NCBI RefSeq assembly: GCF_001427525.1
Contig: NZ_LMGU01000001.1
Location: 3,293,713-3,357,712, forward strand
Reading direction: 5' to 3'
Origin: Microbacterium sp. Root61
GTDB taxonomy: Bacteria; Actinomycetota; Actinomycetes; Actinomycetales; Microbacteriaceae
Length of the DNA stretch: 64,000 nt
The notes below the pieces were generated by a model. It was not told the DNA's origin, searched no databases, and saw only the letters and a program-made list of their open reading frames with translations. Both the position numbers and the translations under genes were made by a program. Numbering within the stretch: position 1 is the stretch's first letter; each line of letters starts with the position of its first letter. Shown one piece after another: positions 1 to 64,000 of this stretch.

Positions 1-894
1 ACCGTTTCCGACGAGTTCGCGTGGGTGGGCACCGCGTTCACGCCGTCGGGTGTGTCACTCGACTACCCGGGATGGCGTGCGCTTCAGGCGTCGGACTATG
101 CGCCGGGCGGCGGGTACTACATCCCGGGCACGACCGACGTGATGACGCCGACCGATGAGGAGGAGATGATCTTCAACGGTCTCATCCTCGACCCGAGCGA
201 GTTGGACTACGCGTGGCGCGATACGACCACTGTGGTGCTCTCGGTGAACCCGTCGATGACGTTCACGGTGGAGTACCCCGACGCGACGCCGGAGTGCTTC
301 GTGGCTCGTCACACGGAGGTGCAGATCGAGAAGACCGCGAGTGTGGAGAAGACCGATCCTGGGAAGTCGTTCACGTACACGTTGGCTGCGGCGAATGTGA
401 GCGATGACTCGGCCGCTGATGGTGTGGTCGTGACCGATACGATCCCGGCTGATCTGAAGATCACGGATGTGTCGTGGACGGGCAAGGGCGACGCGAACGT
501 GTTCCCGAACTGGTCGACCTGCGCGGTGTCGGGCCAGAACGGGGCGGGGTATGGCGGGACGCTCACGTGTGAGTTGTTCGGTCCGTTGCAGCCGGCCGGT
601 TCCGGTCTCGGTGCCTCGGCTGCTCCGACGATCACGTTGTCCGCGACGGTGAACGCCTCATCCAAGGCGAGTGTGATCACCAACGTGGGCGTAGTGGACT
701 ACTACACGTTCGGCGACCCGACCGATACCGGTCGGGATGCGGATGACGCGGTCGTGCTGCTCTCGGGCCTGCCGGCCACGGGTGGCTCCGCATTGACTCC
801 GCTGATCCTGCTCGGGTTCCTGGCACTACTCGGCGGGACCGCCACGATCGTCATGATCCGACGCCGTCGAGGTAGCACGAAGCCGCAGCTCTAA
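1..894 (+). CDS. LPxTG-anchored DUF11-type surface protein, C-terminal part (gene starts before the window)
   Basis: The reading frame is open from base 1 and ends with TAA at 892-894, giving the last 297 residues of a larger protein. A DUF11-like module begins with the VQIEKTASVEKTDPG stretch at about 320-365. The C-terminus is a textbook sortase signal: LPATGG, a hydrophobic segment, then RRRRGSTKPQL. Proteins of this type are secreted and covalently attached to the wall by sortase; no sortase gene lies in the window. The piece is almost identical to the end of the next gene (10151-11044) with no gaps, so the two are recent paralogues. An internal GTG at 25 is not a plausible start because homology to the paralogue continues upstream of it. 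The ligand is unknown. Confidence 0.85.
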   Translation, partial: TVSDEFAWVGTAFTPSGVSLDYPGWRALQASDYAPGGGYYIPGTTDVMTPTDEEEMIFNGLILDPSELDYAWRDTTTVVLSVNPSMTFTVEYPDATPECFVARHTEVQIEKTASVEKTDPGKSFTYTLAAANVSDDSAADGVVVTDTIPADLKITDVSWTGKGDANVFPNWSTCAVSGQNGAGYGGTLTCELFGPLQPAGSGLGASAAPTITLSATVNASSKASVITNVGVVDYYTFGDPTDTGRDADDAVVLLSGLPATGGSALTPLILLGFLALLGGTATIVMIRRRRGSTKPQL

Positions 895-954
895 CTGTGG
901 GGAAGGGTGGGCTGCCCCCAAGGTCCACTCTTCCTCGCTCGCACCATCCGGTGC

Positions 955-995
955 GGAGAAGGCCCCTCGTTCCCCGTGAACGAGGGGCCTTCTCC
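955..995 (+). terminator. Rho-independent-type terminator after first surface protein gene
   Basis: A perfect 17-bp stem (955-971 paired with 979-995) closes a 7-nt loop 60 nt after the stop codon. No U-tract follows, as is common in high-GC actinobacteria. The same hairpin lies at the same distance after the paralogous gene at 11105-11145. Confidence 0.85.
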
Positions 996-1050
996 GTCCC
1001 TGGGAGTGGGTTCGAAACCATTCCGTGACCAGCGAATTTGTCCCGATTGC

Positions 1051-1080
1051 TTGACGTGATGCTCGGCCGCCCTTTATGTT
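1051..1080 (+). promoter_or_regulatory. Candidate promoter of the giant surface protein gene
   Basis: TTGACG at 1051-1056 and TATGTT at 1075-1080 are separated by 18 bp, a good sigma-70-type match. They lie about 110 nt before the ATG at 1192. The rest of the 895-1191 gap holds the terminator above and, at 1136-1145, a GTCTTGGGGG motif that recurs upstream of the UDP-glucose dehydrogenase gene. Confidence 0.6.
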
Positions 1081-1191
1081 CTCCGTGGGGCAGTAGGCCC
1101 GCCGATGTCTGGGGAGATTACCGGCGAGTGTCTGAGTCTTGGGGGCTCTAGCTGAGTTACCCGTTGTCTGTTGACGACGAGGGTGAAAACC

Positions 1192-4100
1192 ATGCGCATT
1201 TGGGGAAATGACGGGGCAAATCGTGGCGGGCTGCGGCGGAAGTTGCGGGCCGAACAGGAGCGCGAGCGCAAGCTCGTGCTGCGCCACCGGTGGTACGCGG
1301 GCGGTGTCGCGACGCTGATCTCGGCCGCGCTCGTGTTCACGGGAGTGAGCACGCCGGCGCTGGCCGATGTCGTGCCGCCGCCCGCGGAGGACACCTCCCA
1401 GGCGACGACGCCTCCGACCGACACGCCTCCCGCGGAGACGCCTCCCGCGGTCGAGACGCCTCCGGTCGACCCGGCCGTGCCGCCTGCGGACACGACCACG
1501 CCTCCGGCTGACACGACGACTCCTCCTGCGGAGACCACGCCGACTGACGCCCCCACGGCTCCGGCGGAGCCGAAGACCGACCAGACCCAGTCGCGACAGG
1601 CCGTGGATGAGCTCGTGGTCACCCCACTGGCGGTCGGCCCCGATGGCGCTACGCCGCCGTACGTGTATTGGCGGGCCCTCGACCAGAACGGCAGCCCTCT
1701 GGCCGGGGCGACGTTCTACCTCCAGGGACCGCGTGAGAGCGGCGGCTTCTCCGATTCGTCCAACAGTCGGTGGGATGCGAACGAAGCGACCGTGACGGAC
1801 TGCGTCGTCGCTCCGTGCGCGGGGCCCGACCTGGACTCTGACCCGGGCGAATTCCTCGTCAAGACATTCGACGGTCACACCGTGACGGCGACCAACCGCT
1901 ACCGGGTGCAGCAGACGGCGGCTCCCGCCGGCTACATCCCCACGACTTTGAACACGTACCGATTCATCCCCGGATCGGGCGCGACGCCCACGACGTCCCC
2001 GTGGACGGGGAACACCTACAGCTTCGGCGACTTCCTCCACACGGTTCCCGTACCCGGCACGGTCACGATCCAGAAGGGTGGCCTCCGCACGGGCGCACAA
2101 GCTGTGGGCGGACTCGAGGGAGCGACGTTCGACGTCTACAAGGGCGGCACCGCCAGCACCCCTGACACCGCCGCCGCGAACCTCGTCGGCAGCTGTGTGA
2201 CGGCGGCGAACGGGCAGTGCTCGGTCCCCGTTCCTCCGGGCGCGGAGTACTGGATCATCGAACGGTCGGCGCCCTCCGGGTGGAGCATGATCGACCAGCT
2301 GTACGTCGGCGGTTCGGACGGCAGCCAGACCAACACGCCGTACCGATTCCGCACCGGCTCGGTGAGCGCCGGTTCGAACACGACCTACCCGGTCGTGGGT
2401 ACAGGGAGTGGCGCGACCACGTCGTCCGGCTACTGGGCCGACGTGAAGAACAACCCCGCCGCGCTCCAGGCCTGCGGCATCCGTGTGGGTCTCCTCGTTG
2501 ACCTGTCGAACTCGATCGACAGCACCGAGCTCACGCAGCTGAAGAACGCCGCGAACGGCTTCGTCGACGCGCTGCAGGGCACCCCGTCCACGCTCGCGAT
2601 GTGGACCTTCGCCACGAACGCTCCGGCGAACGGTGCGAACAACGGCTCGCTCGGGCTCACGTCGGTCTCCACGCCCGCGGGCGCCACGATCGTCAAGAAC
2701 AAGATCTCCGGATTGACGCAGCCCGGCGGGGATCAGGGTGGCACGAACTGGGATCAGGGCCTGTGGCAGGTCGCGAACGACGCCGCCAACAAGGTCGACG
2801 TCCTCCTGATGCTCACCGATGGCACCCCCACCTTCTACGGCCCGAGCGCGGACGGCCCCGGCAGCTACTCGCGCTTCCGCGAGGTGGAGTCCGCGGTCTT
2901 CTCCGCCAACGCCGTGAAGCAGCTGGGCACGCGCGTCGTTCCCGTCGGGATCGGCGTGGGCAACGCCGTCGCCAACATCAAGGCGATTTCCGGCCCGGCG
3001 GTGAACAGCGACTACTACCTCGTCGACAACTACGCGGCGCTTGCCGCATTCCTCCAGAACCTGGCGAAGGGTCAGTGCGACAGCACGATCAACGTCACCA
3101 AGCTGGTACAGCCGGCGGGCGGTGGCACGGCCACGGCGACCCCCGGCTGGGGCTTCACCGCGACGAGCAACAATGCCGTGACGCCGGGCGCAGGTAACAC
3201 CAACGCCTCCGGCGCGATCAGCTTCAAGGTCGCAGGTCTGACGGCAGGTCAGTCTGCGGCTGTCAACATCACCGAGGAGAACCGCGCCGGCTACACGCTG
3301 GTCCAGCAGGCGGGCGGCAAGAACGCGGTCTGCAAGGACGAAACCGGCGCTGCGGTTTCCGTGACGAACAACGGAGCGCTCGGGTTCACCGCCAACGCCA
3401 CAGGTGGCAAGATCGTCAGCTGTACGGTGATCAACCAGGCCCCGAATCCACAGGTCAAACTGCAGGTGATCAAGAAGTGGGTGATCAACGGCACTCCCTA
3501 CGAGAACAACGACGCCACGCGCCCGTTCGGCTCGGCGGCACTGACCTTGAACACGGTTCCGGCGACCTTCGGCAACGAATACACCTACAACGTCGGTGAC
3601 AACGTGGCGATCGCCGAGACCGTGACCGGACTTCCGACCTTCTGCACGAACGTGTCCAGCGGTACGGGCACGCACGTGATGACCTCCACGCCGACTCCGA
3701 ATGTCGTGACGGTCACCAACACGGTGACGTGCTCGACGCAGTTGAAGCTCACGAAGAAGGTCGCCAACGGGGAAACCTCTGCGACCACCTGGACTCTGTT
3801 CGGAACAGGCCCTGGCGGCGCCCTCGCCGGTCCGACGGGCAATGGGCCGACCACTGCCCTGACCAACGTCACCCCGGCGGCGCGGTACGTGCTCAGCGAG
3901 ACAGGCACCGACCTGCGCTACACGCAGGAAGTCGCCCCGAACGCCGTGCCGGTCGCGGGATCCTCCGGCTCCTGGCACTGCTACATCCTCGATGCCCAGG
4001 GCAATCGGGTCAGTGAGGGTGCCGGCGGTCTCAACGGCTGGGTCGAGGTGCAGCTGGGGCAGCACGTGGACTGCGAGGCGATCAACCAGACCGCGCAGCT

Positions 4101-6105
4101 CACGATCCTCAAGCACGTCGTGAACGACAACGGCGGCACGGCGGAGGCCGACGACTGGACACTCTCGGCGACGCCGAAGCCGGTTCTCGCGGGCCTGGCG
4201 CCGATCACCGGTGTCGTGGGTGCCGAGGGCGCGACGACGGCGAACACGAAGTACGTCCGTCCCGACTACACCTACACGATCAACGAGACGGGTCCGGCCC
4301 AGGGATACACGAAGGTCCGCCTCGAACGCCTCGTCAACGGAGCGTGGGTCGAGGTCGTCGGTTTCGATGTCTCGGTCACCGCTCTCGGTCACGAGACTTA
4401 CCGCATCGTGAACGACGACGTCGCGCCGAAGCTGACGCTGATCAAGTCAGTCACGAACGACAACGGCGGCAATGCACAACCGACGGCGTGGACGCTGACG
4501 GCGAGCACTCCGGGCGGTCCGAACCTCAGCGGGACGACCGGTGTAAACGGCACCGTTGAGGCTGGCGAGGTCTACACGATCGCCGAGAACAGCGGCCCGA
4601 GCGGGTACACGTGGGACTCGTTGTCCTGCACCGGATACCCGAACACCACGAAGGCGGCACCGACGCTGACGCTCAAGCCCGGCGACGATGTGACCTGCAC
4701 GCTGGTCAACAACGATCAGCCTGGTTCGCTCACGCTCGTCAAGGTGGTCGACAACGCCAACGGTGGAACGGCCGTGGCGACCGACTGGAACGGCAACCTG
4801 CACGCGAAGCGCGGTGCAGACACGACCTTGAACTACAACACGGGTGAGGCGAAGCAGGTCGCGGCCGGCACGTACACCTTGTCCGAGACCGGTCAGCTCG
4901 CCGGCTACACGCTGACGAACCTGGTGTGCTCGACCGGCGGGACCACTCTGGCGAACAACACGGTGGCTGTGGCCAATGGGGCGACGGTGACGTGTACCTT
5001 CACGAACACCGCACAGCAGCCGACGCTGACGCTGGAGAAGCAGGTCGTCAACACGGGTGGCGGCATTTCGACGGCGGATGCGTGGACGCTGAAGGCGACT
5101 GCGGGGGCGAACAGCCCGATCAACGGCATCGGCTCGCCGGCCGGCGGACTTGTGGCCTCCATCAGCGGGTCGGTCCTCGGAGACACCACGTACACGCTGA
5201 CGGAGAGCGGGCCTTCCGGCTACACCTCCACGGGTGTGTGGGCGTGTGTGGTCACCGGGACGAGCACCGTGGTTCCGGTCACGAACAGCAACCAGGTCAA
5301 GACGACCGTCGGTCAGAACGCGACCTGCCGCATCGTGAACACGGCGGTGCCGGGCACCGCTCAGATCGCGAAGGTGGCCGGTGCGCCGGTGCAGAATGCT
5401 GACGGCACGTGGACGATCCCGTACACGATCACAGTGACGAACACCTCGGCGGCCTCGACGGTCACCTACAACCTGACCGACACTCTGTCCTTCGGTGCCG
5501 GCATCACGGTGAACAGCGCGAGCTGGACCGGGCCGGACGCATCCGGCGGCAACTTCACCGGGAGTAACGCCACAATGGCGACGGGCAAGCAGCTCACGAA
5601 GGCGACGTTGACGCACGTGTACCACGTGACCGCCAACGCCTCGATCGCGAGCGGCGTTCCTGCCGGAACGACCTGGCAGTGCTCCGCGACCGACCCGAAG
5701 CGGGCATTCGTTCCCCGACGTCACCAAGGTGGCCGGCACGCCGACGCAGAATCCGGATGCCTCGTGGAACATCTCGTACACGATCACGGTGAAGAACCCG
5801 GGAGCTGTGCCGATCAGCGCGACGCTGACGGATGCCTTCCCGGCCACGCCGGCCGGGTGGACACTCGCGGGTGGGGTGTGGAACATCGCCGCACAAGGCG
5901 GCGCGCCGATCACGAACACGACCAGCGCGGCTTCGCCGATCTGGTCGGGCACGCTGCCGGCGAACACGACGTACACCTACCTCGTGACCGGCAAGCTGAC
6001 CCCGACGGCGTCGGCAACCCCGATCGGTTCCTGCCAGACGCAGGGCAAGGGGCTCACCAATACGGCGACAGTCACGTCCGGCTCGGTCTCCGACACCAGC
6101 GGTGA
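1192..6105 (+). CDS. Giant cell-wall surface protein, 5' part (signal peptide, VWA domain, prealbumin-like repeats); frame broken near 5705
   Basis: The ATG at 1192 has a GAGGG Shine-Dalgarno and begins a long signal peptide with a basic n-region, a hydrophobic core (residues 35-55) and a cut after ALA58. A Pro/Thr-rich wall-spanning segment (61-127) follows, then two SpaA/Cna-B-like modules (157-430). A von Willebrand A domain with MIDAS motif DLSNS (D437) and a later MLTDGTP covers about 430-640. Seven prealbumin-like repeats (each opening with a motif like LTLIKSVTNDNGG) and one DUF11-type repeat complete it. This resembles wall-anchored adhesin or pilus-like proteins. The true sequence ends near residue 1505; from about 5705 to the stop at 6105 the frame is out of register, and homology continues in the +2 frame (next entry). 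Function as an adhesin is inferred. Confidence 0.8.
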   Translation: MRIWGNDGANRGGLRRKLRAEQERERKLVLRHRWYAGGVATLISAALVFTGVSTPALADVVPPPAEDTSQATTPPTDTPPAETPPAVETPPVDPAVPPADTTTPPADTTTPPAETTPTDAPTAPAEPKTDQTQSRQAVDELVVTPLAVGPDGATPPYVYWRALDQNGSPLAGATFYLQGPRESGGFSDSSNSRWDANEATVTDCVVAPCAGPDLDSDPGEFLVKTFDGHTVTATNRYRVQQTAAPAGYIPTTLNTYRFIPGSGATPTTSPWTGNTYSFGDFLHTVPVPGTVTIQKGGLRTGAQAVGGLEGATFDVYKGGTASTPDTAAANLVGSCVTAANGQCSVPVPPGAEYWIIERSAPSGWSMIDQLYVGGSDGSQTNTPYRFRTGSVSAGSNTTYPVVGTGSGATTSSGYWADVKNNPAALQACGIRVGLLVDLSNSIDSTELTQLKNAANGFVDALQGTPSTLAMWTFATNAPANGANNGSLGLTSVSTPAGATIVKNKISGLTQPGGDQGGTNWDQGLWQVANDAANKVDVLLMLTDGTPTFYGPSADGPGSYSRFREVESAVFSANAVKQLGTRVVPVGIGVGNAVANIKAISGPAVNSDYYLVDNYAALAAFLQNLAKGQCDSTINVTKLVQPAGGGTATATPGWGFTATSNNAVTPGAGNTNASGAISFKVAGLTAGQSAAVNITEENRAGYTLVQQAGGKNAVCKDETGAAVSVTNNGALGFTANATGGKIVSCTVINQAPNPQVKLQVIKKWVINGTPYENNDATRPFGSAALTLNTVPATFGNEYTYNVGDNVAIAETVTGLPTFCTNVSSGTGTHVMTSTPTPNVVTVTNTVTCSTQLKLTKKVANGETSATTWTLFGTGPGGALAGPTGNGPTTALTNVTPAARYVLSETGTDLRYTQEVAPNAVPVAGSSGSWHCYILDAQGNRVSEGAGGLNGWVEVQLGQHVDCEAINQTAQLTILKHVVNDNGGTAEADDWTLSATPKPVLAGLAPITGVVGAEGATTANTKYVRPDYTYTINETGPAQGYTKVRLERLVNGAWVEVVGFDVSVTALGHETYRIVNDDVAPKLTLIKSVTNDNGGNAQPTAWTLTASTPGGPNLSGTTGVNGTVEAGEVYTIAENSGPSGYTWDSLSCTGYPNTTKAAPTLTLKPGDDVTCTLVNNDQPGSLTLVKVVDNANGGTAVATDWNGNLHAKRGADTTLNYNTGEAKQVAAGTYTLSETGQLAGYTLTNLVCSTGGTTLANNTVAVANGATVTCTFTNTAQQPTLTLEKQVVNTGGGISTADAWTLKATAGANSPINGIGSPAGGLVASISGSVLGDTTYTLTESGPSGYTSTGVWACVVTGTSTVVPVTNSNQVKTTVGQNATCRIVNTAVPGTAQIAKVAGAPVQNADGTWTIPYTITVTNTSAASTVTYNLTDTLSFGAGITVNSASWTGPDASGGNFTGSNATMATGKQLTKATLTHVYHVTANASIASGVPAGTTWQCSATDPKRAFVPRRHQGGRHADAESGCLVEHLVHDHGEEPGSCADQRDADGCLPGHAGRVDTRGWGVEHRRTRRRADHEHDQRGFADLVGHAAGEHDVHLPRDRQADPDGVGNPDRFLPDAGQGAHQYGDSHVRLGLRHQR

Positions 6106-9100
6106 CTGCGTAAGTATCGTCACGCCGCCGGTCACGGTGGTCAAGACGGATGGCACGGTGTCGCAGCTCGCGAACGGCACCTGGCAGATCGACTACACGA
6201 TCACCGTCAACAACGGCGCCACCCAGGCCACGGTCTACACGCTGACTGACACCCCGGCTCTCGGCACCGGCTTCACGCTGGTGTCGGGCACCTGGGTCGG
6301 GACGGCACCGGTCGCGAATACCGCGATCGAGGGCAACGGCTCCGACCAGTACGTCTACCGTGTGATCGCCTCGTTCAACCCGGCGACGCCGAACCCGAAG
6401 CTCACCTGTGACACCACGACGGGGGGAGCGTTCTTCAACACCGCGCTCGTCACGTTCCCGGGCGGCACTGACGATGACACAGGTTGTGGTGAGCCCAAGT
6501 CGCCGACCGTCACCAAGTCGGCCGCGGCGGCCACGCAGGCACCGGGCGGTGAGTGGACGCTCACCTACACGGTGACGGTCAGCAACACCTCCGGGATGCC
6601 GCTGGCATACACGGCATCCGACACCCCGGCTGCACTGCCGGCCGGAGTCACGCTGACGACCCCGTGGTCGGTGACCGGTCCTGCCGCACTCAACGGCGGA
6701 ACGGCCGCGCTGACCCCGGGCTGGACGGGCACCGTGCCCAACACCCAGTTCGCAACCGGACACCTGCTGGCGGGAACGACGCACACCTACACCGTCAAGG
6801 CAGGGGTGACGCTGACAGTCGGCGTCAACCCGGACACCCTCACGTGCGGCCAGACGCCCGGCGGAAACGGCTTCTGGAACAACGCCACCGTGACCAACGG
6901 CGTCGGCGGCTCCTCGGCCAACGCCTGCACGAGCATCACGACCACGCCGGTCAACGTCGTCAAGTCCGACGGCACGGCCAGTCAGGCAGCGGGCGGTGTC
7001 TGGACGATCGACTACACGGTCACGGTGACCAACGCGAGCCCGACGATCGCCACGGTGTACAGCCTGACCGACACCCCGCAGTTCGACTCGAGCTTCACCA
7101 TCCTGACGCAGGGGTGGCTGGGCAACCCGGACGTGACGGACATCGGGATCGAAGGCGGCGGCAGTGACACGTATCACTACGTCGTGACGGCTGAGGCGAA
7201 CGAGACTCCGGTCGATCCGACGGCGCTGGTCTGCAGCTCGACGGGCAAGGGCGGGTTCTTCAACTCGGCGACGGTCACGTACCCGGGTGGCACGGCGAGC
7301 GACACCGGATGCGCCGTCCCGGCGAAGCCGGTCGTACAGAAGACCGCTCAGGCTTCCGTGCAGAACACCGCCACCGGCGAGTGGACCTTGACCTACAAGG
7401 TCGCCGTCTCCAACCCGACCCAGCTGGCACTGTCGTACACGGTGTCCGACACCGCGGCGGCACTGCCTGCCGGGGTGACCGGTGGCGCCTGGGCAGCCTC
7501 CAACCCGGACATCGTCGTCGGCGGCACGTATGCCCGCAACGCGGCATGGGCAGGCTCCGGTCAGCTCGCGGCCGGAACTCTTCCGGTCGGTGCTGTGCAC
7601 ACCTACACGGTGACGCGGACGGTGACGGTCGCCTCGACCGTGACCGACGCCGCCCTCACCTGTGGTGAAGTGCCGAACCAGGGTGGCGGCGTGTGGAACA
7701 CCGCGACCGTGACCAACGGACTCGCGAACGACAACTCGTCCGACTGCGCCGAGATCGATCGGCCGGACGTGACGATCACCAAGACCGAAACCGGCACGAC
7801 GCAACTCGTGGACGGGACGTGGACGATCACCTACGACGTCGTCGTGACGAATGAATCGACGACGCTGGCGGCGACCTACAACCTCTCCGACACGCTGATG
7901 TTCGGCGGCGACATCGTCGTCGACGACGCCTCCTGGACCGGTCCCACCGGTAGCGACCAGCAGTTCACGGCCGGCACGGCCACGCTGGCCACCAACCGGG
8001 TGCTCGCGCCGAAGACGGGCGATGCGGGGGTGGACACCTACACGGTGACCGTCCACGCCACGGTCGACCAGGCGGCATGGAGCGGAGACACGCTCGAGTG
8101 CAAGGAGGGTGAGCGACCGGCCGCCGGCGGGTTCCTCAACACCGCCTTGGTCACGGTCAACGGGGGGACCATCCCCGCGGATGACTGCTCCGAGCCGAAG
8201 CTGCCGACGATCGACAAGGTCGGCGTCTCCGCGGCGCAGGATCCCGTGGATCCTGCCAAGTGGCTCGTCTCCTACGACGTGACCGTCACGTCGGGCGGCT
8301 ATGCAACCTTCTACTCGTTGTCCGATACCCCGGGCTTCGCGGCGGGCATCACGCTCGGTGCCGGTTTCGCGCAGCGGACCGACATCCCGGCGCAGCCGAC
8401 CGTGCCGATCACCTCGGGCGCGGAGTTCGCGACCGATGTGGCGCTGGCGGCCACAGGGACGCACACCTATCGAGTGTCGTGGATCGCGACAGTGACGGAT
8501 GCCTTCAGCGTCGACACGAAGACCTGCACCGGTGCACCCGGCGACGGCTTCTTCAACAAGGCGACGCTGACCGTGGGCGACATCCCGATCGATGGCACCG
8601 ACTGCATCCCGGTCGCCGACCGCGTGTACCCGACGATCACCAAGACCGTCGCTTCCACGGTGCAGAAGCCGGACAGCGGCGATTGGGTGATCACCTACGA
8701 CGTCGTCGTCAAGCTCGCGACGAACTCGGGCGGGCTGTCTGCGAAGTACGACCTGACGGACACGCTCGACTTCGGTGGCGACATCAACATCGGCAACGCC
8801 TCCTGGACGGGCACCTCGTCGGGCGACTTCGTCGGTGACAACGCCACCATGGCAACGGGCAAGTCGATTGCCGCGGGCGCCACGCACACCTACACGGTGC
8901 GCGTCCTGGCCGAGGTGACCAAGAAGGCCATCGACACTGGAACGACGACCTGCAAGGAGGGCAGCCCGCCGGCCGCTGGCGGCTTCCTCAACACCGCACT
9001 GCTGAAGTCAGGCGGAGTGTCGACGCCCGTGGATGCCTGCTCCGAGCCGGTCTTCCCGGACATCGAGAAGACTGCTGACGGTAAGGCTGTGCTCGACCCC

Positions 9101-11044
9101 GAGACCGGCCTGTGGCGCGTCACCTACAACATCACGGTGTCGTACCCGGAGACGGACACGACTCCGCGCCCGAGCATCGGTTACGTTCTGGCGGATGAGC
9201 CGACACTCCCGACCGGGGTCACGCTCGCCGGTGACTGGACGGCGTCGGCGGCAAACGACAACACCCCGACGCCGACGGATCCCACGTGGAATGGCACAGG
9301 CGACTGGACCATCATTACGTCGACACTCGACCCGGAGGTCGACGACGTCACGCAGCACGTCTTCACCGTCACAGCGCAAATTCGCGTGACCGAGGCTGCC
9401 GCCACGGCCAAGCCGTGCGGTGAAGGAGAGGTAAGCGGCATCGCAGTCTGGAACATGGCGACCGTCACCTCCGGCAACTACGTCAACGACGATGACGCGT
9501 GCCAGAACGTGCACTTCGACGACGTCGGGATCGTGAAGACGACCCAGGGTGTCGACGGGCCGGTGGAGTCGGATGGCACGTTCAAGTACGTGCTCACCGT
9601 GACCAACCACGGCACGCGCGCAGCGACCAACGTGAAGGTGAGCGACCCTGTCCCGGGACGCCTCACCGTCACCGGCATCGACTTTGCGAATGCTCCCGGA
9701 TGGTCGAACGACCACCTCCCACTCTTCGTGGGCGAGGGCAACACGGTCGACTTGACCGGCCCGGCCAGCTTCGGGGTGGGTGCGACGGCCGAGATCGTGC
9801 TGACGGTGAAGGTGAATCCGGTGCCTGTGCCGGAGATCCCGAACCTGAACGAGGGCGATCCGGTGCCGACGCCAGCGCTGCCGCAGAGCACGCTGGTGAA
9901 CCAGGCGTGTGTCGATGCGGACGTCGACAGCGACCCGAGCAACGACTGCGACAGTGTCACGGTCGAGACGAAGGACATCGCGGCGATCGTTTACACGCGC
10001 TGTGTCGGGGATGCTCCGCTGATCGGTTTCGTTGTCGCTAAGACCCCGAACCTGGCTGCGCTGCCCGTCGACTTCACCTGGACGCCGAACTTCCCGCAGT
10101 CGGGCACGGCCCCGGCCAACGTCGAGAAGCAGTACCCGGGTGGGACGGCGACTGTTTCGGATGAGTTCGCGTGGGTGGGCACGGCGTTCACCCCGTCGGG
10201 GATCTCGATCGACTACCCGGGATGGCGGGGGCTCACTGCCGCGGACTATGCGCCCGGTGGCGGGTACTACATCCCGGGCACGACCGATGTGATGACGCCG
10301 GCCGATGAGGAGGAGATGATCTTCAACGGTCTCATCTTCGATCCGAGCGAGTTGGACTACGCGTGGCGGAACACGACCACTGTGGTGCTCTCGGTGAACC
10401 CGTCGATGACGTTCACGGTGGAGTACCCCGACGCGACGCCGGAGTGCTTCGTGGCTCGCCACACCGAGGTGCAGATCGAGAAGACCGCGAGTGTGGAGAA
10501 GACCGATCCTGGCAAGTCGTTCACGTACACGTTGGCTGCGGCGAATGTCAGCGATGACTCGGCCGCTGATGGTGTGGTCGTGACGGACACGATTCCCGCT
10601 GATCTGAAGATCACGGATGTGTCGTGGACGGGTAAGGGCGACGCGAACGTGTTCCCGAACTGGTCGACCTGCGCGGTGTCGGGCCAGAACGGGGCGGGGT
10701 ATGGCGGAACGCTCACGTGTGAGTTGTTCGGTCCGTTGCAGCCGGCCGGTTCCGGCCTCGGTGCCTCGGCTGCTCCGACGATCACGTTGTCGGCGACGGT
10801 GAACGCCTCATCCAAGGCGAGTGTGATCACCAATGTGGGCGTAGTGGACTACTACACGTTCGGCGACCCGACCGATACCGGTCGGGATGCGGATGACGCG
10901 GTTGTGCTGCTCTCGGGCCTGCCGGCCACGGGTGGCTCCGCATTGACTCCGCTGATCCTGCTCGGGTTCCTGGCTCTGCTGGGTGGGACGATGACGGTCT
11001 TCATGATCCGTCGCCGTCGTGGGGATCCCAAACCCCAGCTGTGA
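5729..11044 (+). CDS. Giant cell-wall surface protein, 3' part (DUF11 repeats, LPATG sorting signal)
   Basis: This frame (1771 codons from a GTG at 5729) continues the protein interrupted near 5705. The GTG has no ribosome-binding site and lies inside a repeat, so it is not a natural start. The product contains about eleven DUF11-like units of 110-140 residues, each opening with a motif such as VTKVAGTPTQNPD and carrying two Cys about 26 residues apart. A unique domain with CVGDAPLIGFVVAK follows, then a last DUF11 unit and the sorting signal: LPATGG (about residue 1731), hydrophobic helix, RRRRGDPKPQL. The 3' 894 nt match the gene end at 1-894 without gaps. Sortase anchoring to peptidoglycan is expected. 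Whether the two parts are made as one protein depends on whether the frame break is real. Confidence 0.8.
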   Translation: MAGTPTQNPDASWNISYTITVKNPGAVPISATLTDAFPATPAGWTLAGGVWNIAAQGGAPITNTTSAASPIWSGTLPANTTYTYLVTGKLTPTASATPIGSCQTQGKGLTNTATVTSGSVSDTSGDCVSIVTPPVTVVKTDGTVSQLANGTWQIDYTITVNNGATQATVYTLTDTPALGTGFTLVSGTWVGTAPVANTAIEGNGSDQYVYRVIASFNPATPNPKLTCDTTTGGAFFNTALVTFPGGTDDDTGCGEPKSPTVTKSAAAATQAPGGEWTLTYTVTVSNTSGMPLAYTASDTPAALPAGVTLTTPWSVTGPAALNGGTAALTPGWTGTVPNTQFATGHLLAGTTHTYTVKAGVTLTVGVNPDTLTCGQTPGGNGFWNNATVTNGVGGSSANACTSITTTPVNVVKSDGTASQAAGGVWTIDYTVTVTNASPTIATVYSLTDTPQFDSSFTILTQGWLGNPDVTDIGIEGGGSDTYHYVVTAEANETPVDPTALVCSSTGKGGFFNSATVTYPGGTASDTGCAVPAKPVVQKTAQASVQNTATGEWTLTYKVAVSNPTQLALSYTVSDTAAALPAGVTGGAWAASNPDIVVGGTYARNAAWAGSGQLAAGTLPVGAVHTYTVTRTVTVASTVTDAALTCGEVPNQGGGVWNTATVTNGLANDNSSDCAEIDRPDVTITKTETGTTQLVDGTWTITYDVVVTNESTTLAATYNLSDTLMFGGDIVVDDASWTGPTGSDQQFTAGTATLATNRVLAPKTGDAGVDTYTVTVHATVDQAAWSGDTLECKEGERPAAGGFLNTALVTVNGGTIPADDCSEPKLPTIDKVGVSAAQDPVDPAKWLVSYDVTVTSGGYATFYSLSDTPGFAAGITLGAGFAQRTDIPAQPTVPITSGAEFATDVALAATGTHTYRVSWIATVTDAFSVDTKTCTGAPGDGFFNKATLTVGDIPIDGTDCIPVADRVYPTITKTVASTVQKPDSGDWVITYDVVVKLATNSGGLSAKYDLTDTLDFGGDINIGNASWTGTSSGDFVGDNATMATGKSIAAGATHTYTVRVLAEVTKKAIDTGTTTCKEGSPPAAGGFLNTALLKSGGVSTPVDACSEPVFPDIEKTADGKAVLDPETGLWRVTYNITVSYPETDTTPRPSIGYVLADEPTLPTGVTLAGDWTASAANDNTPTPTDPTWNGTGDWTIITSTLDPEVDDVTQHVFTVTAQIRVTEAAATAKPCGEGEVSGIAVWNMATVTSGNYVNDDDACQNVHFDDVGIVKTTQGVDGPVESDGTFKYVLTVTNHGTRAATNVKVSDPVPGRLTVTGIDFANAPGWSNDHLPLFVGEGNTVDLTGPASFGVGATAEIVLTVKVNPVPVPEIPNLNEGDPVPTPALPQSTLVNQACVDADVDSDPSNDCDSVTVETKDIAAIVYTRCVGDAPLIGFVVAKTPNLAALPVDFTWTPNFPQSGTAPANVEKQYPGGTATVSDEFAWVGTAFTPSGISIDYPGWRGLTAADYAPGGGYYIPGTTDVMTPADEEEMIFNGLIFDPSELDYAWRNTTTVVLSVNPSMTFTVEYPDATPECFVARHTEVQIEKTASVEKTDPGKSFTYTLAAANVSDDSAADGVVVTDTIPADLKITDVSWTGKGDANVFPNWSTCAVSGQNGAGYGGTLTCELFGPLQPAGSGLGASAAPTITLSATVNASSKASVITNVGVVDYYTFGDPTDTGRDADDAVVLLSGLPATGGSALTPLILLGFLALLGGTMTVFMIRRRRGDPKPQL

Positions 11045-11104
11045 CTGTGAGGAAGGGTGGACAGCCCCCAACGTCCGCCCTTCCCCGCTCGCATCGCCTG
11101 GTGT

Positions 11105-11145
11105 GGAGAAGGCCCCTCGTTCCCAGCGAACGAGGGGCCTTCTCC
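11105..11145 (+). terminator. Terminator after giant surface protein gene
   Basis: A perfect 17-bp stem (11105-11121 with 11129-11145) with a 7-nt loop. Its position and sequence match the hairpin at 955-995 at an exact offset of 10150. It isolates the surface genes from the ribosomal operon downstream. Confidence 0.88.
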
Positions 11146-11212
11146 GTCCCGGAGCCGTGCAGAATGGTCTCCGAGGGCTGCCATGTCTGTGAAGGTGCCC
11201 AACTTCGCGTTC

Positions 11213-11244
11213 TGCGACACGCCCGGGTTTGCGACACGCCCGGG
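11213..11244. repeat. Tandem 15-nt direct repeat at the S10-operon promoter
   Basis: The 15-mer TGCGACACGCCCGGG occurs at 11213-11227 and again at 11230-11244, a 17-bp period. The second copy overlaps the predicted -35 box (11229-11234) and spacer. It could be a regulatory site or a slippage duplication of a promoter element. Confidence 0.7.
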
Positions 11245-11257
11245 CTGCACGTAGACT
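11229..11257 (+). promoter_or_regulatory. Predicted promoter of the S10 ribosomal protein operon
   Basis: TTGCGA at 11229-11234, a 17-bp spacer and TAGACT at 11252-11257 form a strong sigma-70-type promoter. Transcription would begin near 11264, about 330 nt before rpsJ. Confidence 0.65.
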
Positions 11258-11263
11258 AGTGAG

Positions 11264-11591
11264 GTTCCACACTCCGGGGCCGCTATGCGTGCGCCGGATC
11301 ACTGCCAGGGCAGTGCATAGGCGGCGCGACAGCGCAGGGTCCTAGGCCGCAGGCAGCAGAACACACATCCACATCCTTCACCGGCTCGCCGGGAGCACGC
11401 TTGCGTGCGGGGGAATGCGGAGCCGGAGGCCGAGGCATCCGGTTTGACAGCAGAACAGTGGTGCAGCATGCATCGCGGAAACGCGATGAGCGAAGTGCCA
11501 ACGGGCGAGGGATGACCCCTCCCACGCCCCCGTGCGTCCAATGCGGCCCGGAACCCGGGAACGTAAGACGCGTAAAGAGAGAGAGCAGACA
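11264..11591 (+). promoter_or_regulatory. Long structured 5' leader of the S10 operon
   Basis: About 330 nt lie between the predicted start site and rpsJ with no convincing gene. Two clear hairpins are visible: GCACG/CGTGC around 11395-11408, and CATCGCG-GAAA-CGCGATG at 11471-11488, a perfect 7-bp stem with a GNRA tetraloop. S10 operons in other bacteria are controlled by leader RNAs that bind a ribosomal protein, usually L4. That role here is inferred, and I do not recognise a specific known leader family. Confidence 0.45.
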
Positions 11592-11900
11592 ATGGCGGGA
11601 CAGAAGATCCGCATTCGCCTGAAGTCGTACGACCACGCCGGACTCGATTCGTCGGCGCGCAAGATCGTCGACACCGTGACCCGTGCTGGCGCGACCGTTG
11701 TGGGCCCCGTGCCCCTTCCGACCGAGAAGAACGTCGTGTGCGTCATCCGGTCGCCGCACAAGTACAAGGACAGCCGCGAGCACTTCGAGATGCGCACCCA
11801 CAAGCGTCTGATCGACATCATCGACCCGACGCCCAAGGCTGTCGACTCGCTGATGCGTCTCGACCTTCCGGCCGATGTCAACATCGAGATCAAGCTCTGA
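11592..11900 (+). CDS. rpsJ: 30S ribosomal protein S10
   Basis: The 102-residue product begins [17 protein letters not shown] and carries the S10 signature [13 protein letters not shown]. Length is normal for the family (about 102-105). S10 sits in the 30S head and also joins transcription antitermination with NusB. The start at 11592 follows a purine-rich AGAGAGAGAG ribosome-binding site; the longer in-frame extension from 11532 has no homology. It is the first gene of the S10 operon, 8 nt ahead of rplC. Confidence 0.97.
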
Positions 11901-11908
11901 GGTTCGAC

Positions 11909-12568
11909 ATGGCTGACATCAACTCCAAGATTTCCAAGGGACTGCTGGGCACCAAGCTCGGCATGACCCAGGTGTGGAACGAGCAGGGCAAGCTCATTCC
12001 CGTCACCGTCATCGAGGTTGCTCCGAACGTGGTCACCCAGGTTCGCACCCCCGAGAAGGACGGCTACAACGCTGTGCAGATCGCCTACGGCCAGATTGAC
12101 CCGCGTAAGGTCAACAAGCCGCAGACGGCCCACTTCGAGGCCGCAGGCGTGACCCCGCGTCGTCACCTCACCGAGGTCCGCACCGCGGACGCCGCCGAGT
12201 ACTCGCTCGGTCAGGAGCTCACGGTGGATGGCGTCTTCGAGGCCGGCCAGCTGGTCGACGTCGTCGGCACCAGCAAGGGCAAGGGCTTCGCCGGTGTCAT
12301 GAAGCGTCACAACTTCAAGGGTGTCTCCGCTTCGCACGGTGCACACCGCAACCACCGCAAGCCGGGCTCGATCGGCGCTTCGTCGACTCCGAGCCGCGTC
12401 TTCAAGGGCATGCGCATGGCCGGCCGTATGGGCGGCGAGCGCGTGACCGTTCTCAACCTGACCGTGCACGCGATCGACGCCGAGAAGGGCCTGATGCTCG
12501 TCAAGGGCGCCGTCCCCGGTGCGCGTGGCCGCATGGTCTACGTCCGCAACGCAGTGAAGGGGGCCTAG
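11909..12568 (+). CDS. rplC: 50S ribosomal protein L3
   Basis: The product has 219 residues, the usual L3 length, with the N-terminal [12 protein letters not shown] motif and the loop [18 protein letters not shown] that reaches toward the peptidyl transferase centre. L3 is an early assembly protein of the 50S subunit. The ATG at 11909 is preceded by GAGG overlapping the rpsJ stop codon, so translation is probably coupled. The longer open frame upstream lies inside rpsJ and is discarded. Confidence 0.97.
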
Positions 12569-12572
12569 TCCG

Positions 12573-13238
12573 ATGGCCGACTCGACTCTCGCGCTCGACG
12601 TCCGAAGCGCAAACGGCAAGAAGGCAGGCTCAGTGGAGCTGCCCGCCGCGATCTTCGACGTCAAGACGAACATTCCGCTGATCCACCAGGTCGTCGTCGC
12701 GCAGCGCGCGGCGGCTCGCCAGGGCACCCACTCGACCAAGCGTCGCGGTGAGGTCTCCGGTGCCGGCCGCAAGCCCTTCAAGCAGAAGGGCACGGGTAAC
12801 GCCCGTCAGGGCTCGATCCGCGCGCCGCACATGACCGGTGGTGGCATCGTCCACGGCCCGAAGCCGCGCGACTACTCGCAGCGCACGCCCAAGAAGATGA
12901 TCGCCGCCGCCCTGCTGGGCGCGCTCAGCGATCGTGCTCGTGGCGCTCGCCTGCACGTCGTCGACTCCTTCGGCATCGAGGGCTCGCCCTCGACCAAGGC
13001 TGCTGCTGCGGTCCTGACCCAGCTTGCGCCGACGCTGAAGCGCATCCTGGTCGTCATCGAGCGTGGCGACGAGGTCACCGTGAAGAGCGTGCGCAACCTC
13101 GCGTACGTGCACGTCCTCACGTTCGACCAGCTCAACGCCTACGACGTGCTCGTCTCTGACGACATCGTCTTCACCAAGGCCGCCTACGAGGCATTCGTCG
13201 CTTCCAAGGCCGTCGCCACCCAGGAGGTCTCGGCATGA
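12573..13238 (+). CDS. rplD: 50S ribosomal protein L4
   Basis: The 221-residue protein contains the conserved basic loop [16 protein letters not shown] that lines the exit tunnel. In many bacteria L4 is also the feedback regulator of this operon, which fits the long leader upstream of rpsJ, though no binding site can be proven here. It begins 4 nt after rplC, and its TGA overlaps the ATG of rplW by 4 nt. Confidence 0.97.
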
Positions 13239-13534
13239 CCACCATCAACAAGGACCCGCGCGACATCATCCTGAAGCCGGTCGTCTCCGAGAAGAGCTAC
13301 GGGCTCATCGACGAGGGCAAGTACACGTTCCTCGTGGACCCCCGCGCGACCAAGACCGAGATCAAGCTCGCCATCGAGAAGATCTTCGGTGTCAAGGTGG
13401 CCGCGGTCAACACGATCAATCGCGTCGGCAAGGCCCGCCGCACCCGCTTCGGCACCGGAAAGCGCAAGGACACCAAGCGCGCCATCGTCACGCTGAAGTC
13501 GGGCACCATCGACATCTTCACGGCAGTCGGCTGA
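13235..13534 (+). CDS. rplW: 50S ribosomal protein L23
   Basis: The 99-residue L23 has the family features [19 protein letters not shown] and the helix [13 protein letters not shown]. It sits beside the tunnel exit and is the docking site for trigger factor and the signal recognition particle. The start overlaps the rplD stop (ATGA), indicating coupled translation. A 25-nt gap precedes rplB. Confidence 0.97.
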
Positions 13535-13559
13535 CGGTCGGGATAGAGGACTAGAGACA

Positions 13560-14399
<840 letters not shown>

Positions 14400-14411
14400 G
14401 AGTAGAGGAAG

Positions 14412-14693
14412 ATGCCACGCAGTCTTAAGAAGGGCCCCTTCGTCGACGAGCACCTGCTTCGCAAGGTTGTCGTCCAGAACGAAGCGGGTAGCAAGAACGT
14501 CATCAAGACGTGGTCGCGCCGCTCCATGATCATCCCGGCGATGCTGGGTCACACGATCGCGGTGCACGACGGTCGCAAGCACATCCCTGTGTTTGTGTCC
14601 GAGACCATGGTCGGCCACAAACTGGGCGAATTCGCGCCCACCCGCACCTTCCGCGGCCATGTGAAGGACGACAAGAAGGGCCGCCGCCGCTAG
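14412..14693 (+). CDS. rpsS: 30S ribosomal protein S19
   Basis: The 93-residue product begins [15 protein letters not shown] and ends with the basic stretch DDKKGRRR, both diagnostic of S19. The protein binds 16S rRNA in the 30S head next to S13. GAGGAAG precedes the ATG. The gene is in its canonical place between rplB and rplV. Confidence 0.97.
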
Positions 14694-14718
14694 CGCGGTG
14701 GCAGCAGAGGAGAGAGAA

Positions 14719-15114
14719 ATGGTGGAGTCCATCGCACGCGTGCGACACATCCGCGTGACCCCTCAGAAGGCTCGTCGTGTCGTCGCGCTGATCAAGGGGA
14801 AGCAGGCCCAGGAGGCCTTGGCGATCCTGAAGTTCGCGCCGCAGAGCGCAAGTGAGCCGATCTACAAGCTGGTCGCATCCGCTATGGCGAACGCTCGCGT
14901 CAAGTCCGACGCAGCGAACGAGTACCTGGATGACCAGGATCTGTACATCACCAACGCCTACGTGGACGAGGGCACGACGCTGAAGCGTTTCCGCCCCCGT
15001 GCACAGGGCCGCGCGTTCCAGATCAAGAAGCGCACGAGCCACATCACGGTCGTGCTTTCCACGCCTGAGGTCGCTGACGCGGCTCCGGCCGCCCAGAAGA
15101 AGGCGAGCAAGTAA
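14719..15114 (+). CDS. rplV: 50S ribosomal protein L22
   Basis: The product is 131 residues with the L22 core [18 protein letters not shown] and the hairpin tip [12 protein letters not shown], which reaches into the exit tunnel where macrolide-resistance changes are known. I chose ATG 14719 because GAGGAGAGAG lies just upstream; the GTG at 14698 would add seven unconserved residues. A short Ala/Lys-rich tail follows the fold. The stop overlaps the rpsC start by 1 nt (TAATG). Confidence 0.95.
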
Positions 15115-15875
15115 TGGGACAGAAGGTAAACCCGTACGGCTTCCGCCTCGGCATCACCACGGACCACGTGTCTCGGTGGTTCTCGGATTCGACGAAGCCG
15201 GGCCAGCGTTACGCCGACTACGTCGCCGAGGACATCAAGATCCGCAAGCTCCTGCAGTCGAACCTCGACCGCGCGGGCGTCAGCAACATCGAGATCGAGC
15301 GCACGCGTGACCGCGTTCGCGTCGACATCCACACTGCCCGCCCGGGCATCGTGATCGGCCGCCGCGGCGCCGAGGCCGAGCGCATCCGCACCGACCTCGA
15401 GAAGCTCACCGGCAAGCAGATCCAGCTGAACATCCTCGAGGTCAAGAACCCCGAGGCTGACGCTCAGCTGGTGGCACAGGGTGTCGCCGAGCAGCTCACC
15501 GCACGTGTGGCCTTCCGCCGCGCGATGCGCAAGGGTCTGCAGGGCGCACAGCGTGCCGGCGCCAAGGGCGTTCGCATCCAGGTCTCCGGCCGCCTCGGCG
15601 GCGCCGAGATGAGCCGTTCGGAGTTCTACCGCGAGGGTCGTGTGCCGCTGCACACGCTGCGCGCGAACATCGACTACGGCTTCTACGAGGCGAAGACCAC
15701 CTTCGGCCGCATCGGCGTGAAGGTCTGGATCTACAAGGGCGACCTCACCAACAAGGAACTCGCACGCGAGCAGGCCAACGCACCGAAGGCTCCCCGTGGT
15801 CGTGACGACCGTGGCGGCGACCGTCGACGTGGCCCCCGCAACGAGGCCCCCGTCGCAGAAGGAGCGTCTGCCTGA
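15114..15875 (+). CDS. rpsC: 30S ribosomal protein S3
   Basis: The 253-residue protein has the S3 start [14 protein letters not shown], a KH RNA-binding domain with [14 protein letters not shown], and the C-terminal domain ending in an Arg/Asp-rich tail (about residues 220-253). S3 forms part of the mRNA entry site. One-base TAATG overlaps link it to rplV upstream and rplP downstream. Confidence 0.97.
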
Positions 15876-16294
15876 TGCTTATTCCCCGTAAGGTCAAGTA
15901 CCGCAAGCAGCACCACCCGGGTCGCTCGGGCCAGGCCACCGGTGGCACCAAGGTGTCGTTCGGTGAGTACGGCATCCAGGCGCTGACTCCGGCATATGTG
16001 ACCAACCGTCAGATCGAGTCCGCTCGTATCGCCATGACGCGTCACATCAAGCGTGGCGGAAAGGTGTGGATCAACATCTACCCCGACCGTCCGCTCACCA
16101 AGAAGCCCGCCGAAACCCGCATGGGTTCCGGTAAGGGTTCACCGGAGTGGTGGGTTGCGAACGTCAAGCCGGGTCGCGTCCTCTTCGAGGTCGCCGGCGT
16201 CAGCGAGGAACTCGCTCGCGAGGCACTCACCCGTGCCATCCACAAGCTGCCCCTGAAGGCACGCATCATCAAGCGCGAGGAGGGCGACGCGTAA
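15875..16294 (+). CDS. rplP: 50S ribosomal protein L16
   Basis: The 139-residue L16 has the conserved [17 protein letters not shown] start, the [12 protein letters not shown] segment and the [13 protein letters not shown] loop. It lies near the A-site tRNA elbow and matures the peptidyl transferase centre. Length is normal. The start overlaps the rpsC stop by one base, and the stop overlaps the rpmC start by one. Confidence 0.97.
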
Positions 16295-16608
16295 TGGCGA
16301 TCGGCACCAAGCAGCTCGCACCAAGCGAGCTCGATACGTTCGAAGACCAGCGCCTCGTCGAGGAGCTGCGCAAGGCCAAGGAAGAGCTGTTCAACCTGCG
16401 CTTCCAGTCGGCCACCGGCCAGCTCGAGAGCCACGGTCGCATCCGTGCGGTCAAGCGCGACATCGCGCGGCTCTACACCGTGATCCGTGAGCGCGAGCTC
16501 GGCATTCGTGCCACGCCCGCTCCCGTGGAAGCCACGACGAAGGCGAAGAAGACGAAGGCCAAGAAGGCGGATGCCGCTGACGAGGCCGTGAAGGAAGAGG
16601 CCGAGTAA
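16294..16608 (+). CDS. rpmC: 50S ribosomal protein L29 with long Lys/Ala/Glu tail
   Basis: The L29 helical hairpin is at about residues 9-70 ([20 protein letters not shown], then [19 protein letters not shown]). The total of 104 residues exceeds the usual 65-75 because of a C-terminal low-complexity tail ([16 protein letters not shown], then acidic). L29 surrounds the tunnel exit beside L23. The tail is unlikely to be part of the ribosomal fold. One-base overlaps join both neighbours. Confidence 0.95.
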
Positions 16609-16988
16609 TGGCTGAGACGACCGAGAAGAAGGCGCCCGCCAAGAAGGCGCCCGCCAAGAAGGTTGCTGCGGCCGAGGCCGTCGTGGACCAGGTCAAGGGC
16701 CACGAGAGCTCCGAGCGCGACGTCCGTGACGCCAGCGCCCGTGGCTACCGCAAGTCGCGTCGCGGCTACGTCGTGAGCGACAAGATGGACAAGACGATCG
16801 TTGTCGAGGTCGAGGACCGCGTTAAGCACCCCCTCTACGGCAAGGTCATCCGTCGCACCTCGAAGGTCAAGGCGCACGACGAGTCCAACAGCGCCGGCAT
16901 CGGCGACCTCGTCCTCATCAACGAGACCCGTCCGCTGAGCGCCACCAAGCGCTGGCGCCTGGTCGAGATCCTCGAGAAGGCCAAGTAA
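16608..16988 (+). CDS. rpsQ: 30S ribosomal protein S17 with Lys/Ala N-terminal extension
   Basis: The OB-fold core starts near residue 45 ([19 protein letters not shown]) and contains the S17 stretch [15 protein letters not shown]. It binds 16S rRNA helices 7 and 11 during early 30S assembly. The 126-residue product is about 40 longer than usual owing to an N-terminal [16 protein letters not shown] extension. The first ATG overlaps the rpmC stop, and no internal start has a better ribosome-binding site, so I keep the long form. Confidence 0.94.
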
Positions 16989-17022
16989 GCCCTCGGGCTA
17001 CTTGGGACCCAAGGAGTAAACA

Positions 17023-17391
17023 GTGATTCAGCAGGAATCCCGGCTCAAGGTCGCCGACAACACCGGCGCCAAGGAGCTGCTCACCATTCGTGTGCTCGGT
17101 GGCTCGCACCGTCGGTATGCCGGCCTCGGTGACATCATCGTCGCGACGGTCAAGGACGCCATCCCGGGCGGCAACGTCAAGAAGGGCGATGTGGTCAAGG
17201 CCGTCATCGTCCGCACCAAGAAGGAGACGCGCCGTCCCGACGGCTCGTACATCAAGTTCGACGAGAACGCCGCCGTCATCCTGAAGAACGACGGGGAGCC
17301 CCGCGGCACCCGTATCTTCGGACCGGTCGGTCGTGAGCTTCGTGACAAGAAGTTCATGAAGATCGTCTCGCTCGCCCCGGAGGTCATTTAG
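17023..17391 (+). CDS. rplN: 50S ribosomal protein L14
   Basis: The 122-residue protein starts with a GTG codon ([18 protein letters not shown]) and has the L14 features [20 protein letters not shown] and [17 protein letters not shown]14 contacts L19 and the 30S subunit at a bridge. AAGGAG precedes the GTG, partly held in a small CTTGGG/CCCAAG hairpin in the 34-nt gap after rpsQ, which might modulate initiation. Length is exactly that of the family. Confidence 0.97.
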
Positions 17392-17393
17392 TC

Positions 17394-17753
17394 ATGGCGA
17401 AGATCAAGAAGGGTGACCTCGTTCAGGTCATCTCGGGCGCCAAGCCCGAGCGTGGCGGCGACCGCGGCAAGCAGGGCAAGGTCCTCGAGATCCTGTCCGA
17501 GCAGAACCGCGTCATCGTCGAGGGCGTGAACTACGTCACCAAGCACAACCGCGTCGGTCAGACCCAGCGCGGCACCAAGACGGGTGGCATCGAGACCTTC
17601 GAAGCCCCCATCCACATCTCCAACGTCGCTCTCGTCGACCCCTCGACCAAGAAGCCGACCCGTGTCGGCCACCGTGTCGAGGAGCAGACGAAGGATGGCG
17701 TCAAGCGCACGGTCCGCGTGCGCTACGCGAAGAAGTCAGGTAAGGACCTCTGA
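17394..17753 (+). CDS. rplX: 50S ribosomal protein L24
   Basis: This 119-residue protein carries the KOW motif [21 protein letters not shown] near its N-terminus and the loop [17 protein letters not shown]24 is an assembly initiator near the tunnel exit. It is slightly longer than the usual 103-105, with a basic C-terminus. It begins 2 nt after rplN and overlaps rplE by one base (TGATG). Confidence 0.96.
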
Positions 17754-18346
17754 TGAGCAGCATCACTGCTGCGCCGGCTGGCAAGATCCAGCCGCGCCTG
17801 AAGCAGAAGTACAACGCCGAGATCAAGAAGCAGCTGCAGGAAGAGTTCGGTTACACGAACGTCAACCAGATTCCCGGCCTGGTCAAGGTCGTGGTGAACA
17901 CCGGTGTCGGTGAGGCAGCTCGCGACAGCAAGGTGATCGATGGTGCGGTCGACGACCTCACCAAGATCACCGGCCAGAAGCCGATCGTCACGAAGGCCCG
18001 CAAGTCCATCGCACAGTTCAAGCTGCGCGAGGGCCAGGCCATCGGTGCGCACGTCACCCTCCGTGGCGACCGCGCATGGGAGTTCATCGACCGTCTCGTG
18101 TCGCTGGCGCTTCCCCGCATCCGTGACTTCCGCGGCCTGTCGCCCAAGCAGTTCGACGGCAACGGAAACTACACCTTCGGCCTGCAGGAGCAGTCGGTGT
18201 TCCACGAGATCGATCAGGACAAGATCGACCGCGTGCGCGGCTTCGACATCACGGTCGTCACCTCGGCGAAGACGGATGCCGAGGGTCGGGCGCTGCTGCG
18301 CCTCCTGGGCTTCCCGCTCCGCCCGGACGACGAGATCCAGGCATAG
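17753..18346 (+). CDS. rplE: 50S ribosomal protein L5
   Basis: The 197-residue product has the L5 signatures [31 protein letters not shown] and [20 protein letters not shown]5 binds 5S rRNA with L18. Length and order are normal. In many bacteria rpsN (S14) follows directly; here a 121-nt gap with a strong hairpin leads straight to rpsH. Confidence 0.97.
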
Positions 18347-18366
18347 TTTCACCCCCGCTTCGTCCT

Positions 18367-18392
18367 CGGCTCGCACCTCACGGTGCGGGCCG
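18367..18392 (+). terminator. Hairpin between rplE and rpsH (attenuator or processing site)
   Basis: An 11-bp stem (18367-18377 with 18382-18392, one T-G pair, TCAC loop) is framed by a second 8-bp pairing, TTCACCCC at 18348-18355 with GGGGTGAA at 18392-18399. It fills the space where rpsN often lies. Since rpsH and the next genes have no obvious promoter here, partial termination or RNA processing is more likely than a full stop. Confidence 0.55.
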
Positions 18393-18467
18393 GGGTGAAG
18401 GACCACCACCACAGGTCGTCTTCCGTGTAACGGTCGCCGAAACCTGGTGAACAAAGGAACACAACAC

Positions 18468-18866
18468 ATGACAATGACAGACCCGGTCGCAGACATGCTG
18501 ACCCGTCTGCGCAACGCGAACTCGGCGCACCACGACTCCGTGTCGATGCCGAGCTCGAAGCTCAAGACGAACATCGCCGAGATCCTCAAGAAGGAGGGTT
18601 ACATCGCCGAGTGGATCGTCGAAGACGCACGCGTCGGCCAGACCCTCTCCCTCACGCTGAAGTACGGCCCGAACCGCGAGCGGTCGATCGTCGGCATCAA
18701 GCGCGTCTCCAAGCCCGGTCTTCGCGTGTACGCGAAGTCGACCGAGATCCCCACCGTTCTCGGTGGCCTCGGCGTCGCCATCCTGTCCACCTCCTCCGGT
18801 CTGCTTACTGACCGTCAGGCCGAGCAGAAGGGCGTGGGCGGGGAAGTCATCGCCTACGTGTGGTGA
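18468..18866 (+). CDS. rpsH: 30S ribosomal protein S8
   Basis: The 132-residue protein begins [20 protein letters not shown], the classic S8 N-terminus, and ends [11 protein letters not shown]. It binds the central domain of 16S rRNA and in other bacteria represses the spc operon by binding mRNA near rplE. ATG 18468 has AAAGGAAC upstream; the GTG at 18447 would precede that site and is rejected. rplF starts 6 nt later. Confidence 0.96.
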
Positions 18867-18872
18867 CCTGAT

Positions 18873-19409
18873 ATGTCGCGTATCGGACGTCTTCCCATCG
18901 ACATCCCCGCGGACGTGACCATCACGGTCAACGGCCAGGATGTCGCAGTCAAGGGCCCCAAGGGCGAGCTCTCGCTCACCGTGGCGCGCCCCATCGAGGT
19001 CAAGGTCGAGGAGAACCAGATCCTGGTCTCCCGTCCCGATGACGAGCGCGAGTCGCGTTCGCTTCACGGCCTGACCCGCACCCTGATCAGCAACAACATC
19101 ATCGGTGTGACGCAGGGCTACACCAAGGGCCTCGAGGTCGTCGGCACGGGTTACCGTGTCGCGCAGAAGGGCGGCTCCGTCGAGTTCGCCCTCGGCTTCT
19201 CGCACCCCGTTCTGGTCGACCCGCCTGTCGGGATCACGTTCACGGTCGAGGGCAACAACAAGCTCACCGTGAGTGGCATTGACAAGCAGGCCGTCGGCGA
19301 GGCGGCTGCCAACATCCGCAAGATCCGCAAGCCCGAGCCGTACAAGGGCAAGGGTGTGCGTTACGCCGGCGAAGTTGTTCGGCGCAAGGCCGGAAAGGCT
19401 GGTAAGTAA
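18873..19409 (+). CDS. rplF: 50S ribosomal protein L6
   Basis: The 178-residue protein has the L6 start [15 protein letters not shown] and the C-terminal signature [20 protein letters not shown]. Two tandem RNA-binding domains of the family fit the length. L6 lies near the sarcin-ricin loop, where elongation factors bind. It is 6 nt after rpsH and 2 nt before rplR. Confidence 0.97.
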
Positions 19410-19411
19410 CC

Positions 19412-19771
19412 ATGGCTGTGACATCAAAGTCAGTCGCGCGTTCGCGTCGTCACACCCGTCTTCGCAAGAAGGTCGTCGGTACGGCGGAGCGTCCTCGCCT
19501 CGTCGTGAACCGTTCATCGCGTCACGTCTTCGTGCAGCTCGTGGACGACGCCCAGGGCCACACCGTGGCTTCGGCGTCGACCCTCGAGGCCGATCTGCGT
19601 GCGTTCGATGGTGACAAGACCGCCAAGGCCCGCAAGGTCGGCGAGCTCGTCGCCGAGCGCGCCAAGGCCGCCGGCGTCTCCGACGCCGTGTTCGACCGCG
19701 GAGGCAACCGCTACGCGGGCCGCGTCGCCGCTATTGCGGACGGCGCCCGTGAGGGAGGTCTGAACCTGTGA
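19412..19771 (+). CDS. rplR: 50S ribosomal protein L18
   Basis: The 119-residue product shows the L18 pattern [32 protein letters not shown], and [20 protein letters not shown] near the end. It binds 5S rRNA with L5 in the central protuberance. The stop codon overlaps the GTG of rpsE in a GTGA arrangement. Confidence 0.97.
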
Positions 19772-20475
19772 GTGAGAACAAGGAGAACGAAGTGACCGCC
19801 ACCGAGCAGTCCGCCGAGCAGGTCGCGCCGGCCGAGGCCACCGCGCCTGCCGAGGCGACGACCGAGCGCGAGCGCGAGCCGCGTCGCGGTGGTCGTGAGC
19901 GCAACCAGAACCAGCGTGACCGCGGTGGCCGTGATGCCGACAAGAGCCAGTTCCTGGAGCGCGTCGTCACGATCAACCGTGTGTCGAAGGTCGTCAAGGG
20001 TGGTCGTCGCTTCAGCTTCACCGCTCTCGTCGTCGTCGGTGACGGAAACGGCGTCGTCGGCGTCGGCTACGGCAAGGCGCGCGAAGTCCCCCTCGCCATC
20101 TCCAAGGGTGTCGAAGAGGCCAAGCGCAACTTCTTCCGCGTGCCCCGCGTCGGCTCCACCATCCCGCACCCGGTGCAGGGTGAGGCAGCCGCCGGTGTGG
20201 TGCTCCTGCGTCCCGCAGCAGCTGGTACCGGTGTTATCGCCGGTGGCCCGGTGCGTGCAGTGCTCGAGTGCGCCGGCATCCACGATGTGCTCTCGAAGTC
20301 GCTCGGTTCGTCGAACACGATCAACATCGTGCACGCGACCGTCGCCGCGCTCAAGCAGCTCGAGGAACCGCGTGCGGTCGCCGCACGTCGTGGCCTCGAC
20401 TACGACGCGGTCGTTCCGGCGATCATCATCCGCAACGAGGCCAAGGCCGCAGCGGCGCAGAAGGTAGGTGCCTGA
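19768..20475 (+). CDS. rpsE: 30S ribosomal protein S5 with disordered N-terminal extension
   Basis: The S5 core begins near residue 65 ([18 protein letters not shown]) and contains the dsRBD-like and C-terminal domains ([20 protein letters not shown]). S5 acts in translational fidelity and mRNA unwinding. The total of 235 residues exceeds the usual 165-210 because of an Ala/Glu then Arg-rich N-terminal region. GTG 19768 overlaps the rplR stop after GAGGGAGG; GTG 19792, preceded by AAGGAGA, is an equally good alternative that would remove eight residues. Confidence 0.94.
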
Positions 20476-20660
20476 TGGCTCAGCGTCTGAAGGTGACGCA
20501 GATCAAGTCCAAGGTGAGCGAAAAGCAGAACCAGCGTGACACGCTGCGCAGCCTCGGTCTCAAGCGGATCGGCGACTCCGTCGTCCGTCCCGACGACGCG
20601 CAGAACCGCGGGTACGTCAAGACCGTCGCCCACCTCGTGAACGTTGAGGAGATCGACTAA
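20475..20660 (+). CDS. rpmD: 50S ribosomal protein L30
   Basis: The 61-residue protein [14 protein letters not shown]...[19 protein letters not shown] matches the bacterial L30 length and motif; L30 binds 5S and 23S rRNA. One-base overlaps (TGATG, TAATG) join rpsE and rplO. Confidence 0.96.
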
Positions 20661-21295
20661 TGGCCGAGAAGGCTGAGAAGACCGAAGCCGTCAAGGCAGA
20701 GGCGAACGTGAAGGCTGCTGCCCCCAAGAAGGCTGCTGCCGAGAAGGCCCCCAAGGCTGCCCCGGCGAAGGCTGCCGACAAGGCGGAGAAGGCCCCTGCG
20801 AAGAAGGCTGCTCCCAAGGCTGCCGCGAAGCCGAAGGCGGATGCCCCGGCAGCCCGTCCCGGCGTGCTGAAGGTGCACCACCTGCGTCCGGTCCCCGGAT
20901 CCAACACCGCAAAGACCCGCGTGGGTCGCGGTGAGGGTTCCAAGGGTAAGACCGCGGGTCGTGGCACCAAGGGCCAGAAGGCCCGTTACCAGGTCAAGGC
21001 CGGGTTCGAGGGTGGGCAGATGCCGCTGCACATGCGCACCCCGAAGCTGCGCGGGTTCAAGAACCCGTTCCGCGTCGAGTACCAGGTCGTCAACCTCGAC
21101 AAGCTGGCTGAGCTCTACCCGAAGGGCGGCGATGTCACCATCACCGACCTCGTGGCCAAGGGCGCCGTTCGCAAGAACGAGAAGGTCAAGGTGCTGGGCA
21201 CCGGCGACATCGCGGTGAAGCTCACCGTGTCCGTCGACAAGGTCTCGGGTTCTGCCGAGCAGAAGATCGTCGCCGCAGGCGGCACCGTCAAGTAG
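20660..21295 (+). CDS. rplO: 50S ribosomal protein L15 with long Ala/Lys N-terminal extension
   Basis: The L15 core starts near residue 68 ([13 protein letters not shown]) and has the glycine-rich [20 protein letters not shown] motif and [19 protein letters not shown]15 is a late 50S assembly protein. The family is usually about 145-150 residues; here 211, because of an N-terminal region of roughly 65 residues that is almost only Ala, Lys, Glu and Pro. The ATG overlaps the rpmD stop, supporting the long start. A strong hairpin follows the gene. Confidence 0.95.
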
Positions 21296-21300
21296 TGCAC

Positions 21301-21334
21301 AGGAGGGGCCGGGGCGCTTGCTCCGGTCCCTCCT
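21301..21334 (+). terminator. Hairpin between rplO and secY
   Basis: A 15-bp stem (21301-21315 with 21320-21334, two G-T pairs, GCTT loop) directly follows the rplO stop. A TACCCT -10-like box lies just after it at 21339-21344. Together they suggest that rplO ends one transcription unit and secY-adk-map can begin another. Confidence 0.65.
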
Positions 21335-21394
21335 GGGTTACCCTGGATACCGGCTCGCCACGGGCGTTCCGGCATCCCCTCTGGAGGCAACCTC

Positions 21395-22717
21395 TTGTTC
21401 AGCGCTATCGCGCGGGTCTTCCGCACTCCCGACCTTCGTCGGAAGATCGCATTCACGCTGGCGATCATCGCCATTTACCGGCTCGGCGCTCATGTGCCCT
21501 CGCCGTTCGTAGACTTCCCCAACGTGCAGTCCTGCCTTGCGCAGAGCTCCGGGGCGGAAGGTCTGCTGTCGCTGGTCAACCTGTTCTCAGGCGGCGCGCT
21601 CCTTCAGCTGTCGATCTTCGCGCTGGGCGTCATGCCGTACATCACCGCGACGATCATCGTGCAGCTCCTGCGCGTGGTCATCCCACACTTCGAGACCCTC
21701 TACAAAGAGGGTCAGGCGGGTCAGTCGAAGCTGACGCAGTACACCCGCTACCTCACGATCGCACTTGCACTGCTGCAGTCGACCACCCTCGTGACCGTGG
21801 CCCGCAGCGGCCAGCTCTTCGGCGCCACAGGCATCCCCGAGTGCGAGCAGCTCCTCACCAATGACGTGTGGTGGGCTCAGCTCCTGATGATCATCACGAT
21901 GACCGCCGGTACCGGCCTCATCATGTGGTTCGCCGAGCTGGTCACCGAGCGCGGCATCGGCAACGGCATGTCGATCCTCATCTTCACCTCCATCGCCGCG
22001 GCCTTCCCCGCATCGATGTGGGCGATCGCGCAGGCCAAGGGCTTCGAGACGTTCCTGCTGGTCCTGGCCGTCGGTATCGTCGTGGTCGCGCTCGTGGTCT
22101 ACGTCGAGCAGTCCCAGCGGCGCATCCCGGTGCAGTACGCGAAGCGGATGGTCGGTCGTCGCACCTACGGCGGCACCAACACGTACATCCCGATCAAGGT
22201 CAACATGGCCGGCGTCGTGCCCGTCATCTTCGCCTCGTCGCTGCTGTACATCCCCGCGCTCATCGCGCAGTTCAACCAGCCGCAGGCGGGGGAGACGGCA
22301 CCCGGGTGGGTCGTGTGGATCACGAACTACCTGACCAAGGGCGATCACCCGCTCTACATGCTGCTGTACTTCCTGCTCATCGTCGGGTTCACCTACTTCT
22401 ACGTCGCGATCACGTTCAACCCTGTCGAGGTCGCCGACAACATGAAGAAGTACGGCGGGTTCATCCCCGGCATCCGTGCCGGTCGTCCCACCGCGGAGTA
22501 CCTCGACTACGTTCTGACGCGCATCACGCTGCCGGGATCCATCTACCTCGGTCTGATCGCTCTGCTGCCTCTCATCGCCCTGGCCACGGTCGGCGCCAAC
22601 CAGAACTTCCCGTTCGGTGGCGCGTCGATCCTGATCATCGTCGGTGTGGGTCTCGAGACGGTCAAGCAGATCGATGCCCAGCTGCAGCAGCGTCACTATG
22701 AGGGACTTCTCCGATGA
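21395..22717 (+). CDS. secY: Sec translocon channel subunit SecY
   Basis: The 440-residue polytopic membrane protein has about ten hydrophobic segments, the plug and early-helix region (LFSGGALLQLSIFALGVMPY) and the SecY signature ITERGIGNGMSI-like stretch (here VTERGIGNGMSILIF). It forms the protein-conducting channel with SecE and SecG and exports, among others, the surface proteins in this window. The TTG start at 21395 has TGGAGG 7 nt upstream. The stop overlaps the adk ATG (ATGA). Confidence 0.97.
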   Translation: MFSAIARVFRTPDLRRKIAFTLAIIAIYRLGAHVPSPFVDFPNVQSCLAQSSGAEGLLSLVNLFSGGALLQLSIFALGVMPYITATIIVQLLRVVIPHFETLYKEGQAGQSKLTQYTRYLTIALALLQSTTLVTVARSGQLFGATGIPECEQLLTNDVWWAQLLMIITMTAGTGLIMWFAELVTERGIGNGMSILIFTSIAAAFPASMWAIAQAKGFETFLLVLAVGIVVVALVVYVEQSQRRIPVQYAKRMVGRRTYGGTNTYIPIKVNMAGVVPVIFASSLLYIPALIAQFNQPQAGETAPGWVVWITNYLTKGDHPLYMLLYFLLIVGFTYFYVAITFNPVEVADNMKKYGGFIPGIRAGRPTAEYLDYVLTRITLPGSIYLGLIALLPLIALATVGANQNFPFGGASILIIVGVGLETVKQIDAQLQQRHYEGLLR

Positions 22718-23328
22718 CCGACTCCGTCAACTCCTCCGCACGTTTCCTGATCGTCGGCCCCCAGGGCTCCGGCAAGGGAACCCAGGGCGTCCGCATCGCC
22801 GCCGCGTTCCACATCCCGGTCGTCTCGACCGGCGATGTGTTCCGCGCGAACGTCGCCGCCGGTACGCCGCTCGGGCAGAAGGTGCAGGCCATCATCGAGG
22901 CCGGCGACCTGGTGCCCGACGAGCTGACCAGCGAGATCGTGCGCGACCGCCTGTCGCAGGCGGATGCCGCGGACGGCTTCCTGCTGGACGGCTATCCGCG
23001 CAACCTCGGTCAGGTCTCCGACCTCGACGACTTCCTGCGTGGCCGTGACGAGAGCCTGGACGCCGTGATCGAGCTGCGCGTTCCCCGCGAGGAGAGCATC
23101 GCGCGCCTGTCCCTGCGTGCTCAGGAGCAGGGCCGCACGGACGACACCGAAGAGGTCATCGCCAACCGCCTGGGCATCTACGAGCGCGAGACCGCTCCGA
23201 TCCTCGGCGTCTACGGCGAGCGGGGCATCGTCGACACGATCGACGGTGTCGGCTCGTTGGACGAGATCACCGACCGGATCGTCGCGGCGCTCGAAGCCCG
23301 CGGACTGATCCGCACGGCCGCCGCCTGA
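22714..23328 (+). CDS. adk: Adenylate kinase (short-LID form)
   Basis: The enzyme interconverts ATP plus AMP and two ADP. The P-loop GPQGSGKGTQ lies at residues 15-24, the AMP-binding STGDVFRANV at about 38 and the DGYPRNLGQ motif at about 90. The LID between helices is very short (RAQEQGRTDDTEE), without zinc cysteines, as in other actinobacterial enzymes, which fits 204 residues. It overlaps secY by 4 nt and ends 1 nt before map, the classic secY-adk-map order. Confidence 0.96.
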   Translation: MTDSVNSSARFLIVGPQGSGKGTQGVRIAAAFHIPVVSTGDVFRANVAAGTPLGQKVQAIIEAGDLVPDELTSEIVRDRLSQADAADGFLLDGYPRNLGQVSDLDDFLRGRDESLDAVIELRVPREESIARLSLRAQEQGRTDDTEEVIANRLGIYERETAPILGVYGERGIVDTIDGVGSLDEITDRIVAALEARGLIRTAAA

Positions 23329-23329
23329 C

Positions 23330-24166
23330 GTGGTCGGTCTGCGCCGATCCATCTACAAGTCGCCCGCTCAGCTGCGGGCGATGGTGGAGCCCGGTCTGAT
23401 CACCGCCGCCGCGTTGGATGCGGTTCGTGCGCTGATCGCTCCGGGTGTCACGACGCTCGAACTGGATGCGGCGGCATCCGCCGTCATCACGGCTCGCGGC
23501 GCGAAGTCGAACTTCCAGATGGTCCGTGGCTACCGCCACACCGTGTGCGCGTCGGTCAACGAGCAGGTCGTCCACGGCATCCCGGGCAATCGCCCGCTCG
23601 AGCCCGGTGACATCCTGTCGATCGACGCCGGCGCCGAGTACAAGGGCTGGAACGGCGATTCGGCGTTCACCGTCGTCGTGCCCGACCCGTCCCGTCCGGA
23701 GCTGGTCGCCGAGCGCGAAGAGCTGTCCCGGGTGACCGAGGGCTCGCTGTGGGCCGGCATTGCCGCGCTCGCCTCCGCCACGCATCTCGGCGAAGTCGGG
23801 GCAGCGATCCAGGACTACATCGAAGCATCCGGGCACGACTACGGCATCCTGCGCGACTACGTGGGGCACGGCATCGGCCGGCGCATGCACGAGGCGCCGT
23901 CGATCTTCAACTACCGCGTCGAGGATCCGGGCCCCGAGGTGCGCCCCGGGCTGGCCGTCGCGATCGAGCCGATGGTCACCGCCGGCAGCGAAGTCACCTT
24001 CATCGAAGACGATGACTGGACGGTTTCCACCCGGGACGGCTCAGCCGGTTCACACTGGGAACATAGCGTCGCCGTGCATGATGGTGGTATCTGGGTGCTG
24101 ACGGCGCCCGATGGTGGGGCAGCGGGACTGGCGCCGTTCGGCGTGGTCCCCGTTGCCATCAAGTAG
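23330..24166 (+). CDS. map: Methionine aminopeptidase, type I
   Basis: The 278-residue metallopeptidase removes N-terminal methionine from new proteins. All expected active-site groups are visible: His in VNEQVVHGIPG, Asp in LSIDAGAEYKGWNGDSAF, His in GHGIGRRMHEAPS, Glu in AIEPMVT and Glu in HWEHSVAVHDGG. It begins with a GTG one base after the adk stop, so translation is probably coupled. Confidence 0.96.
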   Translation: MVGLRRSIYKSPAQLRAMVEPGLITAAALDAVRALIAPGVTTLELDAAASAVITARGAKSNFQMVRGYRHTVCASVNEQVVHGIPGNRPLEPGDILSIDAGAEYKGWNGDSAFTVVVPDPSRPELVAEREELSRVTEGSLWAGIAALASATHLGEVGAAIQDYIEASGHDYGILRDYVGHGIGRRMHEAPSIFNYRVEDPGPEVRPGLAVAIEPMVTAGSEVTFIEDDDWTVSTRDGSAGSHWEHSVAVHDGGIWVLTAPDGGAAGLAPFGVVPVAIK

Positions 24167-24188
24167 GACTCGAGAGGTCGGTAGGGAC

Positions 24189-24869
24189 ATGGCTGCGGCT
24201 GCACGCAAGAACTGGTTCGCGATCTGGATCAGCATCGGAGTCGTCGTCGCGCTCGTCGCTGTCGCCGGCCTCGTGGTGTGGATGAACGCGACCGCGAGCG
24301 GACCGGGTTCCACCCCGGAGAGCTCCTCGATCAACACCGAGACCGGAGCGATCGCCGTGGGCGAGGGTGAAGGCACGCTCGACACCTACGTCGACTTCAT
24401 GTGCCCCATCTGCGGCCAGTTCGAAGAGGCCTACGGCCCGTCGATCGAGGGACTCGTGGACGACGGCACCATCACGTTGAACATCCACCCGATCTCCATC
24501 CTCGACCGCGCCTCGCAGGGCACGAAGTTCTCCACGCGCTCGGCCAGTGCGATGTACTGCGTCGCCGACGCGAACCCCGACGCCGCCCTGCCGTTCCTGC
24601 AGGCGATGTTCGCGAACCAGCCCGACGAGAATTCGTCGGGACTCACGGACGACCAGATGGTCGCCATCGCCGAAGGCGTGGGCGTGACGGATGCCGCGGA
24701 CTGCATCACCTCGGGTCGCTACATGAAGTTCGTCACGTCGATCACCCCGAAGACGCCGGTTGCTCCGGGCTCCACGGGAATCGGCACGCCGACCATCGCG
24801 GTCAACGGCGAGGTCATCGCGAACTCGTCGCTGCCCGAGCCGGCAGATCTGGCCACGCTCTTCCAGTAG
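24189..24869 (+). CDS. Membrane-anchored DsbA-like thioredoxin-fold protein
   Basis: An N-terminal helix (about residues 10-32) anchors a domain facing outward. It has a CPIC redox motif (C72, C75) after VDFMCP and a cis-proline loop GIGTPTIAVNG near the C-terminus, both typical of DsbA-like thiol oxidoreductases. The protein has 226 residues. It could form or isomerise disulfides in exported proteins; the DUF11 repeats upstream each carry paired Cys. The ATG at 24189 lies 22 nt after map, with AGGTCGGTAGGG upstream; a longer frame from 24111 overlaps map and is rejected. The exact substrate is unknown. Confidence 0.85.
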   Translation: MAAAARKNWFAIWISIGVVVALVAVAGLVVWMNATASGPGSTPESSSINTETGAIAVGEGEGTLDTYVDFMCPICGQFEEAYGPSIEGLVDDGTITLNIHPISILDRASQGTKFSTRSASAMYCVADANPDAALPFLQAMFANQPDENSSGLTDDQMVAIAEGVGVTDAADCITSGRYMKFVTSITPKTPVAPGSTGIGTPTIAVNGEVIANSSLPEPADLATLFQ

Positions 24870-24879
24870 CGCGGCGGAG

Positions 24880-24908
24880 TTGCCGAGGCATCCACTATCA
24901 CGTACACT
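24880..24908 (+). promoter_or_regulatory. Predicted promoter for infA-rpmJ
   Basis: TTGCCG at 24880-24885, 17 bp, then TACACT at 24903-24908 in the 158-nt gap before infA. A leader of roughly 110 nt would result. Confidence 0.6.
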
Positions 24909-25027
24909 TGATCTTTGGTGCTTTGCGCCTGTTTCGGCGTGTCTGACGGAGGAATCCCGAAGGCCCCAGCACCAACATCCCACCCACCGCAGACCGACCG
25001 GTCTGTGAACCTAGCGACAGTGAGTGT

Positions 25028-25249
25028 ATGGCGAAGAAAGACGGTGTCATCGAGATCGAGGGCACGATCACCGAGGCCCTGCCCAACGCGATGTTCCGCG
25101 TCGAGCTGAGCAACGGCCACAAAGTGCTCGCCACGATCTCCGGCAAGATGCGGCAGAACTACATCCGCATCATTCCTGAGGACCGCGTCGTCGTGGAACT
25201 CAGTCCCTACGACCTCACGCGCGGTCGTATCGTCTATCGCTACCGCTAG
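25028..25249 (+). CDS. infA: Translation initiation factor IF-1
   Basis: The 73-residue OB-fold protein begins [20 protein letters not shown] and ends [13 protein letters not shown], a complete match to the IF-1 pattern. It binds the 30S A site during initiation. Position between the map region and rpmJ is canonical. A good promoter lies about 120 nt upstream. Confidence 0.97.
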
Positions 25250-25317
25250 ACCGGTCGAGAAGTAACGACCGTGTCGGCCCTGCCGACTCGGTACGAAGAC
25301 AGCGAACAGGAAACATC

Positions 25318-25434
25318 ATGAAGGTCAACCCCAGCGTCAAGCCCATCTGCGATCACTGCAAGGTGATTCGTCGTCACGGCGTCGTCATGGTCATCTGCAA
25401 GTCGAACCCGCGCCACAAGCAGCGCCAGGGCTAG
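25318..25434 (+). CDS. rpmJ: 50S ribosomal protein L36 (zinc-binding form)
   Basis: This 38-residue gene starts at ATG 25318, with ACAGGAAAC upstream, and reads [20 protein letters not shown]. The metal ligands are complete: C11, C14, C27 and H33. This is therefore the zinc-containing C+ type of L36. It lies 68 nt after infA and is followed by a strong hairpin. Confidence 0.96.
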
Positions 25435-25446
25435 TCACAGATTTGC

Positions 25447-25474
25447 TCCGGATGCCGCGTAACCGGCATCCGGA
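25447..25474 (+). terminator. Hairpin after rpmJ
   Basis: An 11-bp perfect stem (25447-25457 with 25464-25474) with a 6-nt loop starts 13 nt after the rpmJ stop. No U-tract follows. It may end or attenuate the infA-rpmJ transcript. Confidence 0.7.
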
Positions 25475-25528
25475 TCAGCACAACTCAACACATCACAGGC
25501 AGTTTCAGAACCCCGCGAGGGGGGACAC

Positions 25529-25546
25529 CCCGGGCGGAGGCCCGGG
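25529..25546 (+). promoter_or_regulatory. GC-rich hairpin in the rpsM leader
   Basis: CCCGGGC (25529-25535) pairs perfectly with GCCCGGG (25540-25546) around a GGAG loop, about 48 nt before rpsM. It could be an attenuator or a protein-binding site in the alpha-operon leader; no direct evidence distinguishes these. Confidence 0.45.
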
Positions 25547-25593
25547 CACCGATTCTGCTCCATACCTCCACTCACTCCACAGGAGAGAACCGC

Positions 25594-25968
25594 ATGGCAC
25601 GTCTTGCCGGCGTTGACATCCCGCGCGATAAGCGCGTGGTGATCGCCCTTACCTACATCTACGGCGTAGGCCCCACCCGTTCGAAGGCGATTCTCGCCGC
25701 GACGGAGATCAGCCCCGACATCCGCGTCAAGGACCTCAGCGACGACCAGCTGATCGCGCTCCGCGACAACATCGAGGGCAACTACAAGGTTGAGGGTGAC
25801 CTCCGCCGCGAGGTTGCCGCCGACATCCGCCGCAAGGTCGAGATCGGCTCCTACGAGGGCATCCGCCACCGTCGTGGCCTGCCCGTCCGCGGACAGCGCA
25901 CCAAGACGAACGCCCGCACGCGCAAGGGCCCCAAGCGCACCGTCGCCGGCAAGAAGAAGGCGCGCTAG
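25594..25968 (+). CDS. rpsM: 30S ribosomal protein S13
   Basis: The 124-residue protein starts [20 protein letters not shown], with [14 protein letters not shown] and the basic C-terminal [16 protein letters not shown]13 sits in the 30S head and touches P-site tRNA and the 50S subunit. AGGAGAG precedes the ATG. rpsK follows after 34 nt. Confidence 0.97.
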
Positions 25969-26002
25969 GCCTCCGCCTGCGCAGGATTCAGGAGAACAGC
26001 AC

Positions 26003-26401
26003 ATGGCTGCACCCAAGACTGCCGCGCGCAAGCCGCGCCGCAAGGAAAAGAAGAACATCGCGCTGGGCCAGGCCCACATCAAGTCGACGTTCAACAACAC
26101 GATCGTCTCGATCACCGACCCGACCGGCGCTGTCATCAGCTGGGCCTCGTCCGGTGGCGTGGGCTTCAAGGGCTCGCGCAAGTCGACGCCCTACGCCGCA
26201 GGCATGGCAGCGGAGTCCGCTGCCCGCCAGGCGCAGGAGCACGGCGTCAAGAAGGTCGACGTCTTCGTGAAGGGCCCGGGTTCGGGCCGCGAGACCGCGA
26301 TCCGTTCGCTTCAGGCTGCTGGCCTCGAGGTGGGTTCGATCAACGATGTGACGCCTCAGGCGCACAACGGCTGCCGTCCCCCGAAGCGTCGCCGCGTCTG
26401 A
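26003..26401 (+). CDS. rpsK: 30S ribosomal protein S11
   Basis: The 132-residue protein contains [32 protein letters not shown] and the C-terminal [12 protein letters not shown], all diagnostic of S11 on the 30S platform. AGGAGAAC lies upstream of ATG 26003; the frame open from 25790 overlaps rpsM and is discarded. In many actinobacteria rpsD follows; here a hairpin and then rpoA follow. Confidence 0.97.
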
Positions 26402-26410
26402 CATCCCGGA

Positions 26411-26435
26411 GCCGGGGCACCCATGGTGCCCCGGC
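26411..26435 (+). terminator. Hairpin between rpsK and rpoA
   Basis: A perfect 11-bp stem, 26411-26421 with 26425-26435, and a CAT loop lies 9 nt after rpsK in the 168-nt gap before rpoA. It occupies the usual place of rpsD. The rest of the gap shows no clear gene. Confidence 0.65.
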
Positions 26436-26569
26436 ATCTCCGGCTGTCTCGCCGATACGCGAGCGCACCCACAGATATCGGATGCCGCGGCCCGCGCCAT
26501 CCATGAAACTCAATACCTCCACCCACTGCAAGTGTCATATAGCGGGCACTTAGCCGAAAGGAACACATA

Positions 26570-27559
26570 GTGCTTATTGCACAGCGTCCCACCCTGACCG
26601 AGGAGAAGATCGGGGAGTTCCGCAGCCGTTTCATCATCGAGCCGCTGGAGCCTGGCTTCGGCTACACGATCGGCAACGCACTGCGTCGCAGCCTTCTGTC
26701 CTCGATCCCCGGCGCGGCCGTCACGAGCATCCGCATCGATGGCGTCCTCCACGAGTTCAGCACGATTCCCGGTGTCAAGGAAGACGTCACCGAGATCATC
26801 CTCAACATCAAGCAGCTCGTCGTCTCGAGCGAGCGCGACGAGCCCATCACGGCGTACCTGCGCAAGACGGGTGCCGGCGAGGTCACGGCCGCTGACATCT
26901 CGGCTCCGGCCGGTGTCGAGGTCCACAACCCCGAGCTGGTCATCGCGACCCTGAACGACACCGCGAAGTTCGAGCTCGAGCTCACGATCGAGCGTGGCCG
27001 TGGCTACGTCTCGGCGACCCAGAACCGCAACGAGTACGCCGAGGCCGGTCAGATTCCGATCGACTCGATCTACTCGCCCGTCCTCAAGGTCAGCTACCGC
27101 GTCGACGCGACCCGTGCCGGTGAGCGCACCGACTTCGACAAGCTCGTCCTGGACGTCGAGTCCAAGTCGTCCATCGCGCCGCGCGACGCCGTCGCATCGG
27201 CCGGTCGCACCCTGACCGAGCTGTTCGGTCTGGCGCGCGAGCTGAACGTCGAGGCCGAGGGCATCGAGATCGGCCCCGCGCCGGTCGAGACCGTCCTCTC
27301 CAACGAACTGTCGATGCCGATCGAGGACCTCGATCTGTCCGTCCGCTCGTACAACTGCCTCAAGCGTGAGGGCATCAACACGGTCAGCGAGCTCGTTGCT
27401 CTGTCCGAGACGCAGCTCATGAACATCCGCAACTTCGGTCAGAAGTCGGTCGACGAGGTGCGCGACAAGCTCATCTCGCTGGGCCTGTCGTTGAAGGACT
27501 CGGTCCCCGGGTTCGACGGCGCGCACTTCTACGGCGGATACGACGAAGAAACCGTCTGA
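26570..27559 (+). CDS. rpoA: DNA-directed RNA polymerase alpha subunit
   Basis: The 329-residue protein has the N-terminal assembly domain ([20 protein letters not shown], residues about 30-50) that dimerises and binds beta and beta', a linker, and the C-terminal domain (about 250-320). The latter has the [19 protein letters not shown] helix that contacts UP elements and activators. The start is GTG 26570 with GAAAGG upstream. rplQ follows after 39 nt. Confidence 0.97.
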
Positions 27560-27598
27560 CCCGCTTCCGAGCTACGAATCATCCTGGAGTAACTGAGA

Positions 27599-28138
27599 AT
27601 GCCCAAGCCCACGAAGGGACCCCGCCTCGGAGGCGGACCCGCACACGAGCGTCTCCTGCTCGCGAACCTCGCTGCCGCGCTGTTCACGCACAAGAGCATC
27701 ACCACGACCGAGACCAAGGCCAAGCGCCTGCGTCCGCTCGCTGAGCGTCTGATCACGTTCGGCAAGCGCGGCGACCTGCACGCGCGTCGTCGCGTGCTGA
27801 GCGTCATCGGCGACAAGTCCGTCGTGCACACGCTGTTCACCGAGATCGCACCGCTCGTCGCGGACCGCGAGGGTGGCTACACGCGCATCACCAAGATCGG
27901 CAACCGCAAGGGCGACAACGCTCCCATGGCTGTCATCGAGCTCGTTCTCGAGCCGGTGAACCCGAAGCCGAAGTCGGCGAAGAAGACCGCGGCTGCTGCT
28001 GCTGCCGCGCCGGTCGCCGAGGCTCCGGTCGAGGAAGCCCCCGTCGAAGAAGCCGTCGCCGAGGAGGTCGTGGTCGAGGAGACCGCCGCCGCCGACGAGA
28101 CGCCGGCCACCGACGCCGCGGAGGAGAAGGCGGAGTAG
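27599..28138 (+). CDS. rplQ: 50S ribosomal protein L17 with acidic C-terminal extension
   Basis: The L17 fold occupies about residues 1-122 ([56 protein letters not shown]). The remaining 57 residues are a low-complexity tail rich in Ala, Glu and Val. It is the last gene of the super-operon and is followed by a very strong terminator. Confidence 0.96.
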
Positions 28139-28169
28139 TCCGCCTCCGGGCTCGCCCGGATCTTTGCGT

Positions 28170-28207
28170 ACGAAACCCGCAAGCCCTCAGGGGCTTGCGG
28201 GTTTCGT
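28170..28207 (+). terminator. Terminator of the alpha operon (after rplQ)
   Basis: A perfect 17-bp stem (28170-28186 with 28191-28207) with a TCAG loop and a T-rich end to its right arm. It is the strongest hairpin in the ribosomal region. Confidence 0.92.
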
Positions 28208-28265
28208 CGTTCCGAGCGGCGTCCCATCCGCACGGCGGCTCGGCTGCTCGCGTACCCTGGTTCGG

Positions 28266-29300
28266 GTGAACGAGAACGCCACACCGCCGGACGCCCGCCC
28301 CATCAGCGAGCGGGTCGATGCCCCGCCGCTCACCACGCCCAGCGATCCGCGGGTGCAGTGGAGGCCCGCGGTCGAGGCCGACATCGACGCGATCCAAGCG
28401 CTGGCCGCGGCATCCGATCGTGTCGATCACCCCACGTGGATCACGCCCCGGGAAGACATCGCCGACGTGTTCGAGCTGTCGCACGTCGAGGTTGCGCGCG
28501 ACACGCTCGTCGCGGTCGTCGACGACGAGCTGGTCGCGTGGGGATGGGCGATGGTGCATCCGGTCCAGGACGTCGAGCTGCACGGCTACCTGCAGGGGAC
28601 CGTGCGCCCGGACTGGCGTCGGCGGGGTCTGGGCGCTCAGCTCATGGCATGGCTGTATGCGCGCGTGTGTGAGATGTTCGTCGAGACCGAGGCGACCGTC
28701 CCCGCGGCGGTCTTCCTCTACGTCGAAGAGGGCAACGACGGTGCCGTGGTGCTGGGAGAGCGCCTCGGGCTGAGGACCGAACGCTGGTTCACCGCGATGC
28801 ACCGGGATCTGTCGGAGCCCATTGTGGTCCCCGCGGCCGCTGAGGGCGTGGAGCTCGTCGCGTACACGTCGGAGCGCGCCGAGGATGCGCGCATCGCCCG
28901 CAACGATTCGTTCCGCGATCACTGGGGCAGCCTGGAGAGCGCACCCGAGCGGTGGGAGCAGTTCGTGGGCGGACCGTTCCTGCGTCCGGACCTGTCGACG
29001 CTGGCACTCGTGGACGGGCGGATCGTGGCGTTCTGCCTGGCCTCGGTGAACGAGGAGGACTGGGCGGCGCTCGGCGCCTCGCACACCTACATCGACCTGA
29101 TCGGTGTCGTCCGCGACCAGCGCGGCCGCGGCCTCGCTCCCGCCGTCATCGCCCGCACGCTGGTTGCGGCGAAGGCCGCCGGGCTGGAGCAGGCCGTGCT
29201 GGATGTCGACACGGCAAGTCCGACAGGCGCACACACGCTGTACGAACGTCTCGGCTTCACCGCGACGCAGCGCCAGCAGGTGCTCGTGCGCAGGTTCTGA
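28266..29300 (+). CDS. Tandem GNAT-family N-acetyltransferase
   Basis: The 344-residue protein has two GNAT domains. The first (about 28-190) contains the acetyl-CoA loop RPDWRRRGLGAQLMAW. The second (about 195-340) contains VRDQRGRGLAPAVIARTL and the terminal YERLGF helix. Twin-GNAT proteins include mycothiol synthase, but similarity is not specific enough to claim that; the acceptor is unknown. The GTG at 28266 follows a TACCCT box (28253-28258) by 7 nt, pointing to a leaderless mRNA. A frame extension to 28164 runs through the rplQ terminator and is rejected. It converges with the next gene, 6 nt away. Confidence 0.88.
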   Translation: MNENATPPDARPISERVDAPPLTTPSDPRVQWRPAVEADIDAIQALAAASDRVDHPTWITPREDIADVFELSHVEVARDTLVAVVDDELVAWGWAMVHPVQDVELHGYLQGTVRPDWRRRGLGAQLMAWLYARVCEMFVETEATVPAAVFLYVEEGNDGAVVLGERLGLRTERWFTAMHRDLSEPIVVPAAAEGVELVAYTSERAEDARIARNDSFRDHWGSLESAPERWEQFVGGPFLRPDLSTLALVDGRIVAFCLASVNEEDWAALGASHTYIDLIGVVRDQRGRGLAPAVIARTLVAAKAAGLEQAVLDVDTASPTGAHTLYERLGFTATQRQQVLVRRF

Positions 29301-29306
29301 CCGCCC

Positions 29307-31232
29307 CTACTGCGGCACCGGGGCGACCATGCCGTTGGTGAGGCGGTAGGCACGCAGATCGGCGCGGTATTGACGCTCGGCGCGCTCGGCCTCGGCCGTG
29401 TCGACGGCGTCGGCCACGGCGTCTGCGAATACCCGCCCACCGGCATCGCCCGGGTGGATCTGGTCGCCCGCGAGGAGGTCGGTGCGGCCGCCGATCGCGC
29501 CGGCCCAGTCGGCCAGGACGACTCCCGAATGCGATGCCGCGAATGCCGCGAGATCCGCGTTGACCTCTGGCACCCAGGAGCGCGGCGCGAAGGCATTGAC
29601 CAGGATCAAGCCGCGATCCCGACCGACGACGGCCAACAGTTTGTCGAGCGACTCGGGGTCGACCGCGCCGTTCGTGCCGAGGGCGACCACCACGAACGGG
29701 CGCAGCTGTCCTCCGTCGGCCAGCGTCTGCGCGATCCCGGGGCCCGCCCACATGGAGCGCGACACCGCCGCGTCGACCTGGATGCCGGGGAAGCGGTCCA
29801 GCAGCGCGGGGGCCGACGCCAGCATCACAGAATCGCCGATCGCCGTGATGTCGGTCCCGGGGACGTCCGTCGGGGAGGGCGCCGGCGAAGGGAAGCCCGA
29901 CGGCACCGGCGCCGGTGTCGAGGGGGCCGGTGCGGCGGTATCGGATGCCTCGGCCAGCGCCGCGGCGCCCGCCTCGACGACCGCCTGGCCGGACGCGACG
30001 TCGGGTGCGGCGGCGATCGCGGCGGAGGTGCCGCCGAGCACGATGACGGTCGCCGTGATCGCGGACAGAGCCCTGAGCCTGGTCAGCGGCGGACCGCTGA
30101 CGCGCTGCCCGAGCCGCGCGAGCGAGCCGCGGAATCCATAGCGGCGCACGGGCATCTCGAGGAACCGATACGAGAGTTCGGCGATGGCGATCGTGAGCAC
30201 CAGGGCGAGGAGCCCGATCCACACGGGAGCTCCGGCGACGGACGATGAACCCTGGAGTGCGGCCACCAGCAGCACGAGCAGCGGCCAGTGCCACAGGTAG
30301 ATGCCGTACGAGCGGTCGCCGATCCAGCGCAGCGGCTGTGCATCGATCGCCCGGCCGAACCAGGAGCCGGGCAGCACGCCGGCGATGATCGCGACGGCGG
30401 TCAGGACGCTGGCTGCGGCGGTCGCGCCGGGGAAGGTGAAGGCGTCGGGCTGCGCCGGAAGGGTGCTCACGGCGACGAGCCCGGCGACCGCGCCCGCGCC
30501 GAGCACCAGTCCGGCCACGCGCCAGGAGCGGCGTGCGGTCCAGCCCGGCGGGGTCGAGAGCGTGCGCTGCAGCGCGAAGGCGAGGGCGACCCCGAGCAGG
30601 ATGCCGAACGCATGGGTGTCGGTGCCGAAGTAGACGCGCGTGAGGTCGGCGCCCGAGGTCACCAGCATCCCCATCCAGACGGCCGAAGCCACGGCGAGAG
30701 CGAGGGCGACCACCGCTCGTGCGGTCCCGCGCGGCAGGAGCAGGAACAGGGGCAGGATCAACGGCCACAGCACGTAGAACTGCTCCTCGACGGCGAGCGA
30801 CCAGAGGTTGCGGAACAGCTCGGGCGTCGCGCCGGTGAAGTAGCCCGTTCCGCCCGCGATCGACACCCAGTTGTACGAGAACGTCACCGCTCCCAGCACC
30901 TGCTCGCCGAGGCGAACGAGGACATCGCCGCCGATCACCCAGGCCGCGGTGGCGCAGACGGTGACCAGCAGTGCGAGGGCCGGCAGCAGACGGCGGGCGC
31001 GGCGCTGCCAGAAGCGCCCCAGCCGGATCCGCCCCTCCGCCGCGTGCTCCCGCAGCAGCAAGGTGGTGATGAGGAAGCCGCTGATGACGAAGAACACGTC
31101 GACGCCGACGAAGCCGCCCTGCAGCACCCAGCCCGGGAACAGGTGGTAGATCACCACGAGGCCCACCGCGATCGCCCGGAGTCCGTCGAGCCCGGCCAGA
31201 CGAGGCGCGGGCGAGGGAGTGGAGTATGTCAT
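29307..31232 (-). CDS. OafA/YrhL-type membrane acyltransferase with C-terminal SGNH domain
   Basis: The 641-residue protein starts with an acyltransferase-3 domain of about ten membrane helices (residues 12-370). Its hallmarks include VVIYHLFPGW with the catalytic His and GGFVGVDVFFVISGFLITT. After a Pro/Ala-rich linker comes an SGNH hydrolase-like domain with GDSVML, ALGTNGAVD and DQIHPGDAG. Such proteins O-acetylate exported polysaccharide, peptidoglycan or teichoic polymers. ATG 31232 is chosen because the acyltransferase fold begins at once after it; an in-frame ATG-less extension reaches 31292. It is divergent from the cyclase homologue. The acceptor polymer is not known. Confidence 0.92.
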   Translation of the reverse strand: MTYSTPSPAPRLAGLDGLRAIAVGLVVIYHLFPGWVLQGGFVGVDVFFVISGFLITTLLLREHAAEGRIRLGRFWQRRARRLLPALALLVTVCATAAWVIGGDVLVRLGEQVLGAVTFSYNWVSIAGGTGYFTGATPELFRNLWSLAVEEQFYVLWPLILPLFLLLPRGTARAVVALALAVASAVWMGMLVTSGADLTRVYFGTDTHAFGILLGVALAFALQRTLSTPPGWTARRSWRVAGLVLGAGAVAGLVAVSTLPAQPDAFTFPGATAAASVLTAVAIIAGVLPGSWFGRAIDAQPLRWIGDRSYGIYLWHWPLLVLLVAALQGSSSVAGAPVWIGLLALVLTIAIAELSYRFLEMPVRRYGFRGSLARLGQRVSGPPLTRLRALSAITATVIVLGGTSAAIAAAPDVASGQAVVEAGAAALAEASDTAAPAPSTPAPVPSGFPSPAPSPTDVPGTDITAIGDSVMLASAPALLDRFPGIQVDAAVSRSMWAGPGIAQTLADGGQLRPFVVVALGTNGAVDPESLDKLLAVVGRDRGLILVNAFAPRSWVPEVNADLAAFAASHSGVVLADWAGAIGGRTDLLAGDQIHPGDAGGRVFADAVADAVDTAEAERAERQYRADLRAYRLTNGMVAPVPQ

Positions 31233-31430
31233 GGCAAGGGGAAGAACGACCTCCAGTCTACGTCGGCCCGCACTCGTGCCATCCGCCCCCACTCCCCGCC
31301 GATTCGCCGCGGAACCGGTATCAGAACGTCACGTCTCCCGCTCTATCCCCAGGAGCACCAGCGGCGCTATCCTGAGCGCACCCTCGGCACGCCGGGGTAC
31401 TGGGGAAGCAGCACAGTCGGGAGTCGGACG

Positions 31431-33608
31431 ATGTCCGAGGGGAACGCGCCTGACGCGGGTCCCACCATGTGGGTGGGTCGTCCGCGCGCGCGTCGTCGCG
31501 CCGGTCTGTCGATCTACTCGATCCTGCTCATCATGCTGCTGTCGGTCAGCGTGCTCTCGAGCATCGTCGTCGGCATCATCGGCTACGCGAACGGCACCCA
31601 GGCGCTGCGCACGATCGCCTACGAGAAGCTCGTCGAGATCCGGGAGAACCGTGCTCGCGAGGTCACCGAGCTGTTCACGACCATCGAGAACGCGGTGCGA
31701 CTCGGTGCGATGAACGAGACCAGCACGCAAGCGGCCCGAGCGTTCGCCGACGGCTTCGCACAGCTCGATCAGCAGCCGCTCGACAAGGATCAGTCCGCGC
31801 AGCTGAGGGACTACTACGACGGCACGTTCGCCGCACAGCTGTCGGACGCGACCGGCACCGTCGTGGACGGGGCGACGTTCACGCCGAAGGATGCGGCGGA
31901 GCGCTATCTGCAGTACCACTACGTGATCCCGTACGCCTCGTGGGAGGAAGCGATCCTCAGCGAGGATGCCGGTGACGGCAGCGCATGGTCGGCCGCGCAC
32001 GCGAAGTACCACCCCTACTTCCGGGCCATGACCGAGCTGCAGGGTTTCGAAGACGTGCTCATGATCGACGCCTCGGGCAATGTCGTCTACACGGCGTACA
32101 AGGGGGTCGACCTCGGCACCAACCTGCTGGACGGTCCCTACCGCCTCTCGAACCTGGCCGACGCCTACCGCGAGTCGATGAGCCGCAACATCGTCGGAGA
32201 CGTCGTGCTGGCGGACTTCGCACCGTACAGCCCGAGTCTCGGCAACCCGGCGGGATGGGCCGTCACGCCGATCGCGGCGGACGGCGAGGTCATCGGCGCC
32301 CTCGCGATCGAACTGCCCATCGACCGCATCAACGAGGTCATGACCGTCGGCCGCGCGTGGGAGCAGAACGGTCTCGGCCAGACGGGGGAGACCTATCTGG
32401 TCGGGCGCGACCAGCTGATGCGATCGGTCTCGCGCGCGCTCATCGAATCACCGGACACGTACGTGAAGGATGCCGTGGGTGCCGGGCTCTCGCCGGCCGC
32501 CGCCGCACTCGGCCTGCGCAACGGCGACACGCTGATGCAGCAGGACGTCACCAGTGTGGCGGTCACCCGCGCGCTCGCCGGTGAGAGCGGCACGATGCTG
32601 GACACGGACTATCTGGGGAGGGAGAGCCTCACCGCGTACGCGCCCCTCGCGGTCGACAGCCTGCCCTGGATCATCATCGCCCAGGAGACCTCGACCGAGG
32701 CGCTCGTCCCGGTCGACGACTTCACCCGCAACCTGATCCTTTCCACGGCCGGCATGATCATCTTCGTCTGCCTCCTTTCGCTCGTGCTGGCCCAGGTCTT
32801 CGTGCGTCCGCTGCGGCGTCTGAAGAGCGCCGCGCAGCGGATCGCGGCCGGCGAAGAGGGCGTGCAGGTGGACGCGGGTTCCAGCGACGAGCTCGCCGAC
32901 GTCGCCACGGCGTTCAACGACATGAGCCGTAGCCTGCAGGTGAAGTCCGGCCTCATCGAGGAGCACGAGAAGGCCAACGAGCGCCTCATCCTCTCCTTCA
33001 TGCCCGAGGGCATGGCCAGCCGGTACAAGCACGGCGACGACGCCATCACGCAGGACAACGACGATGTCACGGTCATCTTCGCCGACATCGTGGGGTTCGA
33101 GGCGCTCGCGATGTCGCTGAGCTCCGAAGAAGCGGTGACACGGCTGAACGACCTGATCCGCACCTTCGACGAGGCGGCGGAGAAGTACGGCGTCGAGCGC
33201 GTGCGCACGACGCGCCAGAGCTACCTCGCCAGCTGTGGGCTCGGCACGCCGCGTGTGGACAACGCCCGCCGCGCGGTCGAGTTCGCGATGGAGCTGTCGA
33301 CCATCCTGGAGCGGTACTCCGCACAGCAGGGTGTCGAGCTCGGGCTGCGCGCGGGCCTGGACTCGGGCAAGGTGACCAGCGGCCTCATCGGCCGTGCCCG
33401 CGTCGTCTACGACATGTGGGGGGATGCCGTGAACCTCGCCTTCCGCGTGCAGGGCGACTCCGACGAACCGGGCATCTACGTCACGCAGCGGGTGGCCGAC
33501 CGCATCCCCGACACCATCCCGATCCGCCCAGCCGGCGAGGTCGAGACGCAGAGCGGCACGCAGCGCGTGTGGCGGATCGAGACGGCCGTGACCGTCGTCG
33601 AAGGCTGA
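31431..33608 (+). CDS. Membrane sensor with HAMP and degenerate class III nucleotidyl cyclase domain
   Basis: This 725-residue protein has a transmembrane helix (about 24-48), a large extracellular Cache-like region (50-430), a second helix (437-460), HAMP (460-515) and a class III cyclase homology domain (540-720). The first metal Asp is present (D552 in IFADIVGF), and YDMWGDAVNLAFR keeps the transition-state Asn and Arg. However, the usual K-T-x-G-D-x-Y motif reads RTTRQSY, so the second metal Asp is replaced by Q596 and the Gly by R595. Catalysis by the classical two-metal mechanism looks doubtful. The ATG at 31431 starts just before the first helix. It is 8 nt before the channel gene and probably co-transcribed with it. 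Confidence 0.85.
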   Translation: MSEGNAPDAGPTMWVGRPRARRRAGLSIYSILLIMLLSVSVLSSIVVGIIGYANGTQALRTIAYEKLVEIRENRAREVTELFTTIENAVRLGAMNETSTQAARAFADGFAQLDQQPLDKDQSAQLRDYYDGTFAAQLSDATGTVVDGATFTPKDAAERYLQYHYVIPYASWEEAILSEDAGDGSAWSAAHAKYHPYFRAMTELQGFEDVLMIDASGNVVYTAYKGVDLGTNLLDGPYRLSNLADAYRESMSRNIVGDVVLADFAPYSPSLGNPAGWAVTPIAADGEVIGALAIELPIDRINEVMTVGRAWEQNGLGQTGETYLVGRDQLMRSVSRALIESPDTYVKDAVGAGLSPAAAALGLRNGDTLMQQDVTSVAVTRALAGESGTMLDTDYLGRESLTAYAPLAVDSLPWIIIAQETSTEALVPVDDFTRNLILSTAGMIIFVCLLSLVLAQVFVRPLRRLKSAAQRIAAGEEGVQVDAGSSDELADVATAFNDMSRSLQVKSGLIEEHEKANERLILSFMPEGMASRYKHGDDAITQDNDDVTVIFADIVGFEALAMSLSSEEAVTRLNDLIRTFDEAAEKYGVERVRTTRQSYLASCGLGTPRVDNARRAVEFAMELSTILERYSAQQGVELGLRAGLDSGKVTSGLIGRARVVYDMWGDAVNLAFRVQGDSDEPGIYVTQRVADRIPDTIPIRPAGEVETQSGTQRVWRIETAVTVVEG

Positions 33609-33616
33609 GGCATCCG

Positions 33617-35047
33617 ATGGCCGACATCGTCTCCCAGCCGTGGTTCTGGCCCGCTCTGATCGTCTCGATCGGCCTCCCGCTCGTGCTGATCGGATTGACC
33701 GAGATGCACAACGCGCTCGCGCGCCGCGGCAGTCGGGCGGCGCCGATCGTCGTGATGGTCCGCAACTACCTCGTGCCGGTCGCGGCCGTGCTCATCCTGA
33801 TCTCCCAGCCCGGCGCGTGGAGGGACCAGGGCACGTGGCCCAAGGCGATCGCGACGGTCTTCGGGCTGCTGGTCATCCTCGTGGTGATCAACGCGATCAA
33901 CCACCTGATCTTCCACCGCGCCGAGAAGGGCTCGTGGCGCGACCGCTTCCCGACGATCTTCAGCGACCTGATCCGGTTCGTCTTCATCGTCGTCGGGATC
34001 GCGTTGCTGTTCTGGTGGGTGTGGGATGCGGATGTCGCGGGCATCTTCGCTGCGCTCGGGGTGACTTCGATCATCGTCGGCCTGGCGTTGCAGAATGCGG
34101 TCGGTTCGATCGTGTCGGGCCTCTTCCTCATCTTCGAGTCGCCGTTCGAGCTCGGCGACTGGATCGTGGCCGATGGGGTGCGCGGGCAGGTCGTGGAGGT
34201 CAACTGGCGGGCCGTGCACATCGACACCGGCAACGGCATCGTCGTGACGCCGACGGCGAAGCTGGCCGGGGCGTCGTTCACCAACCTCTCGCGCGGCCCG
34301 GAGCCGTTCGCGGCGGAGCGGGAGCTGTCATTCGCGACCGACGACCCGCCCGTGCGCGTGCGCCAGCTGCTCGTCGACGTCGCGCGCGACATCCCGCTGC
34401 TCAGCGAGACCCGCGAGCCGACCGCCACGACCCTGGACGGATCGCGCTACCGGGTCACGCTCCCGCTACGGAGCCCGGCCGACGCGAGCGACGCTCTCGA
34501 CGCCTTCTCGACCCGCGTGTGGTACGCCGCGCGTCGCGCCGACCTGCACCTGGACGGAGACCTGACCGACGACTGGAACTCGGCGAGCCGCCTGCAGGAC
34601 GCGCTGCACCAGATCGCGCCCATGCTGAGCGTGTCGCCGGCGGATGCCGAGGCCCTCGCCGCGTCGGCGCGGCTCGAGCGGTACTGCCAGGGCGAAGTGA
34701 TCCTCCGGCCCGGCATTGTGCCCTCGTCCACGCGATTCGTCCTGGCGGGCCGGGTCATGCTCGGTGTGCCGACCGACTCCGGGTTCGTGAAGATCACCGA
34801 GCTGGGGCGGGACGACGCCATCGGCCTGACCGCACTGACCCGCACCGGCACCATCTCCCGCGCGATCGCGCTGACCGAGGTCGAGGTGGTGGCCATCCCT
34901 GTCACGGTGCTGGACGACATCGTGCGGGCCCACCCGGTGCTCGCCCGCGAGATCGTCCGCGAGAACGAGAACCGCGTCCGGCTCGCCCGCAGCGCGCTCG
35001 CCGAGATCGGGGAGTCGCTCGACCCCGGGCGGGCCGTGCTGGGCTGA
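33617..35047 (+). CDS. MscS-family channel with C-terminal cyclic-nucleotide-binding-like domain
   Basis: The 476-residue protein has four or five N-terminal helices, the MscS pore segment VTSIIVGLALQNAVGSIVSG and the following beta domain (FELGDWIVADGVRGQVVEV), then a CRP-like beta-roll (about 345-450). In the roll the phosphate-binding cassette keeps an Arg (TISRAIAL) but lacks the usual GE pair, so cAMP binding is uncertain. MscS channels with this tail form the bCNG subfamily, described as poorly mechanosensitive and ligand-linked. Its position 8 nt after a cyclase homologue suggests a receptor-channel pair. Confidence 0.87.
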   Translation: MADIVSQPWFWPALIVSIGLPLVLIGLTEMHNALARRGSRAAPIVVMVRNYLVPVAAVLILISQPGAWRDQGTWPKAIATVFGLLVILVVINAINHLIFHRAEKGSWRDRFPTIFSDLIRFVFIVVGIALLFWWVWDADVAGIFAALGVTSIIVGLALQNAVGSIVSGLFLIFESPFELGDWIVADGVRGQVVEVNWRAVHIDTGNGIVVTPTAKLAGASFTNLSRGPEPFAAERELSFATDDPPVRVRQLLVDVARDIPLLSETREPTATTLDGSRYRVTLPLRSPADASDALDAFSTRVWYAARRADLHLDGDLTDDWNSASRLQDALHQIAPMLSVSPADAEALAASARLERYCQGEVILRPGIVPSSTRFVLAGRVMLGVPTDSGFVKITELGRDDAIGLTALTRTGTISRAIALTEVEVVAIPVTVLDDIVRAHPVLAREIVRENENRVRLARSALAEIGESLDPGRAVLG

Positions 35048-35054
35048 CGAGGAC

Positions 35055-35112
35055 GTTTCGTCTCGCTCCGCTCGCTCGCCGACCGGCGCCTTCGCTCGCT
35101 CAACGGGCGGGG
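35055..35112. repeat. CGCTCGCTC-type intergenic repeat (copy 1)
   Basis: The segment TTTCGTCTCGCTCCGCTCGC and the following CTCGCTCAAC lie between the channel gene and truA. It resembles 51945-51972 (23 of 28 positions match). Short repeats of this kind are scattered between genes in related actinobacteria; their role is unknown. Confidence 0.5.
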
Positions 35113-35126
35113 CCTAAGCTGGGCGG

Positions 35127-35972
35127 GTGCGCATCCGGCTCGACATCGCCTACGACGGCACGAACTTCCGCGGCTGGGCCCGCCAGCCCGGGCTGCGCAC
35201 GGTCCAGGGCTCGCTCGAAGAAGCACTCGCCCGCATCCTGGCGGGTGACCCACGACTTGTCGTGGCGGGGCGCACCGACGCCGGCGTGCACGCCTCGGGG
35301 CAGGTGGCCCATGTCGACCTCGACGAGGGTCAGGTGCAGCGACTGCTGCAACGGCACACGCGGGACACGGCATCCGATCCCGTCACGACCCTCGCCGCCC
35401 GCCTGCGCGGAGTGCTCGGAGCGTACGCCGACGTCACGGTGTCCGCCAGCAGCCTCGCGCCCGAGGGCTTCGATGCCCGCTTCTCCGCCGTGTGGCGCCG
35501 GTACGAGTACCGGCTGGCCGATGCGTCCTCCGGCTACGACCCGATGGAGCGGCATCGCACCACGTACGTCCGCGCGGTGCTGGACGAGTCGGCGATGGAT
35601 GCCGCGGCCCGGTCCCTGATCGGACTCCACGACTTCGCGGCGTACTGCAAGCCGCGCGCAGAGGCCACGACGATCCGCACGCTGCTGAACTTCGGCTGGC
35701 AACGCGACGCCGAGGGCGTCCTTGTGGCCGGGGTGCGCGCCGACGCGTTCTGCCACAGCATGGTACGGGCCCTGGTCGGGGCCTGCGTCGCCGTGGGTGA
35801 GGGGCGCCTCGACATCGAAGACATCGCCGAGATCCGCGACGCGGGGGAGCGCACCCCCGAGGTCAAGGTGCTCGCGGCCCGCGGGCTCACGCTTGCCGAG
35901 GTGGGCTATCCGACCGACGACCTCCTCTCGATGCGCGCCGAGCAGACCCGCGCCCGCCGCGACCGGGAGTGA
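35127..35972 (+). CDS. truA: tRNA pseudouridine synthase A
   Basis: The enzyme makes pseudouridine at positions 38-40 of tRNA. The 281-residue protein begins MRIRLDIAYDGTNFRGWARQ and has the catalytic motif GRTDAGVHA with D51, the ARFSAVWRRYEYRL segment and FCHSMVRALVG near the end. TAAGCT at 35115-35120 ends 6 nt before the GTG, so the message is probably leaderless and separate from the channel gene. Confidence 0.95.
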   Translation: MRIRLDIAYDGTNFRGWARQPGLRTVQGSLEEALARILAGDPRLVVAGRTDAGVHASGQVAHVDLDEGQVQRLLQRHTRDTASDPVTTLAARLRGVLGAYADVTVSASSLAPEGFDARFSAVWRRYEYRLADASSGYDPMERHRTTYVRAVLDESAMDAAARSLIGLHDFAAYCKPRAEATTIRTLLNFGWQRDAEGVLVAGVRADAFCHSMVRALVGACVAVGEGRLDIEDIAEIRDAGERTPEVKVLAARGLTLAEVGYPTDDLLSMRAEQTRARRDRE

Positions 35973-36057
35973 CCCGGCCGCGGGTCGTTCCGGATCCGCG
36001 GCTAGACTGACCGCACGCCGGCCATTGCAGGGCCGCTTTTACCGACTCGGGAGACGC

Positions 36058-36651
36058 ATGAAGGCCGCCCACCGCATCGCCGTGATCGGTGCCCTCGGCC
36101 CGCTCCTCGCCGTGGCGCTGCTCGGCTGCGGTCCCGCGCCCTGGGAAGACGGCTCCACGCCCGCGCCGACCGGCTCGGCCAGCGTCATCCCGACTCCCGT
36201 CCCGAACGACATGTCCTCCGGGGCGACGCAGCGCACGCTCGTGGCGGGTGCCGTCACCGCGACCGTCGACTACTGGTCGACGCTCAGCATGGACAAGTGG
36301 ACGGCGGAGGCACTCAAGCCCGTCAGTCTGTCGATGCTCACGACGATCGAACCCAGCGACGGCCAGAAGGTCTACCTGCAGCGCGCCACCATGACGGTGA
36401 TCCCCTCCTCGCCGACGGAGACGCTCGCAGCGCTGGAGCCGCAGGTCGACGCCGCGACGGTGAGCCCGGGCTATCTCGTGCTCTCGCCGTACAGTTACTC
36501 GCAGACCTTCACCGTCGGGCCGGTGCCGGCGGAGGCGACCTACGTCACGCTGCAGTTCACCTACGACTTCCTGGTGCAGACGACGCCGACCTCGAGCGAG
36601 TACGCCAAGCAGACCGCGACGGACACCGTCACCGTAGCGCTGGCGCGCTGA
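36058..36651 (+). CDS. Predicted lipoprotein of unknown function
   Basis: The 197-residue product has a lipoprotein signal peptide ending LLGC (C24), a short Pro/Ser/Thr-rich linker and a beta-rich domain with no motif I recognise. It should be acylated on the cysteine and face outward. ATG 36058 has GGGAGACGC just upstream, and a TAGACT box lies at 36003-36008. Its last 23 bases overlap the end of the convergent gene on the other strand. Confidence 0.8.
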   Translation: MKAAHRIAVIGALGPLLAVALLGCGPAPWEDGSTPAPTGSASVIPTPVPNDMSSGATQRTLVAGAVTATVDYWSTLSMDKWTAEALKPVSLSMLTTIEPSDGQKVYLQRATMTVIPSSPTETLAALEPQVDAATVSPGYLVLSPYSYSQTFTVGPVPAEATYVTLQFTYDFLVQTTPTSSEYAKQTATDTVTVALAR

Positions 36652-37795
36652 GCAGCCGGTCGATCACGGTCGACCCGACCCGCTCCCACCGGTCGCCGCC
36701 CTTCTCGCTCGCGAGTGCCGCGGCATCGCGTGCCATGTAGGCCAGGGCTCCGAGCTCGTAGCCGACGGTCGAGGTCTGCGCCCAGCCCGCGCTGGCCGAC
36801 GGCTGCAGATGGCTTCCTTCGAGTTCGATGCGCGAGATGCGGCGCAGCGCGTCGCGCACCAGATCGCGGATGTCGGCATCCGGGCGCCGGATCAGCACGA
36901 CGAACCGTCCGACGCTCGGCTGTCCGATCACGGTCCCGGGTGGCAGCGCGGCGCGGATCTCGGTATCCACACGCCGGTTGAGCTCGGCCAGCGCGCCGCG
37001 TCCCGCGGTGTCATGGATCTCGCTGGCATCGTCGAGCTGGATGTGGACGAGGGAGCACGGCTCGCCGGTGGCCTGTGCCTGCCGGCACGTGTGCGCGGCC
37101 GCGCGCTCGAACGCCTGCCATTCGACGGATGCGCCCGAGCGGCGTGCGGCGAGCAGCGCGTGCACCGGGGGCGCGATCGCGGCGACGAGTGCGCAGAGCA
37201 GGTAGAGAATGGCGGCTGCGACGCCGACGAGGCCGACCAGGTCCTCGCTCATCGCCGCGGAGGTGACCGCGGGGTCCACGATTGTGGCCGCGATCGCGGT
37301 CAGAGCCAGGAGAGCGGATGCCGTGACCAGCGGGATGAGGCAGGCCGAGCGCGGGCGGGGGAGTCGCCACCATTCGAGCACCAGGAGGGCGGCGAACACC
37401 GCCCCCACGAGGGAAGTGCCGCGATGGGCCAGGGCGTCCCACGGCGTGCCGGCGGCTAGTCCCAGGACCCCCGCGGCGATCACCGCGAAGGCGCCGCCGA
37501 CCCACGGCAGATCCCGGACGCCGCGCAGCGCGCGGACTCCGGACCAGATGAGCACCGGAGCCGCCACCGCGCCGCCCAGGCTGAGGTGGCGCAGGAGATC
37601 GGAGTCGAGCTCGGCGGCCACGACCGCGCCGTACGCGGCGACCATCACCAGGGCGAACGCGAACGACCAGTCCAGCGTTGCCCTGCCCGGGTGGGAGAGG
37701 AACCCGATACCGATCGCCAGCATCGTCGCCAGGGTGGCGACGGCGGCGAGGGCGACCCCCGCGTAGGGCGTGATCGATAGGAGGATCTCGTTCAT
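36629..37795 (-). CDS. Membrane protein with degenerate GGDEF-like domain
   Basis: Seven or eight helices fill residues 1-215; a soluble domain spans about 235-375. Its layout follows diguanylate cyclases: IQLDDASEIHDTAGRGAL aligns with the LDhFKxINDxxGHxxGD region, and QPSVGRFVVLI with RxGGDEFxVLL, while ELGALAYMARDAAALASEKG matches the terminal ADxALYxAKxxG helix. The GGDEF signature itself is SVGRF, so c-di-GMP synthesis is not expected; a binding or regulatory role is possible. ATG 37795 overlaps the stop of the histidine kinase gene (ATGA), implying co-translation with it. Confidence 0.75.
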   Translation of the reverse strand: MNEILLSITPYAGVALAAVATLATMLAIGIGFLSHPGRATLDWSFAFALVMVAAYGAVVAAELDSDLLRHLSLGGAVAAPVLIWSGVRALRGVRDLPWVGGAFAVIAAGVLGLAAGTPWDALAHRGTSLVGAVFAALLVLEWWRLPRPRSACLIPLVTASALLALTAIAATIVDPAVTSAAMSEDLVGLVGVAAAILYLLCALVAAIAPPVHALLAARRSGASVEWQAFERAAAHTCRQAQATGEPCSLVHIQLDDASEIHDTAGRGALAELNRRVDTEIRAALPPGTVIGQPSVGRFVVLIRRPDADIRDLVRDALRRISRIELEGSHLQPSASAGWAQTSTVGYELGALAYMARDAAALASEKGGDRWERVGSTVIDRLLSAPALR

Positions 37796-39447
37796 CGGTC
37801 GTCACCGCCCGCAGAGGCGACGCGAGGGGGTGTCCGCGGCATCGTCACTGTGACGACCGTTCCGACGCCCAGCTCACTGTCGACCGAGAGCGTGCCGCCG
37901 TGCACCGCCACGATCTCCCGGCTGATGCCGAGTCCGAGGCCTGTGCCGCTCGCGGTCTCCTGTGCCTCTGCCGTGCGGAAGTACGGCGTGAGGACGTGCG
38001 GCAGGTCGGCGGGCGAGATGCCGATGCCGGTATCGGTCACGATCAGCGCGACCGTGTCGTCGGTGAGGACCGAGGTGACGCGCACCGCGCCGTCGCGCGG
38101 CGTGTACTTGATCGCGTTGCTGACGAGGTTGTCCACCACTTGCCGCATCCGGAAGCCGTCCCCGGTGACCGGGAGCGGATCATCCAGGTGCAGGTCGAGG
38201 GTGACCTCACGCGTGGCGGCCGTCGGGCGGAAGGATCCGACCGAGTCCCGGACGATCTGGCGCAGGTCGATCTCCTCGAAGGACTCGTTCCCTGTCCCGG
38301 TCGAGCGGCCGGTGCGGAGCATGCTGCCCGCCATCTCCAGCATCCGCTCGCTCGCACCGAGCATCGTCTCGAGGCGCTCCCGCATGCGGGGCGTGAGGTC
38401 ATCCGCCTCGAGGGCGAGCTCCGCGTTGCCGATCATCACGGTGAGCGGATGCTTGAGCTCGTGCGACGCGATCGCATTGAGTCGCTCGCGCTCGCGCTGC
38501 GCATAGGTGATCGCGGTGACGTCCTGGACGACGAGGAGGGTGCTCGGCTCCTCGTCCTCCGACGAGCTGAGCCGCTTGGCGCTGATCGAGAGCGCGCGCC
38601 ACTCGCCTTTCGGCGTGAACAGCCACACGCGGGCATCGCTGAACGTCTCGCCGCGCACCGCTCGCGCGAACGGCCGGTCGAGCGGTGGCAGTGGCATGCC
38701 GCGTCGGCCGGCGTATTCGACAGACGTGCCCGGCAGATTCGGGTCGATCGGATCCAGCCCGTAGAGGCGCGAGTAGGCGTGGTTGACGGTGAGGACGATT
38801 CCGGATGCCGAGAGCCGCGCGACGCCCGTATCGACACCGTTGAGGATCTCGTTGGCGCGACGCTCCTGGTCGGCCCGTCGTTCGGCCGTGGCCTTCAGCC
38901 GACGCGCCTGTCGCCGCTGGAGCCTGCGGAAGGCGCGCATCTGGCGCATCGCGAGATGGGTGGTGATGCCGATGAACAGGACTGAGAGGAGCACGATGAA
39001 CAGGCGCAGGGTCACCGCCGGACTCGGCGTGCCGATTGCGTCCACCAGCAGGATCGCGGCGATGACCGCGAGCATGGCGCCCAGCGCTGCGGCGCTGAAG
39101 TGCATCGCCACCCACATCACCGGGAACGCCCACAGGTAGCCGAAGCGCAGGTCGGTGTCGCTGGCGACGAGCCCGATGGCCAGCGCGTCGAGGAATGGCA
39201 CCGCGAGGACCGCCGACTGGGGCAGCCGGATCCAGGGAACGGTGAGCGTGGCCAGGCTGACCACGACGATCGCCAGCACGCCCACCGCGAAGGTCCAACG
39301 GGTGAACAGTTCGGGCTGCAGGAACAGCACCAGGACACTGATCGTCAGCACGCTGGCGGCCAGCACCAGCTGTGTCAGCCAGACTGAACGCGTGCGGGAG
39401 TCACTCGCGCCCGCGGATGGCGCCTGCGCTAACCCCCCGGTAGCCAT
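37792..39447 (-). CDS. Sensor histidine kinase (membrane, PAS)
   Basis: The 551-residue kinase has five or six N-terminal helices (about 25-165), a coiled stretch, a PAS-like domain (205-315), HisKA with SHELKHPL (phospho-accepting H329), and an ATPase domain with NLVSNAIKYTP (N box), DTGIGIS (G1) and GTGLGLGIS (G2). All catalytic boxes are intact. TAGACT at 39454-39459 lies 6 nt before the ATG, indicating a leaderless message. It is divergent from the GT2 gene and near the response regulator at 41138-42052, its likely partner. The signal sensed is unknown. Confidence 0.93.
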   Translation of the reverse strand: MATGGLAQAPSAGASDSRTRSVWLTQLVLAASVLTISVLVLFLQPELFTRWTFAVGVLAIVVVSLATLTVPWIRLPQSAVLAVPFLDALAIGLVASDTDLRFGYLWAFPVMWVAMHFSAAALGAMLAVIAAILLVDAIGTPSPAVTLRLFIVLLSVLFIGITTHLAMRQMRAFRRLQRRQARRLKATAERRADQERRANEILNGVDTGVARLSASGIVLTVNHAYSRLYGLDPIDPNLPGTSVEYAGRRGMPLPPLDRPFARAVRGETFSDARVWLFTPKGEWRALSISAKRLSSSEDEEPSTLLVVQDVTAITYAQRERERLNAIASHELKHPLTVMIGNAELALEADDLTPRMRERLETMLGASERMLEMAGSMLRTGRSTGTGNESFEEIDLRQIVRDSVGSFRPTAATREVTLDLHLDDPLPVTGDGFRMRQVVDNLVSNAIKYTPRDGAVRVTSVLTDDTVALIVTDTGIGISPADLPHVLTPYFRTAEAQETASGTGLGLGISREIVAVHGGTLSVDSELGVGTVVTVTMPRTPPRVASAGGDDR

Positions 39448-39636
39448 AGGGCGAGTCTATGCGGCCCCGCGCATGGGACGTCTCCCCGCGTGCGGGAGCA
39501 CCCCTTGCGGGATCTTGAGCAAATCCTGCGGGTCTACCCGGCGACCCCGGATCTCCCGTTGCGCTCGATCCGCGAGGCTGGTCCTGCGGCACCGAGAACC
39601 CGGGCGTGCGCATACCGAAAACGAAGGCGAACAGCA

Positions 39637-41121
39637 GTGACCGACATCGTCCCACTCTCCACGACAGACCCCCGACGTCAGGGTGCGCGCCCTGACGTCG
39701 CTGCGGAGCTCGAAATCATCCCGCCGGTCGTCGGGTTCCCCGACGACTTCGACGCGGTGCTGGATGACGGCACGGTGCATCGCTCCACGATCGGCTGCGT
39801 CATCCCGGCGTACAACGAGGAGGAGTCGATCGCGCAGGTGATCGAGTCGCTGCTCGGCCAGACGCGCGTGCCCGACGTGATCCACGTCGTGGTGAACAAC
39901 ACCTCGGATGCGACGGTGAAGATCGCCTCCCGCTACGCAGGTCCGCACGAGGTCGTCACCGAGCTCGGCGAGCAGTTCACCGAGGTGTTCGTGCACGACA
40001 TCGGCAAGAACCCCGACAAGAAGGTCGGTGCGCTCAACTACGGCTTCGCCCTCGTCGAGGGCTACGACTATCTGCTGGGGGTCGACGGGGACACGGTCGC
40101 CGACAGCCGCGCGGTCGAGTACCTCGAGTCCGAGGCGGTCTCGGACACCCGTATCGGCGGCATCTCCGCCATCTACACGATCGACGACAAGCCGATCAAG
40201 GGCGGCATCGCCAGGTTCCTCATCGCCGGCCAGCGCTCGCAGTTCGCGGCCTTCAACCTGCAGAACCTGCTGCGCGGCCGCAACATGGCCGTGCTCGGCG
40301 GGCAGTTCTCGATCTTCTCGACCCACGCGTTGCGCGACGCGATGGAGCAGAACCACCAGTCCAGCCCGTGGGTGAAGGACAGTGAGGTCGAGGACTCGCT
40401 GCTGTCGCTGCAGATCAAGAGCGCAGGCTATCTGACGAAGATCAGCCCGTTCGCCCGGGCCGACGTCGGCGGAATGACCACGCTGCGCGCGCTGGACGCG
40501 CAGCAGGTGAAGTGGACCTACGGTGCGATCGAGCTGATGTGGCCCGGACAGCGCGGCGACACCAAGGGCCAGCCGTTCCACCCCAACCTGCGCATCCGGT
40601 GGTTCGAGAACTTCGGGATGCTGACCAACCTCTTCGTGCGCGTCGCGTTCCTGACGCTCCTGGCCGGGTCGTTGTCCATCGGGGCGTTCGTGTTCTCGGC
40701 GTGGTGGCTGGTGCCGGTCGTGGTCGCGATGCTGCTCAACCTGCGCATGGCCCTCACGATGAACACCCGCTCTGCCCTCGACATCCTCTTCGCCGTCACC
40801 CTGCTTCCCGCCGAGGTGTACATGTGGGTGCGGCTCAGCCACTTCGCCCGCTCATGGACGCGGTTCCTGTCGCGCAAGAAGGTCGACAACTGGGCCATGC
40901 AGGCCAAGGCCGAGCGGGGTTCCGGGCTCGGTCACTGGACGCCGCTGATCGTGGTGGTCATCGTGATCATCGCCGCGGCGATCATCTGGTCGATGCTCGG
41001 CCCGGTCGTGCAGTCCTCGATCCTGTGGATCGGGTGGCCCATCGTCGGCATCGTGACCGTGCTGCAGACCGTGTCGATGCTGTTCAAGCTGATCCGCCGG
41101 CAGCACGGCTTCAAGGTCTGA
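39637..41121 (+). CDS. Processive family 2 glycosyltransferase (polysaccharide synthase)
   Basis: From the GTG at 39637 the protein has 494 residues. The cytoplasmic GT2 domain has VIPAYNEEESI, DxD-type VDGDT (D150, D152), the acceptor/base motif VEDSL (E252, D253) and QQVKW (289-293), a variant of QxxRW. C-terminal helices (about 330-380 and 425-480) fit a synthase that pushes polymer through the membrane, as in cellulose and hyaluronan synthases. The neighbouring GH6 cellulase suggests a beta-1,4-glucan-like product. A longer frame from 39490 is possible, but its N-terminus is Arg-rich and lacks similarity, and AAGG precedes 39637. Confidence 0.87.
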   Translation: MTDIVPLSTTDPRRQGARPDVAAELEIIPPVVGFPDDFDAVLDDGTVHRSTIGCVIPAYNEEESIAQVIESLLGQTRVPDVIHVVVNNTSDATVKIASRYAGPHEVVTELGEQFTEVFVHDIGKNPDKKVGALNYGFALVEGYDYLLGVDGDTVADSRAVEYLESEAVSDTRIGGISAIYTIDDKPIKGGIARFLIAGQRSQFAAFNLQNLLRGRNMAVLGGQFSIFSTHALRDAMEQNHQSSPWVKDSEVEDSLLSLQIKSAGYLTKISPFARADVGGMTTLRALDAQQVKWTYGAIELMWPGQRGDTKGQPFHPNLRIRWFENFGMLTNLFVRVAFLTLLAGSLSIGAFVFSAWWLVPVVVAMLLNLRMALTMNTRSALDILFAVTLLPAEVYMWVRLSHFARSWTRFLSRKKVDNWAMQAKAERGSGLGHWTPLIVVVIVIIAAAIIWSMLGPVVQSSILWIGWPIVGIVTVLQTVSMLFKLIRRQHGFKV

Positions 41122-41137
41122 CGTGCTCGGGGCGCGC

Positions 41138-42052
41138 CTATTCGGCGGTCATGCGGTAGCCGACGCCCCGGACGGTCTCGATGTAGCGGGCGTTGACCGG
41201 GGTGTCGCCGAGCTTGCGGCGCAGGTTCGTCATGTGCGCCTCGATCGCGCGCTTGTCGGCGTCGCCGACGAAATAGCTCGTGACGTACGACTCGCCGCGC
41301 AGCACCAGGGTGAGGTCGGCCTTGCTGCGCACCCGGCGCTTGGATTCGAGGAGGGTCGCGAGCAGGTCGAACTCGGTGCGCGTCAGGTCCAGCTCTGCGC
41401 CGCGCAGCTGGACGATGCGGGTATCGGGCTGGAGCTGCAGGTCGCGGTGGTGCAGCCATTCGCCGTGCGCGCCGTCGACCGGGACCGGCACCGGGGTTTC
41501 GGATGCCTCGTCGCGCGGGGCGGCCGGGGGAGCTGCCGAAGCCGGCGCAGACGTGCGGTCCATCACGGCCGGCCGGATGACGGGGTTCGCCACCGTCGTC
41601 GGGCGCGCGCCGGGGAACGAGGGGCCGACGCTCTCCTGCATCGGCACTGCCGCATGCCCGCCGGCTGCGGGCACCCGGCGCAGGATCGAGTCGATACGGG
41701 CGCGGAGCTCGCGCGGCCGGAACGGCTTGGCCAGGTAGTCGTCCGCACCCGAGCCGAGGCCGATCACGACGTCGGCCTCCTCCTGCATCCCGGTGAGCAT
41801 GATGATGTACGTGTCGGAATGCGAGGCGCGGATGCGCCGTGCCGCTTCGATGCCGTCGATCCCGGGCATGTTGACGTCGAGCGTCGTGATGAGCGGCTTG
41901 TACGTGAGGACGGCCTTCACGCCGTCGATCCCGTTGCCGACCGACACGGTGGAGAAGCCCGCAGACTCGAGGACCTCGGCCAGCAGACGCCGGATATCGG
42001 GGTCGTCCTCGATGATGACGGCGGTCTTGAGGACGTCGGCGGGGATGCTCAT
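41138..42052 (-). CDS. OmpR-type response regulator (copy 1)
   Basis: The 304-residue protein has a receiver domain (10-130) with acidic EDD, phospho-accepting D59 in TLDVNMPG and LAKPFRPRE, a Pro/Ala-rich linker of about 60 residues, and a winged-helix DNA-binding domain with LTRTEFDLLATLLESKRRV and YIETVRGVGYRM. ATG 42052 is chosen because it puts Asp at residue 59, the same as the paralogue at 58687-59526; no strong ribosome-binding site is visible. It lies between the GT2 and GH6 genes and is the probable partner of the nearby kinase. Confidence 0.92.
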   Translation of the reverse strand: MSIPADVLKTAVIIEDDPDIRRLLAEVLESAGFSTVSVGNGIDGVKAVLTYKPLITTLDVNMPGIDGIEAARRIRASHSDTYIIMLTGMQEEADVVIGLGSGADDYLAKPFRPRELRARIDSILRRVPAAGGHAAVPMQESVGPSFPGARPTTVANPVIRPAVMDRTSAPASAAPPAAPRDEASETPVPVPVDGAHGEWLHHRDLQLQPDTRIVQLRGAELDLTRTEFDLLATLLESKRRVRSKADLTLVLRGESYVTSYFVGDADKRAIEAHMTNLRRKLGDTPVNARYIETVRGVGYRMTAE

Positions 42053-42169
42053 GAAGGGGGCGAACCTCTCTCGGAACGGCGGCGACCATTGCCCGTGCGC
42101 GAGAGCATCAGCCCTGCCCTGGGGGTGCGGGGTCTCTTTGAGACTACACACCGCGCCCTCCGTGCCGCC

Positions 42170-43207
42170 TCAGTCGACCGGAGCGTCGGATGTCAGGGTG
42201 ACTGCAGCTCGCGGCCACCAGGTACCGGCTGTCGGCCCGCCGTTGCAGGTGCCGTCGCTTTCCCCTGGCGGCTTGATCCAGAGGTTCGAGTCGACCACGT
42301 CATCGTGCACCTCGCCGCCGGGGGAGCCGACGCGCCGTCCGGACGGATTGCACCACTCGCCGTTCGAACCGACGCCGTTGCGTGACGTGTCGATGACGGC
42401 GCGGGCACCGGGGAGTAGGGCGGCCAGCGCGTGCGCGTACGCCACCTCCGCGTCGGTGGCGTTGTAGTTGGACACATTCGTCGCGAACCCGCGCACCTGA
42501 TCGAGCACGCCGACGTCCTCGATCAGCTGCGCCATCTGCTCGGCGGGGAGCCAGGCCGAGTGCCCGCCGTCGAGATAGATCCAGGTGTGCGGGGCAGCGA
42601 GCGCCTCCACCGCGCTGCGCAGCTGCGCGCTGCGCTCGTCGGCGTTACCGCATTCCGGGGCCAGAGCGAGGCTGTCCGGTTCCAGGATCAGGATGCTCGA
42701 CACGTCGGCGTTCTCGCGCAGCACGTCGCCGATGGCCGTCGTCCATTCCGCGTATGCGGCGGGTTCCAACCCGCCCGCAGAGTGGCCGCCGCAGTCGCGC
42801 CCCGGCAGGCCGTAGATCACCAGCGCCAGGGTGGCGGACTGCGTGCGCGCTTCGTCGGCCAGCGCCGCGACGCGCGCCGGCACCTGCGCGATCGGGTCGG
42901 CCTCCGGCGTCAGCCATACCGCCGTCGGCTGCGCGCTGAGGTAGACGGCCGCGTCGTGCTCGGGTGTCCCTGCCGTCCCGGTCGCGGCCGCCGCGTGCGC
43001 CTTCGAGAGAGCGGATGCCACGACCTGTGTGCCGTCGCCCGGAGGCGTCGGCGCACCGAATCCGGCGGGCCAGAGGAGGAGGGCGACGACCACGGCGATC
43101 ACCGCGACGCCGGCGGCACCGACGATGAGCGCGACGAGTCGTGTCCGGCCGCTGCGGAGCTCGGAGGAGCGCGGAGCGGGGGTCCGCGCCGGGTCGGCGG
43201 AAGTCAC
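42170..43207 (-). CDS. Membrane-anchored GH6 family cellulase-like glycoside hydrolase
   Basis: The 345-residue protein has one N-terminal helix (about 23-47) and an external GH6 domain with the family landmarks YGLPGRDCGGHSAGG, LEPDSL (E176-D178), LDGGHSAWL, DTSRNG, WCNPSGR and LWIKPPGESDGTC. GH6 enzymes hydrolyse beta-1,4-glucans with inversion. Beside a GT2 synthase it may trim or release the polymer, like the BcsZ cellulase in cellulose operons. The GTG at 43207 follows a TAGAGT box (43214-43219) by 6 nt, suggesting a leaderless transcript. Confidence 0.92.
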   Translation of the reverse strand: MTSADPARTPAPRSSELRSGRTRLVALIVGAAGVAVIAVVVALLLWPAGFGAPTPPGDGTQVVASALSKAHAAAATGTAGTPEHDAAVYLSAQPTAVWLTPEADPIAQVPARVAALADEARTQSATLALVIYGLPGRDCGGHSAGGLEPAAYAEWTTAIGDVLRENADVSSILILEPDSLALAPECGNADERSAQLRSAVEALAAPHTWIYLDGGHSAWLPAEQMAQLIEDVGVLDQVRGFATNVSNYNATDAEVAYAHALAALLPGARAVIDTSRNGVGSNGEWCNPSGRRVGSPGGEVHDDVVDSNLWIKPPGESDGTCNGGPTAGTWWPRAAVTLTSDAPVD

Positions 43208-43336
43208 GAGGGGACTCTACCGGTCCACCGCAGCAGCCCCGCGCGCGGTGCCTCCGGCATCCGTCCGCTATGAGTGTTCTGGGGATCTTGTCATCGTCCC
43301 CGCTGCGGGGCGCCGTGGTCATAGGCTGGGGCCGAC

Positions 43337-44029
43337 ATGAAGGTCATCTCCTACAACCTCCGCAAGCACCGCGCCGCCGGTGAGCTCACCGATCTGGTGG
43401 AGCGCTACAACGCGGACGTGCTGTGCGTGCAGGAGGCGGACACCACCGACCTGCCCGAGCACCTGAGTGGACTCCGGCTGGCGGATGCGACCAACCGCAA
43501 CCGGCTCGGCCTCGCCGTCTATTACCGCGAGAACACGTACCGTGCCGTGGCCGCGCGGTCGCTCGCGCTGAAGAAGTCGCTGCATGATCGGGTACTCAAA
43601 CCCGCGGAAGAGCGCCTGCTCGGTGTGCGGCTGCATGACATCGACGATCGCCGGGACGTCATCGTGGCGTCGTTCCATGCGGCTCCCCTCACGGCGCTGA
43701 ACTCGCTGCGCCGGCACCAGATCCGCACTGCGCTCGCCGAGCTCGGGGAACTGGGCGAGGGGTTGCCGACACTGATGGTCGGCGACTACAACTATCCGGT
43801 CTTCAAGGAGAACCTCGGGCAGAAGGTGCGCGAGCAGGGGTACGAGCTGAATCTCAGCGACTCCCGCACGTACACGCGCTACAAGTTCTTCCGCGGCCAC
43901 TACGACTTCGCGACGTCGGTCGGGTTCGAGATCGATCGCGTCCGCACGCTGCCGCAGGGGCTCAGCGATCACCTGCCGATTCTCGTGACGGCGCGTCATC
44001 CCGCGGAGGCCGCGGCCAGGGTGGCCTGA
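43337..44029 (+). CDS. Endonuclease/exonuclease/phosphatase (EEP) family protein
   Basis: The 230-residue protein shows the EEP fold motifs ISYNLRKH, VLCVQEAD (catalytic Glu), MVGDYNYPV and SDHLPILV (catalytic His near the end). The superfamily includes DNases, sphingomyelinases and phosphodiesterases; the substrate cannot be told from sequence. No signal peptide is visible, so it is probably cytoplasmic. TAGGCT at 43322-43327 lies 9 nt before the ATG. Confidence 0.88.
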   Translation: MKVISYNLRKHRAAGELTDLVERYNADVLCVQEADTTDLPEHLSGLRLADATNRNRLGLAVYYRENTYRAVAARSLALKKSLHDRVLKPAEERLLGVRLHDIDDRRDVIVASFHAAPLTALNSLRRHQIRTALAELGELGEGLPTLMVGDYNYPVFKENLGQKVREQGYELNLSDSRTYTRYKFFRGHYDFATSVGFEIDRVRTLPQGLSDHLPILVTARHPAEAAARVA

Positions 44030-44032
44030 GGC

Positions 44033-44581
44033 TCAGTCGCTGCGGCGTGTGCGTCGCAGTGTGGCGGCGACAGCGAGCGCAGCACCGGCGAGCACGAGTG
44101 CGCCACCGCCGATCCATACGCCCATGGTCGATCCGCCGGTGATGCCCGTGGCGGGCAGCCCGCCGTCGGCGCCGGCGATCGTGGTGGGGGCCGTGCCTCC
44201 CGCCGAGGTCGGCGAGACGGCCGCGATGTTGTAGGTGCCCGACGCGTTCGAGGGGAGCGTGATCTTCACGCCCGGGAGCGAGCCGTCGTCGGCCGAGGTG
44301 GCGGAGCCGCTGGCCGTGCTGATGGCGAAGCGCAGCATGCCGATGGTGGCGGCGCTGCCGTTCTCGCCCGTGACGGTGATCGCGACGGTCTCGTTGGCCG
44401 AGAACGTGTCGGCGGCGCAGGAGAACGTGATCGTGCCGCCCGGAGTCATCGTGGTCGGCGAGGTCGTGCACGACCCGGTCGGCGGGTAGATGCTCGAGGC
44501 CTGCGCGGCGGCGGGTGCCAGGAAGACAACGGCGGCGACGAGTGTCGCGGCCGCGATCGCGGTGCGCAGGGAATGTGTCAT
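44033..44581 (-). CDS. Small secreted protein with LPATG sorting signal
   Basis: The 182-residue protein has a signal peptide (cut after about AQA-SS, residue 29), a Thr/Ser/Gly-rich beta domain of about 100 residues with two Cys, and a C-terminal LPATGITGG, hydrophobic helix and RRTRRSD. It is therefore a second type of sortase substrate in the window, much smaller than the giants at 1-11044. ATG 44581 has AGGTG upstream. Function unknown. It converges with the EEP gene. Confidence 0.85.
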   Translation of the reverse strand: MTHSLRTAIAAATLVAAVVFLAPAAAQASSIYPPTGSCTTSPTTMTPGGTITFSCAADTFSANETVAITVTGENGSAATIGMLRFAISTASGSATSADDGSLPGVKITLPSNASGTYNIAAVSPTSAGGTAPTTIAGADGGLPATGITGGSTMGVWIGGGALVLAGAALAVAATLRRTRRSD

Positions 44582-44594
44582 GACACCTGGAAGT

Positions 44595-46385
44595 CTAAGG
44601 CGCACTGCAGAGGGCGGCAAACGCCGTGTCGCCGCCGATCCGTGGCGTGGACTCGATGCGCAGCTCAGGACCCGTCGGCACCGTGGCGCGGGCGATGATG
44701 GTGGCGGTGGCGCTCGCCCCGGGGGCGAGGTCGACCGTGAAGCTCACCACGCGGCGACCGTCGTGCACGCCGCCGCCGAAACCGGGGTCGCCGGTGAGGG
44801 TGGCATCGAGGAGTTCGAAGCCCTCGGGGAGGTAGATGTAGCCGACCGTGCGCGCGATGCCGGGCGGCACGTCGAACACGCCACCGCCGGTGATGTAGTC
44901 CGGCAGCGCGGCCGCGTCGGCCGGGGCATTGCTGGTGAGGGTCACGGTGAGCTCGGCCGTACCGTGCGCAGCGCCCGCGGCATCCGCCGTGCACTGCGTC
45001 CACTCCGCGGCGGAGTCCGCCGTGAGGTAGAAGTCCATCTTCGAGCCGGTGCCGTCGTTGAGGTACACGCCGAACGTCGAGGTCGCATCGTCGGTCACCG
45101 GCAGTCCGCCCGCGAGGGTCGTGCCGGCGATGATCGCCTGCTCCTCGGGGTGTGCGCTCCACATCAGCAGGCGGTGCTCGTCACCGGCGCGGGCGAGCGC
45201 GGTCACCAGCTCGGTCGGGTTCGCGGTGCCGTCCGACAGGGCGGAGAAGACGGCGGCGGCGGCCGCGGCGAAGAAGAGGTCCTGATCGGCGGGGCGCTGG
45301 TACCGCTGGTAGACGTCGTTCAGCAGCAGCGGCACGGCGTTCTCGGTGGTCAGCACGTCGCCGGTCGGCAGCGGCACGGGGCCGGTCGCGGCGAGCATGT
45401 ACGACAGCACCACCGGGTCGAGCGCGATCACGCCGTCGACCTGTTGGCCGCCGTTCTCGCGCGCCCACATCTCCTTCGCGAGCTCGGCCGAGACGGCGAA
45501 GTCGGGCACCTGGGTGACGTTCTGGATCCACTTGCCCGGCCGGTCGCCGTAGATCGCGAGGATCTCGTCCGACAGCGGGAGGACGGATGCCTCGTACTGG
45601 GTGAAGTCGCTGCTGGAGCCCTGCGCGGCCAGCGACATCGCGCCGCCGTCGGTGTGGATCACGGCCATCGCGCCGGGGATTCCGCCGAGGGACCGCCACT
45701 CGGCGTTGTTCTGGAAGAGCACGAGGTAGTTGCGCGGGCCGTCGGCACCGAGCATCGAGGGCAGCAGGAGTGTGGCGCGGGCCAGGGCGTCGGTGGCGCC
45801 GCGGGTCTGCTGCAGCAGACCGTCGACCTCGTCGACGGCGCTGCGCAGCGGAGCGACGAGCGGACGGTGGTCGATCTCGTCGAGGGATGCCGCGGCCTGC
45901 GCGATGCCGTCGGCGCCGGTCGTGGCGGCATCCTGCAGCGACACGAAGCCGGCCAGATCGATGCGGCCGGCCTGGGGGCGGAGGGCGTCGAACGAGAAGC
46001 TCGATGCGACCTCGACCAGGGGCGCCAGCGCGCTGCCGGCGACGTCGTCGAGGGACGCCGCGATCGTGGAGACGGCGGACAGCTGCGGTCCGGCCCAGGG
46101 CAGTCCTTCGGCGAGGCGCCACAGCGGGTCGCTGGTGAGGGACCGGGCGGCGGCGGTGTCGGCGGCGATCGCGTCGATCGCACCGGAGGCGGCGGCCGGG
46201 TCGGTGAGCTGGCTGCGGGCAGACTCCGCGGCGGCCTGTGCGTCGCGCAGGTGCCCGTACGCGAGGAAGCCGCGGACGCCGACCCAGACGACCATGACGA
46301 GGGTCACGAGGAGGATCGCGCCCAGGACGGCGGCGAAGACGAGGCCTGCCACGCGCGCGGGACGAGAGATCGCGGCACCGGTCAT
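44595..46385 (-). CDS. DUF4012 family membrane-anchored protein
   Basis: This 596-residue protein has one N-terminal helix (about 12-35), a long helical stretch with Ala-rich coiled-coil character (45-210), and the DUF4012 core with NYLVLFQNNAEWRSLGGIPG, followed by a beta-rich C-terminal part. Such proteins are common in actinobacteria, often beside exopolysaccharide genes, but have no assigned activity. TAGGCT at 46392-46397 ends 6 nt before the ATG (leaderless). It lies 13 nt upstream of the LPATG gene and is probably co-transcribed with it. Confidence 0.88.
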   Translation of the reverse strand: MTGAAISRPARVAGLVFAAVLGAILLVTLVMVVWVGVRGFLAYGHLRDAQAAAESARSQLTDPAAASGAIDAIAADTAAARSLTSDPLWRLAEGLPWAGPQLSAVSTIAASLDDVAGSALAPLVEVASSFSFDALRPQAGRIDLAGFVSLQDAATTGADGIAQAAASLDEIDHRPLVAPLRSAVDEVDGLLQQTRGATDALARATLLLPSMLGADGPRNYLVLFQNNAEWRSLGGIPGAMAVIHTDGGAMSLAAQGSSSDFTQYEASVLPLSDEILAIYGDRPGKWIQNVTQVPDFAVSAELAKEMWARENGGQQVDGVIALDPVVLSYMLAATGPVPLPTGDVLTTENAVPLLLNDVYQRYQRPADQDLFFAAAAAAVFSALSDGTANPTELVTALARAGDEHRLLMWSAHPEEQAIIAGTTLAGGLPVTDDATSTFGVYLNDGTGSKMDFYLTADSAAEWTQCTADAAGAAHGTAELTVTLTSNAPADAAALPDYITGGGVFDVPPGIARTVGYIYLPEGFELLDATLTGDPGFGGGVHDGRRVVSFTVDLAPGASATATIIARATVPTGPELRIESTPRIGGDTAFAALCSAP

Positions 46386-46483
46386 CCGGCCAGCCTATGC
46401 GGTCCGGCCGAATGCTCGCCTCGCGCGCACGGGTAGGCTCGCTCGCATCACCGTACGTCGGGGCGGGTTCGAAGGAGGCCGGG

Positions 46484-46918
46484 ATGGCAACGGTCACGCG
46501 AAACCTGCGGGTGCAGCTTGCCGTCTACGGTTTCATCCTTGCGCTCATCGCGTTCTGGCCGTCGCCGGTCGATCAGGGTGCGGGTCCGATCCTCCACTCG
46601 ATCACCGCGGCAGTGCCGTGGCTCACCTACAGCGTGATCGAGTTCAGCGCCAACGTCGTGCTGTTCGTCCCACTCGGGGCGATCCTCGCCCTGGCTCTGC
46701 CCTCGCGGCGGCAGTGGGTCGTGCCGATCGCGCTCGCGGTGACGATCCTGATCGAGGTCGGCCAAGCCCTGCTGCTGACCCAGCGCACGCCGAGCGTGCG
46801 CGACGTGATCGCCAACACGCTGGGTGCGGCCATCGGACTGCTCGCGGTGGTCGTCATCGAACGGATTCGTCGCGGCATCCCGCACAATTCACAGGAACCT
46901 CAGAACCCTCGCTCGTAG
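46484..46918 (+). CDS. VanZ-like family membrane protein
   Basis: The 144-residue protein has four hydrophobic segments with the VanZ pattern FSANVVLFVPLGAILAL, then VTILIEVGQALLL and TPSVRDVIANTLGAAIG. VanZ homologues affect sensitivity to glycopeptides in some bacteria, but most, like this one, are unassigned. ATG 46484 follows GAAGGAGG. Its stop codon lies within the -10 box of the next gene. Confidence 0.87.
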   Translation: MATVTRNLRVQLAVYGFILALIAFWPSPVDQGAGPILHSITAAVPWLTYSVIEFSANVVLFVPLGAILALALPSRRQWVVPIALAVTILIEVGQALLLTQRTPSVRDVIANTLGAAIGLLAVVVIERIRRGIPHNSQEPQNPRS

Positions 46919-46927
46919 CCTGGCGGG

Positions 46928-47614
46928 GTGACCATTCCGCAAGGTGATCCCACGTTCTCTGCCACCGTTACCGAGATGCGTGCCTTGCGCGACGAGTTCC
47001 AGCGGTTCCTGCTGGAGTACCAGTTCGGCCTGGCGGAGGTCGAGACGAAGATCGGGATTCTGCGCGAGGAATTCCTTCACATGCACGACTACAACCCGAT
47101 CGAGCACGTCTCCAGCCGGGTGAAATCGCCCGACAGCCTCGTCGAGAAGGTGACGCGCAAGGGGATCGATCCGGGGTTCCCCTCCATCAGGGAGAACATC
47201 ACGGATGTCGCGGGCATCCGTGTCACGGTCAGCTTCGTCGCCGACGCGTACCGCCTCTTCGATCTGCTCACCCAGCAGGACGACATCACCATCCGCACGG
47301 TCAAGGACTACATCGCCGAACCGAAGGCCAACGGCTACAAGAGTCTGCACGTCATCGTCGATGTGCCGGTGTTCCTCTCCACCGGCCGGGTGCTGGTGCC
47401 GGTCGAGGTGCAGTTCCGCACGATCGCGATGGACTTCTGGGCCAGCCTCGAGCACAAGATCTACTACAAGTTCGACCGTCAGGTTCCGGCACCGCTGCTG
47501 GACAGCCTGAAGGATGCCGCCGACACGGCCGCGGCGCTGGACGCACAGATGGAACGGCTGCACCGCGAGGTGCATGCGACGCCGGCGCCGGCGGTGCCTG
47601 TCGTCAGCGTCTGA
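46928..47614 (+). CDS. Small alarmone synthetase (RelA/SpoT synthetase domain, GTP pyrophosphokinase)
   Basis: The 228-residue protein consists of a (p)ppGpp synthetase domain only, with SRVKSPDSLVEKVTRKG, DVAGIRVTVSFV, KANGYKSLHVIV and EVQFRTIAMDFWASLEHK. There is no hydrolase, TGS or ACT domain, so it is a RelQ/RelP-like small synthetase. It transfers pyrophosphate from ATP to GTP or GDP. TAGCCT (46916-46921), overlapping the VanZ-like stop codon, precedes the GTG by 6 nt, so the message is probably leaderless. Confidence 0.93.
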   Translation: MTIPQGDPTFSATVTEMRALRDEFQRFLLEYQFGLAEVETKIGILREEFLHMHDYNPIEHVSSRVKSPDSLVEKVTRKGIDPGFPSIRENITDVAGIRVTVSFVADAYRLFDLLTQQDDITIRTVKDYIAEPKANGYKSLHVIVDVPVFLSTGRVLVPVEVQFRTIAMDFWASLEHKIYYKFDRQVPAPLLDSLKDAADTAAALDAQMERLHREVHATPAPAVPVVSV

Positions 47615-47645
47615 GCGGTGCTCGGCCGCCCCTAAACTACCCACT

Positions 47646-49016
47646 GTGACTCGAAACCTGTTCGTGCACGCACTGGGTGCGGTGGTCGCGATCCGGCTCA
47701 CGGGCCTCGAGGATGCCGACGCCGAGGCGGTGCGTCGCGTCTGGGCCGATGCCGTCGCCGACGAGGGCCGAACGGATGCCGTAGCCACCGTGTCGCCACG
47801 GGCCGGGGATGACCGTGACGCGATGCTCGTCGACCTCTCGCAGCGCGTGACGCGCGCAGCGATCGAGGCCGTGCGAGGCAAAGCATGGATCCTGCACGCT
47901 GCCGGCCTGGCCGCCCCGAACGGACGCGTCATCGTGTTCGTCGGTCCGTCCGGGAGCGGCAAGACGTGCGTCGTGAGTGCTGTCGGTGCGGCGCTGGGAC
48001 TCGGCTACGTGTCGGATGACGCGGTCGCGATCGATGGCTCGGGGGCGGTGCTGCCGTACCGCAAGCCACTTACGATCTCGGCGGATGAAGCGGCACCCCG
48101 GCAGTCGGCGCCGGGTGAACGAGGTATCGGCGCGTTGCCGGACGCGCCCTTGCAGGTCGCCGCGATCGTCCTGCTGGACCGGCGCGACGACGCGGGGGAT
48201 CTACCGCTGGTCACCCCGGTCGACTTCGGCGATGCGCTCAGCGAACTCGTCGCGCAGTCCAGTCACCTCGCGGACATGGCGGCGCCGCTGCAGACCATGG
48301 CGGCGCTCGCAGCCTCCGTCGGCACGGTGCACCGTCTCACTTACCGCAATGCAGACCGGCTCGGGCCTGCTGTCGCGGCGCTGCTGGCCGAGACGCCGAC
48401 GGCGGTCGATCCGACCGCGTGCGCGGCATCCGCCGCCGTGCTGCGTCCCGCGCCGCCCGAAGAAGGGGTTCCGGTCTACACGCGGGCGCTCACGCTCGAT
48501 GCGCTCTCTCTCGCCGACCCGGATCGGCTGGCCCTGCTGCACGTCGATCAATACGGGCAGGGGACCGTCCGGATGCTCGCCGGCATCGCGCCCGCGATCT
48601 GGCGTGCGGCGGATGCCGCGACCCTCGACGATCTCGTCGCCGCTGTCGTGGCCGAGCATGGCACACCCGGCGAACGGGACGCCGCGGCATCCGTCGTGTC
48701 CGTCGTCGACACGCTGCGTCGCGAAGGGGTGCTCGAGGAGCGCCCGCGGTGGGCCATCCGGGAGAGCGCCGTGTGGACGGATCTGCACGATCGCGTCGTC
48801 GTGCTCGTCCCCCGTGGTGGTGGGGTGGTTCCGCGCGCGCTGGAGGGATCGGCCGCCGCGGTCTGGCTGTCGCTCGTGGACGGCGCGGGCAGCGTGCGCG
48901 ACATCGTCGAACCGCTCGCGGCCCGGCTCGAGGCCGATCCCGCCGCGGTCGGTGCCGAAGTGTCCGCGCTCCTCGAGTACCTCGAGGACGCGGGAGTGGT
49001 CGCGCGCCTGTCCTAG
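47646..49016 (+). CDS. HPr-kinase-like ATPase fused to two PqqD-like domains
   Basis: In this 456-residue protein an HPr-kinase/PEPCK-like domain carries a Walker A GPSGSGKT (100-107) and a following SDDAVAID acidic motif (about 125-132). Two C-terminal segments resemble PqqD/RRE peptide-binding winged helices: about 277-370 (ending VVDTLRREGVLEE) and about 375-456 (ending LLEYLEDAGVVARL). Kinase and PqqD-like proteins of this class occur as separate genes in some exopolysaccharide and RiPP loci. TAAACT at 47633-47638 lies 7 nt before the GTG (leaderless). Nearby nucleotidyltransferase and ugd genes support a polysaccharide context. Substrate unknown. Confidence 0.8.
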   Translation: MTRNLFVHALGAVVAIRLTGLEDADAEAVRRVWADAVADEGRTDAVATVSPRAGDDRDAMLVDLSQRVTRAAIEAVRGKAWILHAAGLAAPNGRVIVFVGPSGSGKTCVVSAVGAALGLGYVSDDAVAIDGSGAVLPYRKPLTISADEAAPRQSAPGERGIGALPDAPLQVAAIVLLDRRDDAGDLPLVTPVDFGDALSELVAQSSHLADMAAPLQTMAALAASVGTVHRLTYRNADRLGPAVAALLAETPTAVDPTACAASAAVLRPAPPEEGVPVYTRALTLDALSLADPDRLALLHVDQYGQGTVRMLAGIAPAIWRAADAATLDDLVAAVVAEHGTPGERDAAASVVSVVDTLRREGVLEERPRWAIRESAVWTDLHDRVVVLVPRGGGVVPRALEGSAAAVWLSLVDGAGSVRDIVEPLAARLEADPAAVGAEVSALLEYLEDAGVVARLS

Positions 49017-49038
49017 GGGTGCGTCACTTCACGGTGCG

Positions 49039-49554
49039 TCACGCGACGTCGACGCGGAGCTGCGCGAACCGCGACTCCGCCACGAAGACCGCGTCGCTCG
49101 TGTCGGCCGGGAAGGTCGCGGAGGCCTCCAGCCGCACGGTGTAGGTGCCGGGCTCGAAGTCGGTCTCGGAGTACATCACGACGTCGGTGCTCGATGACGA
49201 CACGACCGACTGCGCCCCGATGCCGAGCAGGCTGCCCACGCCCTCGTGGACGGCGGTGATGCGCCAGTTGAGGATCGCCGACAGCGGCGCGCCCGACGGA
49301 GGCCGCCCGGCCGCCCACCAGCCGTCGAACGCGTACTCGAGGCGCAGGCGTACGTCCAGCGACCCGGGCGTGCGGCTGACCGCGGTGAGCTCGGGCACGC
49401 CGATCACCTGTGCCCGCCATGATCCGGAGACTGCGACATCGGGTGCGGCGGTCGCGAAGACGAGCGCCGGTGCTCCCCAGACCCCCGCCTGGATCAGCTC
49501 GTCGCGGTCGAGCCGTTGCGCGGGCGCACCACGCATCATCGATGAATCGGACAT
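49039..49554 (-). CDS. Hypothetical protein with Tat-like N-terminus lacking the twin Arg
   Basis: The 171-residue protein begins with RLDRDELIQAGVWGAPAL, resembling the Tat-type signal peptides of actinobacterial proteins (RRxxLKAGAWxAP), but it lacks two adjacent Arg. A beta-sandwich-like domain follows with alternating hydrophobic strands (RLRLEYAFDGWW, TYTVRLEASATF). I do not recognise a family. GGGGAGGG precedes the ATG at 49554. It converges on the kinase/PqqD gene, 22 nt apart; export is uncertain. Confidence 0.7.
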   Translation of the reverse strand: MSDSSMMRGAPAQRLDRDELIQAGVWGAPALVFATAAPDVAVSGSWRAQVIGVPELTAVSRTPGSLDVRLRLEYAFDGWWAAGRPPSGAPLSAILNWRITAVHEGVGSLLGIGAQSVVSSSSTDVVMYSETDFEPGTYTVRLEASATFPADTSDAVFVAESRFAQLRVDVA

Positions 49555-49700
49555 GAGACCCTCCCCAGGGGTTGTGCGGCGTACCGCACCTCTGCCGTGC
49601 CGAGCGGCCCCCAAGGCCGCCCCGAACGAGGCTTGCGCTCCGTTCGTCGGTCAGCGTATCAGCCGGCCGTTCGCCGGTATACAGCTGTCATGCAGGGTTC

Positions 49701-50486
49701 TCAGCGGTCGTCGCGCGGCCGGATCGACGCCCACATCGCGCGGACCTTCACTCGCATCGGGGCCTCGCGTCCGGCGAGGCGCCAGGACGATGTGCGCGGC
49801 GTCCCTGCGCCGGTCTGCTCGCGCCACTCCTGCAGCGCCGGCGAGGAGAGGTCCGTGGCGGGCGTGTCGACGTGGATCCCCAGGCGCGGCAGCACGGTGT
49901 CCAGAGTCGCGGTGCAGCCGGTGGCCAGGGCGACGGCGCCCGCGTGGGCGCGCTCCTCATCGGTGAACGGAACCCGTACGAGTTGCTCGAGCTCATCCGC
50001 ATGACCGGTGTTCGTGCTCGACCCGCGCAGCGAGTGCAGGGCGAGGATGAGGATGCCGCTGACTCGGTCGGGTACCCGGCAGGGGCGGTGTGCGAACGAC
50101 ATCTTCTCGTGCCGGGCCCACAGCTCGTCGAAGACGATCGCGGGGTCGTAGAGGAAGCCCGGGTAGAGGCTGTGCACGTCGAGGTCGCACGGCCAGTCCT
50201 GGTGCCGGTAGACCTGCGTGTGCAGCGTCGTGCGACCGGGTGACGGCTGCGGTCGCACCTTCCATCCCGCCGCGGCGATGACGCTGCACAGCTCGTCGTA
50301 TCGCTGCGGCTCGACGAGCACCTCGACGTCGTGCGACGCGCGAGCGTCGCGGAGGCCGTGCCGCTCCAGTGCGGGTCCCGTGACGAACAGCACGCGGATG
50401 CCGCGGCCGTCCGCGAGGGTCTGCACCCACGCGTGACCGAGCTCGACGGCCTCGTCGAGCTCCAGTGCGCCTCCGCGATCGCACAT
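49701..50486 (-). CDS. Nucleotidyltransferase family protein
   Basis: The 261-residue protein fits the nucleotidyltransferase fold of PF14907-type proteins: VLFVTGPALERHGL, SHDVEVLVEPQRY with spaced carboxylates, and CDLDVHSLYPG as a third acidic site. Genes of this family often accompany HPr-kinase-like and PqqD proteins in polysaccharide or RiPP loci, as here. ATG 50486 lies 10 nt after the ugd stop, so the two are probably one operon; a TAGGCG box also sits there, allowing a leaderless start. The nucleotide acceptor is unknown. Confidence 0.8.
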   Translation of the reverse strand: MCDRGGALELDEAVELGHAWVQTLADGRGIRVLFVTGPALERHGLRDARASHDVEVLVEPQRYDELCSVIAAAGWKVRPQPSPGRTTLHTQVYRHQDWPCDLDVHSLYPGFLYDPAIVFDELWARHEKMSFAHRPCRVPDRVSGILILALHSLRGSSTNTGHADELEQLVRVPFTDEERAHAGAVALATGCTATLDTVLPRLGIHVDTPATDLSSPALQEWREQTGAGTPRTSSWRLAGREAPMRVKVRAMWASIRPRDDR

Positions 50487-50496
50487 CCGGCGGCGC

Positions 50497-51807
50497 CTAG
50501 GGGCGGCCCATGCCGTAGTACGTCCAGCCTGCGGCCCGCCAGGCGGCGGCATCCAGGCAGTTGCGTCCGTCGATGATGATGCGACCGGCGGTGAGCGCGG
50601 AGACGTGCTCGGGCGGCATCTGGCGGCGGTATTCGTCCCACTCGGTGACGACGATGACGGCGTCGGCATCGCGGAGTGCTTCGTCGCGGTCTTCGACGTA
50701 GGTGAGCTGCGGGTGGCGGCTGCGGGCGTTCTCGATCGCGGCGGGATCGGTGACGGTGACGTTCGCCCCGAGGCCGCGGAGTCGCACGGCGACGTCGAGG
50801 GCGGGGGAGTCGCGGATGTCGTCGCTGTGCGGCTTGAATGCGGCGCCGAGGACGGTGATCTTCTTCTCGAACACCGTCCCATCGAGAGCAGCGACGGTCA
50901 GATCGACTGCGCGGTCGCGGCGGCGCAGGTTGATGGCGTCGATCTCGCGGAGGAACGCGACGGACTCGCCGCGGCCGAGCTCCTCTGCGCGGGCGGAGAA
51001 GGCGCGGATGTCCTTCGGGAGGCAACCGCCGCCGAAGCCGATGCCGGCGCCGAGGAAGCGGCGGCCGATGCGGGCGTCGTGGCCGATCGCGTCGGCGAGC
51101 TGGGTGACGTCGGCGCCGGTGACTTCGGCGATCTCGGCCATGGCGTTGATGAACGAGATCTTCGTCGCGAGGAACGCGTTGGCGGCGACCTTGACCAGCT
51201 CAGCGGTGGCGAGGTCGGTGACGATGAACGGGGTGCCCTTGGCGACGGCCGGGTGGTAGACCTCGCGCAGGGTGGCGGCGGCGCGCTCGCCGGCTTCGCC
51301 CGCGGGCACGCCCACGACGAGCCGATCGGGGTCGATGGTGTCCTGGACGGCCCAGCCTTCGCGAAGGAACTCGGGGTTCCAGACAAGGGTCGCGCCGGTG
51401 GCTTCGACGCGAGGGGTTAGGTCGGCCGCGGTGCCCACCGGCACGGTCGACTTGCCGGCGACGAGGTCGCCCGGGTTCAGGTACGGGAGGAGACCGTCGA
51501 TCGCGGCGTTCACATACGTGAGATCGGCGGCGTAGCCGTCCTTCTGCTGCGGGGTGCCGACACCGACGAAGTGCACGGTCGCCCCGGATGCCTCGGCCAT
51601 GTCCGTCGTGAAGCGCAGGCGGCCCGACTGGATGCCCTCAGTGAGGATCTCCTGCAGTCCGGGCTCGAAGAACGGTGCTTCGCCGCGGGAGAGCTGCTCG
51701 ACCTTTCGTGCGTCGACGTCGATGCCGATGACGTCGTGGCCGATGGACGCCATGGCAGCCGCGTGGACGGCGCCGAGGTAGCCACAGCCGATGACAGAAA
51801 GACGCAT
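50497..51807 (-). CDS. ugd: UDP-glucose 6-dehydrogenase
   Basis: The enzyme oxidises UDP-glucose to UDP-glucuronate with two NAD+. The 436-residue protein has the N-terminal Rossmann motif GCGYLGAVHAA, NPEFLREGWAV, catalytic Cys262 in FGGGCLPKD, and the C-terminal domain with GAAFKPHSDDIRDSPA. UDP-glucuronate feeds capsule, teichuronic acid or exopolysaccharide synthesis. AGGAG precedes the ATG at 51807. The upstream region has a palindrome and repeated TGTCTTGGGG motifs. Confidence 0.95.
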   Translation of the reverse strand: MRLSVIGCGYLGAVHAAAMASIGHDVIGIDVDARKVEQLSRGEAPFFEPGLQEILTEGIQSGRLRFTTDMAEASGATVHFVGVGTPQQKDGYAADLTYVNAAIDGLLPYLNPGDLVAGKSTVPVGTAADLTPRVEATGATLVWNPEFLREGWAVQDTIDPDRLVVGVPAGEAGERAAATLREVYHPAVAKGTPFIVTDLATAELVKVAANAFLATKISFINAMAEIAEVTGADVTQLADAIGHDARIGRRFLGAGIGFGGGCLPKDIRAFSARAEELGRGESVAFLREIDAINLRRRDRAVDLTVAALDGTVFEKKITVLGAAFKPHSDDIRDSPALDVAVRLRGLGANVTVTDPAAIENARSRHPQLTYVEDRDEALRDADAVIVVTEWDEYRRQMPPEHVSALTAGRIIIDGRNCLDAAAWRAAGWTYYGMGRP

Positions 51808-51836
51808 GGGGAACTCCTGCGAGGTTTGGGGGAGGG

Positions 51837-51862
51837 TGTCTTGGGGGAGACATGTCTTGGGG
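51837..51862. promoter_or_regulatory. Candidate operator upstream of ugd
   Basis: TGTCTTGGGG occurs twice (51837-51846 and 51853-51862) around the perfect 10-bp palindrome AGACATGTCT (51848-51857), 30-55 nt before the ugd start. It could bind a regulator. A related GTCTTGGGGG lies in the leader of the giant surface protein gene. Confidence 0.45.
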
Positions 51863-51944
51863 ACTGTCCCTTACTACCAGAGTCTCATTGCGACTGATGC
51901 ACGGGGATGTTGCCGACGAGTTCGAAGGGAGTGCCGGTAGGCGC

Positions 51945-51995
51945 TTTCGACTCGCTGCGCTCGCTCAATGACACGGGGGCGGCGCCGGTCGATGA
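51945..51995. repeat. CGCTCGCTC-type intergenic repeat (copy 2)
   Basis: TTTCGACTCGCTGCGCTCGC plus CTCAATGAC at 51945-51972 is followed by a partly complementary GTCGATGAGCG arm (about 51989-51999). The same element appears at 35055. It lies between the convergently spaced ends of the ugd leader and the DUF222 gene. Confidence 0.5.
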
Positions 51996-52012
51996 GCGGG
52001 GTGACACGTGCC

Positions 52013-53356
52013 TCAGGCGGCGTAGTCGTACCGACCGCGGGCCCCGCGGCGAGGGGTTCGGTCGAAGTCGACGTGTGTCGGCGGGATGAACCAGACCGGC
52101 GCAGTCACTCCGGGACCGTCGATGCGGATCTCCCACCCGTTGTCGTGGATCCGATGATGACAGGATTCGCAGAGCAGGATGCCGTTCGCGAGGTCGGTGG
52201 GTCCGGCATCCCGTGCCCACCATCGGATGTGATGGACCTTGGTGTGTCCGGGTGGGGCGCCGCACATGGCGCAACCACCGTCGCGTTCGACCAGGGCGAG
52301 GCGTTGGGCTGCGCTGAAGAGGCGTCGGGTGCGACCGAAATCGAGGACTTCGCTGTCGCCGCCGAGCACACACGGGATGACTCCGCCGCCGGCTGCCATA
52401 CGCCGTGCGGTTGCGGCGGAGACGGGTGCGGCGACCCCGTCGATGGTGGCGTGGCCGGTGCCGTCTACGAGATCTTGGAGTGTGATGCGCACCACCACGG
52501 TCGCACCCTGCACCGGTACGTCGCGGTGAGTGCAGCCGAGCACGTGTTCTGCGATGAGGGTGAGCGCGTCTGCCTGCATCTGAGGGATCGTGCGGCGCAC
52601 GGCATCCATCGACTGCGCGGCGTCGGGGTCGTCGTGCGCCGCCCGCAGTTCGGCGGTGACGATCGCCTCGATGGCGGTCTTGACCGGCGCGCCGTGCTCG
52701 GGATCGACGCGCAGGGTGAAGACGAGCATGCCGCTGCGCTCTTCGCGGATGTGCAGTGACCGCTCGCTGCGCAGTTCGTCTTCGCGGGGGGCGACGCCGT
52801 CGGGATCGAGCCAGGCTTCGGCGCGCGTGATGATGCGGGCGAGTTGGTCGATCGACAGACCGGGAGCCTGCGCGACGAGGGTCTGTTCGGCGCGGTAGAC
52901 GGCGTCAGGGCCCGCGCGGAGCGCGACACGATCGAGCATCGTGATGATTGCGGATGCCGTGGCCGCCCCGATCGCGCCGCCTGCGAGTGCGTCCGCCACG
53001 TGCGGATGCCGCGCGGGAGCCTGCTCGCCGCTGAACATCTGCCGCGGAGCCGTCGCTTCGCCGACCTGCACCAACCGGGCGGCCTCACCGTTGGTCGTAC
53101 CGAGGGTGGCCGCCAGCATCGCCGTAGGTGAGCGATAGCCGAGCTCTTTGGCCAGCGAATCGCGGCCCAGCTCGGGGCGGGACTCGCGGGCGATCTCGGC
53201 GGCGATGCGCGACTGTGCGGAATCGATGACTCGCCGAGCCCGTCCGAGAGCGTCATTGAGGCGGGCGAGATCTTCACGTCGTGGTGAATCGCCGGCCGGC
53301 CAGGCGGCGCGCACGTCTTCGACGATGTCGTGAATTTCGTCGAGCGGGTTGCGCAT
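52013..53356 (-). CDS. DUF222 (13E12 repeat family) HNH endonuclease-like protein
   Basis: The 447-residue protein has an N-terminal DUF222 region (about 10-320, with ELGYRSPTAMLAATLGTT) and a C-terminal HNH domain: CAMCGAPPGHTKVHHIRWW, then ILLCESCHHRIHD. The zinc and catalytic residues appear complete. These genes are numerous in actinobacterial genomes and are often called 13E12 repeats; their function is unproven and they may be mobile. An AT-rich region lies upstream. It separates ugd from the second synthase block. Confidence 0.92.
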   Translation of the reverse strand: MRNPLDEIHDIVEDVRAAWPAGDSPRREDLARLNDALGRARRVIDSAQSRIAAEIARESRPELGRDSLAKELGYRSPTAMLAATLGTTNGEAARLVQVGEATAPRQMFSGEQAPARHPHVADALAGGAIGAATASAIITMLDRVALRAGPDAVYRAEQTLVAQAPGLSIDQLARIITRAEAWLDPDGVAPREDELRSERSLHIREERSGMLVFTLRVDPEHGAPVKTAIEAIVTAELRAAHDDPDAAQSMDAVRRTIPQMQADALTLIAEHVLGCTHRDVPVQGATVVVRITLQDLVDGTGHATIDGVAAPVSAATARRMAAGGGVIPCVLGGDSEVLDFGRTRRLFSAAQRLALVERDGGCAMCGAPPGHTKVHHIRWWARDAGPTDLANGILLCESCHHRIHDNGWEIRIDGPGVTAPVWFIPPTHVDFDRTPRRGARGRYDYAA

Positions 53357-53617
53357 GGTTCATGATATCAGAATTAGGAAGACATTAGAAGTCATCTTCT
53401 AAAAGGGACCGAAGAAATTGGTGTCACGACTGAGTGAGTTCAAGATATTCGGAGTCAACATAGAATATTTGTGCGCAGAGGATCTAGGGCAGACGGAGGT
53501 GTTTCGGCCGGCTTCGCTCCCGCAACGGCCCGCGGCAGCTCTCACTCCGGCGGCAGGGCCGATCGCGTTCGATTGATGGATCTCCACCGGAAACATTGAC
53601 CCGCTACGCTCCCGCGC
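53357..53617. other. AT-rich intergenic region with palindrome
   Basis: The first 110 bases are clearly richer in A and T than the window. They hold TTAGAAG-TCAT-CTTCTAA (53385-53402), a perfect 7-bp inverted repeat, and TGATATC near the DUF222 start. I see no gene here; the antisense frame at 53399-53908 is not credible. Confidence 0.6.
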
Positions 53618-53737
53618 ATGGCGACCAAACGACGCAAGAAGCGGATCGCACCGATCAGCCCGGTGTGGGGGTACGCGATGCTCGCGGTGGTGACGGCGAT
53701 CTGCGGAGTGCTGGTGTTCGTCGCCCTCCGCCATTGA
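53618..53737 (+). CDS. Small membrane protein (39 residues)
   Basis: ATG 53618 to TGA 53737 encodes MATKRRKKRIAPISPVWG followed by one hydrophobic helix and LRH. A basic N-terminus then a helix indicates a single-span inner-membrane protein. TACGCT at 53605-53610, 7 nt before the ATG, fits the leaderless pattern of neighbouring genes. Function unknown; it is too short for comparison by eye. Confidence 0.55.
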   Translation: MATKRRKKRIAPISPVWGYAMLAVVTAICGVLVFVALRH

Positions 53738-53744
53738 CGCCCGT

Positions 53745-54569
53745 CTAGGCGGTGAGCTCGCGCAGCAGCATCCCGAACGCCCGCATCTCCGCGAGCACGT
53801 CATCGCGAAGCGACGGGTCAAGGCGTTCGTCCCATCCCGCGAGGCAGGCGTAGGCGACGGTGCGCGAAGGTCCTTCGACGAAGCCCACGTCGACGCGCAC
53901 GCCGGCATCGGTGCCGGTCTTGTTGATTACCCGGAAGCCGCGATCGGCGAGCGTGTGTGCGAGGGGATCGAGTCCGAACGCGCCGACGACCATGCTGAGG
54001 TCGACACCGTCGCCCAGCCAGTCGCAGACCTGGGCCGTGACGTCCGCGTCGATCCCATCGGCGGACGCGAGACGGGCGAACAGCTCGGCGTACCCACGCG
54101 CCGTCCCGGTGCTGAGGGTGACCGGATCCACCGGATTCCGCACATCGCGCAGGATGTCGTGCAAGAAGACATCGCGGATGTCGAGGCCTTCCGCCGTCGC
54201 CGCGATCTGCTCGATGCCACCCAGGCGGCGCAGCAGCACGTTGGTCGCCCAGTTGTCCGATACCGCACCGACGAGCCGTGCGACGTCGCCCAGGGGCAGG
54301 GTGTCGGTGGCGAGATGCTGCCACAGGCCGGAGTCGGCGACGGGGGCCACATTCGTCCGGCTCAACGGTTCGGCGAGGGTCGCCCCGCCGCCGGACACCG
54401 CGCGAGCTGCTTCGAGCAGCACCAACACCTTCGCCGCGCTCGCCGAGGGGAGCACGGCATCCGCTTCCCATGTGCAGAGGTCTTTACGGGACCCGCCGAC
54501 CTCGATCGCGCACACGCTCCAGCGCACTCCTCGCGAGGCCGATGAGGTCAGGAATCGTGGAAGCGCCAT
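53745..54569 (-). CDS. Class A beta-lactamase-fold serine hydrolase without signal peptide
   Basis: The 274-residue protein has the serine beta-lactamase triad: SAAK (S44-K47), SDN (104-106) and KTG (217-219), and the helix pattern TARGYAELFARL. The N-terminus (MALPRFLTSSASRGVRWS) is not a signal peptide, whereas true beta-lactamases are exported. It could be a cytoplasmic esterase or peptidase of the family, so resistance should not be assumed. The upstream gap to 54811 has no gene that I can support. Confidence 0.85.
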   Translation of the reverse strand: MALPRFLTSSASRGVRWSVCAIEVGGSRKDLCTWEADAVLPSASAAKVLVLLEAARAVSGGGATLAEPLSRTNVAPVADSGLWQHLATDTLPLGDVARLVGAVSDNWATNVLLRRLGGIEQIAATAEGLDIRDVFLHDILRDVRNPVDPVTLSTGTARGYAELFARLASADGIDADVTAQVCDWLGDGVDLSMVVGAFGLDPLAHTLADRGFRVINKTGTDAGVRVDVGFVEGPSRTVAYACLAGWDERLDPSLRDDVLAEMRAFGMLLRELTA

Positions 54570-54810
54570 GTCGCGTCGACGGTATCAGCGGAGCACAGAG
54601 CCCCGCACCCGGTTTCATCGCGGCATGCTCGACGATCGCGGTGCCCCGCATACAGCCAGCCTGAAGATCGCCTCAGGGTTTTACCCAGTCCGCTGAAGAT
54701 ATCCCCCAACGGTGATCGCACTCGCTCCACACCCCATAGGTTCGAAACGAAGCAGCATCAGCGCGTGCATGAACACGAGGTCGCTGCACTCGAATCGGGG
54801 GACGAGAGCC

Positions 54811-57105
54811 ATGTCAGACTCATCTATCGACGCGCCTGTCGCGCGTCGCAGGCGTCAATGGGGAACGGAGCGCGCGAAGGCGCCGCTGCCGGCCGTGCAT
54901 CCCCGGCCGTCCAACACGAAGCTCATCTGGGGTCGTGTGGCGATCTGGGTGACGGTCGCGATCTGGATCCTCTACGTGCTCACCGTCGTGGTCACGCTGC
55001 TGATGGCGGGGGCGTTCGATACGACGTGGCGCGTGATCGAGGCGGTCTCATACCTCCTTGTCGTGACCTTCCTGATGTTCTCCGCCCTGATGTATCTGGT
55101 GGCTCGGCAGGGTGCGTTCCAGCGATTCCGCACCCACAAGCGCGCCGCGCGTGCGGAGCTCGACAGGCACTTCTCGACCCCGCACGAGGTCTTGACCGTG
55201 CTGGTTCCCTCCTACGCCGAGGAGCCCGGCGTCGTGCGCAAGACGCTCTGGTCGGCCGCACTGCAGGAGTACCCCTCCCTGCGGGTGGTGCTGCTGATCG
55301 ACGACAACCCGATTCCGACCGATCCCGAAGTCGCCGAAAAGCTCGCCGAGACCCGTGGGTTCGCCGAGCAGATCATGACCGCCCTGGATGAGCCGGCCGA
55401 ACGCTTCTCGGACGCGCTGATCGCGTGCGAGCACCAGATGCTGGTGTCGGGTGCACTGGATGGGAACGCCATGGTGCGACTGGTCGAGGAGTACCGGTTC
55501 GCCGTGGAGTGGCTGCGCGACATGGCCGCGGCCGAAACGCGCGATGACCACGTCGACGACTTCTTCGTCGATGAGGTCATCCTGGGGCTGGCCGACGATC
55601 TCGAGTCCACGGCGTTCGCCGTCGGCGCCGCGATCGAGGCATCCGAATCCATTCCCGATGACCGCATTCACGAGCTGTTCCGTCGCCTCGTCTGGATCTT
55701 TCGTGCCGAACTCACGCAGTTCGAGCGCAAGCGCTACGCCTCGCTCTCGCACGAAGCCAACAAGGCGATGAACCTGAACTCGTACATCGGTCTGCTCGGC
55801 GGGCGGTTCGCCGAGCAGGAGACCCCCGACGGTCTGATGCTGCGTCCGGTGCCCGCCGCCCAGCCCGCCGATCTCGACGTGCCCTACTCGGAGTTCGTAC
55901 TGACGCTCGATGCTGACTCCGTACTGCTGCGCGACTACTGCCTGCGGCTCGTGCACTTCCTCGAGCAGCCCGAGAACCTGAAGGTGGCGGTCACACAGAC
56001 GCCCTACTCGTCGTTCCGCGGAGCCCCGACACGCATCGAGCGGCTTTCGGGGGCGACGACCGATGTGCAGCACATCCTGCATCAGGGCATGACGGCGCAC
56101 AACGCGACCTTCTGGGTCGGCGCGAACGCGGTGATCCGCATGGAAGCGCTCGATGACATCCTCGAGATCGACACGGTCGACGGCTTCGAAGTGCGCCGGT
56201 ACGTGCAGGACCGCACGGTCATCGAAGACACCGAATCGAGCGTCGACCTCGGGGAGCACGGCTGGACCCTCATCAACTATCCCGAGCGGCTCAGCTACAG
56301 CGCGACTCCGCCCGACTTCGGCTCGCTCGTCGTGCAGCGTCGACGCTGGGCGAACGGTGGCCTGCTGATCCTGCCGAAGTTCTGGAAGCAGGTGCGCCAG
56401 CGCCGCCAGATGCTCAAGCCTCTGGGTATGGGCGAGATCATGGTGCGTGTCAACTACATGGCATCGATCGCGTGGGCGAGCTTCGGCCTGGTCTTCCTGC
56501 TGATCTACCCGTACGACAGCCGGCTGGTCAGCCCGCTGGTGCTCGTCGGTGCGCTGCCGTACTTCCTGGCGATGGCCAGCGACCTGCACTACTCGGGGTA
56601 CAAGCGAACCGACATCTTCCGCATCTACGGGTTCAACCTGATCATGCTGCCGGTGAATCTCGCCGGCGTGTTCAAGTCGATCCAGCAGGGCCTCACGGGC
56701 ACGAAGATCCCGTTCGCCCGCACCCCGAAGGTGAAGGACCGCACGGCGACGCAGCTGCTCTACGTGGTCGCACCGTACGTGATCGTCTTCTTCTCGGCCT
56801 TCGTCGCCTGGCGCAGTTTCGTCGACGGTGCGTGGGGAACGCTCGCGTTCTCCACCATCAATGCAGTGCTGGGGTCGTGGGCGATTCTCGCCAACATCGG
56901 CATCCGCAACTCGATCATCGACATCTGGATCGGCTTGACCGACTGGATGTGGGTCGACGCGACACCCGCATCGCGTGACGCGAAGATCGAGGCCGAAGTC
57001 GACTGGCGCAGCACGCTGCACAACGGCCATGCCGCACCCGGCGAGACCACCCCGACGGGCGCTGCCCCCAGACGCAGGACCCGCGAGAAGGCGAGCGCAC
57101 AGTGA
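54811..57105 (+). CDS. Cellulose/chitin synthase-like GT2 glycosyltransferase
   Basis: The 764-residue protein has two N-terminal helices (about 40-90), a GT2 catalytic domain with LVPSYAEEPG (131-140), LIDDNP (D164, D165), LDADS (D367, D369), IEDTES (E472, D473) and QRRRW (509-513), and further helices (550-700). All residues needed by processive beta-glycan synthases are present. A helical insertion of roughly 190 residues separates the first and second Asp motifs. ATG 54811 follows GACGAGAG; a longer frame reaches 54712. The next gene, a GH18 protein, overlaps by 4 nt, hinting at an N-acetylglucosamine-containing polymer. Confidence 0.9.
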   Translation: MSDSSIDAPVARRRRQWGTERAKAPLPAVHPRPSNTKLIWGRVAIWVTVAIWILYVLTVVVTLLMAGAFDTTWRVIEAVSYLLVVTFLMFSALMYLVARQGAFQRFRTHKRAARAELDRHFSTPHEVLTVLVPSYAEEPGVVRKTLWSAALQEYPSLRVVLLIDDNPIPTDPEVAEKLAETRGFAEQIMTALDEPAERFSDALIACEHQMLVSGALDGNAMVRLVEEYRFAVEWLRDMAAAETRDDHVDDFFVDEVILGLADDLESTAFAVGAAIEASESIPDDRIHELFRRLVWIFRAELTQFERKRYASLSHEANKAMNLNSYIGLLGGRFAEQETPDGLMLRPVPAAQPADLDVPYSEFVLTLDADSVLLRDYCLRLVHFLEQPENLKVAVTQTPYSSFRGAPTRIERLSGATTDVQHILHQGMTAHNATFWVGANAVIRMEALDDILEIDTVDGFEVRRYVQDRTVIEDTESSVDLGEHGWTLINYPERLSYSATPPDFGSLVVQRRRWANGGLLILPKFWKQVRQRRQMLKPLGMGEIMVRVNYMASIAWASFGLVFLLIYPYDSRLVSPLVLVGALPYFLAMASDLHYSGYKRTDIFRIYGFNLIMLPVNLAGVFKSIQQGLTGTKIPFARTPKVKDRTATQLLYVVAPYVIVFFSAFVAWRSFVDGAWGTLAFSTINAVLGSWAILANIGIRNSIIDIWIGLTDWMWVDATPASRDAKIEAEVDWRSTLHNGHAAPGETTPTGAAPRRRTREKASAQ

Positions 57106-58667
57106 GTACGGCATCCAAAGGACGACACCCGGGCAAGCGTCTCTCGCCGTGGCGGGTGCTCACAGGGGTCGCCGTGGTGCTGGCTGTGGTCGCCACCGCG
57201 GTGGCCGTGCCGCTCGTGCTGGACCGCCGCGCCAACGCCGAGGACGTGGTGGTCGCGGGACCGCGATGGTTCGGCGGGTACTTCGATGTGACCGCCGCCA
57301 AGGTGTCGGACATGCCGACCTCGAACCTCGAGGCTCCCTCCAACGTTGTGCTCGCGTTCGTGGTCGCCGAGGCCGCCGATAGCTGCGTGCCCACCTGGGG
57401 CGCGGCATACGACCTCGACGCGGCGAGCCGTGAACTCGATCTCGACCGCCGCATCGCCCGCATGCGCCAAGACGGCGCCGACGTGGTCGTATCGTTCGGC
57501 GGTGCGCTGAACACGGAGCTGGCTGCGGCCTGCGCGAAGGTCGACGATCTGGTCGGTGCCTATGGTGCGGTCATCGACCGCTACGACATCTCCATGATCG
57601 ATCTCGACGTCGAGGGCGCCAATCTCACGGATGACGTCGCCGGCTACCGGCGGGCCCAGGCGGTGGCGGAGCTGCAGAAGCAGCGCCGCGCCGACGGAGA
57701 AGACCTCAAGGTCTGGCTGACGCTGCCCGTTGCGACCTACGGTCTGCTCGACGACGGCCTTGCGGCTGTGAAGCAGATGCTCGTGGCCGGAGTCGACCTC
57801 ACCGGCGTCAACGTGATGACCATGGACTACGGCACCGATCTCGGGGGCAAGTCGATGGCAGAGGCGTCGATCGACGCGCTGAATGCGACGAACCAGCAAC
57901 TTGCCGACCTCTATGCCGCGAATGACGTGCCACTTCCGCCGCAGGGCGCGTGGGCGGTTCTCGGCGCCACGCCGATGATCGGTCAGAACGACGTCGTCGA
58001 TGAGGTGTTCACGATGAAGGATGCCGCCAAGCTCAACGCATTCGCGGTGTCGCACTCGATGGCGCGCATGTCGATGTGGTCGCTGAACCGCGATCGCACG
58101 TGCGGGCCCAACTATCCCGACGTCACGGTCGTCTCGGATGCCTGCAGCGGTGTGCCGCAGGGAGGCGACAGCTTCGCCGCGGTTCTCGCGGCAGACTTCG
58201 ACGGACGTCCGTACCCGACAGCGACGCCCACCCCGACCGGACATCCGACCGTGGTGCCGACGGATGATCCCGAGACCGCCCCGTATCCGATCTGGTCGCC
58301 CGATCTCGCCTACTCCGCGGGGGTGCGAGTGGTCTGGGGCGGCAATGTGTACGCGGCGAAGTGGTGGAGTCAGGGCGGTGCGGAGCCGAATGACCCGACA
58401 CTGAGCGCGGATCAGACACCGTGGACGCTGGTGGGACCGGTGCTGCCGACCGATGAGCCGTTCGCCCTGCCGACTGTGCCTGCCGGAACCTACCCCGACT
58501 GGTCGGTCGATCAGGTCTACGAGAAGGGCGCCCGGGTGGTTTACGCAGGAACGCCGTTCGTCGCCAAATGGTGGACGCGAGGCGACAACCCTTCGATCGG
58601 CATCACCGATCACGACCGTTCGCCGTGGGAGCTGCTGCCGGTCGGGGACGCCCCGACCACCGAGTGA
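57102..58667 (+). CDS. GH18 chitinase-like protein with two CBM5/12 modules, membrane-anchored
   Basis: An N-terminal helix (about 17-38) anchors a GH18 domain (50-350) with VVSFGGALNTEL, the catalytic signature IDLDVEG (D167, D169, E171) and VMTMDYG. After a Pro/Thr linker come two chitin-binding-type modules (about 385-440 and 455-515), each with a KWW motif (AAKWWSQGG, AKWWTRGD). It should bind and cut chitin-like chains outside the cell. The GTG overlaps the synthase stop (GTGA), so synthase and hydrolase are co-translated. Confidence 0.92.
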   Translation: MSTASKGRHPGKRLSPWRVLTGVAVVLAVVATAVAVPLVLDRRANAEDVVVAGPRWFGGYFDVTAAKVSDMPTSNLEAPSNVVLAFVVAEAADSCVPTWGAAYDLDAASRELDLDRRIARMRQDGADVVVSFGGALNTELAAACAKVDDLVGAYGAVIDRYDISMIDLDVEGANLTDDVAGYRRAQAVAELQKQRRADGEDLKVWLTLPVATYGLLDDGLAAVKQMLVAGVDLTGVNVMTMDYGTDLGGKSMAEASIDALNATNQQLADLYAANDVPLPPQGAWAVLGATPMIGQNDVVDEVFTMKDAAKLNAFAVSHSMARMSMWSLNRDRTCGPNYPDVTVVSDACSGVPQGGDSFAAVLAADFDGRPYPTATPTPTGHPTVVPTDDPETAPYPIWSPDLAYSAGVRVVWGGNVYAAKWWSQGGAEPNDPTLSADQTPWTLVGPVLPTDEPFALPTVPAGTYPDWSVDQVYEKGARVVYAGTPFVAKWWTRGDNPSIGITDHDRSPWELLPVGDAPTTE

Positions 58668-58686
58668 GTTGAAACCGTCGGGTCGG

Positions 58687-59526
58687 CTACGGCGTCAGTC
58701 GGTAGCCGACCCCGCGGACGGTCTCGATGTAGCGGGGCTCGGTGGGGTTGTCGCTGAGTTTGCGCCGGAGATTGGCCATGTGCGCCTCGACGGCGCGCTT
58801 GTCGGCCTCGCCGACGTAGTACGACGTCGCCTGTTCCTCACCGCGCAGCACCAGGGTGAGGTCCGCCTTGCTGCGCACCCGTCGCTTCGACTCCACGAGG
58901 GTCGCGAGCAGGTCGAATTCGGTGCGGGTCAACTCGACCTCGCGGTCTACTACCAGCACCGTGCGGGTGGCCGGGTTGACGCGCAGGTCGTGGTGGCTGA
59001 CCCAGTGGTTCTCGTCGCGAAGCGGAGCGGTCGAGCTCGCGACGGCAGCAGCACTGGGGAGCGGATGCCTCGTACCCGGGGTCGACGCGGGCGTGGGCGC
59101 GACAGCATCCTCAGTGGCATCGGTCGACGTCGGTGGGCGCTCGAGGCGGGGGCGACGCAGCATGGCTTCGATGCGGGCGCGCATCTCGCGCGGCCGGAAC
59201 GGCTTCACGACGTATTCATCGGCGCCTGCGCCGAGGCCCAGTACGATGTCCGCCTCGGTGCCGAATGCCGACAGCATGATGATGTAGGTCGTGCTGTACT
59301 TGCGGATCCGTCGCGCGGCTTCGAATCCGTCGATGCCGGGCATGTTCACATCCAGCGTGGTGACCAGGGGCTGATGGATGCGAACGGCTTCGACGCCGTC
59401 GAGTCCGTTGTCCACGGGGATCGTGCGAAAGCCTGCGGCGTCGAACAGCTCGATCAGCAGCGCGCGAATGTCCGGGTCGTCTTCGACGACAACGGCGATC
59501 AGCCGCTCATCGGGGGAGTCAGTCAT
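58687..59526 (-). CDS. OmpR-type response regulator (copy 2)
   Basis: This 279-residue protein is a clear paralogue of the regulator at 41138-42052: receiver with EDD, D59 in TLDVNMPG and VVKPFRPRE, a variable linker, and a winged helix with the same LTRTEFDLLATL, ESKRRVRSKADLTLVLRGE and YIETVRGVGYR blocks. The near-identical recognition region suggests overlapping DNA targets. ATG 59526 is chosen to match the paralogue; GTG 59556 is possible. No kinase gene is adjacent. It converges with the GH18 gene. Confidence 0.92.
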   Translation of the reverse strand: MTDSPDERLIAVVVEDDPDIRALLIELFDAAGFRTIPVDNGLDGVEAVRIHQPLVTTLDVNMPGIDGFEAARRIRKYSTTYIIMLSAFGTEADIVLGLGAGADEYVVKPFRPREMRARIEAMLRRPRLERPPTSTDATEDAVAPTPASTPGTRHPLPSAAAVASSTAPLRDENHWVSHHDLRVNPATRTVLVVDREVELTRTEFDLLATLVESKRRVRSKADLTLVLRGEEQATSYYVGEADKRAVEAHMANLRRKLSDNPTEPRYIETVRGVGYRLTP

Positions 59527-59614
59527 GGGAGTCGATGGGCCTTCGTCATGATGCACGGGGGTGGTGCTCGGGGAGGCGTATCTGGGGGAAGGGCGCTGAC
59601 TTCGGGATGCGCCT

Positions 59615-59630
59615 ACTTCAGCCTACCTGT
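59615..59630 (-). promoter_or_regulatory. Predicted promoter element of response regulator copy 2
   Basis: Read on the minus strand this is ACAGGTAGGCTGAAGT, with a TAGGCT -10 box (59620-59625). It matches 62584-62599 in 15 of 16 bases, also upstream of a minus-strand gene. A leader of roughly 85 nt would follow. Confidence 0.45.
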
Positions 59631-59688
59631 AGCACCTGAGTGCTCTCCCGTGATTACGCCGCTCCGGCGAACGGCGTAGGTTGTGGTC

Positions 59689-59997
59689 ATGGACGGGATC
59701 GAGCAGTTCGCGACGCAGCTGGAACGCCTTACGGGCGACCCCATCGCCGACGCAGTGCCCGGGTTCGTGCGCGTCGTTTCGGTGAGCGAGCCGAAGGGAC
59801 GCTTCGGCTACCAGGAGTGTGCGCTCGAGCTGATGACCGAAGCTTCGGGTGTGGCCGAAACCCTCGTGCGCACCGAGATCGTCACTCAGCGCAAGTACTG
59901 GCCGGAGGTGGGTCAACGCCTCCCCGCCCGAATCTCGACGACCAAGCCCGGACGGGTGGACGTCGATTGGGATGCGCTCGGGCGGGCTAGCGCCTGA
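59689..59997 (+). CDS. Conserved-looking hypothetical protein
   Basis: The 102-residue soluble protein (start MDGIEQFATQLERLTGDPI) has mixed alpha/beta character and no recognised motif. ATG 59689 follows a TAGGTT box (59677-59682) by 6 nt, supporting this start and a leaderless message over the GTG at 59683. Base usage is like that of its neighbours, which supports coding. Confidence 0.65.
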   Translation: MDGIEQFATQLERLTGDPIADAVPGFVRVVSVSEPKGRFGYQECALELMTEASGVAETLVRTEIVTQRKYWPEVGQRLPARISTTKPGRVDVDWDALGRASA

Positions 59998-60006
59998 GGC
60001 GGGCGG

Positions 60007-60129
60007 TCACCGGTGCGGCGGCTCATCGCGGCCGCGGTGCCCGATGACGCGCGCGATGAGCAGTGCGACGGCACCGCCGACAACGATCCATCCGGCAACG
60101 CCGAGCGCGATCCATCCCAGTGCTTGCAT
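60007..60129 (-). CDS. Small membrane protein (40 residues)
   Basis: The frame encodes MQALGWIALGVAGWIVVGGA, a hydrophobic helix to about residue 29, then a charged tail with HRGRDEPPHR. A GGGGGA stretch precedes the ATG. It is convergent with the gene at 59689-59997, 9 nt apart. A single-span membrane peptide is likely; function unknown. The following gap to 60361 contains nothing I can support. Confidence 0.6.
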   Translation of the reverse strand: MQALGWIALGVAGWIVVGGAVALLIARVIGHRGRDEPPHR

Positions 60130-60360
60130 GTGCGCGTTTCCCCCAGCAGCTCCCCAGCGGCTCTGCTGAGCACCCTACGCCAGGTTGCTGCGGAGTGAAT
60201 GTGCGCTCGGTGCCTACCGGATGTCTCCGAGTCGCAGCGCGTAGGGGATCACTTCAACCCCATGGCAAGGTCCGAAATCATGCGCGAACGTTCCTCTACG
60301 AACCCGCATTGAAGCGTGCGCGGCTACGGCGAGAAGTCTCCACGGGATGGTGGACTTTGG

Positions 60361-61359
60361 CTAGCGCACCCGCAGGTATGTTTCTGTAGGTCGACGGTCC
60401 GAAACGGGGACGATCGTCTCCTCGGGGTGGTCCCCGATCGCGATGAACATGATAATTTCCTCGGACGGATCGATGGAGAGCAATCGCTGCACCGCGTCGC
60501 GATCGCGTGCGTAGAGGCACGCATTGAGTGGTACCGCCGCAAGTCCCTCCGCCTCCAGCCCATAGAGCACCGACATCGCGTAGAGCCCTCCGTCGATGAA
60601 TCCCTGATTGCGCTCGACCGGGCTGATGAAGACACTGTTCGACACGGTGACGGCCAGCAATACTTCTGGCATCTGCCGGTAGCTGAAGCCGCGCTGATGT
60701 GTGAGAACCTGCCGAGCCAAGTCCTTGTCCTCGGTCCAATAGACGCGCCATCCCTGTCGATTGCACACAGACGGCGTCTTCTCCGCGTTCCGCAAAGCGT
60801 TGGTCACTTGCTCGGTCGCGATCGGTGCTCCGGAGAAGTCCCGAACACTGGAACGTCCTTGCGCAAGGTCGAAGAATCCCTTCGTCGCATTGCTCGCTTT
60901 GTCGGCTCGTCGGACGGACTTCACCCCTGCCGCTCCGTAGCTTGCCGCGGATGGCGGTGTGAGGAATGCAGGGTCGACGATCTCTGCGAGAAACCCAATG
61001 GCGTCCTCGTGGGTGGCGTGCCGCTCGCGGTAGCGCTGCAGAATCGACAGCCCTTGCGTAAAAGCGAACGAAGACTCATCGAACCCGCGCTGCGTGTAGA
61101 CCACGAGCGCATCGTTGAGATTGCGCAGTGCCTTGCGTCCCCGACCCGGCCGCCAGTCGTCCGTCTGCGCGAGCCCCTTCTCCAACGCATGAACGTTGTA
61201 CATGATGCGTCCGACGAGTTGCTCGTAGCCGGAGTCGTACGTGGACAATGCGGAGTAGCGCCAGAAGCGCGCGTTGTCCCGGAAGGCGTGAACGCTCAGC
61301 CTTCCGGCCTGAGCTACTCGCTTTGCTGCCTGCTTCGGCCTGCTCGCATTGATCTTCAC
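60361..61359 (-). CDS. Nitroreductase-family protein of an exopolysaccharide locus
   Basis: The C-terminal half of this 332-residue protein is a flavin nitroreductase fold: GRSSVRDFSGAPI, a central NRQGWRVYW region, GLYAMSVLYGLEAEGLAAVPL and EEIIMFIAIGDHPEE. The N-terminal 140 residues are an extra helical region with ALEKGLAQ. Such proteins often accompany pyruvyl transferases in surface polysaccharide clusters, where their role is unclear. The ATG overlaps the stop of the pyruvyl transferase gene (ATGA), so the two are co-translated. Confidence 0.83.
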   Translation of the reverse strand: MKINASRPKQAAKRVAQAGRLSVHAFRDNARFWRYSALSTYDSGYEQLVGRIMYNVHALEKGLAQTDDWRPGRGRKALRNLNDALVVYTQRGFDESSFAFTQGLSILQRYRERHATHEDAIGFLAEIVDPAFLTPPSAASYGAAGVKSVRRADKASNATKGFFDLAQGRSSVRDFSGAPIATEQVTNALRNAEKTPSVCNRQGWRVYWTEDKDLARQVLTHQRGFSYRQMPEVLLAVTVSNSVFISPVERNQGFIDGGLYAMSVLYGLEAEGLAAVPLNACLYARDRDAVQRLLSIDPSEEIIMFIAIGDHPEETIVPVSDRRPTETYLRVR

Positions 61360-62582
61360 CGGCTCTGCTCCACGTCTGACCGCGACAACACACTCGACAG
61401 ATAGTCGATGGATCGGACCTGCTCGCGCTCCCTGATCAACCGGGTTTCGGTGTAGTCGATCGGTCGATCGAGGAGGCCGGCCAACTCGTCATCGCCTCGC
61501 AGCGCACGGTCGCCCAACTCGAGGATGTCCAGGAGGAATCCCAGCTTCTCCTCGTTCCCGTACCCGTGTCCGGAGCTCGTGCGGATGATCGCCGCGAACG
61601 GCACCTCGTTGATGATCGAGAAGATCGTGCCGTGGAAGGTGTCTGTGATGACCGCAGACGCGTCGCGGAAATAGGCGAGAAGCGTGAACGGATCACAATC
61701 CACGAACTCGTCCGCGGATGACTGCAACCCGCCGAAGGCGAGCACGCGAGCGTGGATGCTGTCGGCATAGCGGCGCACGGCAGCGTTCTCGTCAGCGGTG
61801 AGTCGGCCTGAATACCCATACACGATGACGTACTTGCCGGGATGCTGGCGAGCGGTGGGGATGAGCGGGTCAGAGGCGAAGTCATAAACCAGCGTGGGAT
61901 CGAGATGGATCTCAGCGGCCCGTCCGGTGAGCGACTCGACGACGTGCGCCGAATTTCGGTCGCGGACGGAGATCGCGGCGAACTCCGAGAAGTCGTCTGC
62001 GAGTTGCTCGCGGATGCCGGCGGCATCGATCTTCGCCAACGTGGTGTTGCCGAAAGAACCCGCGTACGACACCACACGTTGAGCGGGGGAGTTGTGTCCG
62101 AAGAGGTCGCGCGAATACCCGACGTTGATGTTGCTCTGCACGCAGTTGAAGACCTCGTCACTGCCGATGACTTGCAGGTCGATTCCGAGATCGCGATTGC
62201 GATCGGCCGTGATGCCGATGGCGGGGAAGTACTTCACCGCGTAGGTGCGCTTGTGGTTGAAGAACCGAAGCTTGTCTCTCAGCTTGGCGTCGACATCGCC
62301 ATACTCGCGAAGCTTCGACAGGATCCGCCGGATTCGGCCCTGCGGCTTCGAGGGCTCTGCCTCCGCGCTGATCAACGGCGTGCCGGGCTCGTAGTCGATG
62401 AAGCCCACCTCGGCCGCGGGCTGGACGCCTTCGATAAGGCGCCGCAGCGCATAAGCCTGCAACGACGAACCATAGTTGTAGATCCGTTGCATCGACATGA
62501 TGCCTACTGACGCCACGTACGCCCCCCTGTCATTCGATCGCTCGGAAGCGGCGCCCGGCTCGACGCTGGGGGCGGCCCGCAC
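61356..62582 (-). CDS. Polysaccharide pyruvyl transferase family protein
   Basis: The 408-residue protein has the family pattern: an early YNYGSSLQAYALRR, QVIGSDEVFN, RVVSYAGSFG, ISVRDRNSAHVV, LDPTLVYD and the signature TDTFHGTIFS near residue 315. The family transfers pyruvate from phosphoenolpyruvate to sugars of exported polymers. GTG 62582 lies 6 nt after a TAGGCT box (62589-62594), consistent with leaderless initiation; a later GTG near 62517 with a G-rich stretch upstream is an alternative that would trim about 22 residues. Confidence 0.9.
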   Translation of the reverse strand: MRAAPSVEPGAASERSNDRGAYVASVGIMSMQRIYNYGSSLQAYALRRLIEGVQPAAEVGFIDYEPGTPLISAEAEPSKPQGRIRRILSKLREYGDVDAKLRDKLRFFNHKRTYAVKYFPAIGITADRNRDLGIDLQVIGSDEVFNCVQSNINVGYSRDLFGHNSPAQRVVSYAGSFGNTTLAKIDAAGIREQLADDFSEFAAISVRDRNSAHVVESLTGRAAEIHLDPTLVYDFASDPLIPTARQHPGKYVIVYGYSGRLTADENAAVRRYADSIHARVLAFGGLQSSADEFVDCDPFTLLAYFRDASAVITDTFHGTIFSIINEVPFAAIIRTSSGHGYGNEEKLGFLLDILELGDRALRGDDELAGLLDRPIDYTETRLIREREQVRSIDYLSSVLSRSDVEQSR

Positions 62583-62583
62583 A

Positions 62584-62655
62584 ACTTCAGCCTATCTGTC
62601 AATTGCGTCTCGCAACGGGTGTGTGGTCAGGCGGCGACCAGCCGACTCCTAAGCT
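62584..62655. promoter_or_regulatory. Divergent promoter region of the exopolysaccharide genes
   Basis: Leftward TAGGCT (minus strand, 62589-62594) serves the pyruvyl transferase gene. Rightward TAAGCT (62650-62655) ends 6 nt before the GTG at 62662. Both genes appear to be leaderless. The leftward box lies in a 16-nt motif shared with 59615-59630. Confidence 0.55.
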
Positions 62656-62661
62656 TGCAGT

Positions 62662-63429
62662 GTGACTGAATCCCGCGGGGCACTACAGCGCCCAGCCCGA
62701 GTTCGAGTTTCGTTGCTTGACGTGGAGGTGACGCCGCTTTCAGCGAGTGAGACGGCCGCGATCGTGCTGGAATGCGCGCGTGCGGGCGAGGGCATCGTGA
62801 TCGGCAATCTCAACCTCCATGGCGCATACGTCTTTCATACGAATCCGGAGTTCCGCGAGTTCTGCGAGTCCAGCGACCTCGTTCTGGTGGATGGTGCGCC
62901 GATCGCTTGGGCCGGCCGGATCCCGACGACCCTGCGGGTGGGAAGCACTGACTGGATCGACGTTCTGATGCCGATTGCCGGCGGGCTTCGGATCCTTGCG
63001 ATCGGTGGTACCCCGGACTCGTCTCGCCGGGCAGAGCTCCACATGCGCGAGCACTTTCCCGACGCCGATTGGACAGGTGTCGACGGCTACCGAGGGACGG
63101 AGATGGGCAGCGAGTTGCGGGCCAAGATCGCCCAGGCGCAGGTTGTCCTCGTCGGGATGGGAATGCCCCTGCAGGAGCGCTGGCTCCTGCAGCATCGCGA
63201 CCTGCTGGAGGGAAAGGTCGTCGCGAACGTGGGCGGCTGCTTCGACTACTACGCGGGCGTGCAGCATCTCGCGCCGCGCTGGATGGGACGCTTCGGCATC
63301 GAATGGCTGTATCGACTCGCGCGAGCTCCGCGGAGACTGGCCAATCGCTATCTGATGGAGCCCTTCAAGCTCGCTGGAGTGCTGATCCTGCGGCGTGCGG
63401 AAAGCCGCCGTGCTGCGGCAGAGAGCTGA
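62662..63429 (+). CDS. WecG/TagA/CpsF family glycosyltransferase
   Basis: The 255-residue protein has the GT26 motifs IGNLNLHGAYVFHTNPEF, LVLVDGAPIAWAGR, LAIGGTPDSS, VLVGMGMPLQERWL and GGCFDYYAGVQHLAPRW. Members add UDP-ManNAc(A) or related sugars to a lipid-linked intermediate for teichoic acid linkage, capsule or exopolysaccharide. Lack of membrane helices agrees with a peripheral enzyme on the cytoplasmic face. It is divergent from the pyruvyl transferase gene. Confidence 0.93.
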   Translation: MTESRGALQRPARVRVSLLDVEVTPLSASETAAIVLECARAGEGIVIGNLNLHGAYVFHTNPEFREFCESSDLVLVDGAPIAWAGRIPTTLRVGSTDWIDVLMPIAGGLRILAIGGTPDSSRRAELHMREHFPDADWTGVDGYRGTEMGSELRAKIAQAQVVLVGMGMPLQERWLLQHRDLLEGKVVANVGGCFDYYAGVQHLAPRWMGRFGIEWLYRLARAPRRLANRYLMEPFKLAGVLILRRAESRRAAAES

Positions 63430-63492
63430 GCGAGTCGCCGTACCCGGCACGGAACTCCTGAGCCCGGCACGGACGCCGCGCCGGTCAGCAGG

Positions 63493-64000
63493 CTAGTCAG
63501 TTGATTGCCGGTGGCTAGCTATGCGAGTCTGTGCGGCCATGACGCTTGCATTCCGAGGCCGACTCGGGAGCGGTTGACTCTCGGGGTCGGTGTTGGATCT
63601 TCTTGGAATGCTGAGGGCCGCGACAATACCCACCAGCGGCCAGAATGCGCCCGGCAGGCCTTTGTTGGTGAAGCTGATTGCAGTGAAGCCGATGGCCACG
63701 TTTGCGAGAAACAGCCACCACACGGGGGTAGCGATCCAACTCGAACCCCTGTTCTTCAGCCCGCGCCACAGTACAACGGCGATCGCGATCAGGAGCAGTA
63801 CCAACGGGACGAGGCCGACAATTCCGCTCGTCATGAGCGTCGCGAACCATTGCGATTCCGGGGATGTCCACACCAATCCAGTGGGAACCGTCCGATCGGG
63901 ATCAAGCGCATCTGATCGGCCGAATGTCGCGTCGTAGACCTTGGAGCCCCAGCCGGTGACCGGGCGCTCAAGAATCGTCGGCACGGTCTGCCCGATCCAC
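63493..64000 (-). CDS. O-antigen ligase/polymerase-like membrane protein, C-terminal part (gene starts beyond the window)
   Basis: The frame is open at the right edge and ends at 63493. The visible part of about 168 residues has PTILERPVTGWGSKVYD and SPESQWFATLMTSGIVGL, typical of the periplasmic loop of Wzy/WaaL-type proteins, followed by two hydrophobic segments (LVLLLIAIAVVLW and FLANVAIGFTAISF) and a polar tail. It would polymerise or ligate lipid-linked repeat units. Its place beside WecG-type and pyruvyl transferase genes fits an exopolysaccharide locus. Confidence 0.8.
   Translation of the reverse strand, partial: WIGQTVPTILERPVTGWGSKVYDATFGRSDALDPDRTVPTGLVWTSPESQWFATLMTSGIVGLVPLVLLLIAIAVVLWRGLKNRGSSWIATPVWWLFLANVAIGFTAISFTNKGLPGAFWPLVGIVAALSIPRRSNTDPESQPLPSRPRNASVMAAQTRIASHRQSTD

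Follow-up and report, generated by a model that had tools for sequence, protein, structure and literature searches.

We analyzed a 64,000-nucleotide stretch of the Microbacterium sp. Root61 genome (hereafter, the window), in which two groups of genes about 12 kb apart each contain a GT2 glycosyltransferase, a membrane-anchored glycoside hydrolase, and an OmpR/PhoB-type response regulator. In block A, the glycosyltransferase GT2a (39637..41121, + strand) matches PF00535 and carries DGD, VED, and QQVKW motifs, which are kept in all 98 aligned sequences, one having I for V (QQ[VI]KW). The hallmark of processive GT2 enzymes is a QxxRW motif. Because K replaces R in GT2a, and because its hydrophobic segments are confined to the C-terminal third, with N-terminal membrane segments absent, its processivity is uncertain. 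The regulator RRa (41138..42052, − strand) consists of a receiver with Asp59 and a Trans_reg_C domain. The GH6 hydrolase (42170..43207, − strand) matches PF01341 at 200.5 bits (cut-off, 27), has one N-terminal membrane segment and the catalytic-site motifs DCG and EPD, and finds its best solved-structure match in 1UP0, the putative cellulase Cel6 / CelA1. The histidine kinase HKa (37792..39447, − strand; alternative start, 39366) contains HisKA and HATPase_c domains and, from hydropathy, about five N-terminal membrane segments.

Domain matches and hydropathy thus bore out the GT2, OmpR-type regulator, and membrane-anchored GH6 that the original prediction had placed at 39637-43207, although two conserved genes of the block had been overlooked. 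One encodes a putative lipoprotein, LP (36058..36651, + strand), for which a lipobox (LLGC) was read from the sequence and no Pfam or NCBIfam family was matched. The possibility that it is TasA-like was rejected, because the alignment is confined to the signal peptides (12% probability in hhalign). LP and LP2 are distantly related (96.7%). The other encodes a GGDEF-like membrane protein with six hydrophobic segments (36629..37795, − strand; PF00990 at 22.9 bits versus a cut-off of 23.8). Since the GG[DE]EF active site is absent from 81 of 81 aligned relatives, we judged c-di-GMP production by this protein unlikely.

Block B begins with GT2b (54811..57105, + strand; domain scans were run from a start at 54805), a BcsA-like synthase that matches PF13632 at 122 bits, has a catalytic domain flanked on each side by membrane segments, and contains DAD, IED, and QRRRW motifs, the last kept in 46 of 47 GT2b sequences. 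The adjoining GH18 protein (57102..58667, + strand) has an N-terminal membrane segment and an intact DxDxE motif (IDLDVEG). Its PF00704 score is 23.6 bits versus a cut-off of 29.6, and its best solved-structure match is Exochitinase 1 (9buf; E = 1.5e-44, residues 52-359). Two CBM5/12 modules, scored in separate scans against a Pfam cut-off of 26.2, follow at 58293..58424 (24.4 bits) and 58500..58628 (33.9 bits), both on the + strand. The regulator RRb (58687..59526, − strand), which retains Asp59, the receiver, and Trans_reg_C, has no adjoining kinase. The block therefore has the content expected for 54811-59526: a GT2, an anchored GH18 with two chitin-binding modules, and a regulator.

The idea that the two blocks are paralogous modules did not hold. 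A BLASTP comparison of GT2a with GT2b gave nothing significant (best E = 2.5), so the synthases are not paralogues, and the hydrolases belong to separate families, GH6 and GH18; of the parts of the two blocks, only the regulators are paralogous. RRa and RRb are 56% identical, have Asp59 in common, and both contain the three sequence blocks that had been quoted for them, including YIETVRGVGYR. As also anticipated, block A has a single adjoining kinase, whereas block B lacks one.

To look for a regulatory site, we replaced 8-mer promoter counts with motif discovery by expectation maximization on 62 GT2a upstream regions, keeping the window and all GT2b promoters outside training. After near-copies and short sequences were dropped, 62 of 80 upstream regions remained in the main set and 13 of 15 in the other-genera set. 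At least two of the 62 sequences come from outside Microbacterium (L194 and L196). Judged by regulators and shared 8-mers, L196 is also closely related to L059, a member of the other-genera set. L062 and L070 are near-identical copies in one genome, and L221 and L222 are also near-identical. The predicted operator consists of tandem direct repeats with half-sites ~11 bp apart. Its log-likelihood was 770 for the 62 sequences, compared with 105-116 on shuffled input, and 250 versus 79-89 for the 13 other-genera sequences.

The two best matches in the window precede the two GT2 genes. Predicted operator A (39511..39538, + strand), between HKa and GT2a, scored 20.0, a value reached by none of 1000 shuffles. 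Predicted operator B (54653..54680, − strand), 131-158 bp before GT2b, scored 14.2, and 2 of 1000 shuffles of its 300-bp region scored as high. The third-best match scored 4.2, exactly two of 213 300-bp tiles reached 10, and shuffled windows scored up to 10.3. In a 450-kb sample of the same genome, the best match was 13.3, below a cut-off of 14 that was chosen after the score of operator B was known. No operator was found in the window before LP, GH6, GH18, RRa, or RRb. With the other-genera model alone, the two sites scored 13.5 and 12.0, not significant against shuffled maxima of 5.3-14.7.

The site before GT2b recurs in part of the genus. Among Microbacterium loci whose GT2b is 63-71% identical to that of the window, a grouping made post hoc, it was found in seven of seven (scores 18.1-34.5), and a locus with kinase, GH18, and RRb but no GT2b (L239) scored 17.0; none of these eight promoters was in motif training. 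It was absent from two Microbacterium loci with GT2b at 57-59% identity, from ten at 45-49%, all in genomes having GT2a, and from all 27 GT2b promoters of other genera, although weak versions may be present at L077 (11.3) and L078 (15.3, some 440 bp upstream). Since the regulators are paralogous and the same direct-repeat operator is predicted before both GT2 genes, shared transcriptional control of GT2a and GT2b, as the original prediction had proposed, is well supported at the level of sequence.

We examined how RRb is related to RRa using a tree of 37 hand-picked rows. RRb fell within a Microbacterium regulator clade (bootstrap/SH-aLRT, 98/99) that also contains three stand-alone regulators, and clustered with four other block-B regulators (86/96). 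As the grouping of RRb with RRa inside Microbacterium had support of only 69/82, we claim clade membership and not a sister relation. These sequence comparisons identify RRb as a Microbacterium RRa paralogue adjoining an old GT2b-GH18 pair. At four other Microbacterium loci, a GGDEF-kinase/GH18/RRb frame is present, with GT2b in three of the four. The companions found in other genera include an Hpt-domain gene in which Leu takes the place of the expected His.

A plausible arrangement is that HKa drives both RRa and RRb. A search of the window's genome with the kinase of a block-B locus (L220) found no block-B kinase; its best matches were HKa (42%) and the kinase (31%) of a third kinase/GGDEF-like/regulator set located elsewhere in the genome. 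With no block-B kinase remaining, HKa probably phosphorylates RRb. The same absence suits independent control, in which HKa and RRa would serve block A, RRb would be an orphan, either inactive or driven by some other kinase, and operator B would be a decaying relic of the former block-B system. That operator B is the weakest site of its class also favors this reading, as may the alpha1 interface residues of RRb, which resemble those of block-B regulators rather than those of RRa. However, RRb keeps Asp59 and both domains, and four other Microbacterium genomes have a GT2b operator scoring 27.6-34.5, no cis regulator, and GT2a at a separate location, a pattern that trans action of block A's regulator would produce. 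We therefore regard independent control as unlikely, and retain shared control as the preferred reading.

Linkage of the hydrolases to the synthases bears on what the blocks do. We kept 80 of 320 GT2a relatives, chosen by GT2a similarity, of which 71 loci had enough flanking sequence. Within 6.5 kb of GT2a, LP was present at 70 of the 71, a response regulator and GH6 at all 71, and the full set of LP, degenerate-GGDEF membrane protein, HKa, GT2a, RRa, and GH6 at 50; block A is thus a conserved cassette. Of 100 family genomes, at least 15 have LP, each of these together with a GT2a match; this count is a lower bound (≤31 candidates scored per genome), as are the regulator matches across genomes (≤24). 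Outside the family, GT2a was accompanied by a regulator and GH6 at 8 of 12 loci. GT2b adjoins GH18 at 26 of 27 family loci and 19 of 20 other Microbacterium loci, and the two lay within 1.5 kb at all eight loci fetched in a class-wide search. This pair is widespread, mostly without a regulator. The expected conserved linkage was therefore strong for block A and the GT2b-GH18 pair but not for the block-B regulator, which was present at 4 of the 20 other Microbacterium loci.

GH6 enzymes and GH18 enzymes with CBM5/12 modules are common among secreted polysaccharide degraders. The GH6 cellulase and GH18 chitinase could then serve carbon acquisition while the GT2s make unrelated glycans, and GH6 matches do occur in 26 of 100 family genomes, 12 of them without a GT2a match. 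Against such scavenging, each of the two enzymes carries an N-terminal membrane segment and is the single match in this genome at the cut-offs used, hydrolase-GT2 linkage persists across families, and GH18 was found in exactly the 27 family genomes having GT2b. We consider this explanation improbable.

Co-occurrence of the two blocks is weak evidence. Of 18 genus genomes having the block-B GH18, 12 also have GT2a, compared with 38 of 100 lacking that GH18 (Fisher p = 0.036), and the family-level p is 0.06 or 0.19, depending on GT2a strictness. Close proximity of A and B was seen in no other genome; many have them on different contigs, and the closest same-contig pair elsewhere is ~140 kb apart. 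These data and the 15 Trans_reg_C matches above cut-off in the genome would fit a coincidence, in which blocks amid other polysaccharide genes happen to be neighbors and RRa and RRb are just two of the 15, but the regulators are Microbacterium kin and the operator singles out exactly the GT2a and GT2b promoters in the window, making coincidence very improbable.

Our preferred explanation, to which we assign a probability of roughly 0.7, is that the blocks are two extracellular-polysaccharide units under one signalling family, through which two distinct surface polymers would be switched. HKa would sense an envelope or matrix cue and phosphorylate RRa and probably RRb; once phosphorylated, the regulators would occupy both operators and thereby switch the two synthases jointly; GT2a would produce and export one beta-linked polymer and GT2b a different one; and anchored GH6 and GH18 would trim or release these at the cell surface. 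The polymer identities, possibly beta-1,4-glucan-like on the GH6 side and GlcNAc-containing on the side of GH18 and its CBM5/12 modules, are deduced from the hydrolases only and form the weakest step.

A broader reading is tentative, and we give it somewhat less than even odds. The RRa family might be an extracellular-matrix master regulator across Actinomycetes, with one direct-repeat operator that would mark the GT2-lipoprotein-GH6 unit, the GT2-GH18 unit, and, at four other Microbacteriaceae loci, genes for SipW-dependent exported proteins of TasA/camelysin-like type. In Microbacterium, the regulator frame might have been copied from one glycan unit to another and then reduced. In genomes that have both units, trans action of block A's system might make first the copied kinase and later the regulator dispensable; the window would be an intermediate, with the kinase lost and the regulator kept. 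The four-in-cis, four-in-trans pattern would then be a small natural record of two-component-system duplication, reuse, and loss. The predicted operator makes the question of which genes make matrix, and when, directly testable.

Among the matches listed from the open-licence literature, titles and abstract openings did not describe cassette A or its operator, and no Microbacteriaceae surface-polysaccharide regulator was found. OmpR/PhoB-type two-component systems bind tandem direct repeats; RRa and RRb resemble them in their receiver and Trans_reg_C domains and in the ~11-bp spacing of their predicted half-sites, but differ in having a GGDEF-like companion and, in other genera, the Hpt-domain gene lacking the expected His. 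Block B resembles BcsA/BcsZ cellulose systems in pairing a synthase with a hydrolase, and BcsA-type cellulose synthases are the only solved-structure matches of GT2b. However, BcsZ is a GH8 hydrolase, whereas the partner of GT2b is GH18; GT2b has no PilZ match and scores 78.9 bits against the CelA equivalog TIGR03030 (cut-off, 699.1). PNAG systems use PgaC/IcaA synthases, with which Streptomyces MatAB is grouped here. Both GT2s match the PgaC/IcaA model TIGR03937 weakly (47.1 and 44.8 bits; cut-off, 422.3), and no deacetylase like that of PNAG systems is among the annotated neighbors. In Actinoplanes, the glycoside hydrolases GimA and GimB act on a matrix polysaccharide, and its biosynthesis genes (imp) lie beside one of them; the pathway there is of the GT4/GT2 type, the figure of the cluster includes a GH5, and neither GH6 nor GH18 is named in the text (PMC12691653). 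Streptomyces has a cslA-glxA-cslZ cluster, in which CslZ is a putative lipoprotein that cuts cellulose, alpha-chitin, and peptidoglycan (PMC9040799; the cluster is also covered by PMC11022532). Block A differs from this cluster in its separate lipoprotein, two-component system, and GGDEF-like protein and in having no GlxA-like annotated neighbor; no Pfam match to a GlxA-like radical copper oxidase was found among the predicted genes scanned from 36058 to 63429. The likeness to cslA-glxA-cslZ lies in gene arrangement, with GT2a next to an opposite-strand GH6.

Block A is a conserved cassette of six genes: a putative lipoprotein, LP (36058-36651, + strand); a degenerate-GGDEF membrane protein (36629-37795, -); a histidine kinase, HKa (37792-39447, -); the synthase GT2a (39637-41121, +); the OmpR-type regulator RRa (41138-42052, -); and a membrane-anchored GH6 protein (42170-43207, -). 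GT2a is present in 18 of 100 family genomes sampled, counting the genome that holds the window (4.02 Mb, two contigs), and we fetched 18 loci from the 17 others. At the 15 family loci with a closely related GT2a (tblastn), we found the kinase, LP and the regulator in 14 each and GH6 in 13; the one locus without regulator and GH6 lies at a contig end, and the GH6 gene of that genome is at the edge of another contig. An LP profile matched at least 15 of the 100 genomes, each of which also has a GT2a match; in one of them, a further LP match, a weak one, lies in another part of the genome.

Among the matches listed, the closest named GT2a relatives are from Microbacterium spp. (82-87% identity for the top ones). 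Of 80 named loci, all picked by GT2a similarity, 71 had room enough for comparison; within 6.5 kb these contain LP (70), the regulator (71), GH6 (71), the kinase (53) and the GGDEF-like gene (57). The block A linkage expected in relatives was borne out, with all six genes within 6.5 kb in 50 of the 71. Of 12 GT2a loci beyond the family, 8 contain GH6, 9 a regulator match and 3 LP.

Other genes recur beside GT2a. LP2, a second lipoprotein family of ~240 amino acids and a distant homologue of LP (L151:9022-9774 and relatives), occurs 54 times among the named loci, 30 of them with LP2 immediately upstream of GT2a on the same strand; no predicted protein of the window matches it. A small Hpt-type gene lies downstream of GT2a in 10 of 15 loci from other genera (L059-L073; for example, L059:9561-9938) and has no match in the window. 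All seven copies scanned match PF01627 at E values up to 1, one exactly at the cut-off, and the seven aligned have leucine at what we take to be the place of the phospho-accepting histidine.

Elsewhere in the window, a membrane adenylate/guanylate cyclase (dCache, HAMP) is directly followed by a channel of the MscS type that carries a cyclic-nucleotide-binding domain (31431-35047), possibly a cyclase-gated channel pair. Genes for DUF4012, UDP-glucose/GDP-mannose dehydrogenase, polysaccharide pyruvyl transferase and WecG/TagA proteins surround blocks A and B (44595-46385, 50497-51807, 61356-63429). An extended series of predicted genes on one strand, including a frame of 1771 amino acids (5729-28138), is perhaps a prophage.

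Block B, by comparison of relatives, is a GT2b-GH18 pair that gained a regulator. It consists of GT2b (54811-57105, +), a membrane-anchored GH18 protein (57102-58667, +) and RRb (58687-59526, -). The original prediction was correct in its coordinates, Asp59 and three regulator motifs, and in giving GH18 two chitin-binding modules (two CBM5/12, one slightly below the Pfam cut-off if scanned alone). The synthases are a different matter, as BLASTP similarity between GT2a and GT2b is not significant. GT2b is BcsA-like; GT2a matched no PDB sequence at E 0.01, and its processivity is uncertain, given a lysine within the QxxRW motif and the lack of N-terminal membrane segments.

GT2b and GH18 occur in an identical set of 27 of the 100 family genomes. 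They are neighbours in 26 of the 27 family loci that we fetched, in 19 of 20 further loci from Microbacterium and in all 8 loci from other families (gap up to ~1.4 kb). The pair is linked in relatives, the regulator much less often: one of the RRa kind adjoins GH18 in only four of the 20 Microbacterium loci (L220, L221, L222 and L239, the last lacking GT2b). In these four, a kinase and a GGDEF-like gene lie across the enzymes from the regulator, as in the block A frame. Of 27 GT2b loci from other genera, only L097 has such regulatory genes, nearby and not adjoining. A carefully built tree of 37 selected regulators places every Microbacterium sequence except the genome's own third-set regulator on one side (98/99, bootstrap/SH-aLRT) and groups RRb with the four other block B regulators (86/96). 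In quick trees, the kinases and GGDEF-like proteins of the four loci cluster with Microbacterium ones, and the GGDEF-like protein of L097 falls outside.

The window has kept RRb, and the block B kinase is absent, as originally noted: searched with the L220 kinase, the genome gave HKa (42%) and the kinase of a third set (31%) as its best matches. In this set, at ~C1:163198-166965, the kinase is accompanied by a GGDEF-like protein and an RRa-type regulator, with no GT2 adjoining; genome-wide, Trans_reg_C has 15 matches above the cut-off and one below. A beta-lactamase-family gene (PF13354, 53745-54515) occupies the place of the kinase and GGDEF-like genes of block B relatives and shares the operator region of GT2b.

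The blocks also share a predicted operator. EM motif discovery upstream of GT2a in two separate sets, 62 of the 80 named, largely Microbacterium regions (window excluded) and 13 of 15 from other genera, yielded tandem CTTGAG/CTTGCG-like half-sites spaced by ~11 bp (likelihoods 770 versus 105-116 for shuffled input and 250 versus 79-89, respectively). With the first model, the top sites in the window are at 39511, between HKa and GT2a (score 20.0), and 54653, upstream of GT2b (14.2); the third scores only 4.2, and five shuffled windows reached maxima of 5.9-10.3. The other-genera model ranked the same places highest (13.5 and 12.0) but is not significant alone, since shuffled maxima were 5.3-14.7. 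Dinucleotide shuffles of the 300 bp upstream of GT2b reached 14.2 in 2 of 1000 cases, with nine window promoters examined, and the cut-off of 14 was set after this site was known. A 450-kb genome sample, overlapping the window by 7.7 kb, contained no site ≥14 (best 13.3); two matches of ~12 lie near the third set, upstream of its regulator, at L009:7342 (12.0) and L009:7394 (12.2), before a coaE-like gene.

Sites lie within 330 bp of GT2a in 66 of the 80 named loci, training sequences included; in six of the 14 misses, a site lies 0.9-1.3 kb upstream, before the second lipoprotein gene. Sites also precede GT2a in 12 of 15 loci from other genera and 6 of 12 from other families (≥14, every one close upstream). 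For block B, in GT2b identity groups defined after the fact, all four Microbacterium loci with a cis regulator have a site (17.0-21.8), as do all four without one at 63-67% identity (27.6-34.5). We found none in Microbacterium loci at 57-59% (0/2) or 45-49% identity (0/10, all from GT2a-bearing genomes), in other families (0/8), or within 330 bp in other genera (0/27; highest 11.3, L077), where L078 has a match of 15.3 at about -440. GT2a occurs in 51 of 119 genus genomes, including all four whose site-bearing GT2b locus has no cis regulator (G204, G108, G154, G134) and none of the four with it (G213, G198, G177, G210), a split expected by chance 1 in 70 times (calculated by hand) that is less telling because two of its loci are near-identical.

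The gene content, linkage, kinship and operator sequences are observed; RRa and RRb would bind the operator, HKa may feed RRb, and we infer the direction of control and the polymer chemistry. GH6 alone is no proof of a glucan, because CslZ, a related GH6, also cuts alpha-chitin and peptidoglycan (PMC9040799).

The regulon may extend further. Thirteen loci fetched for stand-alone regulators of the RRa kind contain 10 sites ≥14. Four lie upstream of genes for SipW-dependent exported proteins (L109:8418-8966, L110:12855-13424, L113:3589-4161 and L116:6251-6856), with the target ambiguous in L110 and L113, where the site is between divergent genes; other sites precede a kinase gene, Hpt-like genes and a gene of the beta-lactamase family. 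The four exported proteins match TIGR04089 with 101-126 bits (cut-off 60) and are TasA/camelysin-like, a lead that points to a matrix protein and a matrix polysaccharide under one regulator family.
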